Assembly: GCF_014643455.1 (NCBI RefSeq)
Contig: NZ_BMJM01000004.1
Coordinates: 1-64,000 of the forward strand
DNA from: Sandarakinorhabdus glacialis
GTDB lineage: Bacteria > Pseudomonadota > Alphaproteobacteria > Sphingomonadales > Sphingomonadaceae
Direction of reading: 5' to 3'
DNA: 64,000 nt
Positions 1 to 64,000 of the stretch are shown in pieces. The notes under the pieces are model-generated. The model was not told the DNA's origin. It did not search any database and was given only the letters and a program-made list of their open reading frames with translations. Every line of letters starts with the position of its first letter. The first letter of the stretch is position 1. The position numbers were made by a program, and so were the translations under genes.

Positions 1-1
1 C

Positions 2-124
2 CGCAACGCCATCGAGCGCATGTTCTGCCGCCTCAAAGACTGCCGTCGCCTCGCCACCCGCTACGATAAACTCGCCGCCAACTTCCTCGGCAACATCCAC
101 CTCGCTATCGTAAGCGTGGCCTGA
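2..124 (+). pseudogene. IS5-family transposase, C-terminal remnant
   Basis: The frame entered from the left edge reads a typical IS5-family transposase C-terminus, with the E-containing block NAIERMFCRLKD followed by RRLATRYDKLA, and stops at a TGA at 122-124. It has no start inside the window. From base 110 onward the sequence is the terminal inverted repeat of the IS66 element, so only 2-109 is real IS5 sequence and the last residues (VSVA) are read from IS66. It is therefore a remnant cut off by the IS66 element. Its sequence resembles the C-termini of the two IS5-family copies at 4.4-6.1 kb but is not identical to either. Confidence 0.8.
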
Positions 125-1662
125 AGGCCGCCGTCGGCGGCTTGGGCGACCTGCTGGTCGGCGCCGGCTGTCCAGTTCCACGGCATGAGTTCGTCCCAGC
201 GCGATGCCGGCCAGTTGCCGGCGATCTTGGCGGTGACGTCGGCGATGTAGGATTGCGGGTCGACGCCGTTGGCTTTGCAGGTCTCGATGACGGAGTAGAT
301 GGCGGCGGCGCGTTCGCCGCCGACCTTTGATCCGGCGAACAGCCAGTTGCGACGTCCAACGGCAATGCTGCGGATCGCGCGTTCGGCAATGTTGTTGTCA
401 ATCTCGAGACGGCCGTCGTCGAGGAACCGCAGCAGCGCCGGCCATAGCTTGACGCCATAGCTGATCGCCTTGGCCATCTCGGACTTCGGCGACAGCCGCC
501 GCAAGGCGTCGTCGAGCGCGGCACGAAACGCATCGACAATGGCGACGGATTGGTCCTGGCGGGCAGCACGCCGCACATCGGGCGGCTGCCCACGCACCTC
601 GGCTTCGACAATGTAAAGCGCCGCGATGCGATCGAGCAGATCGGTCGTCAGGGCGGTCGGCTTGGCCTGGTGGATATCAAAGATCTTGCGCCGGAAGTGC
701 GCCCAGCAGGCGACTTCAGTAACCCGACCGCTGGCGTAGAGCTGGTTGTAGCCAGCATGGGCATCGGCCTGCAGGGACCCGGTGTAGCTGGCCAGATGCT
801 TCTGGGGATGGGCACCGGTGCGATCGGTGGTGAACTCGTACCAGACCAGCGGCGGTGTAGCGGCACCCGACGCACGGTCGTCGACGGCATAGACCCAAAG
901 CCTGCCGGTGGCGGTGCGTCGGCGTCCGGGATCGAGCATCGGCACCGGGGTGTCGTCGGTGTGGAGCTTGGCCGCGGTCTGTCCGGTCCAACCTGCAAGG
1001 GTGGATCTGTCGATACCGATACCTTGCGCGGCCATCATCTCGGCCTGGCGATACAGCGGCAGGTGATGATCGAACTTGGCGACGACGATATGCGCCAGCG
1101 TGGCGAATGTTGCCTTGCCGCGAGCGATGGCCTTCACCGGCGCCAGTGCCTGGACAATGGTCTCGCAGACGCGGCAACTATACTTGGGGCGGATATGGCG
1201 AACGACCCGCCAACTGACTGGCACGACGTCGAGCATCTCGTCGGCATCGGCGCTGAGGGGCCGCAAAACACCACCGCATGCCGGACATGCACAGGTGCCG
1301 GACACGGGTTCATGGACAATCTCGAAGCGCGGCAGATGCGCCGGCAATGCCCGGACCGGCGGCGTGCGATCGGCGGCGATCTTGCCGCGCTGACGATCCC
1401 CAGCGACTGCGGCGGCTGCGGTCTCGAGTTCTTCGAGCGCCAGCTCAAGCTGGGCGATCTCGCGGGTCAGCTTCTCGGATGACTTGCCGAACGACATGCG
1501 CTTGAGCCGGGCGATCTGGACGCGCAGCATATCGATAAGCAGATCGCGCGCCGCAATATCGGCGCGGGCGCCGGCGAGGGCGGCATCGCGCTCGGCCAAA
1601 AGCGCTTCCAGTGCGGCGATCCGCTGGTCCCGATCGGGGGTTGAGATGCCTACGTCTGACAC
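61..1662 (-). CDS. tnpC: IS66-family transposase TnpC, with internal deletion
   Basis: This is the DDE transposase of the IS66 element. In order it shows a coiled N-terminal region (about residues 10-85), a zinc-finger-like region with CACPAC (124-129) and CRVC (163-166), and the catalytic core with TDDTPVP (235-241), an aspartate in LQADAHAGY (about 300) and the DNNIAER glutamate block (422-428). Between LAGWTGQT (222-229) and AAKLHTDD family members usually carry roughly 20-25 further residues, which are missing here without breaking the frame. The usual stop near the end of the element is also absent, so the last ~15 residues are translated from flanking IS5 sequence. The start is GTG at 1662. 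I expect this copy to be inactive or impaired, but the frame is open throughout. Confidence 0.85.
   Translation of the reverse strand: MSDVGISTPDRDQRIAALEALLAERDAALAGARADIAARDLLIDMLRVQIARLKRMSFGKSSEKLTREIAQLELALEELETAAAAVAGDRQRGKIAADRTPPVRALPAHLPRFEIVHEPVSGTCACPACGGVLRPLSADADEMLDVVPVSWRVVRHIRPKYSCRVCETIVQALAPVKAIARGKATFATLAHIVVAKFDHHLPLYRQAEMMAAQGIGIDRSTLAGWTGQTAAKLHTDDTPVPMLDPGRRRTATGRLWVYAVDDRASGAATPPLVWYEFTTDRTGAHPQKHLASYTGSLQADAHAGYNQLYASGRVTEVACWAHFRRKIFDIHQAKPTALTTDLLDRIAALYIVEAEVRGQPPDVRRAARQDQSVAIVDAFRAALDDALRRLSPKSEMAKAISYGVKLWPALLRFLDDGRLEIDNNIAERAIRSIAVGRRNWLFAGSKVGGERAAAIYSVIETCKANGVDPQSYIADVTAKIAGNWPASRWDELMPWNWTAGADQQVAQAADGGLQATLTIARWMLPRKLAASLS
110..132 (+). repeat. IS66 left terminal inverted repeat
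   Basis: The sequence starts GTAAGCGTGGCCTGAAGGCC and matches the reverse complement of 2590-2612 except at two positions. The tnpC reading frame runs straight through it and out of the element. Confidence 0.85.
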
Positions 1663-1734
1663 TGGAATCTGTTAGCAGATCACCACCGGAATCGCCAGGA
1701 TAATCCCTGAAAATCCATGAAAATATGTGATTTA

Positions 1735-2082
1735 TCAGCTAGCTAGCGAAGGCTGCCAAGTCCGCTCCGGGCGCCGCCAGTCGATACCTTCGAGCAGCAT
1801 CGACAGTTGGGCCGGGGTCAAGTGGACGGCCTCGGGCGCGGTCACTGGCCAGACGAAGCGGCCACGGTCCATGCGCTTGGAAAACAGGCACAGCCCCTGG
1901 CCGTCATACCAGAGCAGCTTGATCAGATCGCCGCGCCGTCCGCGAAAAGCGAACAGCGCGCCGGAATGCGGGCTCTGCTTCAGGCTTTGCTGGACCAACA
2001 CCGCCAGGCCATCGAAGCCCTTGCGCATATCGGTCGCGCCGCACGCCAGCCAGATCTTCGTGGTCGCCGGTAGTGGGATCAT
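1735..2082 (-). CDS. tnpB: IS66 accessory protein TnpB (IS66 Orf2 family)
   Basis: This 115-residue protein has the family fingerprint: WLACGATDMRKGFDGLA near the N-terminus, GALFAFRGRRGDLIKLLWYDGQGLC in the middle (quoted here in two parts joined by the family core) and KRMDRGRFVWP after it. Length is normal. It is required for transposition in IS66 elements, though its biochemical role is not well established. It lies between tnpA and tnpC, 44 bases after tnpA and 72 bases before tnpC, and appears intact. Confidence 0.9.
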   Translation of the reverse strand: MIPLPATTKIWLACGATDMRKGFDGLAVLVQQSLKQSPHSGALFAFRGRRGDLIKLLWYDGQGLCLFSKRMDRGRFVWPVTAPEAVHLTPAQLSMLLEGIDWRRPERTWQPSLAS

Positions 2083-2126
2083 CGCGGCAGGATCGCCAGC
2101 ACGCGCGCCAACGCTGCCGCATCGAC

Positions 2127-2486
2127 CTAAGCATCAACGCTGATCCGAATGCCCGATGGAAACTCGATGCTGATCCGGCCCGAGACATCGGGCGACGGCG
2201 ACAGCGATGGCGGCGGCGGCAAAAGCGCAACCTGCTGTTCGGGTGCCGCGATCCGGACCTCGGCGAAATCCGGCATTGCTGCCACCGGCATAATCCCGGT
2301 CAACTCGCCCGACATTGCCTGCTTGCGCCATGTGTAGAGCAACCCGCTCGAAATCTCGTGCCGTTCGATCGCCGTGCGTACCGATCCGCCCGAGCCGAAA
2401 GCATCGCGCAACATCCCGAGCTTTTGACCGACCGTCCAATATCGGCGGCCGGAAACGCGTGCCACCACCTCGATCCGACTGGTCAT
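2127..2486 (-). CDS. tnpA: IS66 helix-turn-helix protein TnpA
   Basis: This is a 119-residue transposase-associated protein with an N-terminal helix-turn-helix segment (SGRRYWTVGQKLGMLRDAF and HEISSGLLYTWRKQ) and a variable proline-rich C-terminus. I start it at the ATG at 2486 (MTSRIEVV). The frame is open 22 codons further upstream to 2552, but that extension does not look like the family and crosses a perfect palindrome at 2481-2504 that contains the chosen start codon. It is the first gene of the IS66 operon and probably binds DNA at the element's ends. Confidence 0.83.
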   Translation of the reverse strand: MTSRIEVVARVSGRRYWTVGQKLGMLRDAFGSGGSVRTAIERHEISSGLLYTWRKQAMSGELTGIMPVAAMPDFAEVRIAAPEQQVALLPPPPSLSPSPDVSGRISIEFPSGIRISVDA

Positions 2487-2504
2487 ACGACTGCTCGTAT
2501 GACC
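2481..2504. repeat. Perfect 10-bp palindrome over the tnpA start
   Basis: GGTCATACGA and TCGTATGACC are separated by CTGC. The left arm contains the tnpA start codon (CAT on the plus strand). It could be an operator for TnpA or a hairpin that hides the start codon from ribosomes; neither can be decided from sequence. Confidence 0.6.
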
Positions 2505-2589
2505 AGTCGCTCCCTCGTCACCCAAATCCGACACCAGCAAAACCCAGATCAAAGGGGTGCAAACAACGCAACTCGGGCGTCACGCGCAA

Positions 2590-2612
2590 GGCGGCCTTCA
2601 GACCGCGCTTAC
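2590..2612 (-). repeat. IS66 right terminal inverted repeat
   Basis: Read on the minus strand it starts GTAAGCGCGGTCTGAAGGCC. It lies about 100 bases upstream of tnpA and directly abuts the truncated IS3 orfA. Confidence 0.85.
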
Positions 2613-2811
2613 TGAGCTTGCGGTTCTCCTCCTCGAGCTGCTTCACGCGCCGCAACTCGCCGACGCCAAGCCCGCCGTAGACCTTCTTCCAGCGGTAGAA
2701 TGTCTGCTCGGACACGCCCATCCGGCGGATCACCTCCGCGACTGGTGTCCCCGTCTCAGCCTGCTTCAGCGCGTACGCAATCTGCTCTTCGGTGTACCTG
2801 CTCTTCTTCAC
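2613..2811 (-). pseudogene. IS3-family OrfA, truncated
   Basis: The N-terminus (MKKSRYTEEQIAYALKQAE) and the helix-turn-helix EVIRRMGVSEQTFYRWKK are those of IS3-family OrfA proteins, followed by the start of the leucine zipper (RRVKQLEEENRKL). The match stops abruptly where the IS66 terminal repeat begins at 2612; what follows in the frame is IS66 sequence. OrfB is absent. The remnant's outer end is probably near 2890, where the minus strand reads TTGACGTCCCCCCG. It cannot transpose by itself. Confidence 0.85.
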
Positions 2812-2890
2812 GGTCTGCTCCTTCCTCGCGGTTGGTCACACAGCCGGAAAACTCGCATTCAAACCGGAGGAAGAAAACGGGGGGACGTCA

Positions 2891-3348
2891 ACTGTCCGAT
2901 GCGAGATGCAAGACGATCTGCTTCGCATACGGCTCTCCGAGGTCTGTTGATACGTCAGGCCTCCACGCGCCCCCTGTGACGATGGAACTGAACGAATGGC
3001 GGAAAGCACCTATTGGCACTTTAAAGCAGCCGGGCGGTAATTCACCAAACATGCTCATGGCATGCAAGTGAAACAGCGGACTTGTGGGAGCGGGTGGAGC
3101 GGCATCGGTGGTCACTGGCGTGCTCGGTGCGGTCTATTCGATGATGAGCTATCATCGCCACCTTCGGGACGATCGGAAAGATAACGAAGCACTCTGAGAA
3201 TCCCAGCGCTCCCCGAGATCATCGGTCCCATGCAGCCGACCCCATCGCGCTGAGGTCTGCACCTGATCTTTGATGTCTCGCTTTGCCAGTGCCCGCGCGG
3301 TGCTTGGCGCACCGGAGCACGATCAGCCCCGGTGCGCCGAAAGCCTGA
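2891..3348. other. Intergenic stretch between IS remnant and PEP-CTERM gene
   Basis: No convincing gene is present. One short frame on the plus strand (3084-3197, GTG start, 37 residues) encodes a hydrophobic helix followed by a charged tail (GVLGAVYSMMSYHRHLRDDRK). It has no visible ribosome binding site and an in-frame stop just upstream, so it may be the tail of a gene destroyed by the insertion events. A 75-residue minus-strand frame (2888-3115) matches nothing I recognise. A hairpin at 3306-3338 belongs to the following gene. Confidence 0.5.
3306..3338 (-). terminator. Hairpin after PEP-CTERM gene
   Basis: A perfect 10-bp stem (GGCGCACCGG / CCGGTGCGCC) with a 13-base loop lies 10 bases past the stop of the 3349-4275 gene. 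There is no T-run after it, so it may act as a Rho-independent-like stop or as a 3' stability element. The other PEP-CTERM gene in the window has an analogous hairpin at 21843-21877. Confidence 0.6.
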
Positions 3349-4275
3349 TCAGGCGTTGACCACCGAGCGGCGACGGCGCGCGGCAGCGCCGACAAGGCCG
3401 AAGCCAGCGATCAGCATCGCCCAACTGGCCGGTTCGGGAACGCCGGCGACGAACGCCCCCTGCGAGACTGCCGAAGCGAGCGACGTGGTCAGCGCAGCCT
3501 TTTCGTCGACCGAGAGGTCGTCACCTAGGCGGGTGATGAAGGTCGCGCTGCTGTCGGCGAAACCGCCGCGATTGACCGGCAGCTGAAGGCCGGCGACAAC
3601 GAGCACTTGCTGTCCCGGATTGAGGAAAAGCGAGCCCGGGCTGCACGCGCTGGTGGTGGTGGTGAAGGTCGCCTCGCCGCCAGCCAGTGTGCCGCCGACG
3701 TTGCCGACGCCAAGGACGCCGCTGCTGCATCTGCGATAGAACAGCACGTCGAACAGTTGCTGCGGCGTGCTGAGGCCGGCGATCACGCTCGGGTCCCAGA
3801 TGCCGACATATTGCGTGTAGCGCGCGCCGTTCGGCAGCGAGCCTTCGGCGGGGCTGGTCGAGCTGTTGACGATATGCAGCGATCCGGTGAGCGAGAATAG
3901 GCCGGGCGCCGACCCGTTCCAGGTATAGCTCTGGAAGGCGAAGCTGTTGATGTTCATGCGGACATTGCCGCTGGCCAGCGTGTACGCCCTGATTTCGGGC
4001 AGGTCGAGCGAGCCGTCGAAGCGAACTTCCGACCAGGCACGGTTGTTGCCGGGCTGGACGAGCTTGGTCTGGCCGCCGACACCGACGCCGCCGCCGTAAA
4101 CGCGCGCGGCGATTTGCTGCCCTGGGCCGGTACCGTCGCAAAGCTGGGCGGCACTGACAAGGTTGCAATTGCGCATGGTCGCGAGCGACGCCGAGCCGAC
4201 GGTCGCTGCGGCAGGTGCCGCGAAGAGTGTGCCGGCGACAGCCAGCGTGACGACAGATGAAAGCGCGTAAGTCAT
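3349..4275 (-). CDS. PEPxxWA-CTERM domain secreted protein
   Basis: The 308-residue protein begins with a Sec signal peptide (MTYALSSVVTLAVAGTLFAA, cleavage near AAPAAA) and ends with the sphingomonad sorting tail PEPASWAMLIAGFG followed by an arginine-rich end (AARRRRS). Such tails are known to direct export, cleavage by an exosortase-type enzyme and delivery to the cell surface or matrix. The central part has no domain I recognise; it contains four cysteines in possible pairs. I start at the ATG at 4275 because GAGGGGAAG lies just upstream; an in-frame ATG 14 codons earlier lacks this and would bury the signal peptide. A hairpin follows the stop. Confidence 0.85.
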   Translation of the reverse strand: MTYALSSVVTLAVAGTLFAAPAAATVGSASLATMRNCNLVSAAQLCDGTGPGQQIAARVYGGGVGVGGQTKLVQPGNNRAWSEVRFDGSLDLPEIRAYTLASGNVRMNINSFAFQSYTWNGSAPGLFSLTGSLHIVNSSTSPAEGSLPNGARYTQYVGIWDPSVIAGLSTPQQLFDVLFYRRCSSGVLGVGNVGGTLAGGEATFTTTTSACSPGSLFLNPGQQVLVVAGLQLPVNRGGFADSSATFITRLGDDLSVDEKAALTTSLASAVSQGAFVAGVPEPASWAMLIAGFGLVGAAARRRRSVVNA

Positions 4276-4372
4276 AAATCTTCCCCTCACAGCATACGGG
4301 TCACGATACCAACGCACGCCTCCCCTGTCCAGAATAAGTTACTTAGCCGTATCGAAGTCACATTCGGAGTTA

Positions 4373-5221
4373 GGAGGCGTTGACAAATTCACGCATTACA
4401 GCCGGATTGAGACGAGGTGGATGAAGCCGAGGTAGCTGTCGGCGGTCTTGTCGTATCGGGTTGCGAGGCGGCGGCGTTTTTCAGCTTGTTGAAGCAGTGT
4501 TCGACCATGTGGCGCAGGGCGTAGATTGCGGCATCGACGGGCAGTTGGATCAGGCGGTTCCGCTTGGTCGGGATCATCGCCACGCCGCCACGATCTTCAA
4601 TGTCCTGACGAATGAAATCAGCGTCGTACCCCTTGTCGCCGAGCAGCACTTTGGGCGCAGGTACGTCGGCATTCATGACGGGCAAATAGCCTTTGAAGTC
4701 CGAAACTTCGCCGCCGGTCAGGGCGAACGCTACGGGCAAGCCAATTGCATTGATGCGGAGATGGATCTTGGTCGTAAAGCCACCTTTTGAGCGGCCAAGG
4801 CCCTGGCGCGAAGTCCCCCTTTAGCGCCGGCTGAACAATGGTGTGCCCGGATTATTGTGCTGGCGATCATTTGCAGGCTGGGGTTGCCGCCCCCGCAGTC
4901 GTTGAAGGCTTCCAGCACCAGTTCCCATAGCCCGGACAGCGTCCAGCGCCGGAACTGCCGGTGAACCGACGACCATTTGCCGAAATGCTCGTGCAGATCG
5001 CGCCAGGCAACACCCGTCCGCGCAATCCAAAAAAGTCCCATCCAGAACAGGGCGGTGGTTCCTTGGACGACGACCACTCCGGGGGCCGCCCTCAATCACG
5101 AACGGCTCAAGGCAGGACCACTCCTCGTCGCTCATCAAACCGCGTTTCAAAATGGCCCCCGCAAAAGCCACCTTGAATCAAAATCAGACGCTGCTGGGAA
5201 TCCCCTTTGTCAAACACGTCC
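4373..5221 (-). mobile_element. IS5-family element (copy 1, decayed)
   Basis: The element is bounded by imperfect inverted repeats GGAGGCGTTGACAAA (4373) and, inverted, GGACGTGTTTGACAAA (ending 5221), and flanked by the dinucleotide TA on both sides (4371-4372 and 5222-5223). TA or CTAG targets are usual for the IS427 group of IS5. Length is 849 bp. Its transposase frame is broken at two places besides the normal frameshift site, so the copy is dead. The right-hand TA is shared with copy 2. Confidence 0.85.
4396..5171 (-). pseudogene. IS5-family transposase, frameshifted
   Basis: Three frames together give a full IS5-family transposase: MSDEEWSCLEPFVIEGG from the first, then WIARTGVAWRDLHEHFGKW through IIRAHHCSAGAKGG, then LPVAFALTGGEVSDFKGY and LLGDKGYDADF. 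The passage after AGAKGG at the AAAGGGGG run (about 4815-4822) is the family's normal -1 frameshift. The break after HRPVLDG near 5030, at a run of six A/T pairs, and a third break after LKNA near 4470 (RRLATRYDK continues in another frame) are damage. The native stop would be at 4396-4398. It is a pseudogene. Confidence 0.85.
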
Positions 5222-6014
5222 TAGGTTCTGTTGACATAAGATTTCAACCATAGTCTTGCAGCTGCGATGTTGAGGAAGCTGGCGAAGGACAAAGCTGTCT
5301 TGTCGTAGCCGGTGGCGATGCGGCGCTGGTGCTTGAGAAAGCCGAACATGCGCTCGACGCGGTTGCGGTCCTTGTAGCGCTTGAAGTCGCAGGACGGCGG
5401 GTTTTTGCGGTTCGATTTTGGCGGGATGACAGGCAGGATGCCGTGGAGCAGCAGGCTCTCGCGGAAGCTGTCACCGTCATAGCCCTTGTCGGCCAACAGC
5501 GCCTTTGGGGGCGGCACGGGCATTGCCATCAGGTCATCTACGGCTTTGTAATCGGACGTTTCTCCGCCGGTGAGGACAAAGCCAAGAGGGCGTCCCTGAT
5601 TGTCACAGCGGGCGTGGACCTTGCTCGTGAAGCCGCCGCGTGATCGACCAAAAGCTTCCTTACAGGTCCCCCTTTAGCGCCCGCTGCCTGCGCATGGCCG
5701 CGAACGATGGTACTGTCGATCATGTGCTGCCAGTCGTCGGTCAGGCCGATATCGACCAACGTCTGCAAGAGGGCGTCCCAAACGCCTTGCTCTGCCCAGC
5801 GCCGGAAGCGGACATAGACCGAGTTCCACTTGCCGTAGCGCTCATGCATGTCCCGCCAGGGGCAACCAGTCCGCAGCACGTTCAACATGCCGTTCAGGAA
5901 CAGACGGTTGTCCCCGGCGGGGCGGGACCAACGCCCCCGCTCCGGCGGCAGCAAGCCCCCGATGATCGCCCATTCCTCGTCCGTTAGATCGCCTCGGAAC
6001 ACCGCTGCCTCCAA
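5221..6014 (-). CDS. IS5-family transposase made by -1 frameshift
   Basis: OrfA starts at 6014 (MEAAVFRGDLTDEEWAIIGG), carries the first catalytic aspartate in QHMIDSTIVRGH (residue 100) and would stop at 5538. A -1 shift on the AAAGGGGG run at 5668-5675 leads into the second frame (KEAFGRSRGGFTSKVHARC), which carries LADKGYDGD with the second aspartate and NRVERMFGFLKHQRR with the glutamate, giving about 264 residues. The stop codon TAG (5223-5221) is only half inside the element: its T and A come from the TA target duplication. All three catalytic residues are present, so the element may still be active. Confidence 0.85.
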
Positions 6015-6071
6015 AAGACAGCCTTGAATCAGACATCAACAAGTTTGGGAATACCTTTTGTCAACAGAACC
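5224..6071 (-). mobile_element. IS5-family element (copy 2, apparently intact)
   Basis: Inverted repeats start GGTTCTGTTGACA at 5224 and, on the other strand, at 6071 (GGTTCTGTTGACAAAAGG). Both ends are flanked by TA (5222-5223 and 6072-6073), so the target duplication is visible. Length is 848 bp, the same as copy 1, but the sequence differs clearly, so the two are different members of the IS427-type group and not a duplication. The transposase is open apart from one programmed frameshift. Removing both elements restores the stop codon TAA of the gene ending at 6071. Confidence 0.9.
5668..5675 (-). other. Programmed -1 frameshift site
   Basis: On the minus strand the codons GCT AAA GGG GGA are followed, after slipping back one base, by GGG ACC TGT AAG GAA, which enters the second transposase frame. 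The same AAAGGGGG run is kept in copy 1 at 4815-4822, which argues for function rather than mutation. Confidence 0.75.
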
Positions 6072-6352
6072 TAGGAAAAGTTTACTGCGATGTCATTCTC
6101 ATCGCTTGCCGGCGAGCAGATCAGTTCGCGGCTCGCTCGGGCCATCGAAGCGAAAAGCGCACGCTCTGCGACCCACTCCGCTGAGTAGATGCCGTGGCGC
6201 CAAGCGTTCCGATTACCCTTTGGTGCGCCGGGCGATCGGCCGCCGTGCATTCGGCAGCGGCCGTTTTTCATAGCTGGCGACTGGCACGGCGTCGAGTGAC
6301 GGGTTGAGGCCAGGCAGCGAGGTGAGAGGTGCATGGGCGATCTGCTTTGCAT
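6071..6352 (-). CDS. Small HGG-motif protein, unknown function
   Basis: The 93-residue protein carries a conserved patch CRMHGGRSPGAPKGNRNAW preceded by paired cysteines (CLAS...CQSPAMKNGRC). Proteins with this HGGxSPGAPxGNxNA signature are common in alphaproteobacterial mobile regions next to the gene found here upstream; the role is unknown, though the Cys/His spacing suggests a small zinc-binding fold. I start it at MQSRSP (6352); its first 140 bases overlap the upstream gene in another frame. Its stop TAG (6073-6071) lies exactly where the IS5 copy 2 inserted. Without the IS elements the same protein would end with TAA, so it is not truncated. Confidence 0.75.
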   Translation of the reverse strand: MQSRSPMHLSPRCLASTRHSTPCQSPAMKNGRCRMHGGRSPGAPKGNRNAWRHGIYSAEWVAERALFASMARASRELICSPASDENDIAVNFS

Positions 6353-6884
6353 GGGGTTGTTCCTCTGTTTTTCTGGGCACCCCCTCCCGGACGTGCGCAA
6401 CATTCCCAACGATCGCCTGCCCGCCGGCATTCACGGTTACGCGCTCGACGATGATCTTCTGTGTGCCGCCGCCGCGGTGCCGGCCTAGGCAGTCCATGAG
6501 AAGCGCATAGGACCGTGACAGCTTGGCGGCCTGGGTCAGGTTCATTTCGCGGCCTTCGAACGTCTGGCCCTCGTATACGGCGCGCTTGAGGCATTCCATC
6601 GTGGCATTGTGCAGTCCGAGCATCTGGACAGCGATCATCCCCTCGTGGGCGTCGCGTGGTGCGATAGCAATTAGCCCGGTTGCGACAGCGTCGAACCCGT
6701 CGGGTTTGGCAACATCTGCGAAGCCCGCTGGGAAACTTGCGAGGGCCTGCCGCATCAGCATGGCATTGAATGCGATATGGTCGGTGCCCCCAATGGCCCT
6801 TAGCGGGTCTGTGGGCGCCGAGTTTTGACCGACCGTCTTATTGGACTTTGCAACGGCTACATTGAGTTTCTTAGCGCCAGCCAT
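6213..6884 (-). CDS. Conserved protein of mobile regions, unknown function
   Basis: The 223-residue protein belongs to a family seen in alphaproteobacterial genomic islands and paired with HGG-motif proteins. Recognisable family blocks are GGTDHIAFNAMLMRQAL, EGMIAVQMLGLHNATMECLKRA, QTFEGREMNLTQAAKLSRSYALL and the end of the core with VTVNAGGQAIVGNV. The C-terminal 45 residues are basic and proline-rich and share DNA with the next gene in another frame. No enzyme motif is visible. The gene is inside the tRNA-Ser-linked element. A long inverted repeat lies about 50 bases upstream of its start. Confidence 0.75.
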   Translation of the reverse strand: MAGAKKLNVAVAKSNKTVGQNSAPTDPLRAIGGTDHIAFNAMLMRQALASFPAGFADVAKPDGFDAVATGLIAIAPRDAHEGMIAVQMLGLHNATMECLKRAVYEGQTFEGREMNLTQAAKLSRSYALLMDCLGRHRGGGTQKIIVERVTVNAGGQAIVGNVAHVREGVPRKTEEQPHAKQIAHAPLTSLPGLNPSLDAVPVASYEKRPLPNARRPIARRTKG

Positions 6885-7299
6885 CGCTTCACCTTCCTTC
6901 TTAGTTCAGCCCTTTTGGTGAGATCGTTGTTCAGGACAGAAGGGATCAAGCCCCGCTAAAAATAGCCGGGCGATCCCACTGTCCTGTCCGCGTACTTTCT
7001 GCCCTTTCGGAGCCGACCGCCGCACTAGGACCTCTATGCGACCCGACACGGTCCACAGAGACGCCATCTTCTTAACGATCGCAATGTCGGCGACCGGAGA
7101 CCTGAGGGCATATGGCTTTAAGGTGCCCCTCGGGTGATTGGCCTCAGCCCATAGTACCCGTGCTGCAACGCTGCGCTACCGTTGAAGAAATCCCGACCAC
7201 AGCGTTGGATGCGATTGCTCAATCTCGCGCTCGCAAGGCGCGGGATGATCGTCAGTATGCGTCGATGCGCGGCCTCCTTCGTTCAAAGGTCTTCACAGG
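6885..7299. other. Non-coding stretch of the integrative element
   Basis: No supported gene. It contains the long inverted repeat at 6933-6985 and should hold the promoter of the 6213-6884 gene. A plus-strand frame covering 7112-7399 is only the shadow of the AlpA gene. Confidence 0.55.
6933..6985. repeat. 53-bp segmented inverted repeat
   Basis: Three paired segments close on one centre: AGGACA with TGTCCT, GGGATC with GATCCC, and GCCCCGCTA with TAGCCGGGC (one mismatch), leaving a loop of a few A/T bases. It lies upstream of the 6213-6884 gene. It could be a regulator or replication-protein site, or an RNA hairpin in the leader. Confidence 0.65.
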
Positions 7300-7488
7300 T
7301 CAGTCGGTACCATTTTCGATGAGGCGGCGGATGTCGGCGCTACGCCAGACGGTAATCCCGGGGCCGAGCTTGATTGCGGCAGGGAAGCGGCCTGCCTGAA
7401 CTCCTGCCCACCAAGTCGATTTCCCGACAGGGATCAGCGCGAGAACATCAGTGATACGCAAGAGGCAATCGCCGGGGGGCATCAGCAC
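7300..7488 (-). CDS. AlpA-family transcriptional regulator
   Basis: The 62-residue protein has the AlpA/MerR-like winged helix-turn-helix: LLRITDVLALIPVGKSTWWAGVQAGRFPAAIKLG followed by VWRSADIRRLIENG (given in parts). AlpA proteins in phages and integrative elements control excision or integrase genes. Here it sits in the same orientation as, and downstream of, the integrase, 67 bases past the 7556-8191 gene. It is complete and of normal length. Confidence 0.85.
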   Translation of the reverse strand: MLMPPGDCLLRITDVLALIPVGKSTWWAGVQAGRFPAAIKLGPGITVWRSADIRRLIENGTD

Positions 7489-7555
7489 GGTCCTGATCGA
7501 GCCACGACAGTCCGTGGCGATCGATCAGCTAACGGGCATTTCTTGACGGGAAGCC

Positions 7556-8191
7556 CTACCCTTCCGCAGAATCTTGGACCTGATAGCGGGTAGCGAGGAA
7601 GCTGACGGCAAATTCTTTTGCGGCTTTTGCAGCAAGGTCTGGAGTCAATTTTTCAGGCAACTCGTTGAGGTGATATGCGCATATCTGGCCCACCTCTGGA
7701 TTGTCGCCATGTTTGCCGGCCTGTGATCGCCATCGAGTCACGGTTGTCTGGGTGACCCGCTTATTAGGTAAACCTTCGACGCCGAGGTCGCTCACGAGCT
7801 TTGCAGCCGCGTTGTCCGCTTTGCCAGGTTTCAGCCCACCACGATGAAGGATTTTAGAGGCAAGCACTGCCGACACTTGTTCCACCAGCCGTGCCGGTGA
7901 CGTCTTAGGTCGCGTTTGCACAGCTGCCGTTGCAAGCAGTGGATGCGGCGATCCGCCCGCCTGTGCGGCGATCGCTTGGCTAAGGGCGTTGTGGGGCGCC
8001 TGCATTGGCAACGTGACCGGTAGCAGCCGCAACAGATCAAGCACGGTATCTAAATACTCATGCAGGGACCACAGGCGGTCATGCTGCGTTCTCGCTGCAC
8101 TGAAGGTCGCGGCCGCATCTGAGAGGTTTGCGATCAGTTTGGCCTGGTTCGTGGAGCCCGGTTCACCGTCATCGCAAGTGAAATCGGTCAT
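7556..8191 (-). CDS. Hypothetical protein between integrase and AlpA gene
   Basis: A 211-residue protein I do not recognise. It looks soluble, without signal peptide or membrane segment. The C-terminal half has KRVTQTTVTRWRSQAGKHG, which resembles a helix-turn-helix, followed by ELPEKLTPDLAAKAAKEFA. It starts 6 bases after the integrase stop and so is probably co-transcribed with it, which suggests a role in the element's maintenance or control. This is an inference from position. Confidence 0.65.
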   Translation of the reverse strand: MTDFTCDDGEPGSTNQAKLIANLSDAAATFSAARTQHDRLWSLHEYLDTVLDLLRLLPVTLPMQAPHNALSQAIAAQAGGSPHPLLATAAVQTRPKTSPARLVEQVSAVLASKILHRGGLKPGKADNAAAKLVSDLGVEGLPNKRVTQTTVTRWRSQAGKHGDNPEVGQICAYHLNELPEKLTPDLAAKAAKEFAVSFLATRYQVQDSAEG

Positions 8192-8197
8192 CCTCCG

Positions 8198-9445
8198 CTA
8201 GCGCCTTTTGCCCATAACGAGATAATCAGGAGCTATCGCCCCTTCGAGCACGATGTCAGCCCAGGTCGATGCAATCTCGCGTCGCCGGGGCATGTATTTT
8301 GCGCGATTGTAAGCCCGTTCGACGTCGTTCTCGGGAACATGCGCCAGCATGAGATTGATAATCGCCCGATCTGCGTTGCGGTCTTCGCGCTCGGCTTGCT
8401 CATTCATGATTGTGGAAAACGTTGAGCGCCATCCGTGAGGAACATGCCGACCCTTGTAGCCAGCTCGGGTTATTAGGCTGCCAATAGCTCCGCCGCTCAT
8501 CGGTTGATGGAGAAAGCGCGCATTTGGAAACACCATCGGCCCGCGGCCGGTAAGCGGCTTGATTGCTCTGATAAGCGCGACGGCCTGTGGAGCGAGGGGA
8601 ACCACATGTTCCTGCTTGGAAATTTTGGTGCCCTTCATGCGGTCCTTGGGCACACGCCATATTGGCTCGGCGCTGTCCAAGTTCTCAAACTCGCCCCACT
8701 TGGCGCCATAGATCGCTTCACATCTGACGCCCGTTAGAGCAAGCAATCTGTGCGCGACACGCGTAACCGGGTGGGCAGGGATTGCTTCGACAGTTTGAAG
8801 CAAAGTCCGTGCAGCAGCCAGATATACGATGGCCGGAAATCGGCCCTTTACGATGGGGGCCAGCGCTCCGCGAACGACCGCGGCCGGATCAGTTTCGCAA
8901 ACCCCAGTGGCAATTCCATGGACGAACACGGCAGACATCCGCTGCCTCACCCTGTGTGCCGTTTCGTTCGCGCCGCGTTCTGCGATCGAACGGACCACTA
9001 GTAGCACCGTCGGTACCGAGATCTGAGCTATTGGCTTATCGCCAAGCGAAGGAAAGACATCACGTCGAAGGCTATGAATCACATCGTCTGCATGCTGCGT
9101 CGACCATTTGCTTTCGTGCAGAGCGTGCCATTCAACGGCAACACGCTCGAAGCTGTTGAGGGCCTCATTGGCAGCGTCGGCAGCTTTGTCTTTCTTAAGC
9201 GCACCCGGGTCGCGTCCTTCGCGAAGTGTCTTGCGAGCCGCATCTCGGGCATCTCGTGCCTCGGTCAAGCTAACCTCGGGGTAGGGGCCGAATACGATGC
9301 GCCGCTCTTTGCCTCCGAAGCGGTATTTGTAGCGCCATGACTTGAACCCGGTAGGCGTCACGAACAGCAAAAGGCCGCCAGAATCACCGAGCTTGTACGG
9401 CTTGTCCGCAGGCTTTGCTTTGCGCACTTGCAGATCTGTCAGCAT
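8198..9445 (-). CDS. int: Tyrosine-recombinase integrase (P4/DUF4102 type)
   Basis: The 415-residue protein has the N-terminal arm-binding domain of P4-type integrases (MLTDLQVRKAKPADKPYKL, then GDSGGLLLFV and YRFGGKERRIVFGPYPEVSL), a central core-binding domain and a catalytic domain with Arg241 (LTGVRCEA), His337 and Arg340 (HGWRSTF), His369 and the nucleophile Tyr379 (AYNRAKY). The start at 9445 is chosen because the arm domain begins there; the frame is open 20 codons further up. It lies about 155 bases from the 3' end of a tRNA-Ser gene, as is usual for integrases that use a tRNA 3' end as attachment site. It looks intact. Confidence 0.92.
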   Translation of the reverse strand: MLTDLQVRKAKPADKPYKLGDSGGLLLFVTPTGFKSWRYKYRFGGKERRIVFGPYPEVSLTEARDARDAARKTLREGRDPGALKKDKAADAANEALNSFERVAVEWHALHESKWSTQHADDVIHSLRRDVFPSLGDKPIAQISVPTVLLVVRSIAERGANETAHRVRQRMSAVFVHGIATGVCETDPAAVVRGALAPIVKGRFPAIVYLAAARTLLQTVEAIPAHPVTRVAHRLLALTGVRCEAIYGAKWGEFENLDSAEPIWRVPKDRMKGTKISKQEHVVPLAPQAVALIRAIKPLTGRGPMVFPNARFLHQPMSGGAIGSLITRAGYKGRHVPHGWRSTFSTIMNEQAEREDRNADRAIINLMLAHVPENDVERAYNRAKYMPRRREIASTWADIVLEGAIAPDYLVMGKRR

Positions 9446-9600
9446 GGTGCCCCCATCCTGGCGCTGCGATGCCCCAAAAGTGCCCCCACATTGGGTGGAC
9501 TTCACGGGAGGTGGCTGGACGCCGTTGGACAGATATAGCGCTCTTTATACCGCAAATACAAAGATTTTAAGACTGCCTTGGACTGGTCTGGATAGCCATG

Positions 9601-9690
9601 TGGAGGAGAGGGTGGGATTCGAACCCACGGTACCATCGCTGGCACAACGGTTTTCGAGACCGTCCCGATCGACCACTCTGGCACCTCTCC
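9601..9690 (-). tRNA. tRNA-Ser (anticodon CGA)
   Basis: The acceptor arms GGAGAGG and CCTCTCC pair fully, the anticodon stem ACGGT/ACCGT encloses the loop CTCGAAA with anticodon CGA, a long variable arm is present (class II, as for Ser), the T arm GTGGG/CCCAC encloses TTCGAAT, and CCA is encoded (9601-9603). Two oddities are an A-C mismatch in the D stem (position 12-23) and U instead of the usual G at discriminator position 73. It serves as the likely integration site of the neighbouring element. Confidence 0.9.
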
Positions 9691-9871
9691 TCAGAAGGCT
9701 GTCGCGCGCGAACGCGCTTGGTCGAAGCTGGGGCCTATAGCCGAGCAACCGGGGCCTTGCCAACCCTTCTCGTGAAGGGCCCTGCGCAATTGCGGGCTTC
9801 ACGAAACCGCAACCGTACCTATATGTTGAAGGCAGGTGACTGCATGTGTTGCGTCAACAAAGGGTTTGCAC

Positions 9872-10252
9872 ATGATCGAGCGGATGAAAGGCTGGACTCC
9901 GAACGCTGAACTGGCGGGAACCGAGGCCGCGACTCCTGCCACTTTCACCATTGGTGACGTGGTGCGCCACCGGCTGTTTCCGTTCCGCGGAGTCATCTTC
10001 GATGTCGATCCGGTATTCAACAACACCGACGAATGGTGGAACGCCATCCCCGAAGGCGTGCGCCCGCGCAAGGACCAGCCCTTCTACCACCTGCTCGCCG
10101 AAAACGATGAGTCGGCCTATGTCGCCTATGTCAGCCAGCAAAATCTCGTCGGCGATGCGGATGGCGACCCGGTTCTCCACCCCGCCGTCCAGCAGATGTT
10201 CACCGGTTTCGAGGACGGCCGCTATCGCTTGCGTCCCGAGATCCGCAACTAG
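9872..10252 (+). CDS. hspQ: Heat shock protein HspQ (YccV-like)
   Basis: The 126-residue protein contains the hemimethylated-DNA-binding/HspQ domain: FTIGDVVRHRLFPFRGVIFDVDP, NNTDEWW and the block QPFYHLLAENDESAYVAYVSQQNL (parts). HspQ is known in E. coli as a heat-inducible small protein and specificity enhancer of Lon. I start at the ATG at 9872 (MIERMKGW), which begins close to the domain; an in-frame start at 9836 would add an unlikely cysteine-containing leader. It stands alone, upstream of and convergent with dcd. No sigma-32 promoter could be fixed. Confidence 0.88.
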   Translation: MIERMKGWTPNAELAGTEAATPATFTIGDVVRHRLFPFRGVIFDVDPVFNNTDEWWNAIPEGVRPRKDQPFYHLLAENDESAYVAYVSQQNLVGDADGDPVLHPAVQQMFTGFEDGRYRLRPEIRN

Positions 10253-10263
10253 ATCTTTGGCCC

Positions 10264-10818
10264 CTAGATCTTCGGCAGTGTCACACCGCGCTGGCCCATA
10301 TACTTGCCGGCGCGGTCGGCATAGCTGACTTCGCAGGGCTCGTTGCCCTTGAGGAACAGGAACTGGCAGGCGCCTTCATTGGCATAGACCTTGGCGGGCA
10401 GCGGCGTCGTGTTGCTGAACTCCAAGGTCACATGCCCCTCCCAGCCGGGCTCGAGCGGCGTCACATTGACGATGATACCGCACCGCGCATAGGTCGACTT
10501 GCCCAAGCAGATGACCAGCACATCGCGCGGGATGCGGAAATATTCGACCGTCCGCGCCAGCGCAAAGCTGTTCGGCGGGATGATGCAGCAATCGGTCTTG
10601 CGATCGACGAAGCTGCCGGGATGAAAATCCTTGGGGTCGACCGTCACCGAATCCACATTGGTGAAGATCTTGAATTCGTCGGACACGCGCGCATCATAGC
10701 CGTACGACGACAGCCCATAGGAAATGACGCCCTCGCGGGTCTGCCGATCGACGAACGGCTCGATCATGCCGGTCGCCAGCGCCTGCTCGCGAATCCATCG
10801 GTCGGACAATACGGACAT
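10264..10818 (-). CDS. dcd: dCTP deaminase
   Basis: The 184-residue protein matches Dcd in full length. Key blocks are [12 protein letters not shown] near residue 40, [30 protein letters not shown] and [13 protein letters not shown], which holds the catalytic glutamate. The enzyme turns dCTP into dUTP, feeding thymidylate synthesis. ATG at 10818 is the natural start and lies two bases after the stop of the UPF0262 gene, so the two are co-transcribed. Confidence 0.95.
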
Positions 10819-10820
10819 TC

Positions 10821-11306
10821 TTACCCTCTGATGTGAAGCACGCAGATCAGCGTAAACAGCCGCCGCGCCGTGTCGAAGTCGACCGTCACCTTCGTCGCCA
10901 GCCGGTCCTGCAAGACCTCGGCGGCATCGTTGTGGATCGCCCGGCGCGCCATGTCGATGGTCTCGATCTGTTGCGGCGAAGCTTGACGGATGGCCTGATA
11001 ATAACTGTCGCAGATGGCGAAATAATCGCGCACCGTCCGCCGAAACGGCGCCAGCGGCAGGATGAAGCTTTCCAGCGCGTGATCGTCCTGCGCGTTGATG
11101 CCGACGGTCAGCCGGCCCTCCTCCACACCCAGCATGACCTTGTAGGGGCCATGATAGCCATGCTCGGCAGCGGTCAGCGGCTGGAACGAATTGCCCTCGA
11201 GCAGGTCGAATATGGCGACGCGGCGCTCCTGCTCGATATCGGCGTTGCGCCATAATATCGTGCGTTCATCGAGTTTTATGTCGGCAATGCGATAGTCCGA
11301 CGTCAT
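10821..11306 (-). CDS. UPF0262 family protein
   Basis: The 161-residue protein shows the UPF0262 signature in [20 protein letters not shown], the block [18 protein letters not shown] and [17 protein letters not shown]. The family is common in alphaproteobacteria and lacks an assigned function. Its ATG overlaps the stop of the serine hydrolase gene by four bases (ATGA) and its own stop is two bases from the dcd start, which points to an operon of serine hydrolase, UPF0262 protein and dCTP deaminase. Confidence 0.9.
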
Positions 11307-12364
11307 GGAGTCGCCGGAAAACTGTTGACCAGCCGGCCGAGCGCCGTCCGCACCGGCTGCAGATCGCCGTCCTGCGTCTTGCCGAGCCGCACGACGACCA
11401 GGCCTTTCGACGGCACGATGATGACATACTGCCCGAGGTGCCCGATGGCGGCATAGGCATCCGCCGGGCCCTGTTCGGCGAACAAGGCTGTTTCCCCACC
11501 GGCAGCCCTGGCGCGATTGAGCCAGAAATGCCCGCCATAGCCCGGATTGGTCGGCGCTGGCGTGCGCACGAAGCGGACCCAGTCGGGCGACACCACCTGC
11601 CGCCCGGCCACCACACCATTGCCCCGGTACAGTTCGCCGAAATTGGCCCAGTCGCGCGCCGTCGCATGGCACAACGAGCCGCCGAGCAACGTGCCGCGTG
11701 GATCGAATTCACACAGCAGCGACGGCATGCCGGCGGGGCCCGCCAGGCGCTGCATGATGAAGCGCCGCATCGCCGCGCGCCGCGCCATGGGCTTTGCACC
11801 CGGCGCGACAGTGCGACCAACGATATCGGCGAGGATATGCGTCGTCAGGGTCGAATATTCGAATGCAGTACCCGGCTTCGATTCCAGCCGCGCCGACACC
11901 GCAAACTCGGCAATATCGCCGCTCTTATCCGAAAACAGCCCGCGATTGGTGTCGGCAGCCTCGGGCGGGTCAGCCTCGACGTGCTTCAATCCCGACGACA
12001 TGTTGAGCAACTGGCGCAGCGTAATCGCCCCGCGCGGATCGCCGGGATCGGTGCGCCACTCGGGCACCGGCGCCGGCGCATCAAGCGCCAGCTTGCCGTC
12101 GGCGACCAGTTCGCCGACTAGCGTCGCGGTGATCGATTTCGCCATCGACCAGGAGATCAGCCGGTTGCCGGGGCCAAAGCCGGGTGCATAGCGCTCATAC
12201 ACGCGCTTGCCGTCCTTCATGACGATCAGCGCCCGCGTCTCCGCCAGCCCTGGTGCCGTAAAAAAAGCATCTGCCGCAGCCGTCGTAGCCGGTTGCGCAG
12301 CCCCCGGGGTCGCCAGCCCAAGCGTCAGCGCCAGCACAAACAGGCTTGATTGCAACGTCGGCAT
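11303..12364 (-). CDS. Serine hydrolase, class C beta-lactamase-like
   Basis: A 353-residue exported protein with signal peptide (SSLFVLALTLGLATPGAAQ) and the penicilloyl-serine transferase fold. The SxxK motif is S73-M-A-K76 in SWSMAKSITATLVGEL, and the tyrosine motif is likely FEYSTL. Such proteins hydrolyse esters or peptides in the periplasm; a beta-lactamase role cannot be inferred. I use the ATG at 12364 (MPTLQSS); another in-frame ATG lies six codons upstream. It is the first gene of an apparent three-gene operon with the UPF0262 gene and dcd. Confidence 0.85.
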   Translation of the reverse strand: MPTLQSSLFVLALTLGLATPGAAQPATTAAADAFFTAPGLAETRALIVMKDGKRVYERYAPGFGPGNRLISWSMAKSITATLVGELVADGKLALDAPAPVPEWRTDPGDPRGAITLRQLLNMSSGLKHVEADPPEAADTNRGLFSDKSGDIAEFAVSARLESKPGTAFEYSTLTTHILADIVGRTVAPGAKPMARRAAMRRFIMQRLAGPAGMPSLLCEFDPRGTLLGGSLCHATARDWANFGELYRGNGVVAGRQVVSPDWVRFVRTPAPTNPGYGGHFWLNRARAAGGETALFAEQGPADAYAAIGHLGQYVIIVPSKGLVVVRLGKTQDGDLQPVRTALGRLVNSFPATP

Positions 12365-12408
12365 GGCGTCTCGTTCGATCACACCGCGACGTTAGAAGGC
12401 GCAGCCGC

Positions 12409-12804
12409 ATGAACGCAAGCACGGGTGTCGACGGTAACGACCGAGATGCGCGCGCATCCGCCCCCGCCCCCGGCAAGCCCCGCCCGCAACTGTGGCGCCG
12501 CTGGTGGTTCTGGTTGCCGCTGCTGCTCTGCCTGCTGGCCGGCGGCTGGTTCGGGCTCAAGTTCAGCAGCACCGGTCAGCGCGCCGATCTTGCCGCCGGC
12601 TATATCGCCCATGTCGTCTGTTCGTGCCGCTATGTCGGCAACCGCGACATGGCCTCGTGCAAGACCGATTTCGAACCCGGCACCGAGATCGTCCGTGTCG
12701 AGGACGACACCGCGAAACGGCGGATCACCGCCAGCGTACCGTTGTTGTCCCGGCGGACCGCAGCGTACGACCCCGAATATGGCTGCGCCCTCGACCTGCC
12801 CTAA
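12409..12804 (+). CDS. Hypothetical single-pass membrane protein
   Basis: The 131-residue protein has a proline-rich cytoplasmic N-terminus, one strong membrane helix (RRWWFWLPLLLCLLAGGWFGL, residues about 30-50) and a periplasmic domain with four cysteines (VVCSCRYVGNRDMASC and GCALDLP). The cysteine spacing suggests disulfides or a metal site. I do not recognise the family. Its stop codon overlaps that of corA tail to tail. It is divergent from the serine hydrolase, with which it shares a promoter region of about 45 bases. Confidence 0.7.
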   Translation: MNASTGVDGNDRDARASAPAPGKPRPQLWRRWWFWLPLLLCLLAGGWFGLKFSSTGQRADLAAGYIAHVVCSCRYVGNRDMASCKTDFEPGTEIVRVEDDTAKRRITASVPLLSRRTAAYDPEYGCALDLP

Positions 12805-13778
12805 AGCCATCCGCGCCAACGGAAAAACACATAGGGCAGGATGCTCGAGAGTATGATCAACCCGATCGCGAACGGATAGCCGAGCGCCCATTTCAGTTCG
12901 GGCATGAAGTCGAAATTCATCCCGTAGATGCCGGCAATCAGCGTCGGCGGCATGAACACGATGGCGCTGACCGAAAAGATCTTGAGCACCGCATTCTGCT
13001 CGATCGAAATCAGCCCCAGCGCCGCATCGAGCAGGAACGTCAGATTGTTGCCGAGAAAACTGATCTGGTCGGTCAGCGATGCCAGATCGCGCACCAGCGT
13101 CTTGATGTGCGGCCCCAGATTGTCCGACTTCGGCGCCGAGAACGCCAGGTAGCCCAGCGCCCGCGACAGGCTGACGGCGGAATCCCGCGCCTTCGACAGG
13201 CCGTCCTGCGCCGTGCCCAGCCGTCCCAGGATCGATTGCAGCGCCAGCGTCGACATCCGCTGCTCGCCGCTCGGCCGGGCCCGCCGGAAGGCCTGCCGCG
13301 AAACGGCGTCGACCTCCTTGCCGATATGCTCGATACCATCGGCCAGCCGGTCGACGATCACATCAAGCAGGTGGATCAACGCCATCGACGCACTCTCGCA
13401 CAGCACCGGACTGCGTTCGAGCTGCCCGGCAAAGCGATCGAACGACAGGATCTTGGCATAACGCACGGTGATCAGGTGGACCGGCGTCAGGATAAAACTG
13501 ACCGCATTAGTCTCGGCATCCTGCTGGAAAATGCCCGTCGCGACCGTCGCGGTCATGTAGGTGGCACCATTCTCGGTGTACAACCGGCTCGAACTCTCGA
13601 TCTCGGCCATTTCCTCGCGCGTCGGCACTTCGATGCCGGTGATGCTCTCGACGAACAGCTCCTCCTCGCGGGTCGGATCGCACATGTCGATCCACACCGT
13701 ATCGGCGGGCAGCGCGCTCGGCATCTGCGAATCTTCGGTCAGTATCGTGCGTCCGCTCGGTGTAAAGACACGCAGCAT
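12801..13778 (-). CDS. corA: Magnesium/cobalt transporter CorA
   Basis: A 325-residue protein with a long cytoplasmic alpha/beta and helical region and two C-terminal membrane helices. The family signature YGMNFDFMPEL follows the first helix (VFMPPTLIAGI), and the protein ends with a positively charged tail (FFRWRGWL). CorA forms pentameric channels for Mg2+. I start at ATG 13778 (MLRVFTPSG); the 23 codons upstream do not look like CorA. It converges with the 12409-12804 gene; the two stop codons overlap. Confidence 0.92.
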   Translation of the reverse strand: MLRVFTPSGRTILTEDSQMPSALPADTVWIDMCDPTREEELFVESITGIEVPTREEMAEIESSSRLYTENGATYMTATVATGIFQQDAETNAVSFILTPVHLITVRYAKILSFDRFAGQLERSPVLCESASMALIHLLDVIVDRLADGIEHIGKEVDAVSRQAFRRARPSGEQRMSTLALQSILGRLGTAQDGLSKARDSAVSLSRALGYLAFSAPKSDNLGPHIKTLVRDLASLTDQISFLGNNLTFLLDAALGLISIEQNAVLKIFSVSAIVFMPPTLIAGIYGMNFDFMPELKWALGYPFAIGLIILSSILPYVFFRWRGWL

Positions 13779-13913
13779 CGGGTCGTGGCTCCCTGTTGGT
13801 CGCCACAGCCATACCGCGTGCTGCGGCCAAACGGAAAGCCGCCGCAAACTTGTAACCTTTTACCGCCAGCCCACGTATTAAGACCGTATCCGGATTTCAG
13901 GGCGACAGGCGCG

Positions 13914-14786
13914 ATGGCGGTTTCAGACATGATCGCGCCGGCATCGGGACCAGCAGCAGGCGCTACGCCCTACCTGTTCCATCGCCACGCTCTCGTCGTC
14001 CGCATCACCCACTGGATCAACGCCCTCGCCATCGTCTTCCTGATCCTGACCGGGCTCAGCATCTTCAACGCCCACCCGTCGCTCTACTGGGGCAAGCAAG
14101 GCTCCGACATCGACGCCGGCACGCGCTGGCTACAGATCGGCTCGGCGACCGCCGTCGGCGCTCCCTACGGCTATCTCCGCATCGGCGCGCTCGAGATCGA
14201 GACCACCGGCCTCCTCGGTCGCTCCGCCGCCGCTAACGGCCAGCAACAAGCCATCGGCTACCCGTCCTGGGCGACCTTCCCCAGCTATCGCGACCTCGGC
14301 ACCGCCCGCAACTTCCACTTCTTCTTCGCCTGGCTGCTGATCGCCAACGGCCTCGTCTATCTCGCCTATGCCCTCGCCAACGGCCATCTGCGCACCAACA
14401 TAATGCCCCGGCTGCGGGAGTTGCGCTGGTCCAACATCGCCCATGATGTCGCCCAGCACGCGCGGCTGAAGTTCCCCCGCGGCGAGGACGCGGGGCGCTA
14501 CCACATCCTCCAGAAACTCGCCTATGCCGGCTTCATTCTCGGCCTCATGCCGCTCGTCATCCTCACCGGTCTCGGCATGTCGCCCGGCATCAACGCCGCC
14601 TGGCCCTGGCTCCTCGACATTTTCGGCGGCCGCCAGTCGGCACGCTCGCTGCACTGGATCGCGATGAACCTCATCACCCTGTTCATCATCGTCCACCTGC
14701 TGATGGTCGTCCTCGCCGGCCCGTTCAACGAGATCCGCTCGATGATAACCGGCAAGTTCCGCATCGATCCGGAGCCGCGGCCATGA
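13914..14786 (+). CDS. Cytochrome b561-type membrane protein
   Basis: A 290-residue membrane protein with about four to five helices and histidines placed for heme b ligation: HRHALVVRITHWINALAIVFL near the N-terminus, NFHFFFAWLL in the middle and SLHWIAMNLITLFIIVHLLMVV at the end. It overlaps the next gene by four bases (ATGA), and that gene encodes a molybdopterin enzyme. Such cytochromes b carry electrons between the quinone pool and a periplasmic molybdoenzyme, so this is probably the membrane anchor and electron carrier of the pair. The start at 13914 fits the first conserved histidines; the frame is open far upstream, but only as antisense of corA. Confidence 0.87.
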   Translation: MAVSDMIAPASGPAAGATPYLFHRHALVVRITHWINALAIVFLILTGLSIFNAHPSLYWGKQGSDIDAGTRWLQIGSATAVGAPYGYLRIGALEIETTGLLGRSAAANGQQQAIGYPSWATFPSYRDLGTARNFHFFFAWLLIANGLVYLAYALANGHLRTNIMPRLRELRWSNIAHDVAQHARLKFPRGEDAGRYHILQKLAYAGFILGLMPLVILTGLGMSPGINAAWPWLLDIFGGRQSARSLHWIAMNLITLFIIVHLLMVVLAGPFNEIRSMITGKFRIDPEPRP

Positions 14787-15547
14787 CCCTGTCGCGGCGC
14801 GGTCTTTTCGGTTTCGGCGGCGCCGCCGCAGGTGGCCTGCTGCTGTCGGGCTGCGACTCGTTGGCCAGCAACGCCAAGCTGAAAGCCATCGTCCAGTCCG
14901 CCGAGGGTGCCTCCGAGCGCTGGCAGCGCCTGATCGGCCGCGACGCCCTCGCGCCCGAATTCTCCACCGCCGACATCTCCGCCGATTTTAAGGTCAACGG
15001 CACCCGCGAGCCCAGCGGCGCCGCCTACCAGGCACACAAGGCAGTTAATTTCGCCGACTGGAGACTCGCCGTCACCGGGCTGGTCAATAATCCGCTCAGC
15101 CTGAGCCTCGCCGACCTGCGCCGGCTACCTTCGCGCACCCAGGTCACCCGCCACGACTGCGTCGAAGGCTGGAGCGCCATCGGCCAATGGACCGGGCCGC
15201 AGCTCGGCCTGATCCTGAGGGCCGCCGGCCTGAAAACCAATGCCCGATACGTCGTCTTCCGCTGCGCCGACACCTATGGCAGCGGGCCATCAGCGTCCGA
15301 CTATTACGAAAGCGTCGACCTCATCGACGCCTTCCACCCGCAGACCATCCTCGCCCACACCATGAACGGCGCGCCGCTCGATGTCGGCCACGGCGCGCCC
15401 ATACGCGCCCGCGTCGAACGTCAGCTCGGCTACAAGCACGCCAAATACGTCACCGGCCTCGATGTCGTCGCTTCGCTGGCCGGCCATGGCCGCGGCAAGG
15501 GCGGCTATTGGGAAGACCGCGGTTACGAATGGTACGCCGGAATCTAG
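14783..15547 (+). CDS. Molybdopterin-dependent oxidoreductase, Tat lipoprotein
   Basis: The 254-residue protein has the sulfite-oxidase-type molybdopterin domain with the metal-binding cysteine in RHDCVEGWSAIGQWTG and the conserved later block PIRARVERQLGYKHAKYV. The N-terminus carries both a twin-arginine motif (SRRGLFGFG) and a lipobox (LLLSGC, Cys at about 23), so it is probably exported folded by Tat and then lipidated. The substrate is unknown. The family includes MsrP-like protein-methionine-sulfoxide reductases, but the partner here is a cytochrome b561 type protein and not MsrQ. It is translationally coupled to that gene. Confidence 0.87.
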   Translation: MTLSRRGLFGFGGAAAGGLLLSGCDSLASNAKLKAIVQSAEGASERWQRLIGRDALAPEFSTADISADFKVNGTREPSGAAYQAHKAVNFADWRLAVTGLVNNPLSLSLADLRRLPSRTQVTRHDCVEGWSAIGQWTGPQLGLILRAAGLKTNARYVVFRCADTYGSGPSASDYYESVDLIDAFHPQTILAHTMNGAPLDVGHGAPIRARVERQLGYKHAKYVTGLDVVASLAGHGRGKGGYWEDRGYEWYAGI

Positions 15548-15632
15548 GAATTCCGGCAAAACCTGCCTCAACTGCCAGAGATTTTCCCGGGCATGACGCT
15601 ATGGTGATACCTTTCCGTCAGGAGCTCCTGGA

Positions 15633-16805
15633 ATGCCCGAAGCCGTAATCGTCGCCACCGCCCGCACCCCCATCGGCCGCGCCTACAAGGGCGTCCTCAA
15701 CGACACCGACGGCCCCACCCTGGCCGCCCATGTCATCCGCGCTGCCCTCGCGCGCGCCAACATTGCCGGCGCCGAAATCGAGGACGTCATGCTCGGCTCG
15801 GCGCATCCCGAAGGCGCTGTCGGCAACAACGTCGCCCGTGTCGCGGCGCTCACCGCCGGGCTTCCCATCACCGTCTCGGGCGTGACCGTCGATCGCAAAT
15901 GCGCCTCGGGCCTGCAGACCATCGCCTTTGCCGCCCAGCGCCTGCGCTCCGGTGAGGACGGCATCTACGTCGCCGGCGGGCTCGATTCGGTCTCGCTGGT
16001 GTTGCCCAACAAGAACCTGACCCGCTACAGGTCCGACGGCATCGCCGCCACCATGCCGTCGCTCTACTGGACGATGATCGAGACCGCCGACCATGTCGCC
16101 GCAACCTACAACATCGGCCGCGACGCCCAGGACGAATACAGCCTCGAAAGCCAGCGCCGCACCGCCGCCGGACAAGCCAACGCCCGCTTCGATGCCGAGA
16201 TCGTGCCCATCACCGCGGTCCGCAAAACGACCGCCAAGGACGGCACCGTCACCGCCGACGAGGTCACCCTGACGCAGGACGAAGGCAACCGCCCCGACAC
16301 CGCCATCGAGGGCCTGTCGTCGCTCAAGCCCGTCCGCGAAGGCGGCACCATCACCGCCGGCAACGCCAGCCAGCTCTCCGACGGCGCCAGCGTCTGCGTC
16401 GTCATGTCGGACACCGAAGCCGCCCGCCGCGGCCTGACCCCGCTCGGCACCTTCCGCGGCTTCGCCGTCGCCGGCTGCGAGCCTGGCGAAATGGGCATCG
16501 GGCCCGTTTACGCCGTCCCCAAGCTCCTCGCCCGCCACGGCCTGACAGTCGCCGACATCGACCTGTGGGAGCTTAACGAAGCCTTCGCCGTCCAGGTCCT
16601 TTACTGCCGCGACAAGCTCGGCATCGACCCCGCCAAAATCAACGTCGACGGCGGCGCCATCTCGATCGGCCATCCCTTCGGCATGTCGGGCTCCCGCCTC
16701 ACCGGCCACGCCCTCATCGAAGGCCGCCGCCGCGGCGCCAAGCGCGTCGTCGTGACAATGTGCATCGGCGGCGGCATGGGCGCCGCAGCCCTGTTCGAGA
16801 TCTGA
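15633..16805 (+). CDS. Acetyl-CoA C-acyltransferase (thiolase)
   Basis: A 390-residue thiolase of standard length. The nucleophilic cysteine lies in [15 protein letters not shown] (about residue 90), the catalytic histidine in [13 protein letters not shown] and the second cysteine in [13 protein letters not shown]. It cleaves 3-ketoacyl-CoA in beta-oxidation or makes acetoacetyl-CoA; sequence alone does not decide. GGAG lies just before the ATG. It is a single gene, followed by two repeats and then by kup in the opposite direction. Confidence 0.92.
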
Positions 16806-16811
16806 CCTCGT

Positions 16812-16871
16812 GTCCTCCCCCTCGAGGGGGGAGGCGAGAGACGCGCCTTCGCGGCCCGGGTGGGGGTGTCT
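16812..16871 (+). repeat. G-rich two-hairpin repeat, copy 1
   Basis: Family with hairpin 1 (CTCCCCCTC / GAGGGGGGAG), spacer GCGA, a small hairpin 2 around CCTTCG and a G-rich end (CCCGGGTGGGGGTGTC). It lies seven bases after the thiolase stop. Other copies: 26840, 28521, 30018, 31234, 44057, 46294 and 50326. Confidence 0.85.
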
Positions 16872-16900
16872 TCCGTGCCGCAGGAGCAGCAAGCGAAAGA

Positions 16901-17025
16901 GCACGGGCAAAGCCCGCGCTGACGTCGGACGGGTTCGCCGGGTGAAGACCCCGCCGCCCCGCCGGCCGGTCTTGCGCCCGTCGGCGCACTACGCTGCGCG
17001 ATACGCGCTCGCGGCGCTGCGCCTA
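16901..17025 (-). repeat. Stop-codon-anchored three-hairpin repeat, copy 1 (kup)
   Basis: Read in the sense of kup, the repeat starts with the TAG stop codon of kup and ends with the hairpin GCGCGGGCTTTGCCCGTGC. It shares with copies at 31999, 44774 and 46520 the blocks GGCGCAAG-CCGGCCRGCGGGGCGG and CGTCYGACGTCAGC. The end hairpin differs from that of copies 2 and 3 by paired changes. Confidence 0.85.
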
Positions 17026-18930
17026 AATCTCCACCTGCGACCCCAACTCAACCACCCGATTCGTCGGCAGCTTGAAGAAATCCATCGCGCTTTCCGCGTT
17101 GCGCATCATCCAGCTGAACAGATGCTCGCGCCACAGCGCCATCCCGGGCCGATCGCTCGCCAACAGCGTCTGCCGCGAAAGGAAAAAGCTCGTCTCCATC
17201 ATCTTCAGCTTCGGCCCGCAGTTCTCGACCGTCTTGAGGACCGCCGGAATGTTGATCTCCTGCATGAAGCCATAGCGGATGATGATCCGGAAGAAATTCG
17301 ACCCCAGGTCGGCAACGCCGATACGGTCCTCCTCGGACACATACGGCACCTCGTCGATCACCACCGTCAGGATCAGAATTCGATCGTGGAGCACCTTGTT
17401 GTGCTTCAAATTGTGCAGCAGCGCGTGCGGCACCCCCGTCGGCGTCGTCGTCATGAACACCGCCGTTCCCGGCACCCGCGTCGCCGCCGTCGCTGCCGAC
17501 TTGATGAACACTTCCATCGGCATGGCGCTTTCCCGCAGCCGCTCCTGCATCAATCCGCGGCCCTTGGCCCAGGTCGTCAGGAACGTAAATGCAATCGCGC
17601 CGACGGCCAGCGGAAACCAGCCGCCATCGGGGATCTTGGTCAGGTTCGAGGCAAAATACGCCGTGTCGATGATCAGGAACACCCCGACGAAACCATAGGC
17701 GATCCAGCGGTTCCACTTCCAGACCGTCAGCACCAGCACCGCCATCATGCACGTCGTGATGAACATCGTGCCGGTTACGGCGATGCCGTATGCCGACGCC
17801 AAGTCGGATGAACTGCGGAAGCTGACCACCAGCAGGATGACCATGCCGAGCAGGCTCCAATTGACCAGCGGGATATAGATCTGCCCCGCCGCCGCTGCCG
17901 ACGTATGCTTGATCTTGATCCGCGGCAGGAACCCCAACTGGACCGCCTGCCGCGTCACCGAAAACGCTCCCGAGATGACCGCCTGGCTAGCGATGATCGT
18001 CGCCATCGTCGCCAGCAGCACCAGCGGCAACCGCGCCCAATCCGGCGCCATCAGGAAGAACGGGTTGGCCACCGCCGACGGCGTGCTCAGCAGCAGCGCC
18101 GACTGGCCGAAATAATTGAGCAACAGCGCCGGCATGACAAAATACAGCCACGACCATTTGATCGGCCGCCGCCCGAAATGCCCCATGTCGGCATACAACG
18201 CCTCGGCGCCGGTAACCGACAGCACCACCGAACCCAGCGCCAGAAAGCCCAGGCTGGGATTGTCGGCAAAGAATCGCCACGCCCAGATCGGGTTGATCGC
18301 CTGGAAGATCGCCGGATTGGCGATGATCTGGTTGATCCCCATCACCGAGATGACCACGAAATACACCAGCATGATCGGCGCGAACAACGCCCCGACCTTG
18401 GCCGAACCGCGCGACTGGATCAGGAACAGCCCGATCAGGATGCCGATGGCGATCGGCAGCACATAGGCCTGCATCCCGGATCGCACGACGGTCAGGCCCT
18501 CGACCGCCGAAAGCACCGAGATCGCCGGCGTGATGATGCAGTCACCGAAGAACAGCGCCGTCGCCAGCACCCCGAGCAGTGTGAGGTAGCGCGACCGTGT
18601 CGAAGTCGGCGACAGCCGCGAGATCATCGCCAGCAGCGACAGGCTGCCACCCTCGCCGCGGTTGTCGGCGCGCAGGATCACCAGCACATATTTCACCGTG
18701 ACGATCAGCGTCATCGTCCAGAACACCAGGCTCATGATGCCGTAAATGTGCAGCGCATCAACCGCCAGCTTGTGATGACCGGTAAAGGTCTCCTTCAGCG
18801 CGTAAAGCGGACTGGTACCGATGTCGCCGAACACCACGCCGATTGCGCCCACGGCCAGCCGGGCCGTCCCTTGCGGAGCATGGCCAGCTTGCGCGGGGTC
18901 GTTGGTCGTCGTCGCAGCAGGGCTCGACAT
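17023..18930 (-). CDS. kup: Potassium uptake protein Kup
   Basis: A 635-residue K+/H+ symporter with about 12 membrane helices and a cytoplasmic C-terminal domain. The N-terminal signature [21 protein letters not shown] and the block [15 protein letters not shown] are diagnostic. Length is normal. The start at 18930 is the only ATG close to the first helix. It is transcribed away from ald with about 150 bases between. Its stop codon forms the first bases of the three-hairpin repeat at 16901-17025. Confidence 0.95.
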
Positions 18931-19077
18931 CTTTGTTCGGTTCCCGGAAGAGCAGCGGGCGGCGCGTTAACACAGACATGACAGTGCTGCAATGCAACAC
19001 CCCTGCGACCTTGGATTGCCCTGTCCTCGGCAGCTGTCAATCGCTATGGCAGAGTAATCGATTTTGCGGAGAAAACC

Positions 19078-20175
19078 ATGCACGTCGGCGTCCCCAGGGA
19101 AATCAAGGTCCACGAATACCGCGTCGGTTTGACGCCCCCCGCCGTTGCCGAACTGACGGCACGCGGTCATGGCGTCACCGTCGAAACCGGCGCTGGCGGC
19201 GGCATCGATTTCACCGATGAAGATTACGTCGAGGCCGGCGCCCGGATCGCCCCCGGCCCCGAGGCGGTGTTCGCGGCCGCCGACATGATCGTCAAGGTGA
19301 AGGAACCGCAGCTCCACGAATGCGCCTGGCTCCGCCCGGGCCAGACGCTGTTCACCTACCTCCACCTCGCCGCCGACAAGCCCCAAGCCGAGGCGCTGAT
19401 GGCCTCGCACGCAACCTGCATCGCCTATGAAACCGTCACCGATCGCGCCGGCGGGCTGCCCTTGCTGCGCCCGATGTCCGAAGTCGCCGGCCGCATGTCG
19501 GTCCAGGTCGGCGCCCATTATCTCGAAAAGGAGCAGGGCGGCCGCGGCATCCTGCTTGGCGGCGTCCCCGGCGTCGCGCCCGGCCGCGTCGCCATCCTCG
19601 GCGGCGGCGTCTCGGGCGTCAACGCCGCACAAATGGCGGTCGGCATGCGCGCCGACGTCACCATCTACGACATCTCGACCAGCCGCCTCGCCGAGATCGA
19701 CGAGATGTTCGAAGGCCGGGTCAAGACCGCCTTCTCGTCGCGTGCCGCCATCGCCGCCGCCATCGCCCGCGCCCATGTCGTCATCGGTGCCGTCCTCATC
19801 CCCGGCGCCGCCGCTCCCAAGCTCGTCACCCGCGACATGCTAAAGCTGATGAAGCGCGGCAGCGTCCTCGTCGACATCGCCATCGACCAGGGCGGCTGCT
19901 TCGAAACCAGCCACGCCACCACCCACGCCGACCCGGTCTATGTCGTCGACGGCATCATCCACTATTGCGTCGCCAACATGCCCGGCGCCGTCGCCCGCAC
20001 CTCGACCTTCGCGCTCAACAACGCGACTTTGCCCTTCGTCCTCCGCCTTGCCGACAAGGGCGCCGCCGCCGCCATGGCCGCCGATCCGCACCTCGCCGAA
20101 GGATTGAATGTCGCCGCCGGCCAGATTCGTCACAAGGCCGTCGCCGACGCCCTCGACCTCGCCTTCGTCGCATGA
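19078..20175 (+). CDS. ald: Alanine dehydrogenase
   Basis: The 365-residue enzyme reversibly deaminates L-alanine to pyruvate with NAD+. Seen are the N-terminal signature [18 protein letters not shown], the substrate lysine in VKVKEPQ (about 72-78), the catalytic histidine in [11 protein letters not shown] and the Rossmann motif [18 protein letters not shown], with the acidic NAD-binding residue at the end of the next strand (TIYDIS). GGAG lies eight bases before the ATG. Its stop overlaps the start of the DJ-1 gene (ATGA). Confidence 0.93.
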
Positions 20176-20864
20176 GCAAGCCCGCCCCCTATCATATCGG
20201 CTTCCTGCTCTGGCCCGACCTGACCCAGCTCGACATGACCGGCCCGGCGCAAGTCCTCAGCCGCATGCCCGGCGCCCGGCTGCACTTCGCCTGGAAAAGC
20301 CTGGATCCGGTGATGAGCGATTGCGGCCTCGCCCTCGTCCCCACCACCACCCTCGCCGATTGCCCGCCGCTCGACATGATCTGCGTCCCCGGCGGCGTCG
20401 GCGTGGCGCCGATCATGCGCGATCCCGAGGTCCTCGCCTGGCTGCGCGCCCGCGCCGAAACCGCCAGCCTCGTCACCAGCGTCTGCACCGGCTCGCTGAT
20501 CCTCGCCGCCGCCGGATTGCTCAACGGCTATCGCGCTGGCTGCCACTGGGCCGCCGGCAGCCAGTTGCCGCTGTTCGGCGGCGAATTCGTCCGCGAACGC
20601 GTCGTCGTCGACCGCAACCGCATCACGGCCGGCGGCGTCACCTCGGGCATCGATTTCGGCTTCCGCATCATCGAGCAACTCCACGGCCGCGACGTCGCCG
20701 AGGCCGTCCAGCTCTCGATCGAATATGATCCGGAACCGATCGGCGGCGGCACCCCCGCCACCGCCCGCCCCGAAATCCTCGCCCGCGTCGAAGCCATGAT
20801 GGCCGACAGGCTGGGCTCGCGCGCCGCCGACATCGCCGCAATCGCCGCCGAAAAGGCCTTCTGA
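20172..20864 (+). CDS. DJ-1/PfpI family protein, isonitrile hydratase-like
   Basis: The 230-residue protein has the class I glutamine amidotransferase-like fold with the nucleophile cysteine in SVCTGSLILAAAGLL (about residue 102) and FLLWPDLTQLDMTGPAQVL at the N-terminus, the layout of isonitrile hydratase (InhA of Pseudomonas, similar length). The precise substrate is not predictable. The gene is translationally coupled to ald, which may mean only co-transcription. Confidence 0.82.
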   Translation: MSKPAPYHIGFLLWPDLTQLDMTGPAQVLSRMPGARLHFAWKSLDPVMSDCGLALVPTTTLADCPPLDMICVPGGVGVAPIMRDPEVLAWLRARAETASLVTSVCTGSLILAAAGLLNGYRAGCHWAAGSQLPLFGGEFVRERVVVDRNRITAGGVTSGIDFGFRIIEQLHGRDVAEAVQLSIEYDPEPIGGGTPATARPEILARVEAMMADRLGSRAADIAAIAAEKAF

Positions 20865-20960
20865 ACCGCTATCCTAAATAGTTACCTGGACATGAAACTT
20901 CGCACGTCCAGCCGGCGTAGCTCTGTCGCGAACCATCTCGCGAACAAGGAAGGCTGCCAA

Positions 20961-21836
20961 ATGACATTCAGATCGAATTCCGCACTCAAGCTCACCGGCC
21001 TTGCAATCGCCATCGCCGCACCGGCCGCGACCGCATCTGCCGAAACCATCTTCGGCCTCGCCGGCGGCAACATCGTCACCTTCGATTCGGCGACGCCCGG
21101 GACCGTCAATTCGTCGCGCGCCATCACCGGCCTGGCTTCCGGCGAGCGCCTTGTCGGACTTGACCTGCGCCCGGCCACCAAAACCCTGTATAGCGTCAGC
21201 ACCAGCGGCAACCTCTACACGCTCGCCCGCGGCGCCGGCGGCACATATGTCGCCACAAGCATTGGCATCATTGCCCCGCCGCCCACCGGCAGCAACTTCG
21301 GGATCGATTTTAACCCCGTTCCAGACCGGCTCCGGTTGATCAGCGACACCAACCAGAACCTGCGTATCAATCCCACCAACGCTGTCACCCTCGTCGATAC
21401 GCCGATCACGCTGAACGGCAGCAGCACCGTCGATATCATAGGGTCGGCGTATGCCAACAACCGTGCCGGCGCCTTGACGACCAGGCTCTACGGCCTTGAC
21501 GCTATCACCGACAGCCTGCTGGTAGCGACCAATGCCAACGCCGGCACCTATATCAACGTCGGCGCACTGGGCGTTGCCTTGGGCAGCCTTGACCGCGTCG
21601 GGTTCGATATCTCGGGCCGCACCAACAACGCCTTTTTCTCGGTCCGCAACAGCCTTTACAGCCTCAACCTCGGCACCGGCACTGGCACCCTCATCGGCAA
21701 CGTCGGCGCCGAAGGATTGGCCGGCATCACCGCCGCCGGCGTCCCCGAGCCCGCCAGCTGGGCCATGCTCATCGCCGGCTTCGGGCTTGTCGGAGCAAGC
21801 ATGCGCCGCCGCACAGCGGCCCTCGCGCGCACCTGA
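20961..21836 (+). CDS. DUF4394 protein with PEPxxWA-CTERM tail
   Basis: A 291-residue exported protein. A signal peptide (LKLTGLAIAIAAPAATASA) is followed by a DUF4394 domain, a repeating beta-rich fold with GSNFGIDFNPVPDRLRLISD and NLRINPTNAVTLVD as typical blocks, and the C-terminal sorting tail PEPASWAMLIAGFG with an arginine-rich end. It should be delivered to the cell surface or matrix by the PEP-CTERM/exosortase route. ATG 20961 has AAGGAAGG upstream; the ATG 23 codons earlier would spoil the signal peptide. A strong hairpin follows the stop. The sorting tail is nearly identical to that of the 3349-4275 protein, while the bodies are unrelated. Confidence 0.88.
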   Translation: MTFRSNSALKLTGLAIAIAAPAATASAETIFGLAGGNIVTFDSATPGTVNSSRAITGLASGERLVGLDLRPATKTLYSVSTSGNLYTLARGAGGTYVATSIGIIAPPPTGSNFGIDFNPVPDRLRLISDTNQNLRINPTNAVTLVDTPITLNGSSTVDIIGSAYANNRAGALTTRLYGLDAITDSLLVATNANAGTYINVGALGVALGSLDRVGFDISGRTNNAFFSVRNSLYSLNLGTGTGTLIGNVGAEGLAGITAAGVPEPASWAMLIAGFGLVGASMRRRTAALART

Positions 21837-21842
21837 CGGGCA

Positions 21843-21877
21843 GATCCGGCCGGCAAGCCTGTCCCGCCGGCCGGATC
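21843..21877 (+). terminator. Perfect 12-bp hairpin after the DUF4394 gene
   Basis: GATCCGGCCGGC pairs with GCCGGCCGGATC over an 11-base loop, six bases past the stop. There is no U-run. It parallels the hairpin behind the other PEP-CTERM gene. Confidence 0.7.
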
Positions 21878-21950
21878 ACGCCATCACATCTCGTCATCCT
21901 CGGCTTCACACGGGATCCGGCCAACGATCAGCCGGTGCCGCGCTCCCGGC

Positions 21951-23315
21951 TCAGACCCGCGCCGCAGCCGCCCGCAGATCATCGACGAACTTGCGCCGCT
22001 CCTCCGCCGCGACCGCTGGATCCTCGATCCTCAGCAGATAACTCGGATGCACGGTAATCCACAGCTCCGATCCGTCGGGCTGCAAGATCGCCCGCCCGCG
22101 CTCCTTCGAAATCGTCACCGCCTTGCCGGTAATCCCCCGCGCCGCCGTCGCCCCCAGCGCCACGATCACCTTGGGCTTCACCGACGCGCGCTCGGCGTCG
22201 AGCCACCACCGGCACGCCGTGATCTCGCCGGCATCGGGCTTGCTGTGGATGCGCCGCTTGCCGCGCGGCTCGAACTTGAAATGCTTGACCGCGTTGGTGA
22301 CATAGGCGGTGCGCCGGTCGATGCCCGCCTCGGCCAGCGCCGCATCAAACACCTGCCCCGCCGGGCCGATGAATGGCCGCCCCGCGAGATCCTCCTGGTC
22401 GCCGGGTTGCTCGCCGACGAACATCAATGCCGCATCCTCCGGCCCCTCGCCGAACACCGTCTGCGTCGCCGGCCCGAACAGCCCGCAGCGCTTGCACCGC
22501 GCCGCTTCGTCCCGCAATTGCCCCATCGAGCCCGTCGCCCCCTCGATCGTCCCCGCTGCAATCATCATGCGTGTCCTCTTCGCCGCCCCGGCGATCAGGT
22601 CGGGGATCAACGTCGCCTCGGGCAGGTTCTTCCAGTATTTCTTCGGCATCTCGCTGGTCATCGCGTCGATCTTCAGCCGGGCCGGATTGAATATGCTGGC
22701 ATAATATGTCTTCCAAGTCGCCTCGAGCGGATCGTCGCCCGGCGCGTCGGCCTTCACCGCGCCAGGTGAATAGGTCACCTCGTCGCCGTCCCAGTGCATG
22801 CAGAGTTCGGGCGTCAGGATCGAAAAGATCATCGTCGTGAACCGCCGGGTAAAGAACCCGCTGTTGTACCGAACGATGTGATGCTCGGGCTCGAACCACG
22901 CCGCGAACCGCTCCCCGGCCTCGTCGGGCGCTTCACGAAACCGCACAAACGCCCGCATCTTGTGGACGTCGCGACCGACCGCCTTGGCCATCATGTCAAG
23001 CCGCCGCACCAGCGGATCGGCGCTATCCTCGAGCAGTTTCGGCCGCTGCTGCAAGGCCAGCAAGGCACTGTGCAGCAAGGCGAACCGCTCACGATCGCTG
23101 TTGCAGATCACCCGCCGCGCCAGGTCGGGAAACGCCTTGGGCACCCGGATCTCGGCGCCGGTCCCGGCCGGCGGCCCGCCACCGATCAGATCGCCCGGCT
23201 CCCCCTCGATCCTCCACGTCACCGCCTCGGGCGGGACCCAGGCGGTGATCAGCTTGCGGACCGCCACCCGGAACCCGTCGAAATCATCCGGTGCGGCAAG
23301 AGTGATCGTCGTCAT
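21951..23315 (-). CDS. udgX: UdgX-type uracil-DNA glycosylase fused to DUF4130
   Basis: The 454-residue protein joins an N-terminal DUF4130 domain (about 1-225; FRVAVRKLITAWVPPEAVTW, FARRFTTMIFSIL-like core, WKTYYASIFNPAR) to a family-4-like uracil-DNA glycosylase domain (about 260-450). The latter has GEQPGDQED (301-309) and the UdgX hallmark KRRIH (353-357), whose histidine in characterised UdgX forms a covalent bond to the abasic site after uracil removal. Cys274, Cys277 and Cys368 are candidate iron-sulfur ligands, and HPSYLLRI is the usual C-terminal motif. It lies 38 bases after the radical SAM gene, in the same direction. DUF4130 has no known activity. Confidence 0.92.
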   Translation of the reverse strand: MTTITLAAPDDFDGFRVAVRKLITAWVPPEAVTWRIEGEPGDLIGGGPPAGTGAEIRVPKAFPDLARRVICNSDRERFALLHSALLALQQRPKLLEDSADPLVRRLDMMAKAVGRDVHKMRAFVRFREAPDEAGERFAAWFEPEHHIVRYNSGFFTRRFTTMIFSILTPELCMHWDGDEVTYSPGAVKADAPGDDPLEATWKTYYASIFNPARLKIDAMTSEMPKKYWKNLPEATLIPDLIAGAAKRTRMMIAAGTIEGATGSMGQLRDEAARCKRCGLFGPATQTVFGEGPEDAALMFVGEQPGDQEDLAGRPFIGPAGQVFDAALAEAGIDRRTAYVTNAVKHFKFEPRGKRRIHSKPDAGEITACRWWLDAERASVKPKVIVALGATAARGITGKAVTISKERGRAILQPDGSELWITVHPSYLLRIEDPAVAAEERRKFVDDLRAAAARV

Positions 23316-23353
23316 CGCCAGTCACAACGCCGGCGAGACGCCCGGCGCTCCCG

Positions 23354-24595
23354 TCACCCGAACAACTCGAGCTGCGCAATCGCCGGCTTCACCAAGGTTG
23401 CCCGCATATCGCCGCGATCGGCCAGCGCCGTCGGGCGCCAGTCCGACGCGATCACGAACGGCCGCAGTTTCTCGATGCCCCGCGTCAGCCGCCCCAGGTC
23501 GGCAAGGTCCATTCGCCGCTGCCGCCGCACCCGCAGCACCGCATTGACCGATTTCACCCCCAGCCCCGGCACCCGCAACAGCATCTCGCGCGGCGCCCGG
23601 TTGATATCGACCGGGAATTGCCCGCGATGCTTCAACGCCCATGCCGTCTTGGGATCAATATCCAGCGGCAGATGCCCGTCGTCGGTCGCCTCCTGCACCT
23701 CCGAAACGCGAAAGCCATAGAATCGCATCAGCCAGTCGGCCTGGTAAAGCCGATGCTCGCGCAACAGCGGCGGCGACACCAAGGGCAACACTGCGCTGGC
23801 GTCCGGAATCGGCGAAAACGCCGAATAATAGACCCGCCGCATCCCGAACCGGTCGTACAGCCCGCTCGCCGTCGCCACGATGGCGCTGTCATCGGCATTG
23901 TCGGCGCCGACAATCATCTGCGTCGATTGCCCCGCCGGCGCGAACTTCGGCGCCGACCGGTAATGCTTGCGCGCATCCTTGTTGTCGTCGATCGCCAGCT
24001 TCAACCCCGACATCGCCCCGCGTATCCGCCCGCCGTCCTTCTCGGGCGCCAGCCGCGTCAGCCCGGCCTCGGTCGGCAGCTCGATATTGATCGACAGCCG
24101 GTCGGCATAAAGCCCGGCCTCCTCGAGCAGCTCAGGCGCCGCATCGGGGATCGACTTCAAATGAATATACCCCCGAAAATCATGCTCGAGCCGCAGCGTC
24201 CGCGCCACGCGCACCAGCGCCTCCATCGTATAATCGGACGTCCCGATGATCCCCGACGACAGGAACAGCCCCTCGATATAATTGCGCTTGTAGAAGGCCA
24301 GCGTCAGCCGCACCACTTCATCGACGGTAAACCGCGCCCGCCGCACGTTCGACGACCGCCGGTTGATGCAATAATGGCAATCGAAGATACAGCTGTTGGT
24401 CAGCAATATCTTCAGCAGCGAAATGCACCGACCATCGGGCGCATAGCTGTGGCAGATGCCCATGCCCTCGGTCGATCCGATGCCCTTGCCGCCCACCGAC
24501 GACCGTTTCGACGTCCCCGACGACGCGCACGACGCATCGTATTTCGCCGCATCGGCAAGAATGGCGAGCTTTTCGCGAGTGTCCAGATGCGCCAT
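23354..24595 (-). CDS. Putative DNA modification/repair radical SAM protein
   Basis: The 413-residue protein has the radical SAM cluster motif CIFDCHYC (Cys69, Cys73, Cys76), the family block GKGIGSTEGMGICHSYAPDGRC upstream of it (in two parts) and a C-terminal helix-hairpin-helix region (DINRAPREMLLRVPGLGVKSV) suited to DNA binding. It is the constant neighbour of DUF4130/UdgX genes in many bacteria, where it is annotated as a DNA repair or modification protein of unknown reaction. It is upstream of udgX in what looks like a two-gene operon. The start at 24595 gives the family's standard N-terminus. Confidence 0.9.
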   Translation of the reverse strand: MAHLDTREKLAILADAAKYDASCASSGTSKRSSVGGKGIGSTEGMGICHSYAPDGRCISLLKILLTNSCIFDCHYCINRRSSNVRRARFTVDEVVRLTLAFYKRNYIEGLFLSSGIIGTSDYTMEALVRVARTLRLEHDFRGYIHLKSIPDAAPELLEEAGLYADRLSINIELPTEAGLTRLAPEKDGGRIRGAMSGLKLAIDDNKDARKHYRSAPKFAPAGQSTQMIVGADNADDSAIVATASGLYDRFGMRRVYYSAFSPIPDASAVLPLVSPPLLREHRLYQADWLMRFYGFRVSEVQEATDDGHLPLDIDPKTAWALKHRGQFPVDINRAPREMLLRVPGLGVKSVNAVLRVRRQRRMDLADLGRLTRGIEKLRPFVIASDWRPTALADRGDMRATLVKPAIAQLELFG

Positions 24596-24752
24596 TCGTT
24601 CGGTATATGTTCCGAAAGCCGAACTGACAATGCGGCGTTTTAGCCGGGTTGATCATCCATGGCTGCCCCAGCGGCCGCACCGCCGCGCTGCTTGCCACCG
24701 GTCGCCTCCCCCCGCTACGACTTTGACGATACCGCAAGGGGACCACCGCCAC

Positions 24753-26486
24753 ATGAAATTACTCGCTGTCGCCTTGGCCCTCTGCCTCGCCGCCCCGGCT
24801 GCGGCCGACAACCTCAAGTCGATCATCGCCGATCATTGGGCGTGGAGCCTGTCGATCGATCCCGGCCTCGCCACCGAAGTCGGCGACCGCAGCGGCGACG
24901 GCAAGCTGCGCGACCCCAGCCTGGCGCAGGCCGACCGCAACGCCGTCACCGCGAAAACCTTCATCACCCGTTTGGACGCCATCGACCCCGCCGCGCTGAC
25001 CCCCGCCGATCGCGTCAATCGCGGTGTCCTGCGCCAGATGCTCGCCGACGATGTCGCGGGCAACGCTTTCGGCCAGCGCGCCATGAACTTCACCACCTAT
25101 TCCGGCTGGCACACCGGTTTCGCCGGCCTGCCCGACCGCGCCCGCTTCGAAAACCGCGCCGATTATGAATCCTACCTCGGCCGCCTCGCCGCCTATCCTG
25201 CCTTCAACGCCGCCCAGATCGCCGTCACCCGCACCGGCCTCGCCGCCGGTTATGCCCTGCCCTGCGCGCCCCTCATCGGCTTTGAAAAATCGATCTCCGC
25301 CCACATCACCGCCCGCCCCGAGGCCTCGGTATTCTGGACCCCCTTCGCCGGCCGCCAGCCCGGTTTCTACACGTCCGCCGAATGGACCGCCCTCCAGGCC
25401 CGCGCCCAGTCGCTGATCGCCACCGCCGTGGTCCCCGCCTACCGCGACTTCCTCGCCTTCTACACGACCGAATATTTCCCTAAATGCCGCACCACCACCG
25501 GCATCGGCGCCACCCCCGGCGGCCGCGAATATTACGCCTATGCCGCCCGCGCGATGACCACCACCGCGATGACCCCCGATCAGATCCACCGGCTCGGCCT
25601 GTCCGAAGTCGCGCGTATCGGCGCCGCCATGGACGCCGTTGCCGCCGGCGCCGGCTATCCCGACCGCAAGGCCTATGTCGCGCATCTGCGCAGCGACCCG
25701 AAATATTACGCCAGGACCCCGCAGGAGCTGCTCGAACGCTCGGCCTGGGTGACCAAGCAGATCGATGATTACCTGCCGAAAATCATCGGCAAGCTGCCGC
25801 GCCTGCCGTTCTCGGTGAAACCGATCCCCGCCGACCAGGCCGAGGGCACCACCACCGCCTTTTCCGAATGGGGCAGCACCGCCAACGGCCGCGCCGGCGT
25901 CTACCGCGTCAACACGACCCACCTCGACCAGCGGCCCTTTTACGAGATCCCCGCCTTGACCCTCCACGAGGCCGCCCCCGGTCACCAGACCCAGGGTTCG
26001 CTCCAACAGGAGCTCGACCTTCCGAATTTTCGCAAGTACCAGGCGACCTTCACCGCCTTTGTCGAAGGTTGGGCGCTCTATGCCGAAAGCCTCGGCGAAG
26101 CGATGGGCCTCTACGACACGCCCGAAAAGCAGATGGGCCGCTACAGCTATGAAATGTGGCGCGCCAACCGCCTCGTCGTCGATACCGGCATGCACGTGAA
26201 AGGCTGGAGCCGCGACCGGGCGATCGAATACATGCTGGCCAACACCGCGCTCAGCCGCCACAATATCGAAGCCGAGATCAACCGCTACATCACCTGGCCC
26301 GGCCAGGCCCTCGCCTACAAGATCGGCGAGCTGACCATCCAGCGCCTGCGCAAAAAGGCCATGGCCAGCCTCGGCGAACGCTTCGACGAACGCAGCTTCC
26401 ACGATGCCATTCTCGAAAACGGCCCGGTCCCGCTGGACGTGCTCGAGCAACACATCGACGGCTGGATCGCCTCGCATAAAACCTGA
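24753..26486 (+). CDS. DUF885 family exported metallopeptidase-like protein
   Basis: The 577-residue protein starts with a signal peptide (MKLLAVALALCLAAPAAADN) and shows the DUF885 core with the zinc-type motif LTLHEAAPGHQTQG, a downstream glutamate in FVEGWALYAESLGEAMGLY and QMGRYSYEMWRANRLVVDTG. The family is related to M32-like peptidases and acts outside the cytoplasm; substrates are unknown. ATG 24753 follows AAGGGGACC. Earlier in-frame starts run into the antisense of the radical SAM gene and are not used. Confidence 0.88.
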   Translation: MKLLAVALALCLAAPAAADNLKSIIADHWAWSLSIDPGLATEVGDRSGDGKLRDPSLAQADRNAVTAKTFITRLDAIDPAALTPADRVNRGVLRQMLADDVAGNAFGQRAMNFTTYSGWHTGFAGLPDRARFENRADYESYLGRLAAYPAFNAAQIAVTRTGLAAGYALPCAPLIGFEKSISAHITARPEASVFWTPFAGRQPGFYTSAEWTALQARAQSLIATAVVPAYRDFLAFYTTEYFPKCRTTTGIGATPGGREYYAYAARAMTTTAMTPDQIHRLGLSEVARIGAAMDAVAAGAGYPDRKAYVAHLRSDPKYYARTPQELLERSAWVTKQIDDYLPKIIGKLPRLPFSVKPIPADQAEGTTTAFSEWGSTANGRAGVYRVNTTHLDQRPFYEIPALTLHEAAPGHQTQGSLQQELDLPNFRKYQATFTAFVEGWALYAESLGEAMGLYDTPEKQMGRYSYEMWRANRLVVDTGMHVKGWSRDRAIEYMLANTALSRHNIEAEINRYITWPGQALAYKIGELTIQRLRKKAMASLGERFDERSFHDAILENGPVPLDVLEQHIDGWIASHKT

Positions 26487-26543
26487 ATGGAACTTGTCGC
26501 CAGCCTACCTATTTAACAGGCAATATTGTCCCGGAGAAAAGCA

Positions 26544-26834
26544 ATGGCATTGATCGGCAGCATGATTTCGGCACTCGCCGGCCGCACCCTGGCGCAGACC
26601 GTCGGCGGCGCCACCGCCGGGCCCGTAGGCGCCGTGATCGGTCTCGCCCTTCCGGTGGTCGCGCGCCGCCTCGGTCCGCTTGGCATGATCGGCATGGCCG
26701 CCGGTGCCTGGGCCATCTCGCGCGCCCTCAAGGACCGCGCCGACAAGGCCGCCTTCACCACCCCCCTGGCCCAGCGCTCACCCACCGTCACGCCGCCGCC
26801 CATTCCGATGGCCGTCGCCGACTACGGCCCCTGA
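26544..26834 (+). CDS. Small hydrophobic protein, unknown function
   Basis: A 96-residue, glycine- and alanine-rich protein with two probable membrane segments (QTVGGATAGPVGAVIGLALPV and LGPLGMIGMAAGAWAISRAL) and a proline-rich tail. GGAGAAAAG stands before the ATG at 26544. The GG-repeat segment recalls small phage-holin-like or membrane-inserting proteins, but no family can be named. It ends just before a two-hairpin repeat. Confidence 0.65.
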   Translation: MALIGSMISALAGRTLAQTVGGATAGPVGAVIGLALPVVARRLGPLGMIGMAAGAWAISRALKDRADKAAFTTPLAQRSPTVTPPPIPMAVADYGP

Positions 26835-26839
26835 TCGTT

Positions 26840-26897
26840 CCTCCCTCCCCCCTGCGGGGAGGGCGACTCGGCCTCAGCCGAGCGGGGTGGGGGTTCC
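26840..26897 (+). repeat. G-rich two-hairpin repeat, copy 2
   Basis: Hairpin 1 is CCTCCCTCCCCCCTGCGGGG followed by AGGG, then GCGA, hairpin 2 CTCGGC-CTCA-GCCGAG and the G-rich end CGGGGTGGGGGTTCC. It starts six bases after the stop of the preceding gene. Confidence 0.85.
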
Positions 26898-26925
26898 TCA
26901 CTACCTCGAGAAACTCCCAACTCCC

Positions 26926-27453
26926 TTAGCCCTTGGCCTTCGCCACGCTGACCAGCGCCGGCCGCAACAGCCGGTCCTTGATCAAATACCCCGCCTGCAG
27001 CTCATCGACGATCGCCCCCGGCGCATGCGTCTCATGCTCGACTTCGATCATCGCCTGGTGCTTGTTCGGGTCGAGCTTCTGCCCCGCCGTCTCGACGCGG
27101 GTAATGCCATGACGCCCGAAGATCGCCGACAGCTCGCGCTCGGTCGCCTCGATCCCGGCCCGCACATTGTCGAACCCTTCGGCCGGCAACGCCGCCACCG
27201 CCCGCCGCAAATTATCGGCAACCGCCAGCAAATCGCGCGCAAAGCCGGTCATCGCGTACGCCGCCGTATCGGCCTTGTCGCGCTCCAGCCGGCGCCGCGT
27301 ATTCTCGGTCTCCGCCGCCTGCCTGAGCAACCGGTCCTTCAGATCGGCAATCTCGGTATCGCGCGCCAGCAACTCCTCGGCGAAATTCACCTCCGGCGCT
27401 GCGTTCAAGGCGTCGTCCTGCTCCTGTTCGGGAGCGTCATTCATATCGTTCAT
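26926..27453 (-). CDS. grpE: Nucleotide exchange factor GrpE
   Basis: The 175-residue protein has an acidic N-terminus, a long coiled coil ([21 protein letters not shown]...) and the beta-domain block [14 protein letters not shown] with a typical [19 protein letters not shown] end. GrpE opens the DnaK nucleotide site during chaperone cycling. Its ATG overlaps the hrcA stop by four bases, an order (hrcA-grpE) usual in alphaproteobacteria. Confidence 0.95.
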
Positions 27454-28487
27454 GCTACCAACCTGCTGAGTGTTCGTGCGGTGTAATCCACCATGGGTAT
27501 GACGCGTGCATAGTTCAACCGCGTCGGCCCGATAACCCCCACCACGCCGACGACGCGCCCCCCGGGTCCGCGATACGGTGCGGCAATCACGCTCGACCCC
27601 GAAAGCGAGAAAAGCTGCGACTCGGCACCGATGAAAATCTTCGTCGCATCCGCCCCCCGCGCCAGTTCGAGCAGCCGCACCAGCTCCTCCTTGTCCTCCA
27701 GATCATCGAGCAACAACCGCACCCGATCGAGATCCACCGAAGACTCCACCAGATTCGCCTGTCCGCGCACGATCAGCACCGGCCGCGCCGCGCCATCCGA
27801 CGACCAGGCCGCCAACCCCGTCGCCACCGCCCCCGCCGTCATCACATCCAATGCCGCCCGATCCGCCGCCACCTCGGCCGACAGCCGGTCCGCCGCCGCT
27901 GCCAGCGTCAGCCCCGCCAGCCGCGCATTGATATAGTTCGCCGCCGCTTCCAGAGCCGTCGGCGGCAACCCCTCGGGCAAAATCACCAGCCGGTTTTCAA
28001 CGCTGCCATCGACCCCGACCAGGATCGCCATCGCCCGCCCCGGCGACAGCGGCACGAAATTGATCTGCCGGATCAGCATCTCGGTCTTGGCGACGAGCAC
28101 CAGCCCGGCGCACTGCGACAGCCCCGACAGCACCGCCGTCGTTCGCGCCAACGCATCCTCGATCGCCGCGCCGCCGCTCATCCCGCCATCGATCAGCGCC
28201 CGCTCGTCCTCCGAAGGCTCGCTCGCCTGCATCATGCCATCGACGAACATCCGCAGCCCCAATTGCGTCGGCAACCGCCCGGCAGACGTATGCGGCGCCG
28301 CCAGCAACCCCAGCTCCTCGAGGTCCTGCATGGTATTGCGGATAGACGCCGGCGACAGCCCGAGCGCACCCAGCTTCGACAGCGTCCGCGACCCCACCGG
28401 CGCGCCGGTCGACAGGTAGGAATCGACAATCTGCCGAAACACCTCGCGCGCGCGGTCGTTCAACTCGGCCACGGATGGAGACTGCAT
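27450..28487 (-). CDS. hrcA: Heat-inducible transcription repressor HrcA
   Basis: The 345-residue protein has the winged-helix N-terminus ([20 protein letters not shown] and [15 protein letters not shown]) followed by the GAF-like HrcA domain ([19 protein letters not shown]). HrcA represses groESL and other chaperone genes through CIRCE sites; I saw no CIRCE sequence near this gene. It is co-transcribed with grpE, and transcribed divergently from rph with a two-hairpin repeat in the space between. Confidence 0.94.
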
Positions 28488-28520
28488 GAAATGAATGTAG
28501 CGAAGCGAGGCTTAACTTTC

Positions 28521-28586
28521 TACCCCTCTCCCCTTGCGGGAGAGGCGAGAGACACGCCACTTGGCGTGGCCCGGGTGAGGGGTTTC
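28521..28586 (+). repeat. G-rich two-hairpin repeat, copy 3
   Basis: Variant with hairpin 1 CTCTCCC-CTTG-CGGGAGAG and hairpin 2 CACGCCA-CT-TGGCGTG; both stems are kept by paired changes relative to other copies. It lies between the divergent hrcA and rph genes and so may belong to either leader. Confidence 0.85.
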
Positions 28587-28679
28587 CCTCTGTCCAACAC
28601 AGGCCACTCTCACCCCCAAGATTGCCCCCAACCCCCGAACCCGCTACCCACCCCCCCGAACTTCCAAAGGACCCGCCTC

Positions 28680-29411
28680 ATGCGCCCCTCCGGCCGCGCC
28701 CCCGACCAGATGCGAACCATCGAGATGATCCCCGGCTTTTCGGCGCACGCCGAAGGCTCGTGCCTCGTCAAGTTCGGCCAGACCCATGTCCTCGTCACCG
28801 CCAGCGTCGAGGATCGCCTGCCGCCCTGGCTGCGCGGCAAGGGTTCGGGCTGGGTAACGGCCGAATACGGCATGCTGCCCCGCGCCACCCACACCCGCGG
28901 CAGCCGCGAAGCCGCCAAAGGCAAGCAATCCGGCCGCACCCAGGAAATCCAGCGCCTGATCGGGCGCTCCTTGCGCGCCGTCACCGACATGAAGCTGCTC
29001 GGCGAGCGCCAGATCACCCTCGACTGCGACGTCATTCAGGCCGATGGCGGCACCCGCACCGCCTCGATTTCGGGCGCCTGGGTCGCACTCCGCCTCGCCA
29101 TCGACGGCATCATGGCCCAAGCCGCTGCCAAGGGTACCCCATTGGCCGGCGACCCCCTCTCCCAGCAGGTCGCCGCGATCAGCTGCGGCGTCCATAGCGG
29201 TCAACCGGTGCTCGACCTCGACTATATCGAAGACAGCGCCGCCGGCACCGACGCCAATTTCGTCCTAACCAGCACCGGCGGCATCGTCGAAGTCCAGGCC
29301 ACGGCCGAAGGCGCCCCCTTCGACGAGGAAACCCTCCTCCGCCTGCTCCGCCTCGCCCGCATCGGCTGCAACGACGTCTTCGCTGCACAGTTGAAGGCCA
29401 CCGGACGGTGA
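28680..29411 (+). CDS. rph: Ribonuclease PH
   Basis: The 243-residue phosphorolytic exonuclease trims tRNA 3' ends. Seen are [12 protein letters not shown] at the N-terminus, the block [27 protein letters not shown]-like [17 protein letters not shown] and the phosphate-binding region ending in [19 protein letters not shown]. The frame is open far upstream, including through the repeat at 28521, but MRPSGRA is the family start. It overlaps rdgB by four bases. Confidence 0.94.
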
Positions 29412-30004
29412 CGCGCCGCCAGCTCCAGCCGGGCCGGTTGGTGCTGGCAACGCACAACCCCGGCAAGGTCATCGAACTCGCCGAACTCCTCGAACCCCAC
29501 GGCCTCGAAATCGTCTCCGCCGGCGACCTCGGCCTGCCCGAACCCGAGGAGACCGGCACGACCTTCATCGCCAATGCCGAGCTGAAAGCCCTCGCCGCCG
29601 CCACCGCCTCCGGCCTCCCCGCACTTGCCGACGACTCCGGCCTCTGCGTCGACAGCCTCGGCGGCGCCCCCGGCCTCTATTCTGCGCGCTGGGCCGGCCC
29701 GACCAAGGACTTCAGCATCGCCATGCGCCGCGTCCGCGACGAGATGCCGGCGACCGCCCCCGACACCGTTCATTTTATCTGCGCCCTCACCCTCGCCTGG
29801 CCCGACGGCCACACCGAATCGGTCGAAGGCCGCGTCGACGGCCGCATCGCCTGGCCGCCGCGCGGCGCCAATGGCTTCGGCTACGACCCGATCTTCATGA
29901 TGGACGGTCAATTCCGCACCTACGGCGAAATGCTCCGCGCCGAAAAAGAGTCCGACAACCACCGCGCAAGAGCCTTCGCCAAGCTCCTCACCCTCCTCCC
30001 ATGA
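29408..30004 (+). CDS. rdgB: dITP/XTP pyrophosphatase RdgB
   Basis: The 198-residue protein is a Ham1-type NTPase that removes inosine and xanthosine triphosphates. Typical blocks are [43 protein letters not shown] and FGYDPIFM. The start is GTG at 29408, overlapping the rph stop (GTGA). Its stop overlaps the start codon of hemW (ATGA), so rph-rdgB-hemW are translationally linked. Confidence 0.94.
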
Positions 30005-31233
30005 CAACAAAAACCTTTTCCTCCCCCTCAAGGGGGGAGGCGAGAGACGCACCTCTCGGTGCGGCCCGGGTGGGGGTGTCTCCCCATGCAGAAAAAACCG
30101 ACCCCTTGGCCCTCTACGTCCATTGGCCCTTCTGCGTCACAAAATGCCCCTATTGCGACTTCAACTCCCACGTCCGCGCCACAATCGACGACAACGCCTG
30201 GCGCAACGCCCTCCTGACCGACCTGGCCCATGAAGCCGCGCGCCTCCCCGGCCGCCGCCTCGCCAGCATCTTCTTCGGCGGCGGCACCCCCTCGCTGATG
30301 CCGCCGGCCACCGTCGCCGCCATAATCGAAGCCGCCATTACCCACTGGCCCCCCGAATCCGACATCGAGATCACCCTCGAAGCCAACCCCAGTTCGGTCG
30401 AATCCGCCCGCTTCGCCGGTTTCGCCGCCGCCGGCATCAACCGCCTCAGCCTCGGCCTCCAGGCGCTGAACGACGCCGATCTGAAAGCCCTTGGTCGCCC
30501 CCACGATCTCGCCCAGGGCCTCGCCGCGCTCGACATCGCCCAAGCCCATTTCGCCCGCGTCAGCTTCGACCTGATCTACGACCGCCCGGGCATGACCACC
30601 GCCTCGTGGCAGGCCGAACTCGCCCGCGCCGTCGGCTTCGGCACCAGCCACCTCTCGCTCTACCAGCTCACCATCGAGCCCGGCACGCGCTTCCACGCCC
30701 TCCACGCCAAGGGACAACTCTCGCTCCCCGACCCCGAAACCTCCGCCGACCTGTTCGACATGACACGCCAGATGACCGCTGCCGCACGCCTGTTCGCCTA
30801 TGAAGTCTCGAACCACGCAAAGCCCGGCGCCGAAAGCCGGCACAATCTCGCCTACTGGACCTATGGCGATTACGCCGGCATCGGCCCCGGCGCCCACGGC
30901 CGCCGCATGGGCACCGCCACCGAGCGCCACAAAAAACCCGAAGCCTGGCTCGCCGCCGTCACCGCCACCGGCCACGGCATGACCGTCGAAGCGCCATTGG
31001 CCCCCGCCGACCGCGCCACCGAATTCCTCGTCATGGGCCTCCGCCTCGCCCAGGGCATCGACGCCCAGCGCTTCCTGTCCCGCACTGGCCTCGAACTGAG
31101 CTCGATCCTCCGCCCCGACCGCGTCGCCCGCATCGTCGCTCAGGGCCTGCTCGAACACGACGCGCAAGGTCTGCGCCTGACCCCTGCCGGCCAACCCTTC
31201 GTCGACGCCGTTCTCAAGGAAATCGCCCGCTAA
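30001..31233 (+). CDS. hemW: Radical SAM heme chaperone HemW
   Basis: The 410-residue protein has the radical SAM motif FCVTKCPYC (Cys45, Cys49, Cys52), [11 protein letters not shown] and the HemW C-terminal domain with [20 protein letters not shown]. HemW delivers heme to membrane proteins; older annotation as oxygen-independent coproporphyrinogen oxidase is not supported for this subgroup. HemW normally begins only a few residues before [10 protein letters not shown]. Here about 30 residues precede it, most of them encoded by a dispersed repeat ([20 protein letters not shown]). The ATG overlapping the rdgB stop is the natural coupled start; no other ATG or GTG with a binding site lies after the repeat, so the extension is probably translated. 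Confidence 0.9.
30018..30080 (+). repeat. G-rich two-hairpin repeat, copy 4, inside hemW
   Basis: The repeat (hairpin 1 CTCCCCCTCAAGGGGGGAG, hairpin 2 CGCACC-TCTC-GGTGCG, end CCCGGGTGGGGGTGTC) lies 17 bases after the hemW start codon and is in frame, so it is translated as residues about 6-27 of the protein. Confidence 0.88.
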
Positions 31234-31290
31234 CTCCCTCCCCCCCTGCGGGGAGGGCGACTCGGCGCCAGCCGAGCGGGTGGGGGTTCC
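31234..31290 (+). repeat. G-rich two-hairpin repeat, copy 5
   Basis: It begins at the base after the hemW stop codon. Hairpin 2 here is CTCGGC-GCCA-GCCGAG, and the G-rich end is GCGGGTGGGGGTTCC. Confidence 0.85.
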
Positions 31291-31304
31291 CGCACCTCCC
31301 GAAA

Positions 31305-31970
31305 CTACCGCACAACCAACCCCAACTCCCCCAACAACAACGCCGCCTGCTCGCGCGAAATCGTCGCCCCGCGAAACGGTTTGGCATCCATCAACCGCAA
31401 CCCGCCCAGATCAGCCCCGCGCAAATCCGCCCCCTCGAACCGCGAATCGGTCAAATTCGCCTCGCGCAGGCTGCACCCCTCGAAAACCACCACCCGGAAA
31501 TCGCACTTCCGTAAATCCGCCTGCCCCAAATCGACCCGCCGCAGCACCATCTTGTGAAAAGAAAACGACGGCATTCGCGCATTGATCAACAGCGTCTCCT
31601 CAAAGGCGATATTGAACTGCCGCGCCTCCGAAAAATCGACACCCGTCAGCTTGCAGCCCGTGAACGACGCGGAAACCAGCCCCGAGCGCCAGAACGAGGC
31701 ATTGTTGAAATCGCACGACACGAACACCGCGTCGGCGAGGTCGGCCGCACCAAAATCGCTCGCCGCGCCCCGGCACGACGTGAAGCTGGCGCCCTCCAGC
31801 CTAGCACCGGAAAATTTCGCCGTTCGCAGGTCGCAGCGCTCGAATGCCCAGCCGGCAAGGTCGAGCCGCGACAGGTCGGCGCCTTCAAGGCTGCAGTCGC
31901 GCAGGGTTACAGGCTGACCGGCCGGCTTGGCGATATCCGCGCGGGACAGGGTCTGGCCTTCAAGGTTCAC
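31305..31970 (-). CDS. Pentapeptide repeat protein
   Basis: The 221-residue protein is built almost wholly of A(D/N)LxF-type pentapeptide repeats (GADLSRLDLAGWAFERCDL, SDFGAADLADAVFVSCDF, EANLTDSRFEGADLRGADL), which fold as a right-handed quadrilateral beta-helix. Length and lack of signal or membrane segment match the cytoplasmic Qnr/McbG-like group, some of which protect DNA gyrase. A role in quinolone tolerance is possible but not shown by sequence. It converges with hemW and lies upstream of a lipoprotein gene in the same direction only after a repeat. Confidence 0.85.
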   Translation of the reverse strand: MNLEGQTLSRADIAKPAGQPVTLRDCSLEGADLSRLDLAGWAFERCDLRTAKFSGARLEGASFTSCRGAASDFGAADLADAVFVSCDFNNASFWRSGLVSASFTGCKLTGVDFSEARQFNIAFEETLLINARMPSFSFHKMVLRRVDLGQADLRKCDFRVVVFEGCSLREANLTDSRFEGADLRGADLGGLRLMDAKPFRGATISREQAALLLGELGLVVR

Positions 31971-31998
31971 CGTTAGTCCCTACAGAAGGCAGCAAGGG

Positions 31999-32114
31999 GC
32001 ATGGGCAAAGCCCATGCTGACGTCAGACGGGCTCGGCGCGCTTCGCTCGCGCCGCCCCGCTGGCCGGTCTTGCGCCTGTCGGCGCGTAGCGATTGCTACG
32101 CGCGCGCGGCGCTA
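31999..32114 (-). repeat. Stop-codon-anchored three-hairpin repeat, copy 2 (lipoprotein gene)
   Basis: In the sense of the lipoprotein gene it starts at its TAG stop, then hairpin 1 GCGCGTAGC-AATC-GCTACGCGC, the common GGCGCAAG block, hairpin 2 CGGCGCG-AGCGAAG-CGCGCCG, CGTCTGACGTCAGC and hairpin 3 GCATGGGC-TTT-GCCCATGC. Confidence 0.87.
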
Positions 32115-33380
32115 CGACCCAAAGCTCCGCGGCGCCGGCGAGACCGTCGTAATCACCCCGTTCCCGATCTGCTGCACCTCGAGCCCCCGCTCGGCAATCC
32201 CGCCCGGCGTAAACCGAAACGCCCCATCGATCCCGGCAAACCCCTCGCGCGCCGTCAGCAACGCCCGCGGAAACGGCGTTCCCAGTGCCCAATTCCCCGC
32301 GATCGAGTTCACCAGCAACACCGAATCATACCCGAAACTCGCCAGCCGCGACGGCGTGCTGCCGTATTTGGCACGGTAACGCTGCGTCAGCTTCACGAAC
32401 CGATCGTCCGGCACCGCCGAAAACAGCGCCCCGCGCAGCGCCGCCGCCCGCGCAATCCCCGGCTCGTTGTTCCACAATTCGGTGCCCACCAGGATGACGC
32501 TGCCCGGCGGCGCCCCGAACTTCGCCAGCGCCGGGATGAACTGCCCCGCCACGCTCCCCGAATCGGCGATCAGCAACGCCTGGAACGGCAATGGCGCCGC
32601 CGTCGCCTTCACCTGCGCGACGCTGCCGTCCGGCCGGATCGTCGCCGTCGTCTTGCCCTTGGTGCGCGCATCATACGCCGTCACCGCGCGCGCCGCCGCG
32701 ATCATCTTGGCCGGGTCGCGCGCATAGCTCGCCACCGCGGTCGATCGCCCGCCCGCCGCGTCCACCGCCCGCACGAACGCCGTCTGCGCCCGCTGGCCAT
32801 AAACCCCCGCCGGCACCAGCGCCGCAAATCGCTGGATGCCGCGCGACCCGGCATAGGCAATCGTCCGCGCGATCGACTGGCTCGGCTGGAACCCGAGCAC
32901 GAACACATCGCCGCCCGCCAGGCTCGAATCATTCGAAAAACTGATGACCGGCACGCCGCGCGCCTGCGTCACTGCTGCCACGGCCCGCACATCGCCGGCC
33001 AGCAACGGCCCCAGCACCAGCGTCGCGCCCTCCGCCAACGCGCGCCCTGCTGCCGCCGCCGCACCCGGCGTCGTGTCATACACCCGCAAATTCACCCTCT
33101 GGTCGCCCACATCGAGCAACGCCATGTTCGCCGCATTGGCGATCGACTGCCCGACCGGCGCGTTGGCACCCGTCAACGGCACCAGCAGCGCCACGCGGTT
33201 CTGCTGCGCCTCGGGCAACGGCGTCGGCGCCGTCGTCGCCGGGCCGGTTGCCGCCGGCGGCGGTCCCAGCACCGCCGGCCGCTGCGGCGTCGCGCACGCC
33301 GCGACGAACAATGTCGCGCCGATAACCGGCGCCGCTTGCCAGCCGCGGTGCCGACGCTTCAGGATAGGCATATGCAACAT
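32112..33380 (-). CDS. Lpo/LivJ-like periplasmic lipoprotein (penicillin-binding protein activator family)
   Basis: The 422-residue protein has a lipoprotein signal with lipobox VAAC (Cys29) and a type 1 periplasmic-binding-protein fold (NRVALLVPLTGANAPVGQSIANAANMAL in parts, then TLVLGPLLAGDVRAVAAV and PVISFSNDSSLAGGDVF), the layout of LpoA-type penicillin-binding protein activators. In E. coli LpoA stimulates PBP1A; that role here is inferred. The start at 33380 has CCGGGG five bases upstream on its strand; an alternative start is at 33371. The start region overlaps that of rsmI on the other strand. Its stop opens a three-hairpin repeat. Confidence 0.85.
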   Translation of the reverse strand: MLHMPILKRRHRGWQAAPVIGATLFVAACATPQRPAVLGPPPAATGPATTAPTPLPEAQQNRVALLVPLTGANAPVGQSIANAANMALLDVGDQRVNLRVYDTTPGAAAAAGRALAEGATLVLGPLLAGDVRAVAAVTQARGVPVISFSNDSSLAGGDVFVLGFQPSQSIARTIAYAGSRGIQRFAALVPAGVYGQRAQTAFVRAVDAAGGRSTAVASYARDPAKMIAAARAVTAYDARTKGKTTATIRPDGSVAQVKATAAPLPFQALLIADSGSVAGQFIPALAKFGAPPGSVILVGTELWNNEPGIARAAALRGALFSAVPDDRFVKLTQRYRAKYGSTPSRLASFGYDSVLLVNSIAGNWALGTPFPRALLTAREGFAGIDGAFRFTPGGIAERGLEVQQIGNGVITTVSPAPRSFGS

Positions 33381-34259
33381 AATAACCCCGGACAACCAAC
33401 ACTGCCGGACATGCCGCCGGCTCTCGAACCCGGCCTTTACATCGTCGCGACCCCGATCGGCAATCTCGGAGACCTGTCCCCCCGCGCCGCTGCAATTCTT
33501 GCCGGCGTCGCCCTCATCGCCGCCGAGGACAGCCGCGTCACTGCAAAGCTCCTCCGCCACATCGGCGCGCGCGTCCCCATGCAATCCTACCATGACCACA
33601 GCGCCGAGGGCCTGCGCCCCGCGCTCGTCGCCCGCGCCCTCGCCGAACCCATCGCGCTGGTCTCCGATGCCGGCACGCCCCTCATCTCCGACCCCGGCTA
33701 CAAGCTCGTCCGCGACGCCCGCGCCGCCGGCGTCAACATCGTCACCATCCCCGGCCCCTGCGCCGCCGTTGCCGCCCTCACCCTTGCCGGCCTGCCCACC
33801 GACCGCTTCCTGTTCGCCGGTTTTCTCCCGTCCAAACAAGGCGCCCGTGCCACCGCGATCGCCGAGCTCGCGCCCATCCGCGCTACGTTGGTGCTCTACG
33901 AATCGGGCCCACGCCTCGCCGCCTGCCTCGCCGCCCTCTACGCCGGCCTCGGCGACCGCCAGGCCGCCATCGCCCGCGAGATCAGCAAGCGATTCGAAGA
34001 AACCGTCACCGGCAGCCTGTCCGAACTCGCCGCCCGCTACGAAAATGCCGCGCCGCGCGGTGAAATCGTCATCACCATCGCCCCGCCCGGCGAGCCCCCC
34101 CCCGCCGATGCCGACACCCTCGATTCGGCACTCACCGCCGCGCTCGCCGCCGCCACGCTCAAATCCGCCGTTGCGCACGTCAGCGCCGCCCTCGGCCTGC
34201 CCCGCGCCGCCGTCTATGCCCGTGCCCTCGAGTTGAAGGCAGGCAGTGGCAAAAACTGA
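33372..34259 (+). CDS. rsmI: 16S rRNA 2'-O-methyltransferase RsmI
   Basis: The 295-residue SAM-dependent enzyme methylates C1402 of 16S rRNA. Diagnostic are GLYIVATPIGNLGDLSPRAA, LIAAEDSRVTAKLLRH, the block ALVSDAGTPLISDPGYKLV and TIPGPCAAVAALTLAGLP. The ATG at 33372 has AGGA nine bases upstream and is preferred over the ATG at 33411 (MPPALEPG), which lacks a binding site. It overlaps yraN by 14 bases in another frame. Confidence 0.92.
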   Translation: MQHNNPGQPTLPDMPPALEPGLYIVATPIGNLGDLSPRAAAILAGVALIAAEDSRVTAKLLRHIGARVPMQSYHDHSAEGLRPALVARALAEPIALVSDAGTPLISDPGYKLVRDARAAGVNIVTIPGPCAAVAALTLAGLPTDRFLFAGFLPSKQGARATAIAELAPIRATLVLYESGPRLAACLAALYAGLGDRQAAIAREISKRFEETVTGSLSELAARYENAAPRGEIVITIAPPGEPPPADADTLDSALTAALAAATLKSAVAHVSAALGLPRAAVYARALELKAGSGKN

Positions 34260-34617
34260 CCTCAAGACTCGCCGCCGCAATGACCGAAAAGGCCGCCGCG
34301 CCGAACTGATCGCTGCGCTTTTCCTCCAGCTCAAGGGTTATCGCATCCTCGCTCGCCGCGTCCGCACCCGCGTCGGCGAAATCGACCTGGTGGCGCGCCG
34401 CGGCAACACTCTGGTCTTTGTCGAGGTCAAGGCACGCGCCACCCTCGACAGCGCCGTATTTGCATTGCATCCTGCGGCCCGCCAGCGGGTTGAAGCTGCG
34501 TCGCGCGTGCTTGCCCCGCATTATGCCGGGTCGTGCACCACGACGCGGATCGATGCGGTGCTGGTGCGACCCTGGGCTCTTCCGGTGCACATGATCGCTG
34601 TATGGCGGGAGCAATGA
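34246..34617 (+). CDS. yraN: UPF0102 family protein YraN
   Basis: The 123-residue protein has the Holliday-junction-resolvase-like nuclease fold of UPF0102: RRRNDRKGRRAELIAALFL, VGEIDLVARRGNTLVFVEVKAR, where GEIDL...FVEVK are the expected metal-binding residues. The cellular role is unknown. rsmI-yraN is a widely conserved order. It overlaps the start of the next gene by four bases. Confidence 0.92.
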   Translation: MAKTDLKTRRRNDRKGRRAELIAALFLQLKGYRILARRVRTRVGEIDLVARRGNTLVFVEVKARATLDSAVFALHPAARQRVEAASRVLAPHYAGSCTTTRIDAVLVRPWALPVHMIAVWREQ

Positions 34618-35414
34618 CGATGGAGTTGAACGAGCTTGGCCTGCTTGACGATGGCGACATCGATCTTGTCGAGGCCGGAATCACCCTCGCCCGCGCCGAC
34701 CGGCCGCAGGCCGATCCCGCACGCCTGCGCCGCCTGGTCTCGGGCTGGGCCGTCTCGCTCCAGCGCGACACCGCGCCAATTTCGGGCAGCGGCCGCGCCC
34801 GCCGCCTGTCCGGACTGATCGCCAGCGAAGCCGGGTTTACCGGCGCCATCGACGACTACGACAACCCGCTCAACGCCGATCTTATCGCCATCACCGAGCG
34901 CGGCCGCGGGCTCCCTGTCGCCCTTTCCATCCTCTATGTCGCCCTCGCCCGCCGCGTCGGCTGGCGCGCCGACGCCCTCAACTTGCCCGGCCATGTCATC
35001 GTCGAAGTCCGCGGCGGCGTCGATTCGGCTCTCATCGACCCCTTCGACCATGGCAGCAGCATCACCCACGAACGGGCCCATGAAATCGCCCGCCACGGCG
35101 GCGGCGACAATGTCGATGCCCGCTTCGGACCGATGTCGAACCGGCAACTATTGGTCCGCCTGATCACCAACCAGGCCAGCCGCGCCCGCAGCGCCGGCGA
35201 CACCGTGCGCGCCCTGGCACTTTATGAACGCATGACCACCATCGCCCCGCGCCTGTCCAGCCTGTGGTGGGAACGCGCCCGCCTCGAACAGCTGCTCGGC
35301 CACAACAATGCCGCGCGCGGCAGCCTGACCGCGATGCTCGAGACCACCCACGACACCGCCATGGCCCGCCGCATCCAGGCCGCCCTCGCCGCCCTCGCCC
35401 GCTCCGACAGCTAG
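34614..35414 (+). CDS. SirB1/transglutaminase-like domain protein
   Basis: The 266-residue protein has the SirB1 N-terminal domain with GLPVALSILYVALARRVGWRADALNLPGHV (quoted as GLPVALSILYVALARRVGW and NLPGHVIVE) and a tetratricopeptide-like C-terminus (RALALYERMTTIAPRLSSLWW). The cysteine of true transglutaminases is not conserved here, so it is probably non-catalytic. Function is unknown. It is coupled to yraN through ATGA. Confidence 0.85.
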   Translation: MTMELNELGLLDDGDIDLVEAGITLARADRPQADPARLRRLVSGWAVSLQRDTAPISGSGRARRLSGLIASEAGFTGAIDDYDNPLNADLIAITERGRGLPVALSILYVALARRVGWRADALNLPGHVIVEVRGGVDSALIDPFDHGSSITHERAHEIARHGGGDNVDARFGPMSNRQLLVRLITNQASRARSAGDTVRALALYERMTTIAPRLSSLWWERARLEQLLGHNNAARGSLTAMLETTHDTAMARRIQAALAALARSDS

Positions 35415-35423
35415 ATATTGATT

Positions 35424-35451
35424 GTCATCCCGGGCTTGACCCGGGACCCAG
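35424..35451 (+). repeat. Short REP-like palindrome
   Basis: GTCATCCCGGG-CTTGA-CCCGGGACCCAG, nine bases after the sirB1-type gene. A half-destroyed copy is at 36559 and a variant at 46459. It is a common small interspersed palindrome type in alphaproteobacteria. Confidence 0.8.
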
Positions 35452-35521
35452 TTTCTTCTTTCGCTCGCCCCCAAGCGCAGGGTATCGCTTCCAGCGCGCA
35501 GCGAACCCCAGAAAGCATCCC

Positions 35522-36478
35522 ATGTCCCTCCGCGTCGCCGTCCAGATGGACCCGATCGAAACCGTCAAGATCGGCGGCGATTCGACCTTCGCGCTGATGC
35601 TCGAGGCACAAAAACGCGGCCACACCCTGTCACACTACGCCGCCACCGCGCTCTCCGCCGAACAAGGCCGCGTCCGCGCCCGCGCCCGGCGCCTGACGGT
35701 CAAGCCCGAACTCGGCGCGCATTATGAATGGGCCGGCGACCCCGCCACCATCGATCTCGGCCACGACAGCGACGTCGTCCTGATGCGCCAGGACCCGCCC
35801 TTCGACATGGGCTATATCACCGCCACCCACCTGCTCGAAATGGTCGCCGGCGAGACCCTCGTCGTCAACGACCCCGCCGAAGTCCGCAACGCCCCCGAAA
35901 AACTCTTCGTGCTGCGTTACCCCGACCTGATGCCGCCGACCCTCGTCACCCGCTCACTCGACGAAGCTATGGCCTTTCGCGCCGTCCACGGTGCCGTCGT
36001 GGTGAAACCGCTCTACGGCAACGCCGGCGCCGCGGTCTTTCTCATCGACAAGACCGACGGCAACCTCCCCGCCCTCGTCGAACTCTTCGGCAGCGTCTGG
36101 CGCGAACCCTTCATGGTCCAGGCCTTCCTCCCGCAAGTCAGCGAAGGCGACAAGCGCATCGTCCTCGTCGACGGCATCGCCACCGGCGCCATCAACCGCC
36201 TGCCCAAATCGGGCGAAATCCGCTCCAACCTCGCCGCCGGCGGCGAAGCCAAACCCACCGACCTGACGCCCCGCGAAGTCGAGATCTGCGCCCGCATCGG
36301 CCCCGATCTTAAATCGCGCGGGCTCATCTTCGTCGGCATCGACGTCATCGCCGGCTATCTGACCGAGATCAACGTCACCTCGCCGACCGGCATCCTTGCC
36401 ATCGACCGCTTCAACGGCACCGACACCCCCGCCCTCATCTGGAACGCCATCGAAACCCGCGTCGCCGCCCGAAACTAG
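35522..36478 (+). CDS. gshB: Glutathione synthetase
   Basis: The 318-residue ATP-grasp enzyme joins gamma-glutamylcysteine and glycine. Seen are LRVAVQMDPIETVKIGGDST, MRQDPPFDMGYITATHLLE, VVVKPLYGNAGAAVFLI and the C-terminal IFVGIDVIAGYLTEINVTSPTGI. Length is standard. It supplies glutathione for the glyoxalase genes a little downstream, although these are in the opposite direction and not in its operon. A REP-like palindrome lies between it and the upstream operon. Confidence 0.95.
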   Translation: MSLRVAVQMDPIETVKIGGDSTFALMLEAQKRGHTLSHYAATALSAEQGRVRARARRLTVKPELGAHYEWAGDPATIDLGHDSDVVLMRQDPPFDMGYITATHLLEMVAGETLVVNDPAEVRNAPEKLFVLRYPDLMPPTLVTRSLDEAMAFRAVHGAVVVKPLYGNAGAAVFLIDKTDGNLPALVELFGSVWREPFMVQAFLPQVSEGDKRIVLVDGIATGAINRLPKSGEIRSNLAAGGEAKPTDLTPREVEICARIGPDLKSRGLIFVGIDVIAGYLTEINVTSPTGILAIDRFNGTDTPALIWNAIETRVAARN

Positions 36479-36488
36479 AAAAGCCATC

Positions 36489-36581
36489 GTCATGCTGAAC
36501 TCGTTTCAGCATCCGCCGCACCACGAGACGAAATCACCCCGCAAAAAGTTCAAACAATGTCATCCCGGGCTCAAAACCTAG
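36489..36581. repeat. Two decayed REP-like palindromes
   Basis: GTCATGCTGAACTCGTTTCA with GCATC (36489-36513) forms GATGCTGAAAC-type pairing, and GTCATCCCGGGCTCAAAACC (36559-36581) keeps only the left half of the palindrome at 35424. Nothing else is seen in this 143-base interval. Confidence 0.65.
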
Positions 36582-36622
36582 TTTCTCTATCCAGCCGACG
36601 ACCAAAGCGCGGCAAACTTCAG

Positions 36623-36988
36623 CTACCGCGCAGCGTCCCCATCGACCGGCGCCAGCTTCTCCCACTCCCCGAGCGAACACCCGCCATAGGAAATATTCTC
36701 CCGCGGCAGGAAAACCACTGCAATATCCCCCCGGCACAAACGGCTGCTCTGCAACTGCGTCGTGATCGCCCGCCGCGGCGCAAAGGCCGGGCAACTGGCG
36801 CTGTTCCGCCACCAGTCCTTGCCGACCCGAACCTCATAGAACCCGTCCTCGGTCATCCGGCTCGCCTTGATGACGCGCAAGTCCATGCAGATTCGCTCGC
36901 CGGTCTCGCCCACCTCATCGGCCGGCTGCACAGCGGCCATCGCCGGCACCGCGCCAAGCAACATCAGGGCAACAAGGGCACGCATCAC
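36623..36988 (-). CDS. Hypothetical exported protein
   Basis: A 121-residue protein with signal peptide (MMRALVALMLLGAVPAMAA) and a mature part with four cysteines (ERICMDLRV, NSASCPAF, SRLCRGD, YGGCSLGEW). I recognise no family, although small secreted proteins with WWRNSASC-like blocks recur in sphingomonads. It is a single gene between the convergent gshB and the gloB operon. Confidence 0.65.
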   Translation of the reverse strand: MMRALVALMLLGAVPAMAAVQPADEVGETGERICMDLRVIKASRMTEDGFYEVRVGKDWWRNSASCPAFAPRRAITTQLQSSRLCRGDIAVVFLPRENISYGGCSLGEWEKLAPVDGDAAR

Positions 36989-37064
36989 CAGATCTCCATT
37001 CGCTTGCGCATCATATCATAGCGCCGGTCGCCCTGCACAATGACCGCCCGTTACAAATAGCCGC

Positions 37065-37793
37065 CTAGCCCCTGAAGCTGTCCTTCGCCGCCCGCCGCTC
37101 CGCCAGTTCGGCAACGCTCCCGGCACGGACAAACGGATTGGTCGCACGTTCCTCGCCGATGCTGAACGGCACCGTCGGCAGGCCCCGCGCCCGCCGCGCA
37201 TCGACGTCTGCCATCCGCGCCGCAAGCGCTACATTGTCCGGCTCGACCGTCACCGCAAACCGCGCATTGCCCTGCGTATATTCATGCGCGCAATAGACCA
37301 TCGTCGCGTCGGGGAGCGCCATGAGCTTGCTTAGCGCCGCATGCATTTGCGCCGGCGTCCCCTCGAACAACCGCCCGCAACCCATCGCGAACAGCGTATC
37401 GCCCGGAAACAGCACGCCGTCATCGTCGAACGAATAGGCGATATGCCCGGCGGTATGCGCCCCGACGTCGAACACCCGCGCCATCGCCCCGCCGACCGAG
37501 ACCGTGTCGCCCTCCGCCACCGCCCGCTCGATATGCGGGATTTTCGCCGCCTCGTCCTTCGGCCCGGTCACCTTCGCCCCCGTCGCCGCAACGATCGCCG
37601 CATTACCCCCGACATGGTCCGGATGCCAATGCGTGTTCAATATCTGCGTGATCATCCACCCCCGCGCCGCCGCCGCCGCCAGCACCGGCTCGGCCACCGC
37701 CGGGTCGATCACCGCGGTCTCGTCGCCCGAATGCACCAGATAAACATAATTATCGCTCAGCACCGCGACCTGGACGACCTCGATCGCCATCAC
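37065..37793 (-). CDS. gloB: Hydroxyacylglutathione hydrolase (glyoxalase II)
   Basis: The 242-residue metallo-beta-lactamase-fold enzyme has the metal motif NTHWHPDHVGG, the later ligands in HTAGHIAY and FPGDTLFAMGCGRLFEG, and the glyoxalase II C-terminal domain with YCAHEYTQGNARFA. It hydrolyses S-lactoylglutathione. Its start overlaps the stop of gloA by four bases, so both detoxification steps are co-expressed. Confidence 0.94.
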   Translation of the reverse strand: MMAIEVVQVAVLSDNYVYLVHSGDETAVIDPAVAEPVLAAAAARGWMITQILNTHWHPDHVGGNAAIVAATGAKVTGPKDEAAKIPHIERAVAEGDTVSVGGAMARVFDVGAHTAGHIAYSFDDDGVLFPGDTLFAMGCGRLFEGTPAQMHAALSKLMALPDATMVYCAHEYTQGNARFAVTVEPDNVALAARMADVDARRARGLPTVPFSIGEERATNPFVRAGSVAELAERRAAKDSFRG

Positions 37794-38206
37794 CAGCTAC
37801 CCGTGTTGGCCATCGACGCCCAGGGCTCGGCCGGCTGCAACCGCGGCCCCGCCTGCAACAGCTCCACCGAGATCCCGTCGGGCGACTTCACGAACGCCAT
37901 ATGCCCGTCGCGCGGCGGCCGATTGATCGTCACCCCGCCCTCCATCAGCCGCTGGCACGACGCATAAATGTCGTCGACGGCATAGGCCAGATGCCCGAAA
38001 TTGCGCCCGCCGCCATAGCCGCTCTCGTCCCAATTGTGCGTCAACTCGACCTGCGCGTCCTCGTCCCCCGGTGCGGCGAGGAAAATGAGACTGAACCGCC
38101 CGGCCTCATTGTCGATCCGCCGGACTTCACTCAGCCCGAGCAGCTCGAAAAATCCCAGGGTCGCCGGCACATCGGAGACCCGGATCATCGTGTGCAGATA
38201 TTTCAT
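37790..38206 (-). CDS. gloA: Lactoylglutathione lyase (glyoxalase I)
   Basis: The 138-residue vicinal-oxygen-chelate protein has MKYLHTMIRVSDVPATLGFF, LIFLAAPGDEDAQVELTHNW and FGHLAYAVDDIYASCQRL with the expected metal ligands (His, Glu, His, Glu). It converts the methylglyoxal-glutathione adduct to S-lactoylglutathione, the substrate of the next gene. It starts two bases after the stop of the thioesterase gene. Confidence 0.93.
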   Translation of the reverse strand: MKYLHTMIRVSDVPATLGFFELLGLSEVRRIDNEAGRFSLIFLAAPGDEDAQVELTHNWDESGYGGGRNFGHLAYAVDDIYASCQRLMEGGVTINRPPRDGHMAFVKSPDGISVELLQAGPRLQPAEPWASMANTGSW

Positions 38207-38208
38207 CG

Positions 38209-38658
38209 CTAACTCCTCAAACTGCGGCCCTCGTAACGCTCGAACCGCGCAATCACATCATCGGGCAACGGCGCCGGCCGCCCGCGCACCTCGGCGACAT
38301 GGACATGGACCTCCTCGCCCGTGGCCCGCAAATCCTCGCCGCCTTCGCCGTTCGCATCGCCGTGCAGTTCGAACTCGACCGTCATCGACGTCGTCCCGAT
38401 CCGCCGGCACCGCACGCAAATGGCGACCATCTCGTCCAATGCAATGGCCTTTTTATACTCGACCAGCGCCCGCGCCACATGGAATTCCGGCCCGCCGCCG
38501 ATCCCCATTGTGTCGTACATCCCCGCCGCCCGCCAATATTCGACCAGTCCGATATCGAAATACTCGAGATAGCGCGCATTGAACACCACCGCCTGCGCGT
38601 CGATCTCGGCAAAGCGCACCCGCTTGGGAAAGGAAAATCGGAAATCGGCACGCGCCAT
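38209..38658 (-). CDS. Acyl-CoA thioesterase, hot-dog fold
   Basis: The 149-residue protein has the 4-hydroxybenzoyl-CoA thioesterase-type signature (RVRFAEIDAQAVVFNARYLEYFD), with the aspartate and the following asparagine in place. The acyl substrate is unknown. It is the first gene of the thioesterase-gloA-gloB operon. Confidence 0.88.
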   Translation of the reverse strand: MARADFRFSFPKRVRFAEIDAQAVVFNARYLEYFDIGLVEYWRAAGMYDTMGIGGGPEFHVARALVEYKKAIALDEMVAICVRCRRIGTTSMTVEFELHGDANGEGGEDLRATGEEVHVHVAEVRGRPAPLPDDVIARFERYEGRSLRS

Positions 38659-38765
38659 TGCACCCTCGCAAACGGTTGTTCAGACTGTCGTCATCGACGC
38701 CGGCACAGCTTGCCGCAAGTCGCGGATTGATCAGCCCCCGCCAGCACCGCTCGAAAAGGCCCCAG

Positions 38766-39479
38766 ATGTCAGAAACCCGGTTGCCCCTGCTCCCAATCGC
38801 CGCCACCATCATCGCGCTCGGCCTCATCATCGGCGGCTGGCTGCTCGGCGACGGCCTCACCCGCGCCCGCCATGCCGATCGTGCCGTCACCGTGCGCGGC
38901 CTCGCCGAACAGGACGTCACCGCCGATCTCGCCACCTGGACGATCAGCACATCGGCGGTCGGCAACGACCTCGGCGCCCTCCAGGCCAAGGCCGACACCG
39001 ACGGCAACCGCGTCATGGCATTCCTCGAGGCGCAGGGCTTTTCCGACGCCGAGATCGAATCCGGCGGCATCAGCGTCAGCCAGTATGTCGATGGCAACGG
39101 CCGCCCGAACATCACCATCCGCCGCCGCATCCAGCTGCGCACCACCAAGGTCATGGAGGCCCGCACCGCCTTTTCCCGCCAGGCCGAGCTGATGCGCCAG
39201 GGTATCGTTTTCGATTCGGACCAGGGCGGCATGATCTACAGCTTCACCCGCCTCAACGACGTAAAGCCGCCGATGATCGCCGCCGCCACCAAAAATGCCC
39301 GCGAAGGCGCCGAACAATTCGCCAAGGATTCGGGCTCGGGCGTCGGCGACATCAAGTCCGCCGCACAGGGCTATTTCTCGATCATTCCCCGCGACGGCGA
39401 CAGCTCGGGCAGCACCGCCTCGTCCTCCCCCTATCAAAAGGTTCGCGTCGTCACGACGATCGACTTCTACCTCGACTGA
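38766..39479 (+). CDS. SIMPL domain-containing protein
   Basis: The 237-residue protein has one N-terminal membrane anchor (LLPIAATIIALGLIIGGWLLG) and a SIMPL (DUF541) domain: RAVTVRGLAEQDVTADLATW at the start and the late block NAREGAEQFAKDSGSGVGDI. SIMPL proteins sit in the cell envelope; the related Brucella BP26 forms channel-like oligomers, but function is unclear. It is divergent from the thioesterase operon and convergent with the next gene. Confidence 0.86.
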   Translation: MSETRLPLLPIAATIIALGLIIGGWLLGDGLTRARHADRAVTVRGLAEQDVTADLATWTISTSAVGNDLGALQAKADTDGNRVMAFLEAQGFSDAEIESGGISVSQYVDGNGRPNITIRRRIQLRTTKVMEARTAFSRQAELMRQGIVFDSDQGGMIYSFTRLNDVKPPMIAAATKNAREGAEQFAKDSGSGVGDIKSAAQGYFSIIPRDGDSSGSTASSSPYQKVRVVTTIDFYLD

Positions 39480-39488
39480 TTGCCCGCC

Positions 39489-40253
39489 TTATTGCGCCGC
39501 GTTCGCCGCCAACGCCTTCGCCGCCGTCACCCCCGCCGGAGCCTCCGGATCGGCCGCCACCGCCGCCGTCCAAGCCGCCCGCGCCAGTTCCTTGTCGCCC
39601 TGCACCGCGGCGATATTGCCCGCTTCCAACTGCACGTCGGCGCTCTCCGGATCGCGCTGCGCCGCCTCGAGGATCGCCGCCTCCGCCAGCTTCAGATCGC
39701 CCATCCGCCGCGCCAGCGTCGCCTTGAGCAACCAGCCGAACGGCACGTCCGGTGCTGCCACCGTCGCCGCCGCCAGGTCCGCCGCGGCCTCCTTGTCGCG
39801 CTTCACCTCGACCAGCGCCCGCGCCCGATCGACGCGCAACTGTGCCCCCGCCTTCGGGCTCAGCGTCACCCCGCCCGCGCCATCGATGGCTTTCGTCAGA
39901 TAACCCACCGCCGCCTCGGGCTGCCCGGCGCGCATCGCCGCCTCGCCGGCCTGGCTCCAGATCGTCACCGCCATGCCGTCGCCCGCCGCTTCCGACGCCG
40001 CCGCCGCACCTTCATAGCTTTTCAGCGCCGCCGCATAATCCCGCAGTTCGAGCTGCGCCAGCGCCAGGCAATGCCGCGCCATCACGTCGCCGCGCTCGAT
40101 CCGCCACGCCTGCGCCGTCGCCACCGCCCGCTGCGGATCGCTCGCCGCCAGTGCCAAACAGGCATTGTACCGGCCACGATCGCCCGCCATCGGCGCCGCA
40201 ACCGCCGCCGATGCCGCCGCCAGCAACAGCCCCGCCAAAACCCGCTTCATCAT
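39489..40253 (-). CDS. Exported tetratricopeptide repeat protein
   Basis: A 254-residue protein with signal peptide ([20 protein letters not shown]) and about five TPR-like helical pairs (LALAQLELRDYAAALKSYEG, GEAAMRAGQPEAAVGYLTKA and so on). It probably serves protein-protein contacts in the periplasm. I start at 40253; the frame runs upstream only as a shadow of the hydrolase gene. It overlaps the hydrolase stop by four bases. Confidence 0.8.
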   Translation of the reverse strand: MMKRVLAGLLLAAASAAVAAPMAGDRGRYNACLALAASDPQRAVATAQAWRIERGDVMARHCLALAQLELRDYAAALKSYEGAAAASEAAGDGMAVTIWSQAGEAAMRAGQPEAAVGYLTKAIDGAGGVTLSPKAGAQLRVDRARALVEVKRDKEAAADLAAATVAAPDVPFGWLLKATLARRMGDLKLAEAAILEAAQRDPESADVQLEAGNIAAVQGDKELARAAWTAAVAADPEAPAGVTAAKALAANAAQ

Positions 40254-40981
40254 CCGGTCCCGTCCAAAATCATCGTCACCGCGCCCAGCAACAGCGCAAT
40301 ATCCTGCGGCCGCGACAGCCGGTGGTCGCCTTCCTTGACCAGCATCACCTGAACATCGTCGGAACGCACCAGCCCGGCAATTTGGGGCGCCAGCCGCCAC
40401 GGCACAGCCTCGTCGCGCTGCCCCTGCAACAACCGCACCGGTGCCGAAATCCCGATCGGCCCGCTCAGCACCAGCTGCCCCGGCGCATCCTCGATAAAGG
40501 CCCGCGAATACCGATACCCCTCACCATCATATTCACTCGCCCGCCCGAACCAGCCCTGCGCCGCCAAATCCGCCCGGTCGGCATCGCTCACCTCGAGCCC
40601 CCATTCGGTAAAATCCGGCGCCGCCGCGATCCCCACCAGTCCCGCCAGCCGATCCCCCAGCAACACCCCCAGCCGCAGCGCAATCCAGCCCCCCATCGAG
40701 CTTCCCACGAGCACCACCCGCCGCCCCGGCGCTGCCCGCTCGATCACCGCCAACGCATCCGCCGTCCACCGCGAGATACTCCCCTCAAGGAATTCCCCGC
40801 CACTCGCCCCGCACCCCGAATAATCGAGCCGCAAGAACGCCCGCCCGGTCCGCGTCGCCCAGTCCGCCAGCGCCATCGCCTTCGACCCGGTCATGTCCGA
40901 CATATAGCCGGGCAGGAACACCGTCACTGGCCCCGCCCCCTCGGTCATCAGCCACGCCAGTTCGTCATCAACCTTGCTCAT
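40250..40981 (-). CDS. Alpha/beta hydrolase
   Basis: The 243-residue protein has [14 protein letters not shown] (oxyanion region), the nucleophile elbow [16 protein letters not shown], an acidic residue in [12 protein letters not shown] and the histidine in [10 protein letters not shown], so the triad is complete. It resembles the ABHD10-like depalmitoylase/thioesterase group. The substrate is unknown. It is upstream of and coupled to the TPR gene, divergent from thrS. Confidence 0.87.
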
Positions 40982-41097
40982 CCCCCCTCATACCGTCCCC
41001 ACCCGCGCTGCACCACGCGATTGACTTCCCGCCCCGCCTTGCCGCAGGTGACGCCCGCGCCAACATCGCGCCCTTCACCATCCCCAAGGCGAGTTCC

Positions 41098-43101
41098 ATG
41101 TCCGATCTCATCAACCTCACGCTCCCCGATGGCTCCGTGCGCAGCGTCGCGCGCGGCACCACCGGCGCCGACGTGGCGGCGAGCATCGGGCCGGGCTTGT
41201 TGAAGGCCGCCCTCGCCGCGCGTGTCGACGGCAACCTCGTCGACCTGTCGCGCCCGATCCTCGCCGACGCCAGCCTCGCCCTCGTCACCAGCAAGGACGA
41301 AGCCATCGCGCTCGATCTCGCCCGGCATGATTTCGCGCATGTCCTCGCCGAGGCCGTCCAGCACCTCTTCCCCGGCACCCAGATCACCTTCGGCCCTTCG
41401 ACAGACGACGGCTTCTACTATGATTTCGCCCCCGCAGGCCGCCAGTTCACCGACGAAGACCTGCCCGCCATCGAGGCCGAAATGCGCGCCATCATCGCCC
41501 GCAACGAGCCCCTCGTCCGCGAGGAATGGACCCGCGACGCCCTCATCGCCCATTTCAAGGCGCACGGCGAAAGCTTCAAGGCCGAATGGGCCGCCGAACT
41601 CCCCGACGGTGAAGCGCTCAGCGTCTATCGCGCCGGCAACCAGCCCGACGCCTGGCTCGATCTCTGCCGCGGGCCGCATCTGCCCTCGACGGGCAAGCTC
41701 GACCCCAGCGCCTTCAAGCTGACGCGCGTCTCGGGTGCCTATTGGCGCGGCGACCAGGCCAACGCCATGCTCAGCCGCATCTACGGCACCGGCTGGCTCA
41801 ACAAGAAGCAGCTCGACGCGCACATGACGCGCCTCGAGGAGGCCGCCAAGCGCGATCACCGCCGCATCGGTGCCGAGATGGACCTGTTCCACCTCCAGGC
41901 CGAGGCGCACGGCAGCGTCTTCTGGCACCCGCGCGGCTTCGTCATCTACCGCGCGCTCGAGGCCTATATGCGCCGCCGCCTCGACGCCGCCGGCTATCTC
42001 GAAGTCAAGACGCCGCAGATCATGGACGCCCGCCAATGGGAACAGTCCGGCCATTGGGGCAAATACCGCGAGAACATGTTCGTCATCCCCGATGAAGTCC
42101 CCAACATCTCGGATGTAGGCCCCGTCATCTCGCACGACGCGCAATGGATGGCGCTGAAGCCGATGAACTGCCCGGCGCACGTCCTCATCTTCCGCCAGGG
42201 CATCAAATCCTACCGCGACCTGCCGCTACGCCTCGCCGAAATGGGCTGCTGCCATAGGAACGAGCCCCACGGCGCCCTCCACGGCCTGATGCGCGTTCGC
42301 CAGTTCACCCAGGACGACGCGCACATCTTCTGCCGCGAAGACCAGATCGTCGGCGAAATCGCCAAGTTCTGCGACCTGCTCGATGTCGTCTACAAGGACC
42401 TCGGCTTCTCCGACTATGCCATCAAGCTGGCGCTGCGCCCCGACAAGCGCTTCGGCACCGATGCGATGTGGGACTGGTCCGAACAATCGATGCGCGACGC
42501 CGTCGCCGCGACCGGCCGCGACACGCCAGACTGGGGCTGGGAGGAACTGCCCGGCGAAGGTGCCTTCTACGCGCCCAAGCTTGAATTCCACCTCACCGAC
42601 GCCATCGGCCGGACATGGCAGGTCGGCACCATCCAGACCGACACGGTGCTCCCCGACCGCCTTGACGCCAGCTATGTCGGCGAGGACGGCGGCCGCCACC
42701 GCCCGGTCATGCTCCACCGCGCCATCCTCGGCAGCTATGAACGCTTCATCGGCATCCTGATCGAGCATTACGCCGGCCGCTTCCCGGTCTGGCTCGCCCC
42801 CGTCCAGGCCGTCGTCGCCACCATCGTGTCGGACGCCGACGAATATGCCGGCATCGTGACGGCAGCGCTGCAAAAGGCCGGCATCCGCACCGACACCGAC
42901 CTGCGCAACGAAAAGATCAACCTGAAGGTCCGCGAGCACAGCCTGTCGAAAGCCAGCTACATGCTCGTCGTCGGCCGCCGCGAAGCCGAGGAAGGCACCG
43001 TCGCCCTGCGCAACCTCGCCGGCGGCGACCAGCAGGTCCTCACCCTCGCCGAAGCCATCGAACTGCTCAAGGCGGAAGCGACACCGCCCGACCTGCGGTA
43101 A
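41098..43101 (+). CDS. thrS: Threonine-tRNA ligase
   Basis: The 667-residue class II synthetase has the TGS domain ([21 protein letters not shown]), the editing domain with [20 protein letters not shown], the catalytic core with zinc ligands ([13 protein letters not shown]; Cys then later His) and motif 2/3 segments [21 protein letters not shown] and [20 protein letters not shown], then the anticodon-binding domain. Length is normal. Its stop overlaps the next start (TAATG). Confidence 0.96.
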
Positions 43102-43781
43102 TGATCCCGCTGCGCGCCGGCCTCGCAGCGTCGCTGCTGCTTGCCGGCGCGCCGCTTCATGCCGCTGGCGGGCCGTCCCTCGTCGACGATGCCGGTACAG
43201 TTACCCCCGGAACCTGCGAACTCGAAACCTATGGTAATTTCGACACGGGCAAGTCGTGGCGAACCGTCCTGTCGCCGACTTGCGCGCTGTCCAACTGGCG
43301 GGGTGTCGAGGTCGGCATCATCGCTGCATTGCAGAGCGCGATTCCGGGCGATCCTGTCGACGTCGTCCCGGGTGTCGCCGTCAAGGCCCAACTCGGCAAG
43401 CTCGGGCCAATCAGCTTCGGTGCCGAGATCAGCGCCGGTTTCGACCCCGAGGGCAACCAGAGCCAGTATATCGCCACCAATCTTGCCACCAGCTTCGACA
43501 CCCCCGACTGGCTCGAACTCCACGCCAACGCCGGCATGGATTTCGAACCCGGCCGCGCCGGCATCCCGACCTGGGGCCTTGCCGTCCTCCTCGAACCCGT
43601 CAGCAACTGGCAGTTCGTCGCCGAAGCCGCCGGCCGCTCGCGTTTCCGCACCCGCACCCAGGCCGGCATCCGCCGCACCGCCGGCGCGTTTGTCCTGGAC
43701 CTGCCCTACAGTCGCAACATCGACGAGCAGCGCGGCGGCGCCTCGGTCAGCGCCGGCGTGACCTGGACCTTCGGGCTCTGA
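43101..43781 (+). CDS. Hypothetical exported beta-rich protein
   Basis: The 226-residue protein has a signal peptide (LRAGLAASLLLAGAPLHAAG) and alternating hydrophobic strands ending in an aromatic residue pattern (GASVSAGVTWTFGL), suggesting a small outer-membrane barrel. The family is unknown to me but similar proteins occur in sphingomonads. It is coupled to thrS by a one-base overlap, which looks incidental. Confidence 0.7.
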   Translation: MIPLRAGLAASLLLAGAPLHAAGGPSLVDDAGTVTPGTCELETYGNFDTGKSWRTVLSPTCALSNWRGVEVGIIAALQSAIPGDPVDVVPGVAVKAQLGKLGPISFGAEISAGFDPEGNQSQYIATNLATSFDTPDWLELHANAGMDFEPGRAGIPTWGLAVLLEPVSNWQFVAEAAGRSRFRTRTQAGIRRTAGAFVLDLPYSRNIDEQRGGASVSAGVTWTFGL

Positions 43782-43809
43782 CCGCGCCCCCGGCCGGAAA
43801 GGCAGCAAG

Positions 43810-44049
43810 ATGGCCACCACCCGCGATCGCCTCGAAGCCGAGATGCACGCCGCCGCCGCCGCCGGCGAATTCGAACGCGCCGCCAAACTCCGCGACGATC
43901 TGAGGGCTCTCGCCTACGATCCCAGAGAGATCCACGAACAGGTCCCCGGCGCCATGGGCATCGGCACCCAGCATCCCAAGCCCTCGCCCCCCGCCAACTG
44001 GAAACGCCCCAAAAAACCCGACTCCATGACCAAAAACCGCAACCGCTAG
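43810..44049 (+). CDS. Small UvrB/UvrC-motif protein
   Basis: The 79-residue protein contains one UVR motif ([28 protein letters not shown], quoted here in its first and last parts), the helical hairpin by which UvrB and UvrC meet and which also occurs in small regulators. The remainder is proline- and lysine-rich. A GAAAGGCAGCAAG stretch precedes the ATG. It might modulate nucleotide excision repair or a Clp-type protease; neither is shown by sequence. Confidence 0.72.
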
Positions 44050-44056
44050 CCCCCTT

Positions 44057-44118
44057 GTCCTCCCCCTCGAGGGGGGAGGTCGAGAGACGCGTCTTCGCGG
44101 CCCGGGTGGGGGTGTCCC
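44057..44118 (+). repeat. G-rich two-hairpin repeat, copy 6
   Basis: Starts eight bases after the stop of the UVR-motif gene; stems as in copy 1 with an extra T after GGGAGG and a hairpin 2 around CGTCTTCGCG. Confidence 0.85.
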
Positions 44119-44217
44119 CCCGCGCCGAACCAAGGCTACCTCCCCCGCCAACGTAATTTCTGGAAGCTCCCTTTCGATTTTCCCCCATAACGGTTACATA
44201 GCAATTGCAAACACGTC

Positions 44218-44233
44218 AGGAGACACTGCCATA
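44218..44233 (+). promoter_or_regulatory. Ribosome binding site deciding an AUA start for infC
   Basis: AGGAG at 44218-44222, eight bases (ACACTGCC), then ATA at 44231-44233 in frame with infC. The first ATG in frame (44252) is 29 bases from the AGGAG and has no closer binding site. Confidence 0.75.
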
Positions 44234-44776
44234 CCACCGCCCCCACGCCGCATGATGAACGCGCCCGCGCCGATGAACGGCCCGCGCTATGACGAATTCA
44301 TCACCGTTCCCAAGGTCCGCGTCATCGACCAGGACGGGGAAAACCTCGGTGTCCTGTACACCAAGGAAGCCATCGCCACCGCCCATGAAGTCGGCCTGAA
44401 TCTTGTCGAAGTCTCCCCCGGCGCCGATCCGCCGGTCTGCAAGATCCTCGATGTCGGCAAGTTCAAGTACGAGGCGCAGAAAAAGGCCGCTGCCGCCCGC
44501 AAGAACCAGAAGACGCAGGAGATCAAGGAGATCAAGATGCGTCCGAACATCGACGACCATGATTACGAGACCAAGATGAAGGCGGTCCACCGCTTCATCG
44601 AGGAAGGCGACAAGGTCAAGCTGACGCTGCGTTTCCGCGGCCGCGAACTGTCCCACGGCGAACTCGGCCTGGCCCTCCTCGAACGCGTCCGCGACGACGC
44701 CGCCGAATATGCCAAGGTCGAACAGACGCCGAAGATGGAAGGCCGGCAAATGCTCATGGTGATAGCACCGCGCTGA
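44231..44776 (+). CDS. infC: Translation initiation factor IF-3
   Basis: The protein is typical IF-3: [19 protein letters not shown] in the N-domain, a lysine-rich linker ([24 protein letters not shown] in parts) and the C-domain with [21 protein letters not shown]. Initiation on AUU, AUA or AUC is known for infC, because IF-3 itself rejects such codons and so limits its own synthesis. Here the only well-placed ribosome binding site points to AUA at 44231, which gives 181 residues beginning MPPPPRRMM; with the ATG at 44252 it would be 174. The stop TGA sits in a hairpin and opens a three-hairpin repeat. Confidence 0.93.
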
Positions 44777-44904
44777 CGCGCGGTGCGGGCGCGGCCCGCC
44801 GCAAGCCTTCACTTGCGGCGCGACTCGCGCCTCACCCGGCCAGCGAGGCGGCGGGGCCTTCCCCCGCCGAACTCGTCTGACGCCAGCATGGGCTTTGCCC
44901 ATGC
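44774..44904 (+). repeat. Stop-codon-anchored three-hairpin repeat, copy 3 (infC)
   Basis: Starts with the infC TGA. Hairpin 1 is CGCCGCAAG-CCTTCA-CTTGCGGCG, hairpin 2 GGCGGGG-CCTT-CCCCCGCC, then CGTCTGACGCCAGC and hairpin 3 GCATGGGC-TTT-GCCCATGC followed by CTCTTCC. In addition GCACCGCG / CGCGGTGC pair across the stop codon itself. Confidence 0.87.
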
Positions 44905-44977
44905 CTCTTCCTTCCCTTGCCCCCCAACGACATCTTGTCTCTTCCCGCCCCACCCCGCGTGGCTTATACCGCACCTC

Positions 44978-45706
44978 GTGCACCGTTTCGCCAACCCCGC
45001 CCGTTTCCTGCGCATCGCGCGCTGGGCGACGCCGCTCACGCTGGCCCTCGGCCTCGTCCTGACCACCGCCGGCCTCGTCATCGGGCTGTTCTTCTCGCCG
45101 CCGGATTACCAGCAGGGCGAAAGCGTCCGCATCATGTACGTCCACGTCCCGGCCGCCTGGCTCGCCTCGGGCGGCTATCTCGGCCTCGCCATCGCATCGG
45201 CCGCTGCCCTCATCTGGCGCCACCCGCTCGCCACGATCGCCGCGCGCGCCATCGCCCCCGTCGGCGCCGCCTTCGCCGCGATCTGCCTGATGTCGGGCTC
45301 GCTGTGGGGCAAGCCGACCTGGGGCACTTACTGGGTCTGGGACGCGCGCCTCACCTCGATGCTGGTGCTGCTCTTCCTGTACCTCGGCTATCTCGCTCTC
45401 TCCGCCGCCGAAGGCGAGCGCGGTAATGACCGCAAGGGCGCCGCTATCCTCGCCCTCATCGGCGCCGTAAACCTGCCAATCATCAAATATTCGGTCGAAT
45501 GGTGGAACACCCTCCACCAGGGCGCCAGCGTCAGCATCCTGTCGGGCAAGTCAGCAATGGCCCCCGAAATGCTGGCACCGCTGCTGATCTCGGTCGCCGG
45601 CTTCAGCTTCCTGTTTTCCGCCATCGTCCTCATGCGCATGCGCGCCATGCTCGCCGAACAGCGCGTCGAGGCCCGCTCGCGCCGCCTTGCAGAAGCAGTC
45701 GCATGA
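44978..45706 (+). CDS. ccmC: Heme exporter protein CcmC
   Basis: The 242-residue integral membrane protein has six helices and the tryptophan-rich heme-handling segment WGKPTWGTYWVWDARLTSML, with further conserved residues in IMYVHVPAAWLASGGYL and NTLHQGASV. CcmC loads heme on CcmE for cytochrome c maturation. The frame is open back to 44783, but that part is translated repeat sequence. The GTG at 44978 (HRFANPARFL) gives the usual N-terminus. It overlaps ccmD by four bases. Confidence 0.9.
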   Translation: MHRFANPARFLRIARWATPLTLALGLVLTTAGLVIGLFFSPPDYQQGESVRIMYVHVPAAWLASGGYLGLAIASAAALIWRHPLATIAARAIAPVGAAFAAICLMSGSLWGKPTWGTYWVWDARLTSMLVLLFLYLGYLALSAAEGERGNDRKGAAILALIGAVNLPIIKYSVEWWNTLHQGASVSILSGKSAMAPEMLAPLLISVAGFSFLFSAIVLMRMRAMLAEQRVEARSRRLAEAVA

Positions 45707-45858
45707 CCCACACCGCCAACCTCTGGGCCTCCTACATCTGGCCGGCCTACATCCTCACCATCGGCGGCATGGCAGCGCTTCTCGCCTGGAGCTGGACCAG
45801 CATGCGCACTGCCGAAAAACGCTCCGACGCCCTCAAGCGCTCACGGCAAGACCAGTGA
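45703..45858 (+). CDS. ccmD: Heme exporter protein CcmD
   Basis: A 51-residue single-pass membrane protein (NLWASYIWPAYILTIGGMAA) with a basic, charged C-terminus, at the position where ccmD stands in ccmCDE operons. CcmD helps release holo-CcmE from CcmC. It overlaps both neighbours by four bases. Confidence 0.9.
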   Translation: MTHTANLWASYIWPAYILTIGGMAALLAWSWTSMRTAEKRSDALKRSRQDQ

Positions 45859-46289
45859 GAGTAAAAGCCAAGACCCAGCGCCTCTGGCTCGTCGTCGGCG
45901 CGATGACCGCGCTCGGCGGCGCCGGTGCCCTCGCCCTGACTGCACTCGGCGACAAGGCGACCTATTTCTACGCCCCGTCGGACCTTGCCGGCAAACCCAT
46001 GCCCACCCAGGCCATCCGCCTCGGCGGCATGGTCGAGCGCGGCTCGCTAATGAAATCCGGCCACACCGTCCATTTTACCGTCACCGACAACGCCCGCACC
46101 TGGCCCGTCACCTACGAAGGCATCCTCCCCGACCTTTTCCGCGAAGGCCAGGGCGTTATCGCCGAAGGCCGCATCGACCCCGTCTCCCGCGTCTTCACCG
46201 CCGACACCGTCCTCGCCAAGCACGACGAAAAATACATGCCGCCAGAAGTCGCCGGCTCGATGCGCAAAGTCGAAGGCAAAGTGACCTAG
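45855..46289 (+). CDS. ccmE: Cytochrome c maturation heme chaperone CcmE
   Basis: The 144-residue protein has one N-terminal membrane anchor and an OB-fold domain. The heme-attaching histidine is in LAKHDEKYMPPEV near residue 130, preceded by VEGILPDLF-like YEGILPDLFREGQGVIAEG. The start is GTG, overlapping the ccmD stop. ccmF, ccmH and ccmI do not follow; the operon ends here and a repeat cluster begins. Confidence 0.93.
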   Translation: MRVKAKTQRLWLVVGAMTALGGAGALALTALGDKATYFYAPSDLAGKPMPTQAIRLGGMVERGSLMKSGHTVHFTVTDNARTWPVTYEGILPDLFREGQGVIAEGRIDPVSRVFTADTVLAKHDEKYMPPEVAGSMRKVEGKVT

Positions 46290-46293
46290 TCTT

Positions 46294-46352
46294 TTCCTCC
46301 CCCTAGAGGGGGGAGGCGAGAGGCCCGTCTTCGGGTCCCGGGTGGGGGTGTC
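46294..46352 (+). repeat. G-rich two-hairpin repeat, copy 7
   Basis: Hairpin 1 CTCCCCCTAGAGGGGGGAG, hairpin 2 CCCG-TCTT-CGGG (a pairing unlike that of the other copies), end CCCGGGTGGGGGTGTC. It starts four bases after the ccmE stop. Confidence 0.85.
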
Positions 46353-46384
46353 CCCCGTCGACACAGAGCTGCCCCTTCCCAATC

Positions 46385-46487
46385 TGTCATGCCAGCGAAG
46401 GCTGGCATCCAGCCGCCCCGCCAAGACCGCTCCCCCAGCACGAGCGCCCAATAGCAACTGTCACCCCGGGATAGACCCGGGACCCAG
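46385..46487 (+). repeat. Two REP-like palindromes
   Basis: TGTCATGCCAGC-GAAG-GCTGGCATCCAG (46385-46412) and TGTCACCCCGGG-ATAGA-CCCGGGACCCAG (46459-46487). The second matches the palindrome at 35424 apart from the first bases and the loop. Confidence 0.8.
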
Positions 46488-46519
46488 CTGCTTCTCTGCG
46501 GAGAAAAGCAAGCAAGCAA

Positions 46520-46636
46520 GCATGGGCAAAGCCCGCGCTGACGTCAGACGAGTTCGGCCAGCGAAGCTGACCGCCTCGCTGGCCGAGCTTGCGCGAGTCC
46601 CGCCGCAGCTATGCTGCGACGGGCCGCCCTGCGCTA
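46520..46636 (-). repeat. Stop-codon-anchored three-hairpin repeat, copy 4 (TonB receptor gene)
   Basis: In the sense of the receptor gene it starts at its TAG stop. Hairpin 1 is GTCGCAGC-ATA-GCTGCGGC, hairpin 2 CGGCCAGCGA with TCGCTGGCCG, then CGTCTGACGTCAGC and hairpin 3 around GGGCTTTGCCC. Confidence 0.87.
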
Positions 46637-49285
46637 AAACTTCGTCCGCACCGTCACCCCGTACGTCCGCGGCTCAGCCGGGAACGTCACGAAAATCTGG
46701 CTCGCGGATGCCGACAGCCCGCGCTGTACGGCCCGGAACGTCCCTGAACCTTGGAGCGGTGCATCGGCTGCGACCTGCTGGTACCGCACGTCGAACAAAT
46801 TCTGCCCCCAAAGCTCGATGCCCCAGCGCTTCGCCGGCCCGTAGAGCCCGATCCGGCCATTGACCAGCGCGAACCCGTCCTGGATCTTCTCGAAGTCGAG
46901 ATCCGACCCGGTGTTGAGCGCCGACATATAACGGAAATCGAGATACATCAGCGCTGACAGCGTCTCGTTGATCTTCGGCGTCCAGGCCGCACTGCCGGTC
47001 ACCACATATTGCGACGAATTCGACAATTGCTGCCCCGGCAGCTGAAACAGGGTCGGCGCCAGTGACACGCCGTTCAGCCCGGTCAGATTGTTCGCATATC
47101 CGGTATCGGCGTAGGTAAAGCCCGTCGTCACCGTCAGATCGTCGGTCGGGAACAGGAACGCCTCAAGCTCGAGGCCCTTTGCGATCACGCCGGCCTTGCT
47201 TTTGCCGGGACACGCCGAATTGCCGGCGATCAAGTCCCGATCGCGCCCGCCCAGATCGGCATCGCAGCTCTGGATGTTGCTCACTTCGAAATTGACGCCG
47301 TTGAACGTGTTCAGCTGGAAATCGTTGAACCGCTGATAGAACAGCGCCGCGTTGAACTTGAACTCGCGCAGGTCGAGCTTGGCGCCAAACTCGAATGCCG
47401 TGACGATCTCGGGCGCGAACTGCAGATCGGTCGCCTGCGGGTTGAGGCCATTCAGCGCCGACGTGTCGAGGTTGAACCCGCCCGCCTTGTAACCACGCGA
47501 ATAGCTGCCATAGACCAGCACTTCATCGATCGGCTTGACCGATAGCACGGCCGTCCCAGTAAATTCATCTTCCTTGCGCTCGGTCCCCGGCGAGCCTGCG
47601 GCAAAGCCCGGCCCCGCCGTATTGTTGATGACGCACGCTATCGACGTCACTGTTCGCTGCAGCGGTGCCAGTCCGCCCAACGGCCCGGCAAACCGCCGCA
47701 GCGCCCCGCAGAAATTATTTGTCGACCCGAAAACCGTCTCGAGCTCTTTCTTCTCGTTGGTATAGCGCAGCCCCAGCGTCAGCAGCACCTTGTCGGGCAC
47801 GATGCTGACGACGTTATGCGTGAATAACGCATAGTTGGTGCTCTGCTGCTTGAAATACGTTCCCGGCGCGATACCGGTGTTGTTGAGCAGGCTCTGTCCC
47901 GGCGGCGTCACATAACCAATGGCATTGGCAAAGGTCTGCAGCGTGTTCGGCAACCCGGTCGCCGGCCGCAGCTGGGCGTTGTAATAGGCCTCGAAATCGG
48001 CGCCATAGCGGATGTTGGTGTCGGTGTGCAGCTTCTCCTTGGCGAAATACCCGCCGACCAGATAATCCAGCCGATCGTTGAAGGCATTGCCCTGCAACCT
48101 GATTTCCTGGCTGAAAGTCTGGAACTTGCGGTTGGCGCCCTCGGTCTGCAACAGGTCGATCCGGTTGAAATCGGCGTCCTGCGCGGATTTGTTCTTGAAC
48201 TCGCGATACCCGGTGATCGACGTCAGCGTCGCTCCGCCAAGGTCCCAGTTGACCTCACCCGAGGCGCCCCAGTCGCGCGTTCGCTGACCATACCCCACCC
48301 CCGGCGTCAGCGCGGTTTCATAGATATAGGGCTTGCCGTCGGTCGCGGTGCGATAAATGCCGCCCAGCGATTTCACCAGATTGGCAATTCCGTTCGGCCC
48401 GGAAACGACATTACCCTGCGCGTCGCGGCTGAGACCCACCACAGGCGACAGGATCGCGGCGCCGCAGCATTCCTCGTTCTTCTGGTTGTAATCGCCGATC
48501 AGCCGCACCGTCAGGTCGTCGCTCGGCTTGAGCAGCAACTGCCCGCGTACCAGGAAACGATCGCGATTGTTGAGGTCACGCCCCGACACCACGTCGCGCA
48601 GGAACCCGTCGCGCTTGTTGAAGACCCCGTCGACGCGGAACGCCGCCTTGTCGCCGAAGATCGGACCGGTCAACGACCCCATCAGACGGATATTGTTGAA
48701 ATTGCCATAGGTCGCCTCGCCCTGTCCGCCGAATTCGAACTTGGGCAGCGCCGTCGTGATATTGATTAGGCCCGCCGAGGCATTGCGCCCGAACAGCGTC
48801 CCCTGCGGCCCGCGCAGCACTTCGATCCGCTCGATCGGCCCGAGGTCGGTCAACCCGACTCCGGTTCGCGAGCGATAGACGCCATCGATGAATACCGCGA
48901 CCGACGATTCGAGCCCGGGATTCTCGCCGACGGTGCCAATGCCGCGGATACGTGCCGCGCCGTTCGACTCGTTGGTCGCCGACGACACCAGCAGCGACGG
49001 CGCCAGCTGGTTGAGCTGGCGAATATCGGTACCGCCCGAATTCTGCAGCTGCTCGGCGCTGACGACGCTGACCGCGATCGGCACGTCGGACAGCACCTGC
49101 GCCCGCCGCGTCGCCGTCACGATGATGACGTTCTGGTCGATGTCCGGCGCTGCCTGGGCGACCGCGCCCCCGGGCGCCGCCTGGACGGCCGTGCTCCCTG
49201 GCGCTGCCGTCTGCGCCATCGCCGCCGGCGCCAGCACGGCAGGAACCACGAACGCCGCAACGGACGCAAGCCAGAAGCTCTTCAT
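46634..49285 (-). CDS. TonB-dependent outer-membrane receptor
   Basis: The 883-residue protein has a signal peptide (FWLASVAAFVVPAVLAPAAMAQ), a TonB box (NVIIVTATRRAQ), a plug domain (QLAPSLLVSSATNESNGAARIRGIGT in parts; then FIDGVYRSRTGVGLTDLGPIERIEVLRGPQGTLFGRNAS, quoted as key residues) and a 22-strand barrel ending in a terminal phenylalanine (YGVTVRTKF). It belongs to the large sphingomonad group of receptors with unknown ligands. ATG 49285 has GGGGAG upstream. It is divergent from the SDR gene with about 260 bases between. Confidence 0.92.
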   Translation of the reverse strand: MKSFWLASVAAFVVPAVLAPAAMAQTAAPGSTAVQAAPGGAVAQAAPDIDQNVIIVTATRRAQVLSDVPIAVSVVSAEQLQNSGGTDIRQLNQLAPSLLVSSATNESNGAARIRGIGTVGENPGLESSVAVFIDGVYRSRTGVGLTDLGPIERIEVLRGPQGTLFGRNASAGLINITTALPKFEFGGQGEATYGNFNNIRLMGSLTGPIFGDKAAFRVDGVFNKRDGFLRDVVSGRDLNNRDRFLVRGQLLLKPSDDLTVRLIGDYNQKNEECCGAAILSPVVGLSRDAQGNVVSGPNGIANLVKSLGGIYRTATDGKPYIYETALTPGVGYGQRTRDWGASGEVNWDLGGATLTSITGYREFKNKSAQDADFNRIDLLQTEGANRKFQTFSQEIRLQGNAFNDRLDYLVGGYFAKEKLHTDTNIRYGADFEAYYNAQLRPATGLPNTLQTFANAIGYVTPPGQSLLNNTGIAPGTYFKQQSTNYALFTHNVVSIVPDKVLLTLGLRYTNEKKELETVFGSTNNFCGALRRFAGPLGGLAPLQRTVTSIACVINNTAGPGFAAGSPGTERKEDEFTGTAVLSVKPIDEVLVYGSYSRGYKAGGFNLDTSALNGLNPQATDLQFAPEIVTAFEFGAKLDLREFKFNAALFYQRFNDFQLNTFNGVNFEVSNIQSCDADLGGRDRDLIAGNSACPGKSKAGVIAKGLELEAFLFPTDDLTVTTGFTYADTGYANNLTGLNGVSLAPTLFQLPGQQLSNSSQYVVTGSAAWTPKINETLSALMYLDFRYMSALNTGSDLDFEKIQDGFALVNGRIGLYGPAKRWGIELWGQNLFDVRYQQVAADAPLQGSGTFRAVQRGLSASASQIFVTFPAEPRTYGVTVRTKF

Positions 49286-49543
49286 ACGATCTCCCCAAAT
49301 TGCAGGAATTTTTCCCTGCCGATTGTTGCCGACGATACCGCAACCGTTTCGCCTGTCCACCTGTCTATCTGAGAAATGCCGGGTGTGTTGCCTGAATAGC
49401 ACATTGCTGCGCTGCAGCGAGCCTTGGCGCAACAAAGTTGCGGCGCTCCGCCAGCGCACCGGCCCTCGACACAATCACACGGCGCCGCTTGCCCCCGTGC
49501 CGCACCACCGCCATGGTGCCCCGAAATCCTTGGGAGTTATCGA

Positions 49544-50317
49544 ATGGACCGTCTGTCAGGCAAGATCGCGCTCATCACCGGCGCCGCGCAGGGGCTCGGC
49601 GCCGCTATGGCCGCCCGGTTCGCCTCCGAAGGCGCGCGTGTCGTCCTCACCGACATCAACGCCGCCGGCGCCGCCGAACAGGCGGCCCAGATCGGGCCTA
49701 ATGCGCGCAGCATCGGCCATGACGTCACCGACACCGACCAGTGGGAGGCCGCCATCGCCTTCGCCGAGGCCGAATTTGGCGGCCTCCACATCCTCGTCAA
49801 CAACGCCGGCATCTCGGCGGGCAGCACTGTCGAGGCGACCAGCTTCGAAGACTGGCGCCGCGTTCACGCCATCGATCTCGACAGCGTCTTCTTCGGCAGC
49901 AAGCTGGCGCTGCCGCTGATGGCGCGCACCGTCAAGGAGACCGGCGTCCGCGGCTCGATCGTCAACATCTCGTCGATCGCCGGCGTCATCGCCGGCCACA
50001 ACAGCGCCGCCTACAACAGCGCCAAGGCCGGCGTTCGCCATTTGACCAAGTCGGTCGCCCTCCACTGCGCCAAACAGCGCTACGGCATCACCTGCAACTC
50101 GATCCACCCGGTTTTCATCGACACCCCGATCCTCGACGGCATCACCAGCCGGCTCGGCCGCGAGGAAGGCCTCGCCAAACTCGGCCGGCAGATACCGCTC
50201 GGGGCAGTCGGCGAACCCGACGACATCGCCTGGGCCGCCGTCTATCTCGCCTCGGACGAAGCCAAGATGGTCACCGGCCACGGCCTCTACGTCGACGGCG
50301 GAATCTCCGCCATGTAA
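49544..50317 (+). CDS. Short-chain dehydrogenase/reductase
   Basis: The 257-residue protein has the NAD(P) motif TGAAQGLGAAMA, NNAG, the catalytic Ser in NISSIAG and Tyr-x-x-x-Lys as YNSAK, plus VDGGISAM at the end. The acidic residue after strand 2 (LTDINAAG) suggests NAD preference. It looks like a 3-hydroxyacyl or steroid-type alcohol dehydrogenase, but the substrate cannot be named. Divergence from the TonB receptor gene hints at a shared substrate; this is an inference. Confidence 0.88.
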   Translation: MDRLSGKIALITGAAQGLGAAMAARFASEGARVVLTDINAAGAAEQAAQIGPNARSIGHDVTDTDQWEAAIAFAEAEFGGLHILVNNAGISAGSTVEATSFEDWRRVHAIDLDSVFFGSKLALPLMARTVKETGVRGSIVNISSIAGVIAGHNSAAYNSAKAGVRHLTKSVALHCAKQRYGITCNSIHPVFIDTPILDGITSRLGREEGLAKLGRQIPLGAVGEPDDIAWAAVYLASDEAKMVTGHGLYVDGGISAM

Positions 50318-50325
50318 ACCGGATT

Positions 50326-50385
50326 TCTCCCTCCCCCCTGCGGGGAGGGCGACTCGGCGCCTCCGCCGAGCGGGGTGGGGGTCCC
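50326..50385 (+). repeat. G-rich two-hairpin repeat, copy 8
   Basis: Eight bases after the SDR stop; hairpin 2 is CTCGGCG-CCTC-CGCCGAG, end GCGGGGTGGGGGTCCCC. Confidence 0.85.
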
Positions 50386-50403
50386 CATCCCGCCGAAAAG
50401 ATC

Positions 50404-50844
50404 CTACCGCTCCCCGCCCCGCCGCATCGGCATCGCATCGATATCCGCCACCAATTCCCCCGCTGTTACCGCCGTCCCCGACCGCGACTTCTCGCCGCCA
50501 TCCTTGCCGATCAGCACCGCCACGAACCGGTCCCCGTCCAGCCGATGCCGCCGGCGCAGCGTCGTCGCCGCATCCCACGCGCCTCCCACGACATCACCGA
50601 CGACGGTCACCATCACCAGGTCGCGCTCGCCCGCCGCCGCCTGCATCGCCGCGAATATCCCGCGCTGCCGGACAAGTTCGGGATCGTCGTCATCCGGCGC
50701 CGAGACCAGCAGCACGCGGTGTTGCCAGCGCATCTCGGCCAATCGCGGCGGCATCACGACGGTATGTGGCCACGCGTCGACACCTCGCGGCGGTGCCTCG
50801 ACCACGACAGCAGCTAAGCTTACCAGCGACATGGTGACGGACAT
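50404..50844 (-). CDS. DUF4174 domain exported protein
   Basis: The 146-residue protein has a signal peptide ([17 protein letters not shown]) and the DUF4174 core ([21 protein letters not shown], and [16 protein letters not shown] near the end). The family has a thioredoxin-like fold without active cysteines and no known role. I start at ATG 50844, since the longer frame would mask the signal peptide. Confidence 0.82.
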
Positions 50845-50951
50845 GGAGAGTAAACGCGGCCCGAATGTCCCGGCTCCCGCCGCTCGTCGCACCGGAATTC
50901 CACCGGTCGCACCGCCTTTCTTCTGCCGCGGTGCACCACTATATGCGGCGC

Positions 50952-52238
50952 ATGCAGATTCCCGGCCTCGTCGATCCCACCCCTGTGGCGCGCAAACCCG
51001 CGCCCGCCCGCGCCGATGGCAAGCGCGCCCTTCTCGGCCTGTCGCGCGAGCAGCTGCGCGAGGCGCTGGTCACCGCCGGCATCCCTGAAAAACAGTCGAA
51101 AATGCGCACCCAGCAGGTCTGGAACTGGATCTACCAGCGCGGCGCCACCGAGATCGAATCCTTCGCCAACATCTCCCGCGACACCCGCGCGCTGCTCGAC
51201 AGCCAGTTCGTCGTCGGCCGCCCCGAGATCGTCACCGCGCAGGTCTCCACCGACGGCACCCGCAAATGGCTGCTGCGCTTCGACGACGGCGAGGAAGCCG
51301 AATGCGTCTTCATCCCCGACGCCTATCGCGGCACGCTGTGCGTCTCGTCGCAGGTCGGCTGCACCCTCAATTGCCGCTTCTGCTTCACCGGCACGATGAA
51401 GCTGGTCCGCAACCTGACCCCCGCCGAAATCGTCGGCCAGGTCATGCTCGCCCGCGACGCGCTCGGCGAATGGCCCAACGGCACCGCCACCTTGGCCCCG
51501 TTGCCCGACACCGACGATCCGGATGAAGACGGCCCAGCGTGGATTCCCGGCCACAACCAACCCGGCAGCAATTACACCGCCGAAGGCCGCATGCTCACCA
51601 ACATCGTGATGATGGGCATGGGCGAGCCGCTCTATAACTTTGAAAACGTCCGCGACGCGCTCGCCATCGTCATGGATGGCGACGGCCTCGGCCTGTCGAA
51701 GCGCCGCATCACCCTTTCGACCTCGGGCGTCGTCCCGATGATGGCGCGCGCCGGCACCGAGATCGGCGTCAACCTCGCGGTCTCGCTCCACGCCGTCACC
51801 AAGGAAATCCGCGACGAGATCGTCCCCATCAACAAGAAATACGGCATCGAGGAGCTGCTAGCTGCCTGTGCGGCGTATCCCGGCGCCAACAACGCCCGCC
51901 GCATCACCTTTGAATATGTCATGCTCAAGGACAAGAACGACAGCGACCAGGAGGCCCGCGAACTGGTCCGCCTGATCCGCAAATACGACCTGCCCGCCAA
52001 GGTCAATTTGATCCCGTTCAACCCCTGGCCCGGCAGCATTTACGAGACCTCGACCCCCGAACGCGTCAGCGCCTTTTCCAACATCATCTTCAACTCAGGC
52101 ATTTCTGCCCCCGTCCGCCGCCCCCGCGGCCGCGACATCATGGCGGCCTGCGGCCAGCTCAAATCCTCGTCGGAAAAGATCACCCGCGCCGAACTCGATC
52201 GCCGCGCCGCCGAGAAGGAAGCCGAGTGGGTCGATTGA
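50952..52238 (+). CDS. rlmN: Dual-specificity rRNA/tRNA methyltransferase RlmN
   Basis: The 428-residue radical SAM enzyme methylates A2503 of 23S rRNA and A37 of some tRNAs. The cluster motif is CTLNCRFC (Cys137, Cys141, Cys144); [13 protein letters not shown] and the C-terminal cysteine in MAACGQL are the other hallmarks. It has an insertion of about 30 residues rich in Asp/Pro after [12 protein letters not shown] compared with E. coli RlmN, as in other alphaproteobacteria. ATG 50952 is chosen; further upstream starts are possible. Confidence 0.94.
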
Positions 52239-52297
52239 GCAACCGATAAGCCGGGAACAATCGCCATGACAGCTCGTTGACTCGGCGGAGGTACACC

Positions 52298-52867
52298 ATG
52301 CCCGATCCCCGCGACCAGATGCCCGAAGACGAGCCCAATCTCGAACAGCGCGAGCCCGACCAGGCCCAGGATGTCGCCAACGACAGCCTCTACGGCGCGA
52401 CGGGCGATGACGCCGACGACGACGTGCTCGGCAGCACCAAGCCTAGGGGCGGGCTCGATGACGACAACGACCTCGTCGATACCGTCGACCAGTTGAAGCA
52501 GATGCTCACCTCGGGCCGCATCGACATGAGCGCCTATGCGGGCGAACCGATGATGGACGACGGCGACACCGTGATCTCCGACCTGGATTCGCCCGACGGC
52601 ATGGAAGGCCGCGGCGACGACGATATCGGCGGCCACCCCGACGATACCGGCCGCCTCGACAACATCGCCGACACCGGCGACGACCCGCTCGCCGCCATGA
52701 GCAGCGATCACGGCGATGACGGCGAAACCGAGGACGACGACGCGCTGACCGAAGACGTCGACGAGGATGATCTCCCCGGCGGCATCGTGCTCAACGAGGA
52801 ACGCATCGACATCATGCGCGAAATCGACGACGGCGAGGATGAGGCCGGCGAGGACGGCGGGCGCTAG
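52298..52867 (+). CDS. Very acidic protein, unknown function
   Basis: The 189-residue protein is extremely rich in Asp and Glu (for example TEDVDEDDLPGGI and DDGEDEAGEDGG at the end) and must be largely disordered, with one short ordered segment (LVDTVDQLKQMLTSGRIDMSAYAGEP). CGGAGG lies seven bases before the ATG. There is no membrane segment or signal. A similar small acidic gene next to rlmN or cfa is not known to me as a named family. It may bind basic proteins or metal ions; this is an inference. Confidence 0.75.
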   Translation: MPDPRDQMPEDEPNLEQREPDQAQDVANDSLYGATGDDADDDVLGSTKPRGGLDDDNDLVDTVDQLKQMLTSGRIDMSAYAGEPMMDDGDTVISDLDSPDGMEGRGDDDIGGHPDDTGRLDNIADTGDDPLAAMSSDHGDDGETEDDDALTEDVDEDDLPGGIVLNEERIDIMREIDDGEDEAGEDGGR

Positions 52868-52925
52868 ACGTGCCGCCACTGTCCAAAGGCTAGGCGGCAT
52901 CGCTCCATCCCGCTAGAGCAGCGGC

Positions 52926-54152
52926 ATGTTCCTCCTCGACCGACTCTTCAAAAAGATGATCCGGCACGGTGATCTGACCATCATCGACCACGCCGGCACC
53001 GTTTACCACTACGGCACCCCGGCCCTTGAAAAGCCGCCGGTAACGGTCCGGTTCACCACGGCGGCCGCCGCCCGCGCCGTCGCCTTCAACCCCGCGCTCG
53101 GTGCCGGCGAAGCCTTTATGAACGGCACCCTTGTCCTCGAGCAGGGCGACATCGCCGACCTCGTCGATGTCGTCACCTGGAACCTGCGCTGGCAACGCGA
53201 CAACCCGGTCCGCTTCGCGCTCTGGCGACAGGCCAGCATCGCCGCCAGGATCGACCAGATCAATTTCGCGCGGCGTTCGAAGCGCAACGTCGCCCATCAC
53301 TACGACCTCGACGACCGCCTCTACGACCTCTTCCTCGACCCCCACCGCCAATATAGCTGCGCCTATTTCGACGGCCCTGACATGAGCCTCGAAGCCGCAC
53401 AGGAAGCCAAGCTCGCCCACATCGCCGCCAAGCTCGATCTCAAGCCCGGCCAGAAAATCCTCGATATCGGCTGCGGCTGGGGCGGCATGGCGCGCTACCT
53501 CCACAAGGTTTCCGGCGCCGACGTCCTCGGCATCACCCTGTCAGAGGAACAGCTCAAATACGCCCGCGACGAAACCGAGCGCCAGGGCCTTTCCGACCAC
53601 GTCAAGTTCGAGTTGATCGACTACCGATCCCTCACCGGCCAGTTCGACCGCATCGTCAGCGTCGGCATGTTCGAACACGTCGGCCTGCCGCACTTCAAGC
53701 AATATTTCGAAACCGTCGAGCGCCTTCTCGACGTCGACGGCGTCGCCCTCGTCCACACCATCGCACGCGCCGATGGCCCCGGCGCAACCGACCCCTGGAC
53801 AGCAAAATACATCTTCCCCGGCGGCTATTCGCCCGCCTTGTCGCAGATCGTCCCCGCCATCGAAAAATCCTGGCTGTGGATCACCGACATCGAGGTTCTG
53901 CGCCTCCACTACGGCATGACCATCCGCCACTGGTACGACCGCTGCGCGGCGCAGCGCGCCAAAATCGAAACCTTATACGACGCGCGCTTCTACCGCATGT
54001 GGATGTTCTACCTCGCCGCCGCCATGTCGGCTTTCAACAACGACGGCCACATGAACGTCCAGCTCCAGCTCACCAAGCGCCGCGACACCCTCCCCCTCCG
54101 CCGCGACTACATCACCGAAACCGAACAACAGCTGCTTCCGCTCAGTATTTAG
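52926..54152 (+). CDS. cfa: Cyclopropane-fatty-acyl-phospholipid synthase
   Basis: The 408-residue SAM-dependent enzyme has HHYDLDDRLYDLFLDPHRQYSCAYF (in parts, the bicarbonate/lipid region), the SAM motif KILDIGCGWGGMARYLH and the block RIVSVGMFEHVGLPHFKQYF. It adds a methylene bridge to unsaturated acyl chains of membrane phospholipids. Length is typical. It stands alone, after the acidic protein gene. Confidence 0.93.
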   Translation: MFLLDRLFKKMIRHGDLTIIDHAGTVYHYGTPALEKPPVTVRFTTAAAARAVAFNPALGAGEAFMNGTLVLEQGDIADLVDVVTWNLRWQRDNPVRFALWRQASIAARIDQINFARRSKRNVAHHYDLDDRLYDLFLDPHRQYSCAYFDGPDMSLEAAQEAKLAHIAAKLDLKPGQKILDIGCGWGGMARYLHKVSGADVLGITLSEEQLKYARDETERQGLSDHVKFELIDYRSLTGQFDRIVSVGMFEHVGLPHFKQYFETVERLLDVDGVALVHTIARADGPGATDPWTAKYIFPGGYSPALSQIVPAIEKSWLWITDIEVLRLHYGMTIRHWYDRCAAQRAKIETLYDARFYRMWMFYLAAAMSAFNNDGHMNVQLQLTKRRDTLPLRRDYITETEQQLLPLSI

Positions 54153-54310
54153 CCACTTTGGTAACGGGCGCGGGAGGAGGGTGTCTCGCTTCCCGACCAG
54201 CCCACCCCGCCCGGCTGCCTTATCCGGCCGCAAGGGCTTGATGTCCGTCGTATAAAGGCCGCCAATACAGGCTAATCGATGTCACCAGGCATCCGCTCCC
54301 GGGACTTTCG

Positions 54311-55213
54311 ATGAAGCGCCAACTGACCATTGTCACCGCCTTGCTGGCGCTCGCCCTGATGGCCACGCCCCTTCAAGCCGAGCCGATCCCCGACGCCGTC
54401 GCCGCGATGATCGACGCCGTCGCCGACGACCCCGAACAATTGCGCATCGTCGCCAATGCGGCGCGCAAGACCAATCCCGCCGCGATCACCGAGATCGACA
54501 CCAAGGTCGCGACGATCGCCCGCCTGCGCACCGAGCAGACCGAAGCCGAGCTGGCTGCCCAAGGCACCCTCGATGGCTGGACCGGTTCGGGCGAGGTCGG
54601 CGCCTTCGCATCGTCGGGCAACACCAGCAACAGCGGCGTCGCCATCGCCGCCCGCGTCACCAAGCGCGGCGTCAACTGGCGCCACACCGCGCGTGCCGCG
54701 GTCGATTACCAGCGCGAAGCCGGCCTTACCTCCAAGGAACGCTATTTCGCCGCCTATGAAGGCAATCGCACCATCAGCCCCACCGCCTATGCCCTGGTCT
54801 CGACCACCTATGAACGCGACCGTTTCTCGGGCTTCGACCACCGTTTGTCGCAATCGGTCGGTATCGGTTACAAGGTCGTCGACAACGCCGCCGTCCGCAT
54901 CGCCTTCGAAGGCGGCCCGGCACTGCGCGAAACCTGGTTCACCAACGGCGTCGACAATATCACTGTGGCCGCCCGCGCCGCCACCGACATGCGCTGGTCG
55001 GTCACGCCGCGCTGGACGCTGACCAACAACTCGGCGGTCTATTACGACGATTTCAACATCTCCCTGCAATCGCTGACTGCCGCCACCGGCAAGCTCGGCG
55101 GCTCGCTGTCGGCGCGCGCCTCGATCCAGTACAACAGCGAATCCAACCCGCCGATCGGCCGCCGCAAAGCCGACACCACGAGCCGGTTGACCCTCGTCTA
55201 CGAGTTCCGCTAA
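54311..55213 (+). CDS. DUF481 outer-membrane protein
   Basis: The 300-residue protein has a signal peptide ([19 protein letters not shown]), a helical segment of about 70 residues and a DUF481 barrel ([20 protein letters not shown] with the typical GNT turn; [10 protein letters not shown] as final strand). DUF481 proteins are often salt-stress-induced outer-membrane proteins. The mature N-terminal helix region before the barrel is an addition seen in sphingomonads. Confidence 0.85.
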
Positions 55214-55368
55214 CCGCCCCGTCCCGCGACATACCGCCCAGATCCCGTTTCCGGGCGCAAACCACCCCCCGACGACCCCCCAACATGCCGACAACTTCCC
55301 TGCGGCAATCCCGCGTTCACCCCCCGAACGCTTGCCGTCCCCCGTCCGATGCTCTACCGCGCAGCATC

Positions 55369-55968
55369 ATGAGCCGCACCGCATCCGTCAGCCGCGCCAC
55401 CAAGGAAACCTCGATCAAGGTCACCCTCAACCTCGACGGCACCGGCGAATACAATGTCTCGACCGGCATCGGCTTCCTCGACCACATGCTCGAGCAACTC
55501 TCGCGCCACTCGCTGATCGACCTCCAACTGACCGCCAAGGGCGATCTCCACATCGACGCGCACCACACCACCGAGGACAGCGGCATCGCCATCGGCGAAG
55601 CCTTTGCCAAGGCGCTCGGCGACCGCAAGGGCATCACCCGCTACGGCGACGCGCTGATTCCGATGGACGAAACCTTGACCCGCGTCGCCATCGACATCTC
55701 CGGCCGCCCCTATCTCGTTTGGAAGTCAGGCTTTTCCCAGCCGCGCCTTGGCGAGATGGACACCGAATTGTTCAAGGAATGGTTCGCCGCCTTTGCAGGG
55801 TCAGCGGGCATCACCCTCCACATCGAAACGCTGTATGGCGTCAACAACCACCACATCGTCGAAAGCTGCTTCAAGGGCCTCGCCCGCGCCCTGCGCACCG
55901 CCGTCGCCATCGACCCGCGCAAGGCCGACGCCATCCCTTCCACCAAGGGCACCCTCGGCGGTGTCTAA
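55369..55968 (+). CDS. hisB: Imidazoleglycerol-phosphate dehydratase
   Basis: The 199-residue enzyme has the paired manganese-binding segments [11 protein letters not shown] / [17 protein letters not shown] and [19 protein letters not shown]. It is the monofunctional form, as usual in alphaproteobacteria. I start at ATG 55369 ([11 protein letters not shown]). It is the first gene of the his operon and overlaps hisH by eight bases. Confidence 0.94.
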
Positions 55969-56572
55969 GACTGTTGCGGTCGTCGACTATGGCGCCGGGA
56001 ACCTTCGCTCCGCCGCCCGCGCCCTCGCCGCCGCTGGCGCCTCCAGCGTCGACGTAACCAGCGACCCCGTCCGCATCGCCGCCGCCGATCGCATCCTCCT
56101 CCCCGGCGTCGGCGCTTTCGCCCATTGCATCAACGCCTTGCGCGGCGCCGCCGGCATCGAGGACGCGCTTACCAAAGCCGTCATCGACCGCCAGACGCCC
56201 TTCCTCGGCATCTGCGTCGGCATGCAATTGCTCGCCAGCGAAGGCCATGAACACGGCATCCACCGCGGCCTCGGCTGGCTCCCCGGCAAGGTCACCCGCC
56301 TGACGCCATCCGATGCCGACCTCAAGATCCCCCATATGGGCTGGAACAGCGTGACGGCCACCAACGACAGCGGCGAACCCGAGGGCGACGCCTATTTCGT
56401 CCATTCCTACCGCTTCGACCCCGACGACAGCGCCGAAATCCGCGCCACTTCCGATCATGGCGGCGACTTCCCCGCCATCGTCGCCCGCGGCAACATCACC
56501 GGGGTGCAATTCCACCCCGAAAAAAGCCAGGCTTACGGCCTCGCCTTCCTCGCGAACTGGCTGAAATCATGA
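55961..56572 (+). CDS. hisH: Imidazole glycerol phosphate synthase, glutaminase subunit
   Basis: The 203-residue class I amidotransferase has the nucleophile cysteine in [13 protein letters not shown], the histidine and glutamate of the triad in [10 protein letters not shown] and the block HMGWNSV. It starts with GTG ([16 protein letters not shown]), eight bases before the hisB frame stops. It works with HisF. Confidence 0.94.
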
Positions 56573-57285
56573 TCGTCTTTCCCGCCATCGACCTAAAGGG
56601 CGGCAAATGCGTCCGCCTCGCCGAAGGCGATATGGACCGCGCCACCATCTACAACGACGACCCCGGCGCCCAGGCCAGGCTCTTCGCCGACGCCGGCGCC
56701 AAGGCCCTCCACGTCGTGGATCTCGACGGCGCCTTTGCCGGCGCCAGCCGCAACGGCGAAGGCGTCGCCAAGGCGGTCGAAGCTTTCAAAGGCCGCGTCC
56801 AGGTCGGCGGCGGCATCCGCACCCGCGAAGACGTCGAAAACTGGCTGTCGGCCGGCGTCTGGCGCGTCGTCATGGGCACCGCCGCCCTCGAAAGCGCCGA
56901 TCTCGTCCGCGAAGTCGCCCGCGCCCATCCCGGCCGCATCGTCGTCGCCGTCGACGCCCGCGACGGCTTCGTCGCCACCCGCGGCTGGGCCACCCGCTCG
57001 ACGGTATCGGTTTCCGAACTCGCGCAACGCTTTGAAGATGCAGGCGTTGCAGCGCTGCTGTTCACCGATGTCGGCCGCGACGGCATGCTCAAGGGCGTCA
57101 ACATCGATGCCACCCTCAGCCTCGCCGCCAGCACCACCCTGCCCGTCATCGCCTCGGGCGGCGTCGCCGGCATGGACGATATTCGCGCCTTGGTTGGCCA
57201 GCCCGGCATCGAGGGCGTCATCACCGGCCGCGCCCTCTACGACGGCCGCCTCGACCTCGCCGAAGCGCTGGCGGCCGCTGCATGA
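56569..57285 (+). CDS. hisA: ProFAR isomerase
   Basis: The 238-residue TIM barrel has [18 protein letters not shown] with the first catalytic aspartate, VQVGGGIRT and the phosphate-binding GGVAGMDD and [12 protein letters not shown]. It catalyses the Amadori rearrangement in histidine synthesis. It overlaps hisH and hisF by four bases each. Confidence 0.95.
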
Positions 57286-58043
57286 GCTTGGCCGTAAGGG
57301 TCATCCCCTGCCTCGACGTCGCCGACGGCCGCGTCGTCAAGGGCGTCAACTTCGTCAGCCTGCGCGATGCCGGCGACCCCGTCGAAGCCGCCCGCGCCTA
57401 TGACGCCGCCGGCGCCGACGAACTGACCTTCCTCGATATTACCGCCGCCAGCGAGAACCGCGGCACCCTCCTCCACATGGTCGAAGCCACCGCCGACGCC
57501 TGTTTCATGCCGCTGACCGTCGGCGGCGGCGTCCGCAGCACCGAGGACGCCCGCGCGCTCCTGCTCGCCGGTGCCGACAAGGTCGCGGTCAACTCCGCCG
57601 CCGTCGCCCGTCCAGCCCTCATCGGCGAACTCGCCATGCGTTTCGGCGACCAGTGCGTCGTCGTCGCCGTCGACGCCAAGGCGGTATCGCCGGGCAGATG
57701 GGAAATCTTCACCCACGGCGGCCGGCGCGCTACCGGTATTGATGCCTTGGCCTATGCCATCGAAGCCGCCCGCCTCGGCGCCGGCGAAATCCTGCTGACG
57801 AGCATGGACCGCGACGGCACCCGCTCGGGCTACGACCTCGCCCTCACCCGCGCCATCGCCGACGCCGTGCCGATCCCGGTCATCGCCTCGGGCGGCGTCG
57901 GCAGCGTAGCCGATCTCGTCACCGGCGTCATCCAGGGCCACGCCAGCGCTGTCCTCGCCGCCTCGATCTTCCACTTCGGCCAGGCCTCGATCGCACACGC
58001 CAAGGCCGCCCTTGCCGCCGCCGGTGTCCGCGTCCGCCAATGA
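57282..58043 (+). CDS. hisF: Imidazole glycerol phosphate synthase, cyclase subunit
   Basis: The 253-residue TIM barrel has [19 protein letters not shown] with the catalytic aspartate, LTVGGGVRS and [15 protein letters not shown] with the second. With HisH it makes imidazole glycerol phosphate and AICAR. It is followed, again with a four-base overlap, by an ATPase gene and not directly by hisE. Confidence 0.95.
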
Positions 58044-58825
58044 CGGCACGCCTACCCGGCCGCCGCACGACCTTCGACGCCCCGCACTTCCTGCTGCGCG
58101 TCCTGTTCCCGCTCGAAAGCCGGCACGACACCAGCCGCTACCCGCTAAGCATCGCCGCCGCCCGCGATATCGAAGCCATCGAATTCCATCCCAAGGTCAC
58201 CTTCCTCGTCGGCGAGAACGGCAGCGGCAAATCCACGCTGATCGAGGCCATCGCCGTTCTGATGGGGCTCAACCCCGAAGGCGGCACCCAGAATTTTGCC
58301 TTCAGCACCCGCGCCTCGCACTCCTCGCTCGCCGGAATGCTCCGCCCGGTCCGCGGCGTAAAACGTCCCAAAACGCGCTTTTTCCTGCGCGCCGAAAGCT
58401 TCTTCAACCTCGCCACTAACATCGAGGACCTCGACACCCCCCCCGACAGCTTCGGACCGCCGATCGGACCGAACTACAGCGACAAATCCCTGCACGAACA
58501 ATCGCATGGCGAATCCTTCATGGCGCTGATGCTCAACCGCTTCGGCCCGCAGGGACTGTATATCCTCGACGAACCCGAAGCCGCGCTGTCACCCCAACGC
58601 CAACTCGCGATGCTCGTCCGCATGCACGATCTCGTCGGCCAGGGCTGCCAGTTCATCATCGCCACCCATTCACCGATCCTGATGGCCTATCCCGACGCCA
58701 CCATCTACCAACTGGACGACCGCGGCATCCTGCCGACGACCCTGCGCGATACCGATCACTACCGCGTCACCCTCGATTTCCTCCGCGACCCTGAAAAGCG
58801 CATCGCCGACCTGCTGGGCGATTGA
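58040..58825 (+). CDS. ABC-type AAA ATPase within the his operon
   Basis: The 261-residue protein has Walker [10 protein letters not shown] (58-66), the ABC signature-like EQSHGESFM (about 150-158), Walker [13 protein letters not shown] and the switch histidine in [13 protein letters not shown]. It lacks membrane or DNA-binding domains and resembles the single-domain ATPases of the AAA_21/RecF-like type found in many bacteria. Its role in the his operon is unknown; it overlaps hisF by four bases and is 33 bases before hisE, so it is co-transcribed. It may act with any partner; nothing here shows a link to histidine synthesis itself. Confidence 0.87.
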
Positions 58826-58858
58826 CGCGCGCCCTCGCCGCGCCGCAAGGTCGCCGGC

Positions 58859-59182
58859 ATGAGCGACGATATCCTCGACCGGCTGGTGGCCCGCATCACC
58901 CTCAATCGCAACGGCGATCCGGCGACGTCGTATGTCGCCAGGATGACCGCCAAGGGCCGCGCCAAGATCGCCCAGAAGCTCGGCGAGGAAGCCGTCGAAA
59001 CCGTCATCGCCGCAATGGGCGACGACCGCGGCGAACTGATCGGCGAAGCCAGCGACCTGGTTTTCCACTTGGCGCTGCTGCTTGCCGATGCCGGGCTCAG
59101 CTTCGACGACATCCGCACCGAACTGGCGCGCCGCGAAGGCATTTCAGGCCTCGCCGAGAAAGCCTCGCGCAAGGCCGGCTGA
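58859..59182 (+). CDS. hisE: Phosphoribosyl-ATP pyrophosphatase
   Basis: The 107-residue MazG-like enzyme has KIAQKLGEEAVETVIAAMG with the metal-binding glutamates and EASDLVFHLALLLADAG. It removes pyrophosphate from phosphoribosyl-ATP. It is the last gene of the operon; hisI is not present in the window. A 171-base gap without features follows. Confidence 0.93.
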   Translation: MSDDILDRLVARITLNRNGDPATSYVARMTAKGRAKIAQKLGEEAVETVIAAMGDDRGELIGEASDLVFHLALLLADAGLSFDDIRTELARREGISGLAEKASRKAG

Positions 59183-59353
59183 GAATGCCTGTCCTACACG
59201 GGTCTGATCGGCTACACCGATTGTCCGTTCTCGACTTTGCAGGCGATACCCTCGGTGCGCAAAGCCAGAAATGCGCGAAAGCGGAAAATGTGGAAAATGT
59301 TAACACTCTTTCCAACGCGATCATATCGTAGCCTGGAAAGGCTAACCGACTGA

Positions 59354-60784
59354 TTACCGGCTATTGTTCGCTCCCGCACTAGCCTCCGGTGTCTCCCAGC
59401 CGCCACCCAGCGCCTTGAACACCGCGATCTGCGCCGTCGTCAGCGTTGCATCACTATCGGCGAGTTGCGCATCGGCCGTCGCCAGCGTGCGTTCGGCATC
59501 CAGCACGGCGAGAAAATTCTCGACGCCTATATTGTAGCGCAGCCGGACGATACGCGCCGCCTCGCCGCTCTGGTCGCGAGCATTCTTCAGCGCGGCGTTG
59601 CGATCGAGCACGCCGGAATAGTCCGACAGCGTCGTTTCGGTTTCCTGCAGGGCCGAAAGCACCGTGCCGTCGAACGTCGCAAGCGCCGCTTCGGTACTGG
59701 CCTCCGCCTGGGCAATCCGGGCCCGCGCTGCAATGATGTTGGGAAAGGTCCAGCTGATCAGCGGACCGAGGCTGAAGCCGAAGCCATTATTGCTGAACGC
59801 GGCGCCCGGCGTCACGCCCTGCCCCGAAACGCCGGCGCCGATGCTGATCTGCGGATAAAGATCGGCGGTCGCAACCCCGATCCGCGCCGTCGCCGCCGCC
59901 AACTGGCGATCGGCGCGGCGGATATCCGGACGTCGCCTGAGCATGGCGGCGCCATCGCCGGCGGGGAGCGGCTGAGTCAGCCGCGGCGGGATGGTGCACG
60001 CGGCAGCACGGGCATCGAACGCCGAGGGCGGCTTGCCGGTCAGCACCGCCAGCCGATACAGCGCACTGCGGCGGTTGGCGGCAAAAGTCGGCAGCGTTGC
60101 CCGGGTCGATTCGAGCTGCGCCCTGGCACGCGCCACGTCGAGCGGTGAATCCCGGCCGGCGGCGACACGTCGCTCGGTCAGGTCGAAACTGTCGGCCTGC
60201 AGCTTCAACGAACGCTCCGCCACACCGAGTTGGAAGGCGGCCGAACACGCATCGGCGTAAGCCCGTGCCGTCTCGGCCGCGACACTGATCGCCACAGTGT
60301 CGCGCGCCGCAGCTTCGGCAGCCGAATCGGCACGGGCCGCCTCGATACTGCGGCTGACCCGGCCGTAAAGATCGATCTCGTAACTGGCATCGAGCCCGAC
60401 GCTGTAGAACGCGCTTTCGAACGGCACCGGGCCGCCCACCGTGGCGACCGACTGCCGCGCTTCGACAGCACTGGCGCTGATCGTCGTCGACGGCAGTCGG
60501 GCACCGCGAGCCTCGGACAAGACAGCCCTCGCCCGGCGCAGATTGGCTGTCGCGACCCGAAGGTCGGTATTGGCTGCAAACGCTTGGCCGATCAGGTCAT
60601 CCAGCACCGGATCATCGTACAACCGCCACCACGCATCGGGAGCAGACGTGGTTGACGCATTGGCCGGCGTCGCAGCCGAAAACGTCCCGCTGGCGGCTAC
60701 GGGCGTTGGCGCCGGGGCATAGTTCGGCCCGACCGCGCATGCCGACAGCAGCAGCGCCGCGCCGACGGAGAGAGTGCGAATCAT
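59354..60784 (-). CDS. Efflux outer-membrane lipoprotein (NodT/OprM type)
   Basis: The 476-residue protein has a lipobox (LLLSACAV, Cys16) and the outer-membrane efflux repeats (WWRLYDDPVLDDLIGQAFAAN, RRPDIRRADRQLAAATARIG, RYNIGVENFLAVLDAERT), forming the TolC-like channel. It overlaps the pump gene by four bases, and it is the last gene of an adaptor-pump-channel operon whose start lies beyond the right edge. Confidence 0.93.
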   Translation of the reverse strand: MIRTLSVGAALLLSACAVGPNYAPAPTPVAASGTFSAATPANASTTSAPDAWWRLYDDPVLDDLIGQAFAANTDLRVATANLRRARAVLSEARGARLPSTTISASAVEARQSVATVGGPVPFESAFYSVGLDASYEIDLYGRVSRSIEAARADSAAEAAARDTVAISVAAETARAYADACSAAFQLGVAERSLKLQADSFDLTERRVAAGRDSPLDVARARAQLESTRATLPTFAANRRSALYRLAVLTGKPPSAFDARAAACTIPPRLTQPLPAGDGAAMLRRRPDIRRADRQLAAATARIGVATADLYPQISIGAGVSGQGVTPGAAFSNNGFGFSLGPLISWTFPNIIAARARIAQAEASTEAALATFDGTVLSALQETETTLSDYSGVLDRNAALKNARDQSGEAARIVRLRYNIGVENFLAVLDAERTLATADAQLADSDATLTTAQIAVFKALGGGWETPEASAGANNSR

Positions 60785-63700
60785 GCGACCGGCTCCGCGG
60801 CGGGCGACGTCGGCGGTGCGGGCGCAACCCGGTTGCGACCCCGGATTCGGGCGGCCTTTTCGGCCGCCCAGCTGGCGATGACGTAGAATACCGGCGTGAA
60901 CAGCAGACCGAAGATCGTCACGCCGATCATGCCGAAAAACACTGCTGTGCCAAGTGCCTGCCGCATCTCCGCCCCCGGTCCCGACGCAATCACCAGCGGC
61001 ACGACGCCCAGGATGAAGGCAAAGCTGGTCATCAGGATCGGCCGCAACCGGGTGCGCGCGGCTTCCTCGGCCGCGGCAAATCGATCGAGCCCGCGGTCCT
61101 CCGCCTGCTTGGCGAATTCGACGATCAGGATGGCGTTCTTCGCCGCCAGGCCGACCAGCACCACAAGGCCGATCTGGGTCAGGATATTATTGTCGAAACC
61201 GCGCAGGTTGACGCCCAGGATCGCCGCCAACAGGCACATCGGCACGATCAGGATGACCGCCAACGGCAGCAGCAGCGATTCATACTGCGCCGCCAGCAGC
61301 AGGAAGACGAACACCACGGCGAGCACGAACACCGCCGCTGCGGTATTGCCCTGAGTCTTCTCCTGATAGGCCAGCTCGGTCCATTCATAGCTGAACCCTT
61401 CGGGCAGCAACTTGCCGGCAAGGTCTTCCATTGTGCCGAGCGCCTGTCCCGACGAGAAGCCGGGCAACCGATCGCCCTGCAGCTCGGCGGCTGGGAAAAG
61501 ATTATGCCGGACGACACGGTACGGCCCGCTGTCGTCCTTGAGTGTCGCGACCGACCCAAGCGGCACCATTGTTCCCGATGCCGAGCGAACCTTCAGATTG
61601 GTGATATCGTTGGGATCGTTTCGAAACGCTGCATCGGCCTGCGCCGTCACCCGGTAGGTACGCCCGAAAAGGTTGAAGTCGTTGATGTAAGCCGATCCTA
61701 GATAGACCTGGAGCGTCGAGAACACCGCCGAGGGATTGACTCCCAGCAACTGCGCCTTGTCACGATCGATGTCGGCAAATACGCGCGGCGTCCCGGTGTT
61801 GAAGAGGGTGAAGACCGACGTCAGGCCGGGCGCCTGGTTGCCCGCCATCATCATGCCGACGGCGGCCTGCTCGAGCGCCTGATAGCCCTTTCCGGAGCGA
61901 TCCTGGACCATCATCTTGAAGCCGCCGCCAGTGCCGATACCGCGTACCGGTGGCGGCGGGATGACGAGAATGTTGGCGCCGGTAATGCCGCCCATCCGTT
62001 GGCGCAGGTCGCCCAAAATCGATTCACCGGTCAAGCCTTTTTCCTTGCGCAGCGGGTAATCGTCCATCTGCAGGAACAATGTGCCGGCGTTCGGCGCGTT
62101 GGTGAAGCTGGCACCATCGAGGCCGGCGAATGCCACGGCATGATCGATACCGGGGGTCGTCATCGCGGTCTTGACGGCGTTCTTGATCGCGGCGTCGGTG
62201 CGTTCGAGCGACGAACCCGGCGGCAATTGGACCACCGCGATCAGATAGCCCTGGTCCTGCGCCGGGATGAACCCGATGGGCGTCGCAGTGAAGCGCCACG
62301 CCGCCAGCGCCAGCAAGCCGATATAGACCACCAGGATGATGCCGATGGTGCGTATCGTCCGCGCCGTGATCCGGCCATAGCGTTCGGACAACCAGGCAAA
62401 GCCGCGGTTGAAGCCGTCGGCGGCCTTGGCGGGATAGCGGCGCCAGCCGGTCGGCTTGTGGTGCGGATCGTGTGGCTTGAGCAGCAGTGCAGCGAGCGCC
62501 GGCGACAGCGTCAACGAGACGATGCATGAAATCAGCGTCGCTGCCGAGATCGTCAACGCGAACTGCTTGTAGAACTGGCCCGAGATGCCGCTGATGAAGG
62601 CGGTCGGTACGAAGACGGCGCACAGCGTCAGCGCGATGGCGATCAACGCGCCGCCGACCTCGTCCATGGTTCGGTACGACGCCTCGCGGGGGCTATAGCC
62701 AAGGGTCAGCTCGCGCTCGACATTCTCGACGACGACGATGGCGTCATCGACGACGATGCCGATGGCGAGCACCAGGCCGAACAGCGACAAATTGTTGAGC
62801 GAATAGCCAAAGGCCGCCATCACTGCGAACGTTCCGATCAGCGAGACCGGGATCGCAAGGACGGGAATAATCGCCGCGCGCCAGCTTTGCAGGAAGATCA
62901 GCACGACGAGCACCACAAGGATGACAGCTTCGACAAGCGTTTCCTGGACGCTGTCGATCGAGGCGCGAACATATTCGGTCGGGTTGTAGGGGACCGAATA
63001 AGCGATCCCCTGCGGGAAGGCCCGCTTGGCCTCTTCCATCGTCGCCATGATCGCGTCGGCGGTGGCAAGCGCGTTGGAGCCGGGCCGCTGGGTGATGCCG
63101 ATACCGACGCCCTGCTGGCCGTTGACATAGGCATTGGTGCCGTAATCCTGGGCGCCGATCTCGACGCGCGCGACGTCCGATACCCTGACGACGCTGTTAC
63201 CGTCGGCGCGGATGACGACCGCGCCGAATTGTTCGGGCGTAGTCAGCCGGCCGAGCGCCTGGACGTTCAGCTCGAAGCCCGAGCCGCCGCGATCGAACGG
63301 CGGGGCGCCCACCGAGCCGGCGGCAACCTGGACATTCTGGGCGCGCAGGGCCGCGACGATCTCCTCGGCGTTGAGGCCGCGCGAGGCCGCCTTTTCCGGG
63401 TCGATCCAGATCCGCATAGAATAATCCCGGACGCCGAAGACGTTGATGCCGCCGACGCCATCGAGGCGGGCTAGCCGGTCCCTCAGGAACAGCGTCGCAT
63501 AGTTGGAAACATAGCCGATATCATAGGTATTGTTCGGCGAGTGAAGGAACACCACGAGCAGGATATCGGGCGAGTTCTTGCGGGTCGTGACGCCGAGTGC
63601 GCGCACCGACTCGGGCAGGCGCGGTTCGGCCGAGGCGACGCGATTCTGAACCAGGACCTGGGCATTGTCGAGGTTGGTGCCCAGCTTGAAGACGACGTTG

Positions 63701-63975
63701 AGCGTCACGCGGCCATCACCGGTCGACGACGAGGTCATGTAGATCATGTCCTCGACGCCGTTGATTTCCTGCTCCAGCGGTGCAGCCACCGTATCGGCGA
63801 GGACCTCGGCGGAAGCGCCGGGATAGGAGGCGGTCACCGAGATCGTCGGGGGCGCGATCTCTGGATATTGGGCAACCGGCAGGGTTGGATAGGCGACGAT
63901 GCCGACCAGCACGATGAGGATCGAGATGACCGCGGCGAAAATCGGCCGGTCGATGAAAAAGCGAGATAACCGCAT
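60781..63975 (-). CDS. RND-family multidrug efflux pump, AcrB/MexB type
   Basis: The 1064-residue protein has 12 membrane helices and two large periplasmic loops. Seen are FFIDRPIFAAVISILIVLVG at the N-terminus, the charged proton-relay residues in VDDAIVVVENVERE (helix 4, two aspartates), and GLVVLVGLAAKNAILIVEFAK in the second half. This is the hydrophobe/amphiphile (HAE1) group: it pumps antibiotics, detergents and similar compounds. Substrate range cannot be told. It is expressed with the channel gene downstream and the adaptor upstream. Confidence 0.94.
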   Translation of the reverse strand: MRLSRFFIDRPIFAAVISILIVLVGIVAYPTLPVAQYPEIAPPTISVTASYPGASAEVLADTVAAPLEQEINGVEDMIYMTSSSTGDGRVTLNVVFKLGTNLDNAQVLVQNRVASAEPRLPESVRALGVTTRKNSPDILLVVFLHSPNNTYDIGYVSNYATLFLRDRLARLDGVGGINVFGVRDYSMRIWIDPEKAASRGLNAEEIVAALRAQNVQVAAGSVGAPPFDRGGSGFELNVQALGRLTTPEQFGAVVIRADGNSVVRVSDVARVEIGAQDYGTNAYVNGQQGVGIGITQRPGSNALATADAIMATMEEAKRAFPQGIAYSVPYNPTEYVRASIDSVQETLVEAVILVVLVVLIFLQSWRAAIIPVLAIPVSLIGTFAVMAAFGYSLNNLSLFGLVLAIGIVVDDAIVVVENVERELTLGYSPREASYRTMDEVGGALIAIALTLCAVFVPTAFISGISGQFYKQFALTISAATLISCIVSLTLSPALAALLLKPHDPHHKPTGWRRYPAKAADGFNRGFAWLSERYGRITARTIRTIGIILVVYIGLLALAAWRFTATPIGFIPAQDQGYLIAVVQLPPGSSLERTDAAIKNAVKTAMTTPGIDHAVAFAGLDGASFTNAPNAGTLFLQMDDYPLRKEKGLTGESILGDLRQRMGGITGANILVIPPPPVRGIGTGGGFKMMVQDRSGKGYQALEQAAVGMMMAGNQAPGLTSVFTLFNTGTPRVFADIDRDKAQLLGVNPSAVFSTLQVYLGSAYINDFNLFGRTYRVTAQADAAFRNDPNDITNLKVRSASGTMVPLGSVATLKDDSGPYRVVRHNLFPAAELQGDRLPGFSSGQALGTMEDLAGKLLPEGFSYEWTELAYQEKTQGNTAAAVFVLAVVFVFLLLAAQYESLLLPLAVILIVPMCLLAAILGVNLRGFDNNILTQIGLVVLVGLAAKNAILIVEFAKQAEDRGLDRFAAAEEAARTRLRPILMTSFAFILGVVPLVIASGPGAEMRQALGTAVFFGMIGVTIFGLLFTPVFYVIASWAAEKAARIRGRNRVAPAPPTSPAAEPVA

Positions 63976-63978
63976 CGG

Positions 63979-64000
63979 TCAGTTCTTGCGAACGGCGTCG
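63979..64000 (-). CDS. Membrane-fusion adaptor, C-terminal end (partial)
   Basis: Only the last six codons before TGA (…DAVRKN) are inside the window. The position directly upstream of the pump gene and the tail VRKN-type ending fit the RND periplasmic adaptor. The identification rests on position. Confidence 0.6.

Follow-up and report, generated by a model that had tools for sequence, protein, structure and literature searches.

The window, that is, the whole 64-kb stretch of DNA that was analysed, contains four copies (A to D) of a repeated element. The copies are located after kup, after a gene for an LppC-like lipoprotein, between infC and a cytochrome-c assembly gene, and after a gene for a TonB-dependent receptor, respectively. 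All four repeats were found where the original prediction had placed them, each in the sense of its named gene, and the common words quoted there were present. The features are as follows.

16896..17024, minus strand: element copy A, after kup (R1 115.8 bits, E 1.7e-19)
17023-17025, minus strand: stop codon TAG of kup (PF02705)
16969..17023, minus strand: hairpin 1 of copy A (mapping of alignment A2)
16921..16967, minus strand: hairpin 2 of copy A (mapping of alignment A2)
16901..16919, minus strand: hairpin 3 of copy A, GCGCGGGC-TTT-GCCCGTGC (mapping of alignment A2)
31994..32119, minus strand: element copy B, after the LppC-like lipoprotein gene (R1 133.6 bits, E 5.4e-23)
32112-32114, minus strand: stop codon TAG of the LppC-like lipoprotein gene (PF13458/PF04348)
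32067..32118, minus strand: hairpin 1 of copy B (alignment mapping)
32019..32065, minus strand: hairpin 2 of copy B (alignment mapping)
31999..32017, minus strand: hairpin 3 of copy B (alignment mapping)
44781..44909, plus strand: element copy C, between infC and the cytochrome-c assembly gene, PF01578 (R1 91.3 bits, E 1.1e-14; Pfam)
44774-44776, plus strand: stop codon TGA of infC (PF00707/PF05198)
44782..44836, plus strand: hairpin 1 of copy C (alignment mapping)
44838..44884, plus strand: hairpin 2 of copy C (alignment mapping)
44886..44904, plus strand: hairpin 3 of copy C, then CTCTTCCTTCCCTT (alignment mapping)
46515..46636, minus strand: element copy D, after the TonB-dependent receptor gene (R1 106.7 bits, E 1.1e-17)
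46634-46636, minus strand: stop codon TAG of the TonB-dependent receptor gene (PF00593)
46586..46635, minus strand: hairpin 1 of copy D (alignment mapping)
46540..46584, minus strand: hairpin 2 of copy D (alignment mapping)
46520..46538, minus strand: hairpin 3 of copy D, then TTGCTTGCTTGCTTTTCTCC on the minus strand (alignment mapping)

Three hairpins had been described for each copy, and they were mapped in all four; however, the minimum-energy fold of hairpin 1 of copy A, folded alone, differed from the family fold, and hairpin 3 of copy D, read by eye, had one C-A mismatch. The outer stem of hairpin 1 was longer in copy C than in copies A, B and D. In copy B, the outermost 5' strand of hairpin 1, GTC, was located within the last sense codons and was paired with GAC 3' of the hairpin.

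A family of covarying three-hairpin elements

The four repeats are real members of a larger family. With the covariance model, 27 copies were found in the window genome and 7-45 copies in each of 24/24 same-genus genomes, while an exact-pattern search matched only 9/24 of the latter. The genomes compared were one per species, and genome groups took their names from the element's form. A broader covariance model, with up to 12 scored candidates per genome, placed the element in 53/298 genomes and 21/96 genera of the family and did not detect it outside the family in a 289-genome sample of the class. The first covariance model had no match in 135/147 genomes of the order. The statistics set comprised 162 copies, namely the 133 best-scoring listed matches, of about 490 counted in the genus outside the window genome, and 29 matches of the window genome itself; these were 101-163 nt long as matched (median 125). 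No family in Rfam 15 covered the element at gathering score (window and 35 loci) or even up to E 5 (7 loci), and a literature search on Sphingomonas repeats or terminators returned no relevant paper.

Each copy consisted of three hairpins with fixed bulges, and 35 of the 42 base pairs varied on both sides. Of the alignment cells, 97.2% were paired, compared with 80.9% after shuffling and 28-35% after sliding; the covariation score was 0.427, versus 0.132 ± 0.004 for shuffled alignments, and 0/500 shuffles reached the observed value on any measure. The claim that hairpin sequences differ while pairing is kept was thus borne out. Repeating the analysis gave 0.548 versus 0.144 for 58 copies including other genera, and 0.529 versus 0.142 for 88 copies from 10 genomes, again with 0/500 shuffles at the observed value. 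Alignments A2-A5 were fitted to the covariance model and are biased towards its pairing. The common blocks GGCC[AG]GCG and CGTC[CT]GACG were both present, but together they form the base of hairpin 2, one block on each strand. The A/T-or-G/C difference at this base covaried in 22/22 copies read by eye, and the variable pair in the alignment was G-C in 54 copies, A-U in 53, G-U in 1 and another combination in 1. Chance folding of GC-rich DNA was rejected because the shuffled and slid controls failed and the first model was without a match in most genomes of the order.

The outermost stem of hairpin 1 spanned the stop codon and covaried with sense codons. When the outer stem reached into the sense codons, all three pairs were formed in 23/25 copies (shuffled mean 6.5, maximum 13). 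In the one pairing test that is independent of the model, performed on 88 of the 162 copies, the outer stem was paired in 61/88; shuffling gave 19.5 on average and never more than 34, and the slid controls gave 6 or fewer.

Position at gene 3' ends and presence at orthologous genes

A sense stop codon was located at -10 to +25 nt of the element 5' end in 127/158 copies, after four of the 162 copies with less than 250 nt upstream had been left out, compared with 106/3160 (3.4%) random positions in the same loci. Most tested copies therefore start near a stop in gene sense, as expected by the original prediction, and in six further genomes 30/40 copies were anchored to sense stops. The criteria for coding frames were length and third-position GC, except that the window genes were assigned by homology. 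A second comparison, with antisense genes at the element 3' end, gave 9/150. The original prediction had the copies begin with the stop, which is not strictly so: it started at -3 to +8 of the model 5' end in 112 of 127 coding-anchored copies (156 examined), and the infC stop was at -7. All three stop codons were used. Where a coding stop was lacking (31 copies), 17 adjoined stable RNAs (RNase P RNA 7, SRP RNA 5, tRNA 5). The stop codon is thus the usual neighbour, but the anchor is the gene 3' end and not the stop codon itself, since copies also follow RNase P RNA, SRP RNA and tRNAs. An insertion site specific for stop codons was ruled out by the use of all three stops and of several stable RNA ends.

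Presence at orthologous genes was patchy, with the element at 13/22 rnpB, 6/23 rpmG and 15/24 ETF-QO genes. Genes bearing the element in common across genomes formed 33 clusters, versus a random mean of 2.4 assuming 3,000 equal targets. In a ten-genome sample (37 pairs), the similarity was 0.69 between paralogous copies of the same genome, 0.53 between orthologous copies of different genomes and 0.52 between non-orthologous ones; within the genus, the excess similarity of orthologous copies was +0.037 (48 pairs). Purely vertical inheritance was ruled out, because orthologous copies were barely nearer to each other than non-orthologous copies. The copies may spread or homogenise by DNA copying, for example by gene conversion or some mobility.

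Possible roles at the transcript 3' end

Within the Sphingomonadales, the element is probably a terminator and 3'-end module in one, oriented in the sense of its gene and dispersed or homogenised by copying. The original prediction of an RNA structure under selection in the 3' UTR, acting as terminator or 3'-end protector, is supported by the anchoring and the covariation. The transcript would pass from the gene end straight into hairpin 1, whose outermost stem includes bases of the stop codon or 5' of it, and then into hairpin 2, the tight hairpin 3 and a pyrimidine-rich, U-enriched tract. Hairpin 3 and this tract would halt RNA polymerase; a U-tract hairpin that some genomes carry inside hairpin 2 may do so instead. 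Directly adjoining the coding end, the stack of hairpins would offer ribonucleases no unstructured 3' UTR. Termination and 3'-end protection are thus predicted functions, whereas the sequences themselves show the position, the orientation, the conserved and covarying fold, the U-enrichment and, at rpmG, the exchange with plain terminators.

Alternatively, the structure could stabilise RNA or block 3'-5' exonucleases without terminating, with termination downstream or by Rho, which we consider rather unlikely. The U-enrichment directly after hairpin 3 argues against it: among the 156 of 162 copies whose hairpin 3 was recognisable, 109 had an 8-nt window with four or more T within the first 14 nt, versus 267/2478 in the control. 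The tract is degenerate, and the 47/156 copies below this threshold fit a structure that only protects. Among the genomes, G202 had 68% T after hairpin 3 (9 copies), while the threshold was reached in 1/7, 1/5 and 3/10 copies of G017, G271 and G169, respectively. Hairpin 3 itself was a GC-rich hairpin at a gene 3' end, as in intrinsic terminators, in 127 + 17 of 158 copies. At the gene recognised as rpmG, hairpin 3 scored as hairpin plus U-tract in 5/5 examined orthologues bearing the element, and 10/17 orthologues without it carried a plain hairpin and U-tract 26-31 nt past the stop. This exchange with plain terminators, seen in the sequences, and the location of the element directly 3' of genes needing a terminator also speak against protection alone. 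The same holds for the canonical terminators, A-tract, hairpin and T-tract, nested within hairpin 2 in 10/14 copies of G011 and G001 and in 0/69 of eight other genomes (this and the per-genome U-tract survey covered 83 of 88 rows). If the nested terminator were fully working, hairpin 3 would be untranscribed there, and its conservation would need another reason.

Other tails favour the protector. None of 10 rnpB tails scored as hairpin plus U-tract (at least 5 T of 8), with hairpin 3 followed by C-rich sequence; the Sphingomonas sp. R647 copy has, within about 15 nt downstream, a separate A-tract and terminator-like hairpin to which CCTTTATT is added 3'; a weak copy (E 0.028) lies inside an rRNA operon, with tRNA-Ile on one side and tRNA-Ala on the other, a place at which no termination is expected; and hairpins 1 and 2 are conserved, though one hairpin suffices for a terminator. 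The terminator reading is also weakened at ETF-QO, where only 7/15 tails bearing the element scored at the same threshold, 6 of the 7 via the nested hairpin, and 8/9 orthologues without the element had no terminator by the same script.

An extended form of the terminator and 3'-end module would be self-homogenising: the same housekeeping genes would keep or regain the element across genera, genome groups would have dialects, and the first stem, spanning the stop, would form only after the last ribosome leaves, coupling ribosome release to 3'-end formation or termination. We regard this extension as speculative and unlikely.

In another reading, the element would be a mobile DNA repeat, palindromic and resembling REPs or MITEs, that inserts at gene 3' ends; its hairpins would serve single-stranded DNA transposition and its RNA role would be incidental. 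The dispersal of many copies per genome, their greater similarity to paralogues than to orthologues and the patchy presence at orthologues agree with such a repeat, and conserved bulges like those of the element resemble hairpins recognised by transposases. However, the RAYT Y1 transposase domain PF01797 was matched in 1/24 same-genus genomes and not in the window genome (the search recovered the domain in 5/14 known genomes). No insertion target word fits, because copies adjoin stop codons of all three kinds as well as the ends of several stable RNAs. The outer-stem bases in sense codons covary with the element, and genes bearing it in more than one genome are far more numerous than random placement would give. 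A search with one copy as query gave no match among 50,697 phage records and a single 31-base stretch among 72,556 plasmid records, the latter in Sinorhizobium and, when read by eye, without the full element; an origin from phages or plasmids was rejected on this basis. Mobility, proposed earlier as insertion at stops, may be a route of spread, but alone it explains neither the covariation with sense codons nor the copies at stable RNA ends, and we judge it improbable as the whole explanation. That the copies are a family of small RNAs, freed from 3' UTRs to act in trans by base pairing, is very improbable: they resemble sRNAs in their length, their 3' hairpin and their U-enriched tail, but no conserved seed was seen, because the unpaired stretches are very short and the apical loops variable, and copies occur at the ends of tRNA and RNase P RNA.

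To our knowledge, how GC-rich alphaproteobacteria terminate transcripts without strong U-tracts is poorly known. At housekeeping genes, the family provides a 3'-end structure that is defined and covaries, and a copy is carried by the culture-collection strain Sphingomonas soli NBRC 100801, so this question is directly testable. Pairing of sense codons with the 3' UTR across a stop codon is unusual, as is concerted evolution of one element family at common gene positions; both concern the fields of RNA decay, translation termination and bacterial repeats.

Comparison with known systems

CGTC-tagged REPs, as characterised in the sections of Di Nocera, De Gregorio and Rocco (2013, PMC3733652) considered here, are palindromic, near gene 3' ends, mostly alphaproteobacterial and thought to be transcribed; in S. 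wittichii, most of the ones located between convergent genes are less than 20 bp from both 3' ends. Each measures 20-40 bp and has one hairpin of 8-9 bp and a CGTC tag that stays unpaired, and most form head-to-head dimers (PMC3733652). The element shares the palindromic character, the closeness to gene 3' ends and the alphaproteobacterial hosts. As far as that description goes, membership was ruled out by the three hairpins, the median length of 125 nt, the CGTC paired as part of the 3' strand of hairpin 2 instead of forming an unpaired terminal tag, and the neighbouring copies within 600 nt, which were tail-to-tail in 14 cases, tandem in 1 and head-to-head in 0 (168 places).

The GTAG termini of RAYT-mobilised REPs, according to the same sections, often provide the TAG stop of the flanking gene (PMC3733652). 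Likewise, the GTAG of the element at the +5 register gives the TAG stop in a subset of copies. Unlike GTAG REPs as described there, the element uses all three stops and other registers too, and together with the near absence of the RAYT domain this ruled out membership.

Inverted repeats of Neisseria uptake sequences double as terminators, and uptake sequences are 10-12 nt long with thousands of copies. The element resembles them as a repeat at gene ends with lineage dialects; unlike them, in the features compared, it is long, structured and present in tens of copies. Two repeats of enterobacteria, RU-1 with 127 bp and RU-2 with 168 bp, are intergenic and, in the available account, described as MITE-like. 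RU-1 and RU-2 are ERIC and YPAL and occur near stop codons. Compared by description alone, they share the intergenic position and similar length with the element, in a different order of bacteria.

Intrinsic terminators undergo compensatory evolution (PMC5381666, in the part consulted), and the element has in common with them the GC-rich hairpin, the U-enriched tail at the gene end and the compensatory changes. Unlike intrinsic terminators as treated there, it has two more hairpins upstream, conserved and bulged, which directly adjoin the coding end or overlap it, and forms a dispersed homologous family in which the U-tract is often weak.

Copies of the element and their position at gene ends

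The four copies in the window, the genes that they follow and their shared words, as given in the original prediction, were all borne out when the sequence was read again. The first exact pattern gave 15 matches in the window's genome, which were sorted by eye into 13 full copies, a short one that has just hairpins 1 and 3 (locus L002), and a chance match in coding sequence (L006). The first covariance model of the element, R1, was built from 19 copies and identified 27 copies at E ≤ 0.001 and 29 matches at E ≤ 0.1 in this genome.

Stop anchoring was tested on 158 of 162 copies, four with less than 250 nt upstream being dropped. A same-strand, coding-like stop was located from −10 to +25 of the model 5' end in 127 of the 158 copies; the controls were random positions in the same loci (106 of 3160) and antisense genes at the element 3' end (9 of 150). 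The stop lay at −3 to +8 in 112 of the 127 coding-anchored copies. Among the 31 copies without a coding stop, 17 adjoined a stable RNA, namely RNase P RNA (7), SRP RNA (5) and tRNA (5), and no gene end was named for the remaining 14, which include L109, a tandem second copy. The fifth tRNA case, L082:1501-1605, is a rearranged, weak copy (E 0.028) between tRNA-Ile and tRNA-Ala in an rRNA operon, inside which a terminator is not expected. Neighbouring copies close together were arranged tail-to-tail in 14 cases, in tandem in one and head-to-head in none, and such a tail-to-tail excess is expected where each of two convergent genes owns a copy. A further set of six genomes, two of the same genus (G011 and G001) and four of other genera, contributed 40 copies; 30 of them were stop-anchored, and five more were seen by eye to follow tRNA-like ends.

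Structure and covariation

The 5' end of the element is an outermost 3-bp stem that touches or crosses the gene end. Hairpin 1 has a GCGC[C/G] stem, several bulges at fixed places and an apical stem that varies; its two forms, GCGCC/GGCGC and GCGCG/CGCGC, were both found at one orthologous gene in different species. Hairpin 2 has the base GGCC[A/G]GCG...CGUC[C/U]GACG and a variable apical stem. The stem of hairpin 3 is 8 or 9 bp long in 123 of 156 copies, is usually closed by GGC-UUU-GCC, and is followed by a pyrimidine-rich tract.

In an alignment of 110 distinct copies fitted to the covariance model, 97.2% of cells were paired compared with 80.9% after shuffling, 684 cells were changed on both sides compared with 171, and slid structures, as a control, paired in 28–35% of cells. 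The result was repeated with 58 copies including other genera and with 88 copies from ten genomes, likewise in alignments fitted to the model. The outermost stem was also tested model-free at fixed positions in the 88 of 162 copies having both anchor words. It was fully paired in 61 of these 88 (shuffled mean 19.5, maximum 34 of 5,000), and in at most 6 when slid by one to three bases. In 25 copies its 5' strand lies within sense codons upstream of the stop, and all three pairs were present in 23 of them (shuffled mean 6.5, maximum 13 of 2,000). In one species the MNQFAA* gene ends in ...GCG GCG TAG and the partner strand is GCC; in two others the end is ...GCA GCG TAG and the partner GCT. The PGAPRA* gene forms the pairs GGC/GCC or CGC/GCG via a synonymous Arg codon.

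Candidate termination signals

After hairpin 3, T accounted for 51–70% of bases at positions 3–5 and 40–51% at positions 7–9 (background 17%), and at least four T in eight were present in 109 of 156 copies compared with 267 of 2478 in the control. By genome, the T share in the 12 nt after hairpin 3 ranged from 23% (G169) to 68% (G202). At least four T of eight were found in 9 of 9 copies of G202 and 11 of 14 of the window's genome, but in 1 of 7 (G017), 1 of 5 (G271) and 3 of 10 (G169) elsewhere. An A-tract/hairpin/T-tract terminator was nested in hairpin 2 in 5 of 8 copies of G011 and 5 of 6 of G001, and in 0 of 69 copies across eight other genomes. Hairpin 2 with this nested arrangement was seen at the gene 3' ends L135:191-325, L154:147-299, L285, L287 and L290-L294; some genomes of the genus usually have this form and others show it twice, and it looks like a canonical terminator inserted into the element.

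Orthologue tails were scored more strictly, with at least five T of eight. The gene names outside the window, ETF-QO and rpmG (bL33) among them, are putative assignments from the C-terminal sequences. With the element, rpmG scored as a terminator at hairpin 3 in all five copies examined; the other 17 had a plain terminator 26–31 nt after the stop in ten, a scoring weak element in one, and no score in six. At ETF-QO, 7 of 15 tails with the element scored, six via the nested hairpin and one at hairpin 3, as did 1 of 9 without it. None of ten rnpB tails scored, and their sequence 3' of hairpin 3 is C-rich. The copy of Sphingomonas sp. R647 has a separate A-tract/hairpin within about 15 nt downstream. 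On the T-tract counts by genome and the tail scores, a reading of the element as a terminator has good support at rpmG and in G202, G011 and G001, and is weak at rnpB.

Distribution, evolution and known kinds

All 24 same-genus genomes carried the element. Its 12 carriers among 147 genomes of the order all belong to one family, presumably Sphingomonadaceae, in which 53 of 298 genomes, from 21 of 96 genera, had it; in a class sample, the 2 carriers among 289 genomes were of this family too. Among the carriers that have names are Sphingomonas soli NBRC 100801 and Sphingomonadales metagenome bins, together with Sphingomonas sp. R647, where the match is partial. A near-identical hairpin 1/hairpin 2 junction of 31 bases lies in an intergenic stretch of a distant rhizobial plasmid, with the remainder of the element absent (L335:1501-1531; Sinorhizobium sp. 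B11 plasmid CP091033.1 1238951-1238981). The genes that bear the element in two or more genera are, among others, infC, ETF-QO, bL33 and the SYFNGEDVR, DFFDAMNH and ALFRR genes, and at orthologues (E ≤ 0.001) it was found at 13 of 22 rnpB, 6 of 23 rpmG and 15 of 24 ETF-QO.

The 127 coding-anchored copies fell into 62 gene clusters, 33 of them common to at least two genomes, and random placement gave on average 2.4 shared clusters and at most 9 in 2,000 runs, under a model of 3,000 equal genes in which fewer eligible genes would raise the expected figure. In the ten-genome sample, average identity was 0.53 for 37 orthologous pairs, 0.52 for non-orthologous copies and 0.69 for same-genome paralogues, and the orthologue was closer than the same-genome paralogue in 8 of the 37 pairs; sequence in this sample follows genome more than gene. 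Within the genus, orthologues were slightly closer (+0.037, 48 pairs). Same-genome paralogues were closer than between-genome copies in 8 of 9 genomes, the exception being the window's genome (0.593 vs 0.641). The shared gene clusters and the genome-wise likeness together indicate that positions were kept or re-occupied and sequences homogenised, of which gene conversion or repeated insertion could be the source.

Other repeats in the window

16808-16876, 30014-30082, 44054-44122 and 46290-46358: second repeat family (CCTCCCCC...GGGGGGAGG...CCCGGGTGGGGG)
35423-35450 and 46430-46495: CGTC-REP-like hairpin (TGTCATCCCGGGCTTGACCCGGGACCCA) and diverged copy
26847-26901, 31241-31295 and 50333-50387: third GC-rich hairpin repeat family (CCCCCCTGCGGGGAGGGCGACTCGGC...GCCGAGCGGG)

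Two copies of the second family begin directly after the stops of + strand ORFs 15633-16805 and 45687-46289 (the second being CcmE), and since it abuts these two stop codons, the family may be another gene-end element. A stretch like the third family was also found 3' of the rnpB element in the same genome. The TGTCATCCCGGGCTTGACCCGGGACCCA hairpin resembles the CGTC REPs described by Di Nocera 2013 (PMC3733652). Rfam 15 contained no family matching the element, and no description of it appeared in titles or abstract openings of the literature covered, in which subscription journals are few. As a kind, the element comes closest to terminators and REP-like repeats.
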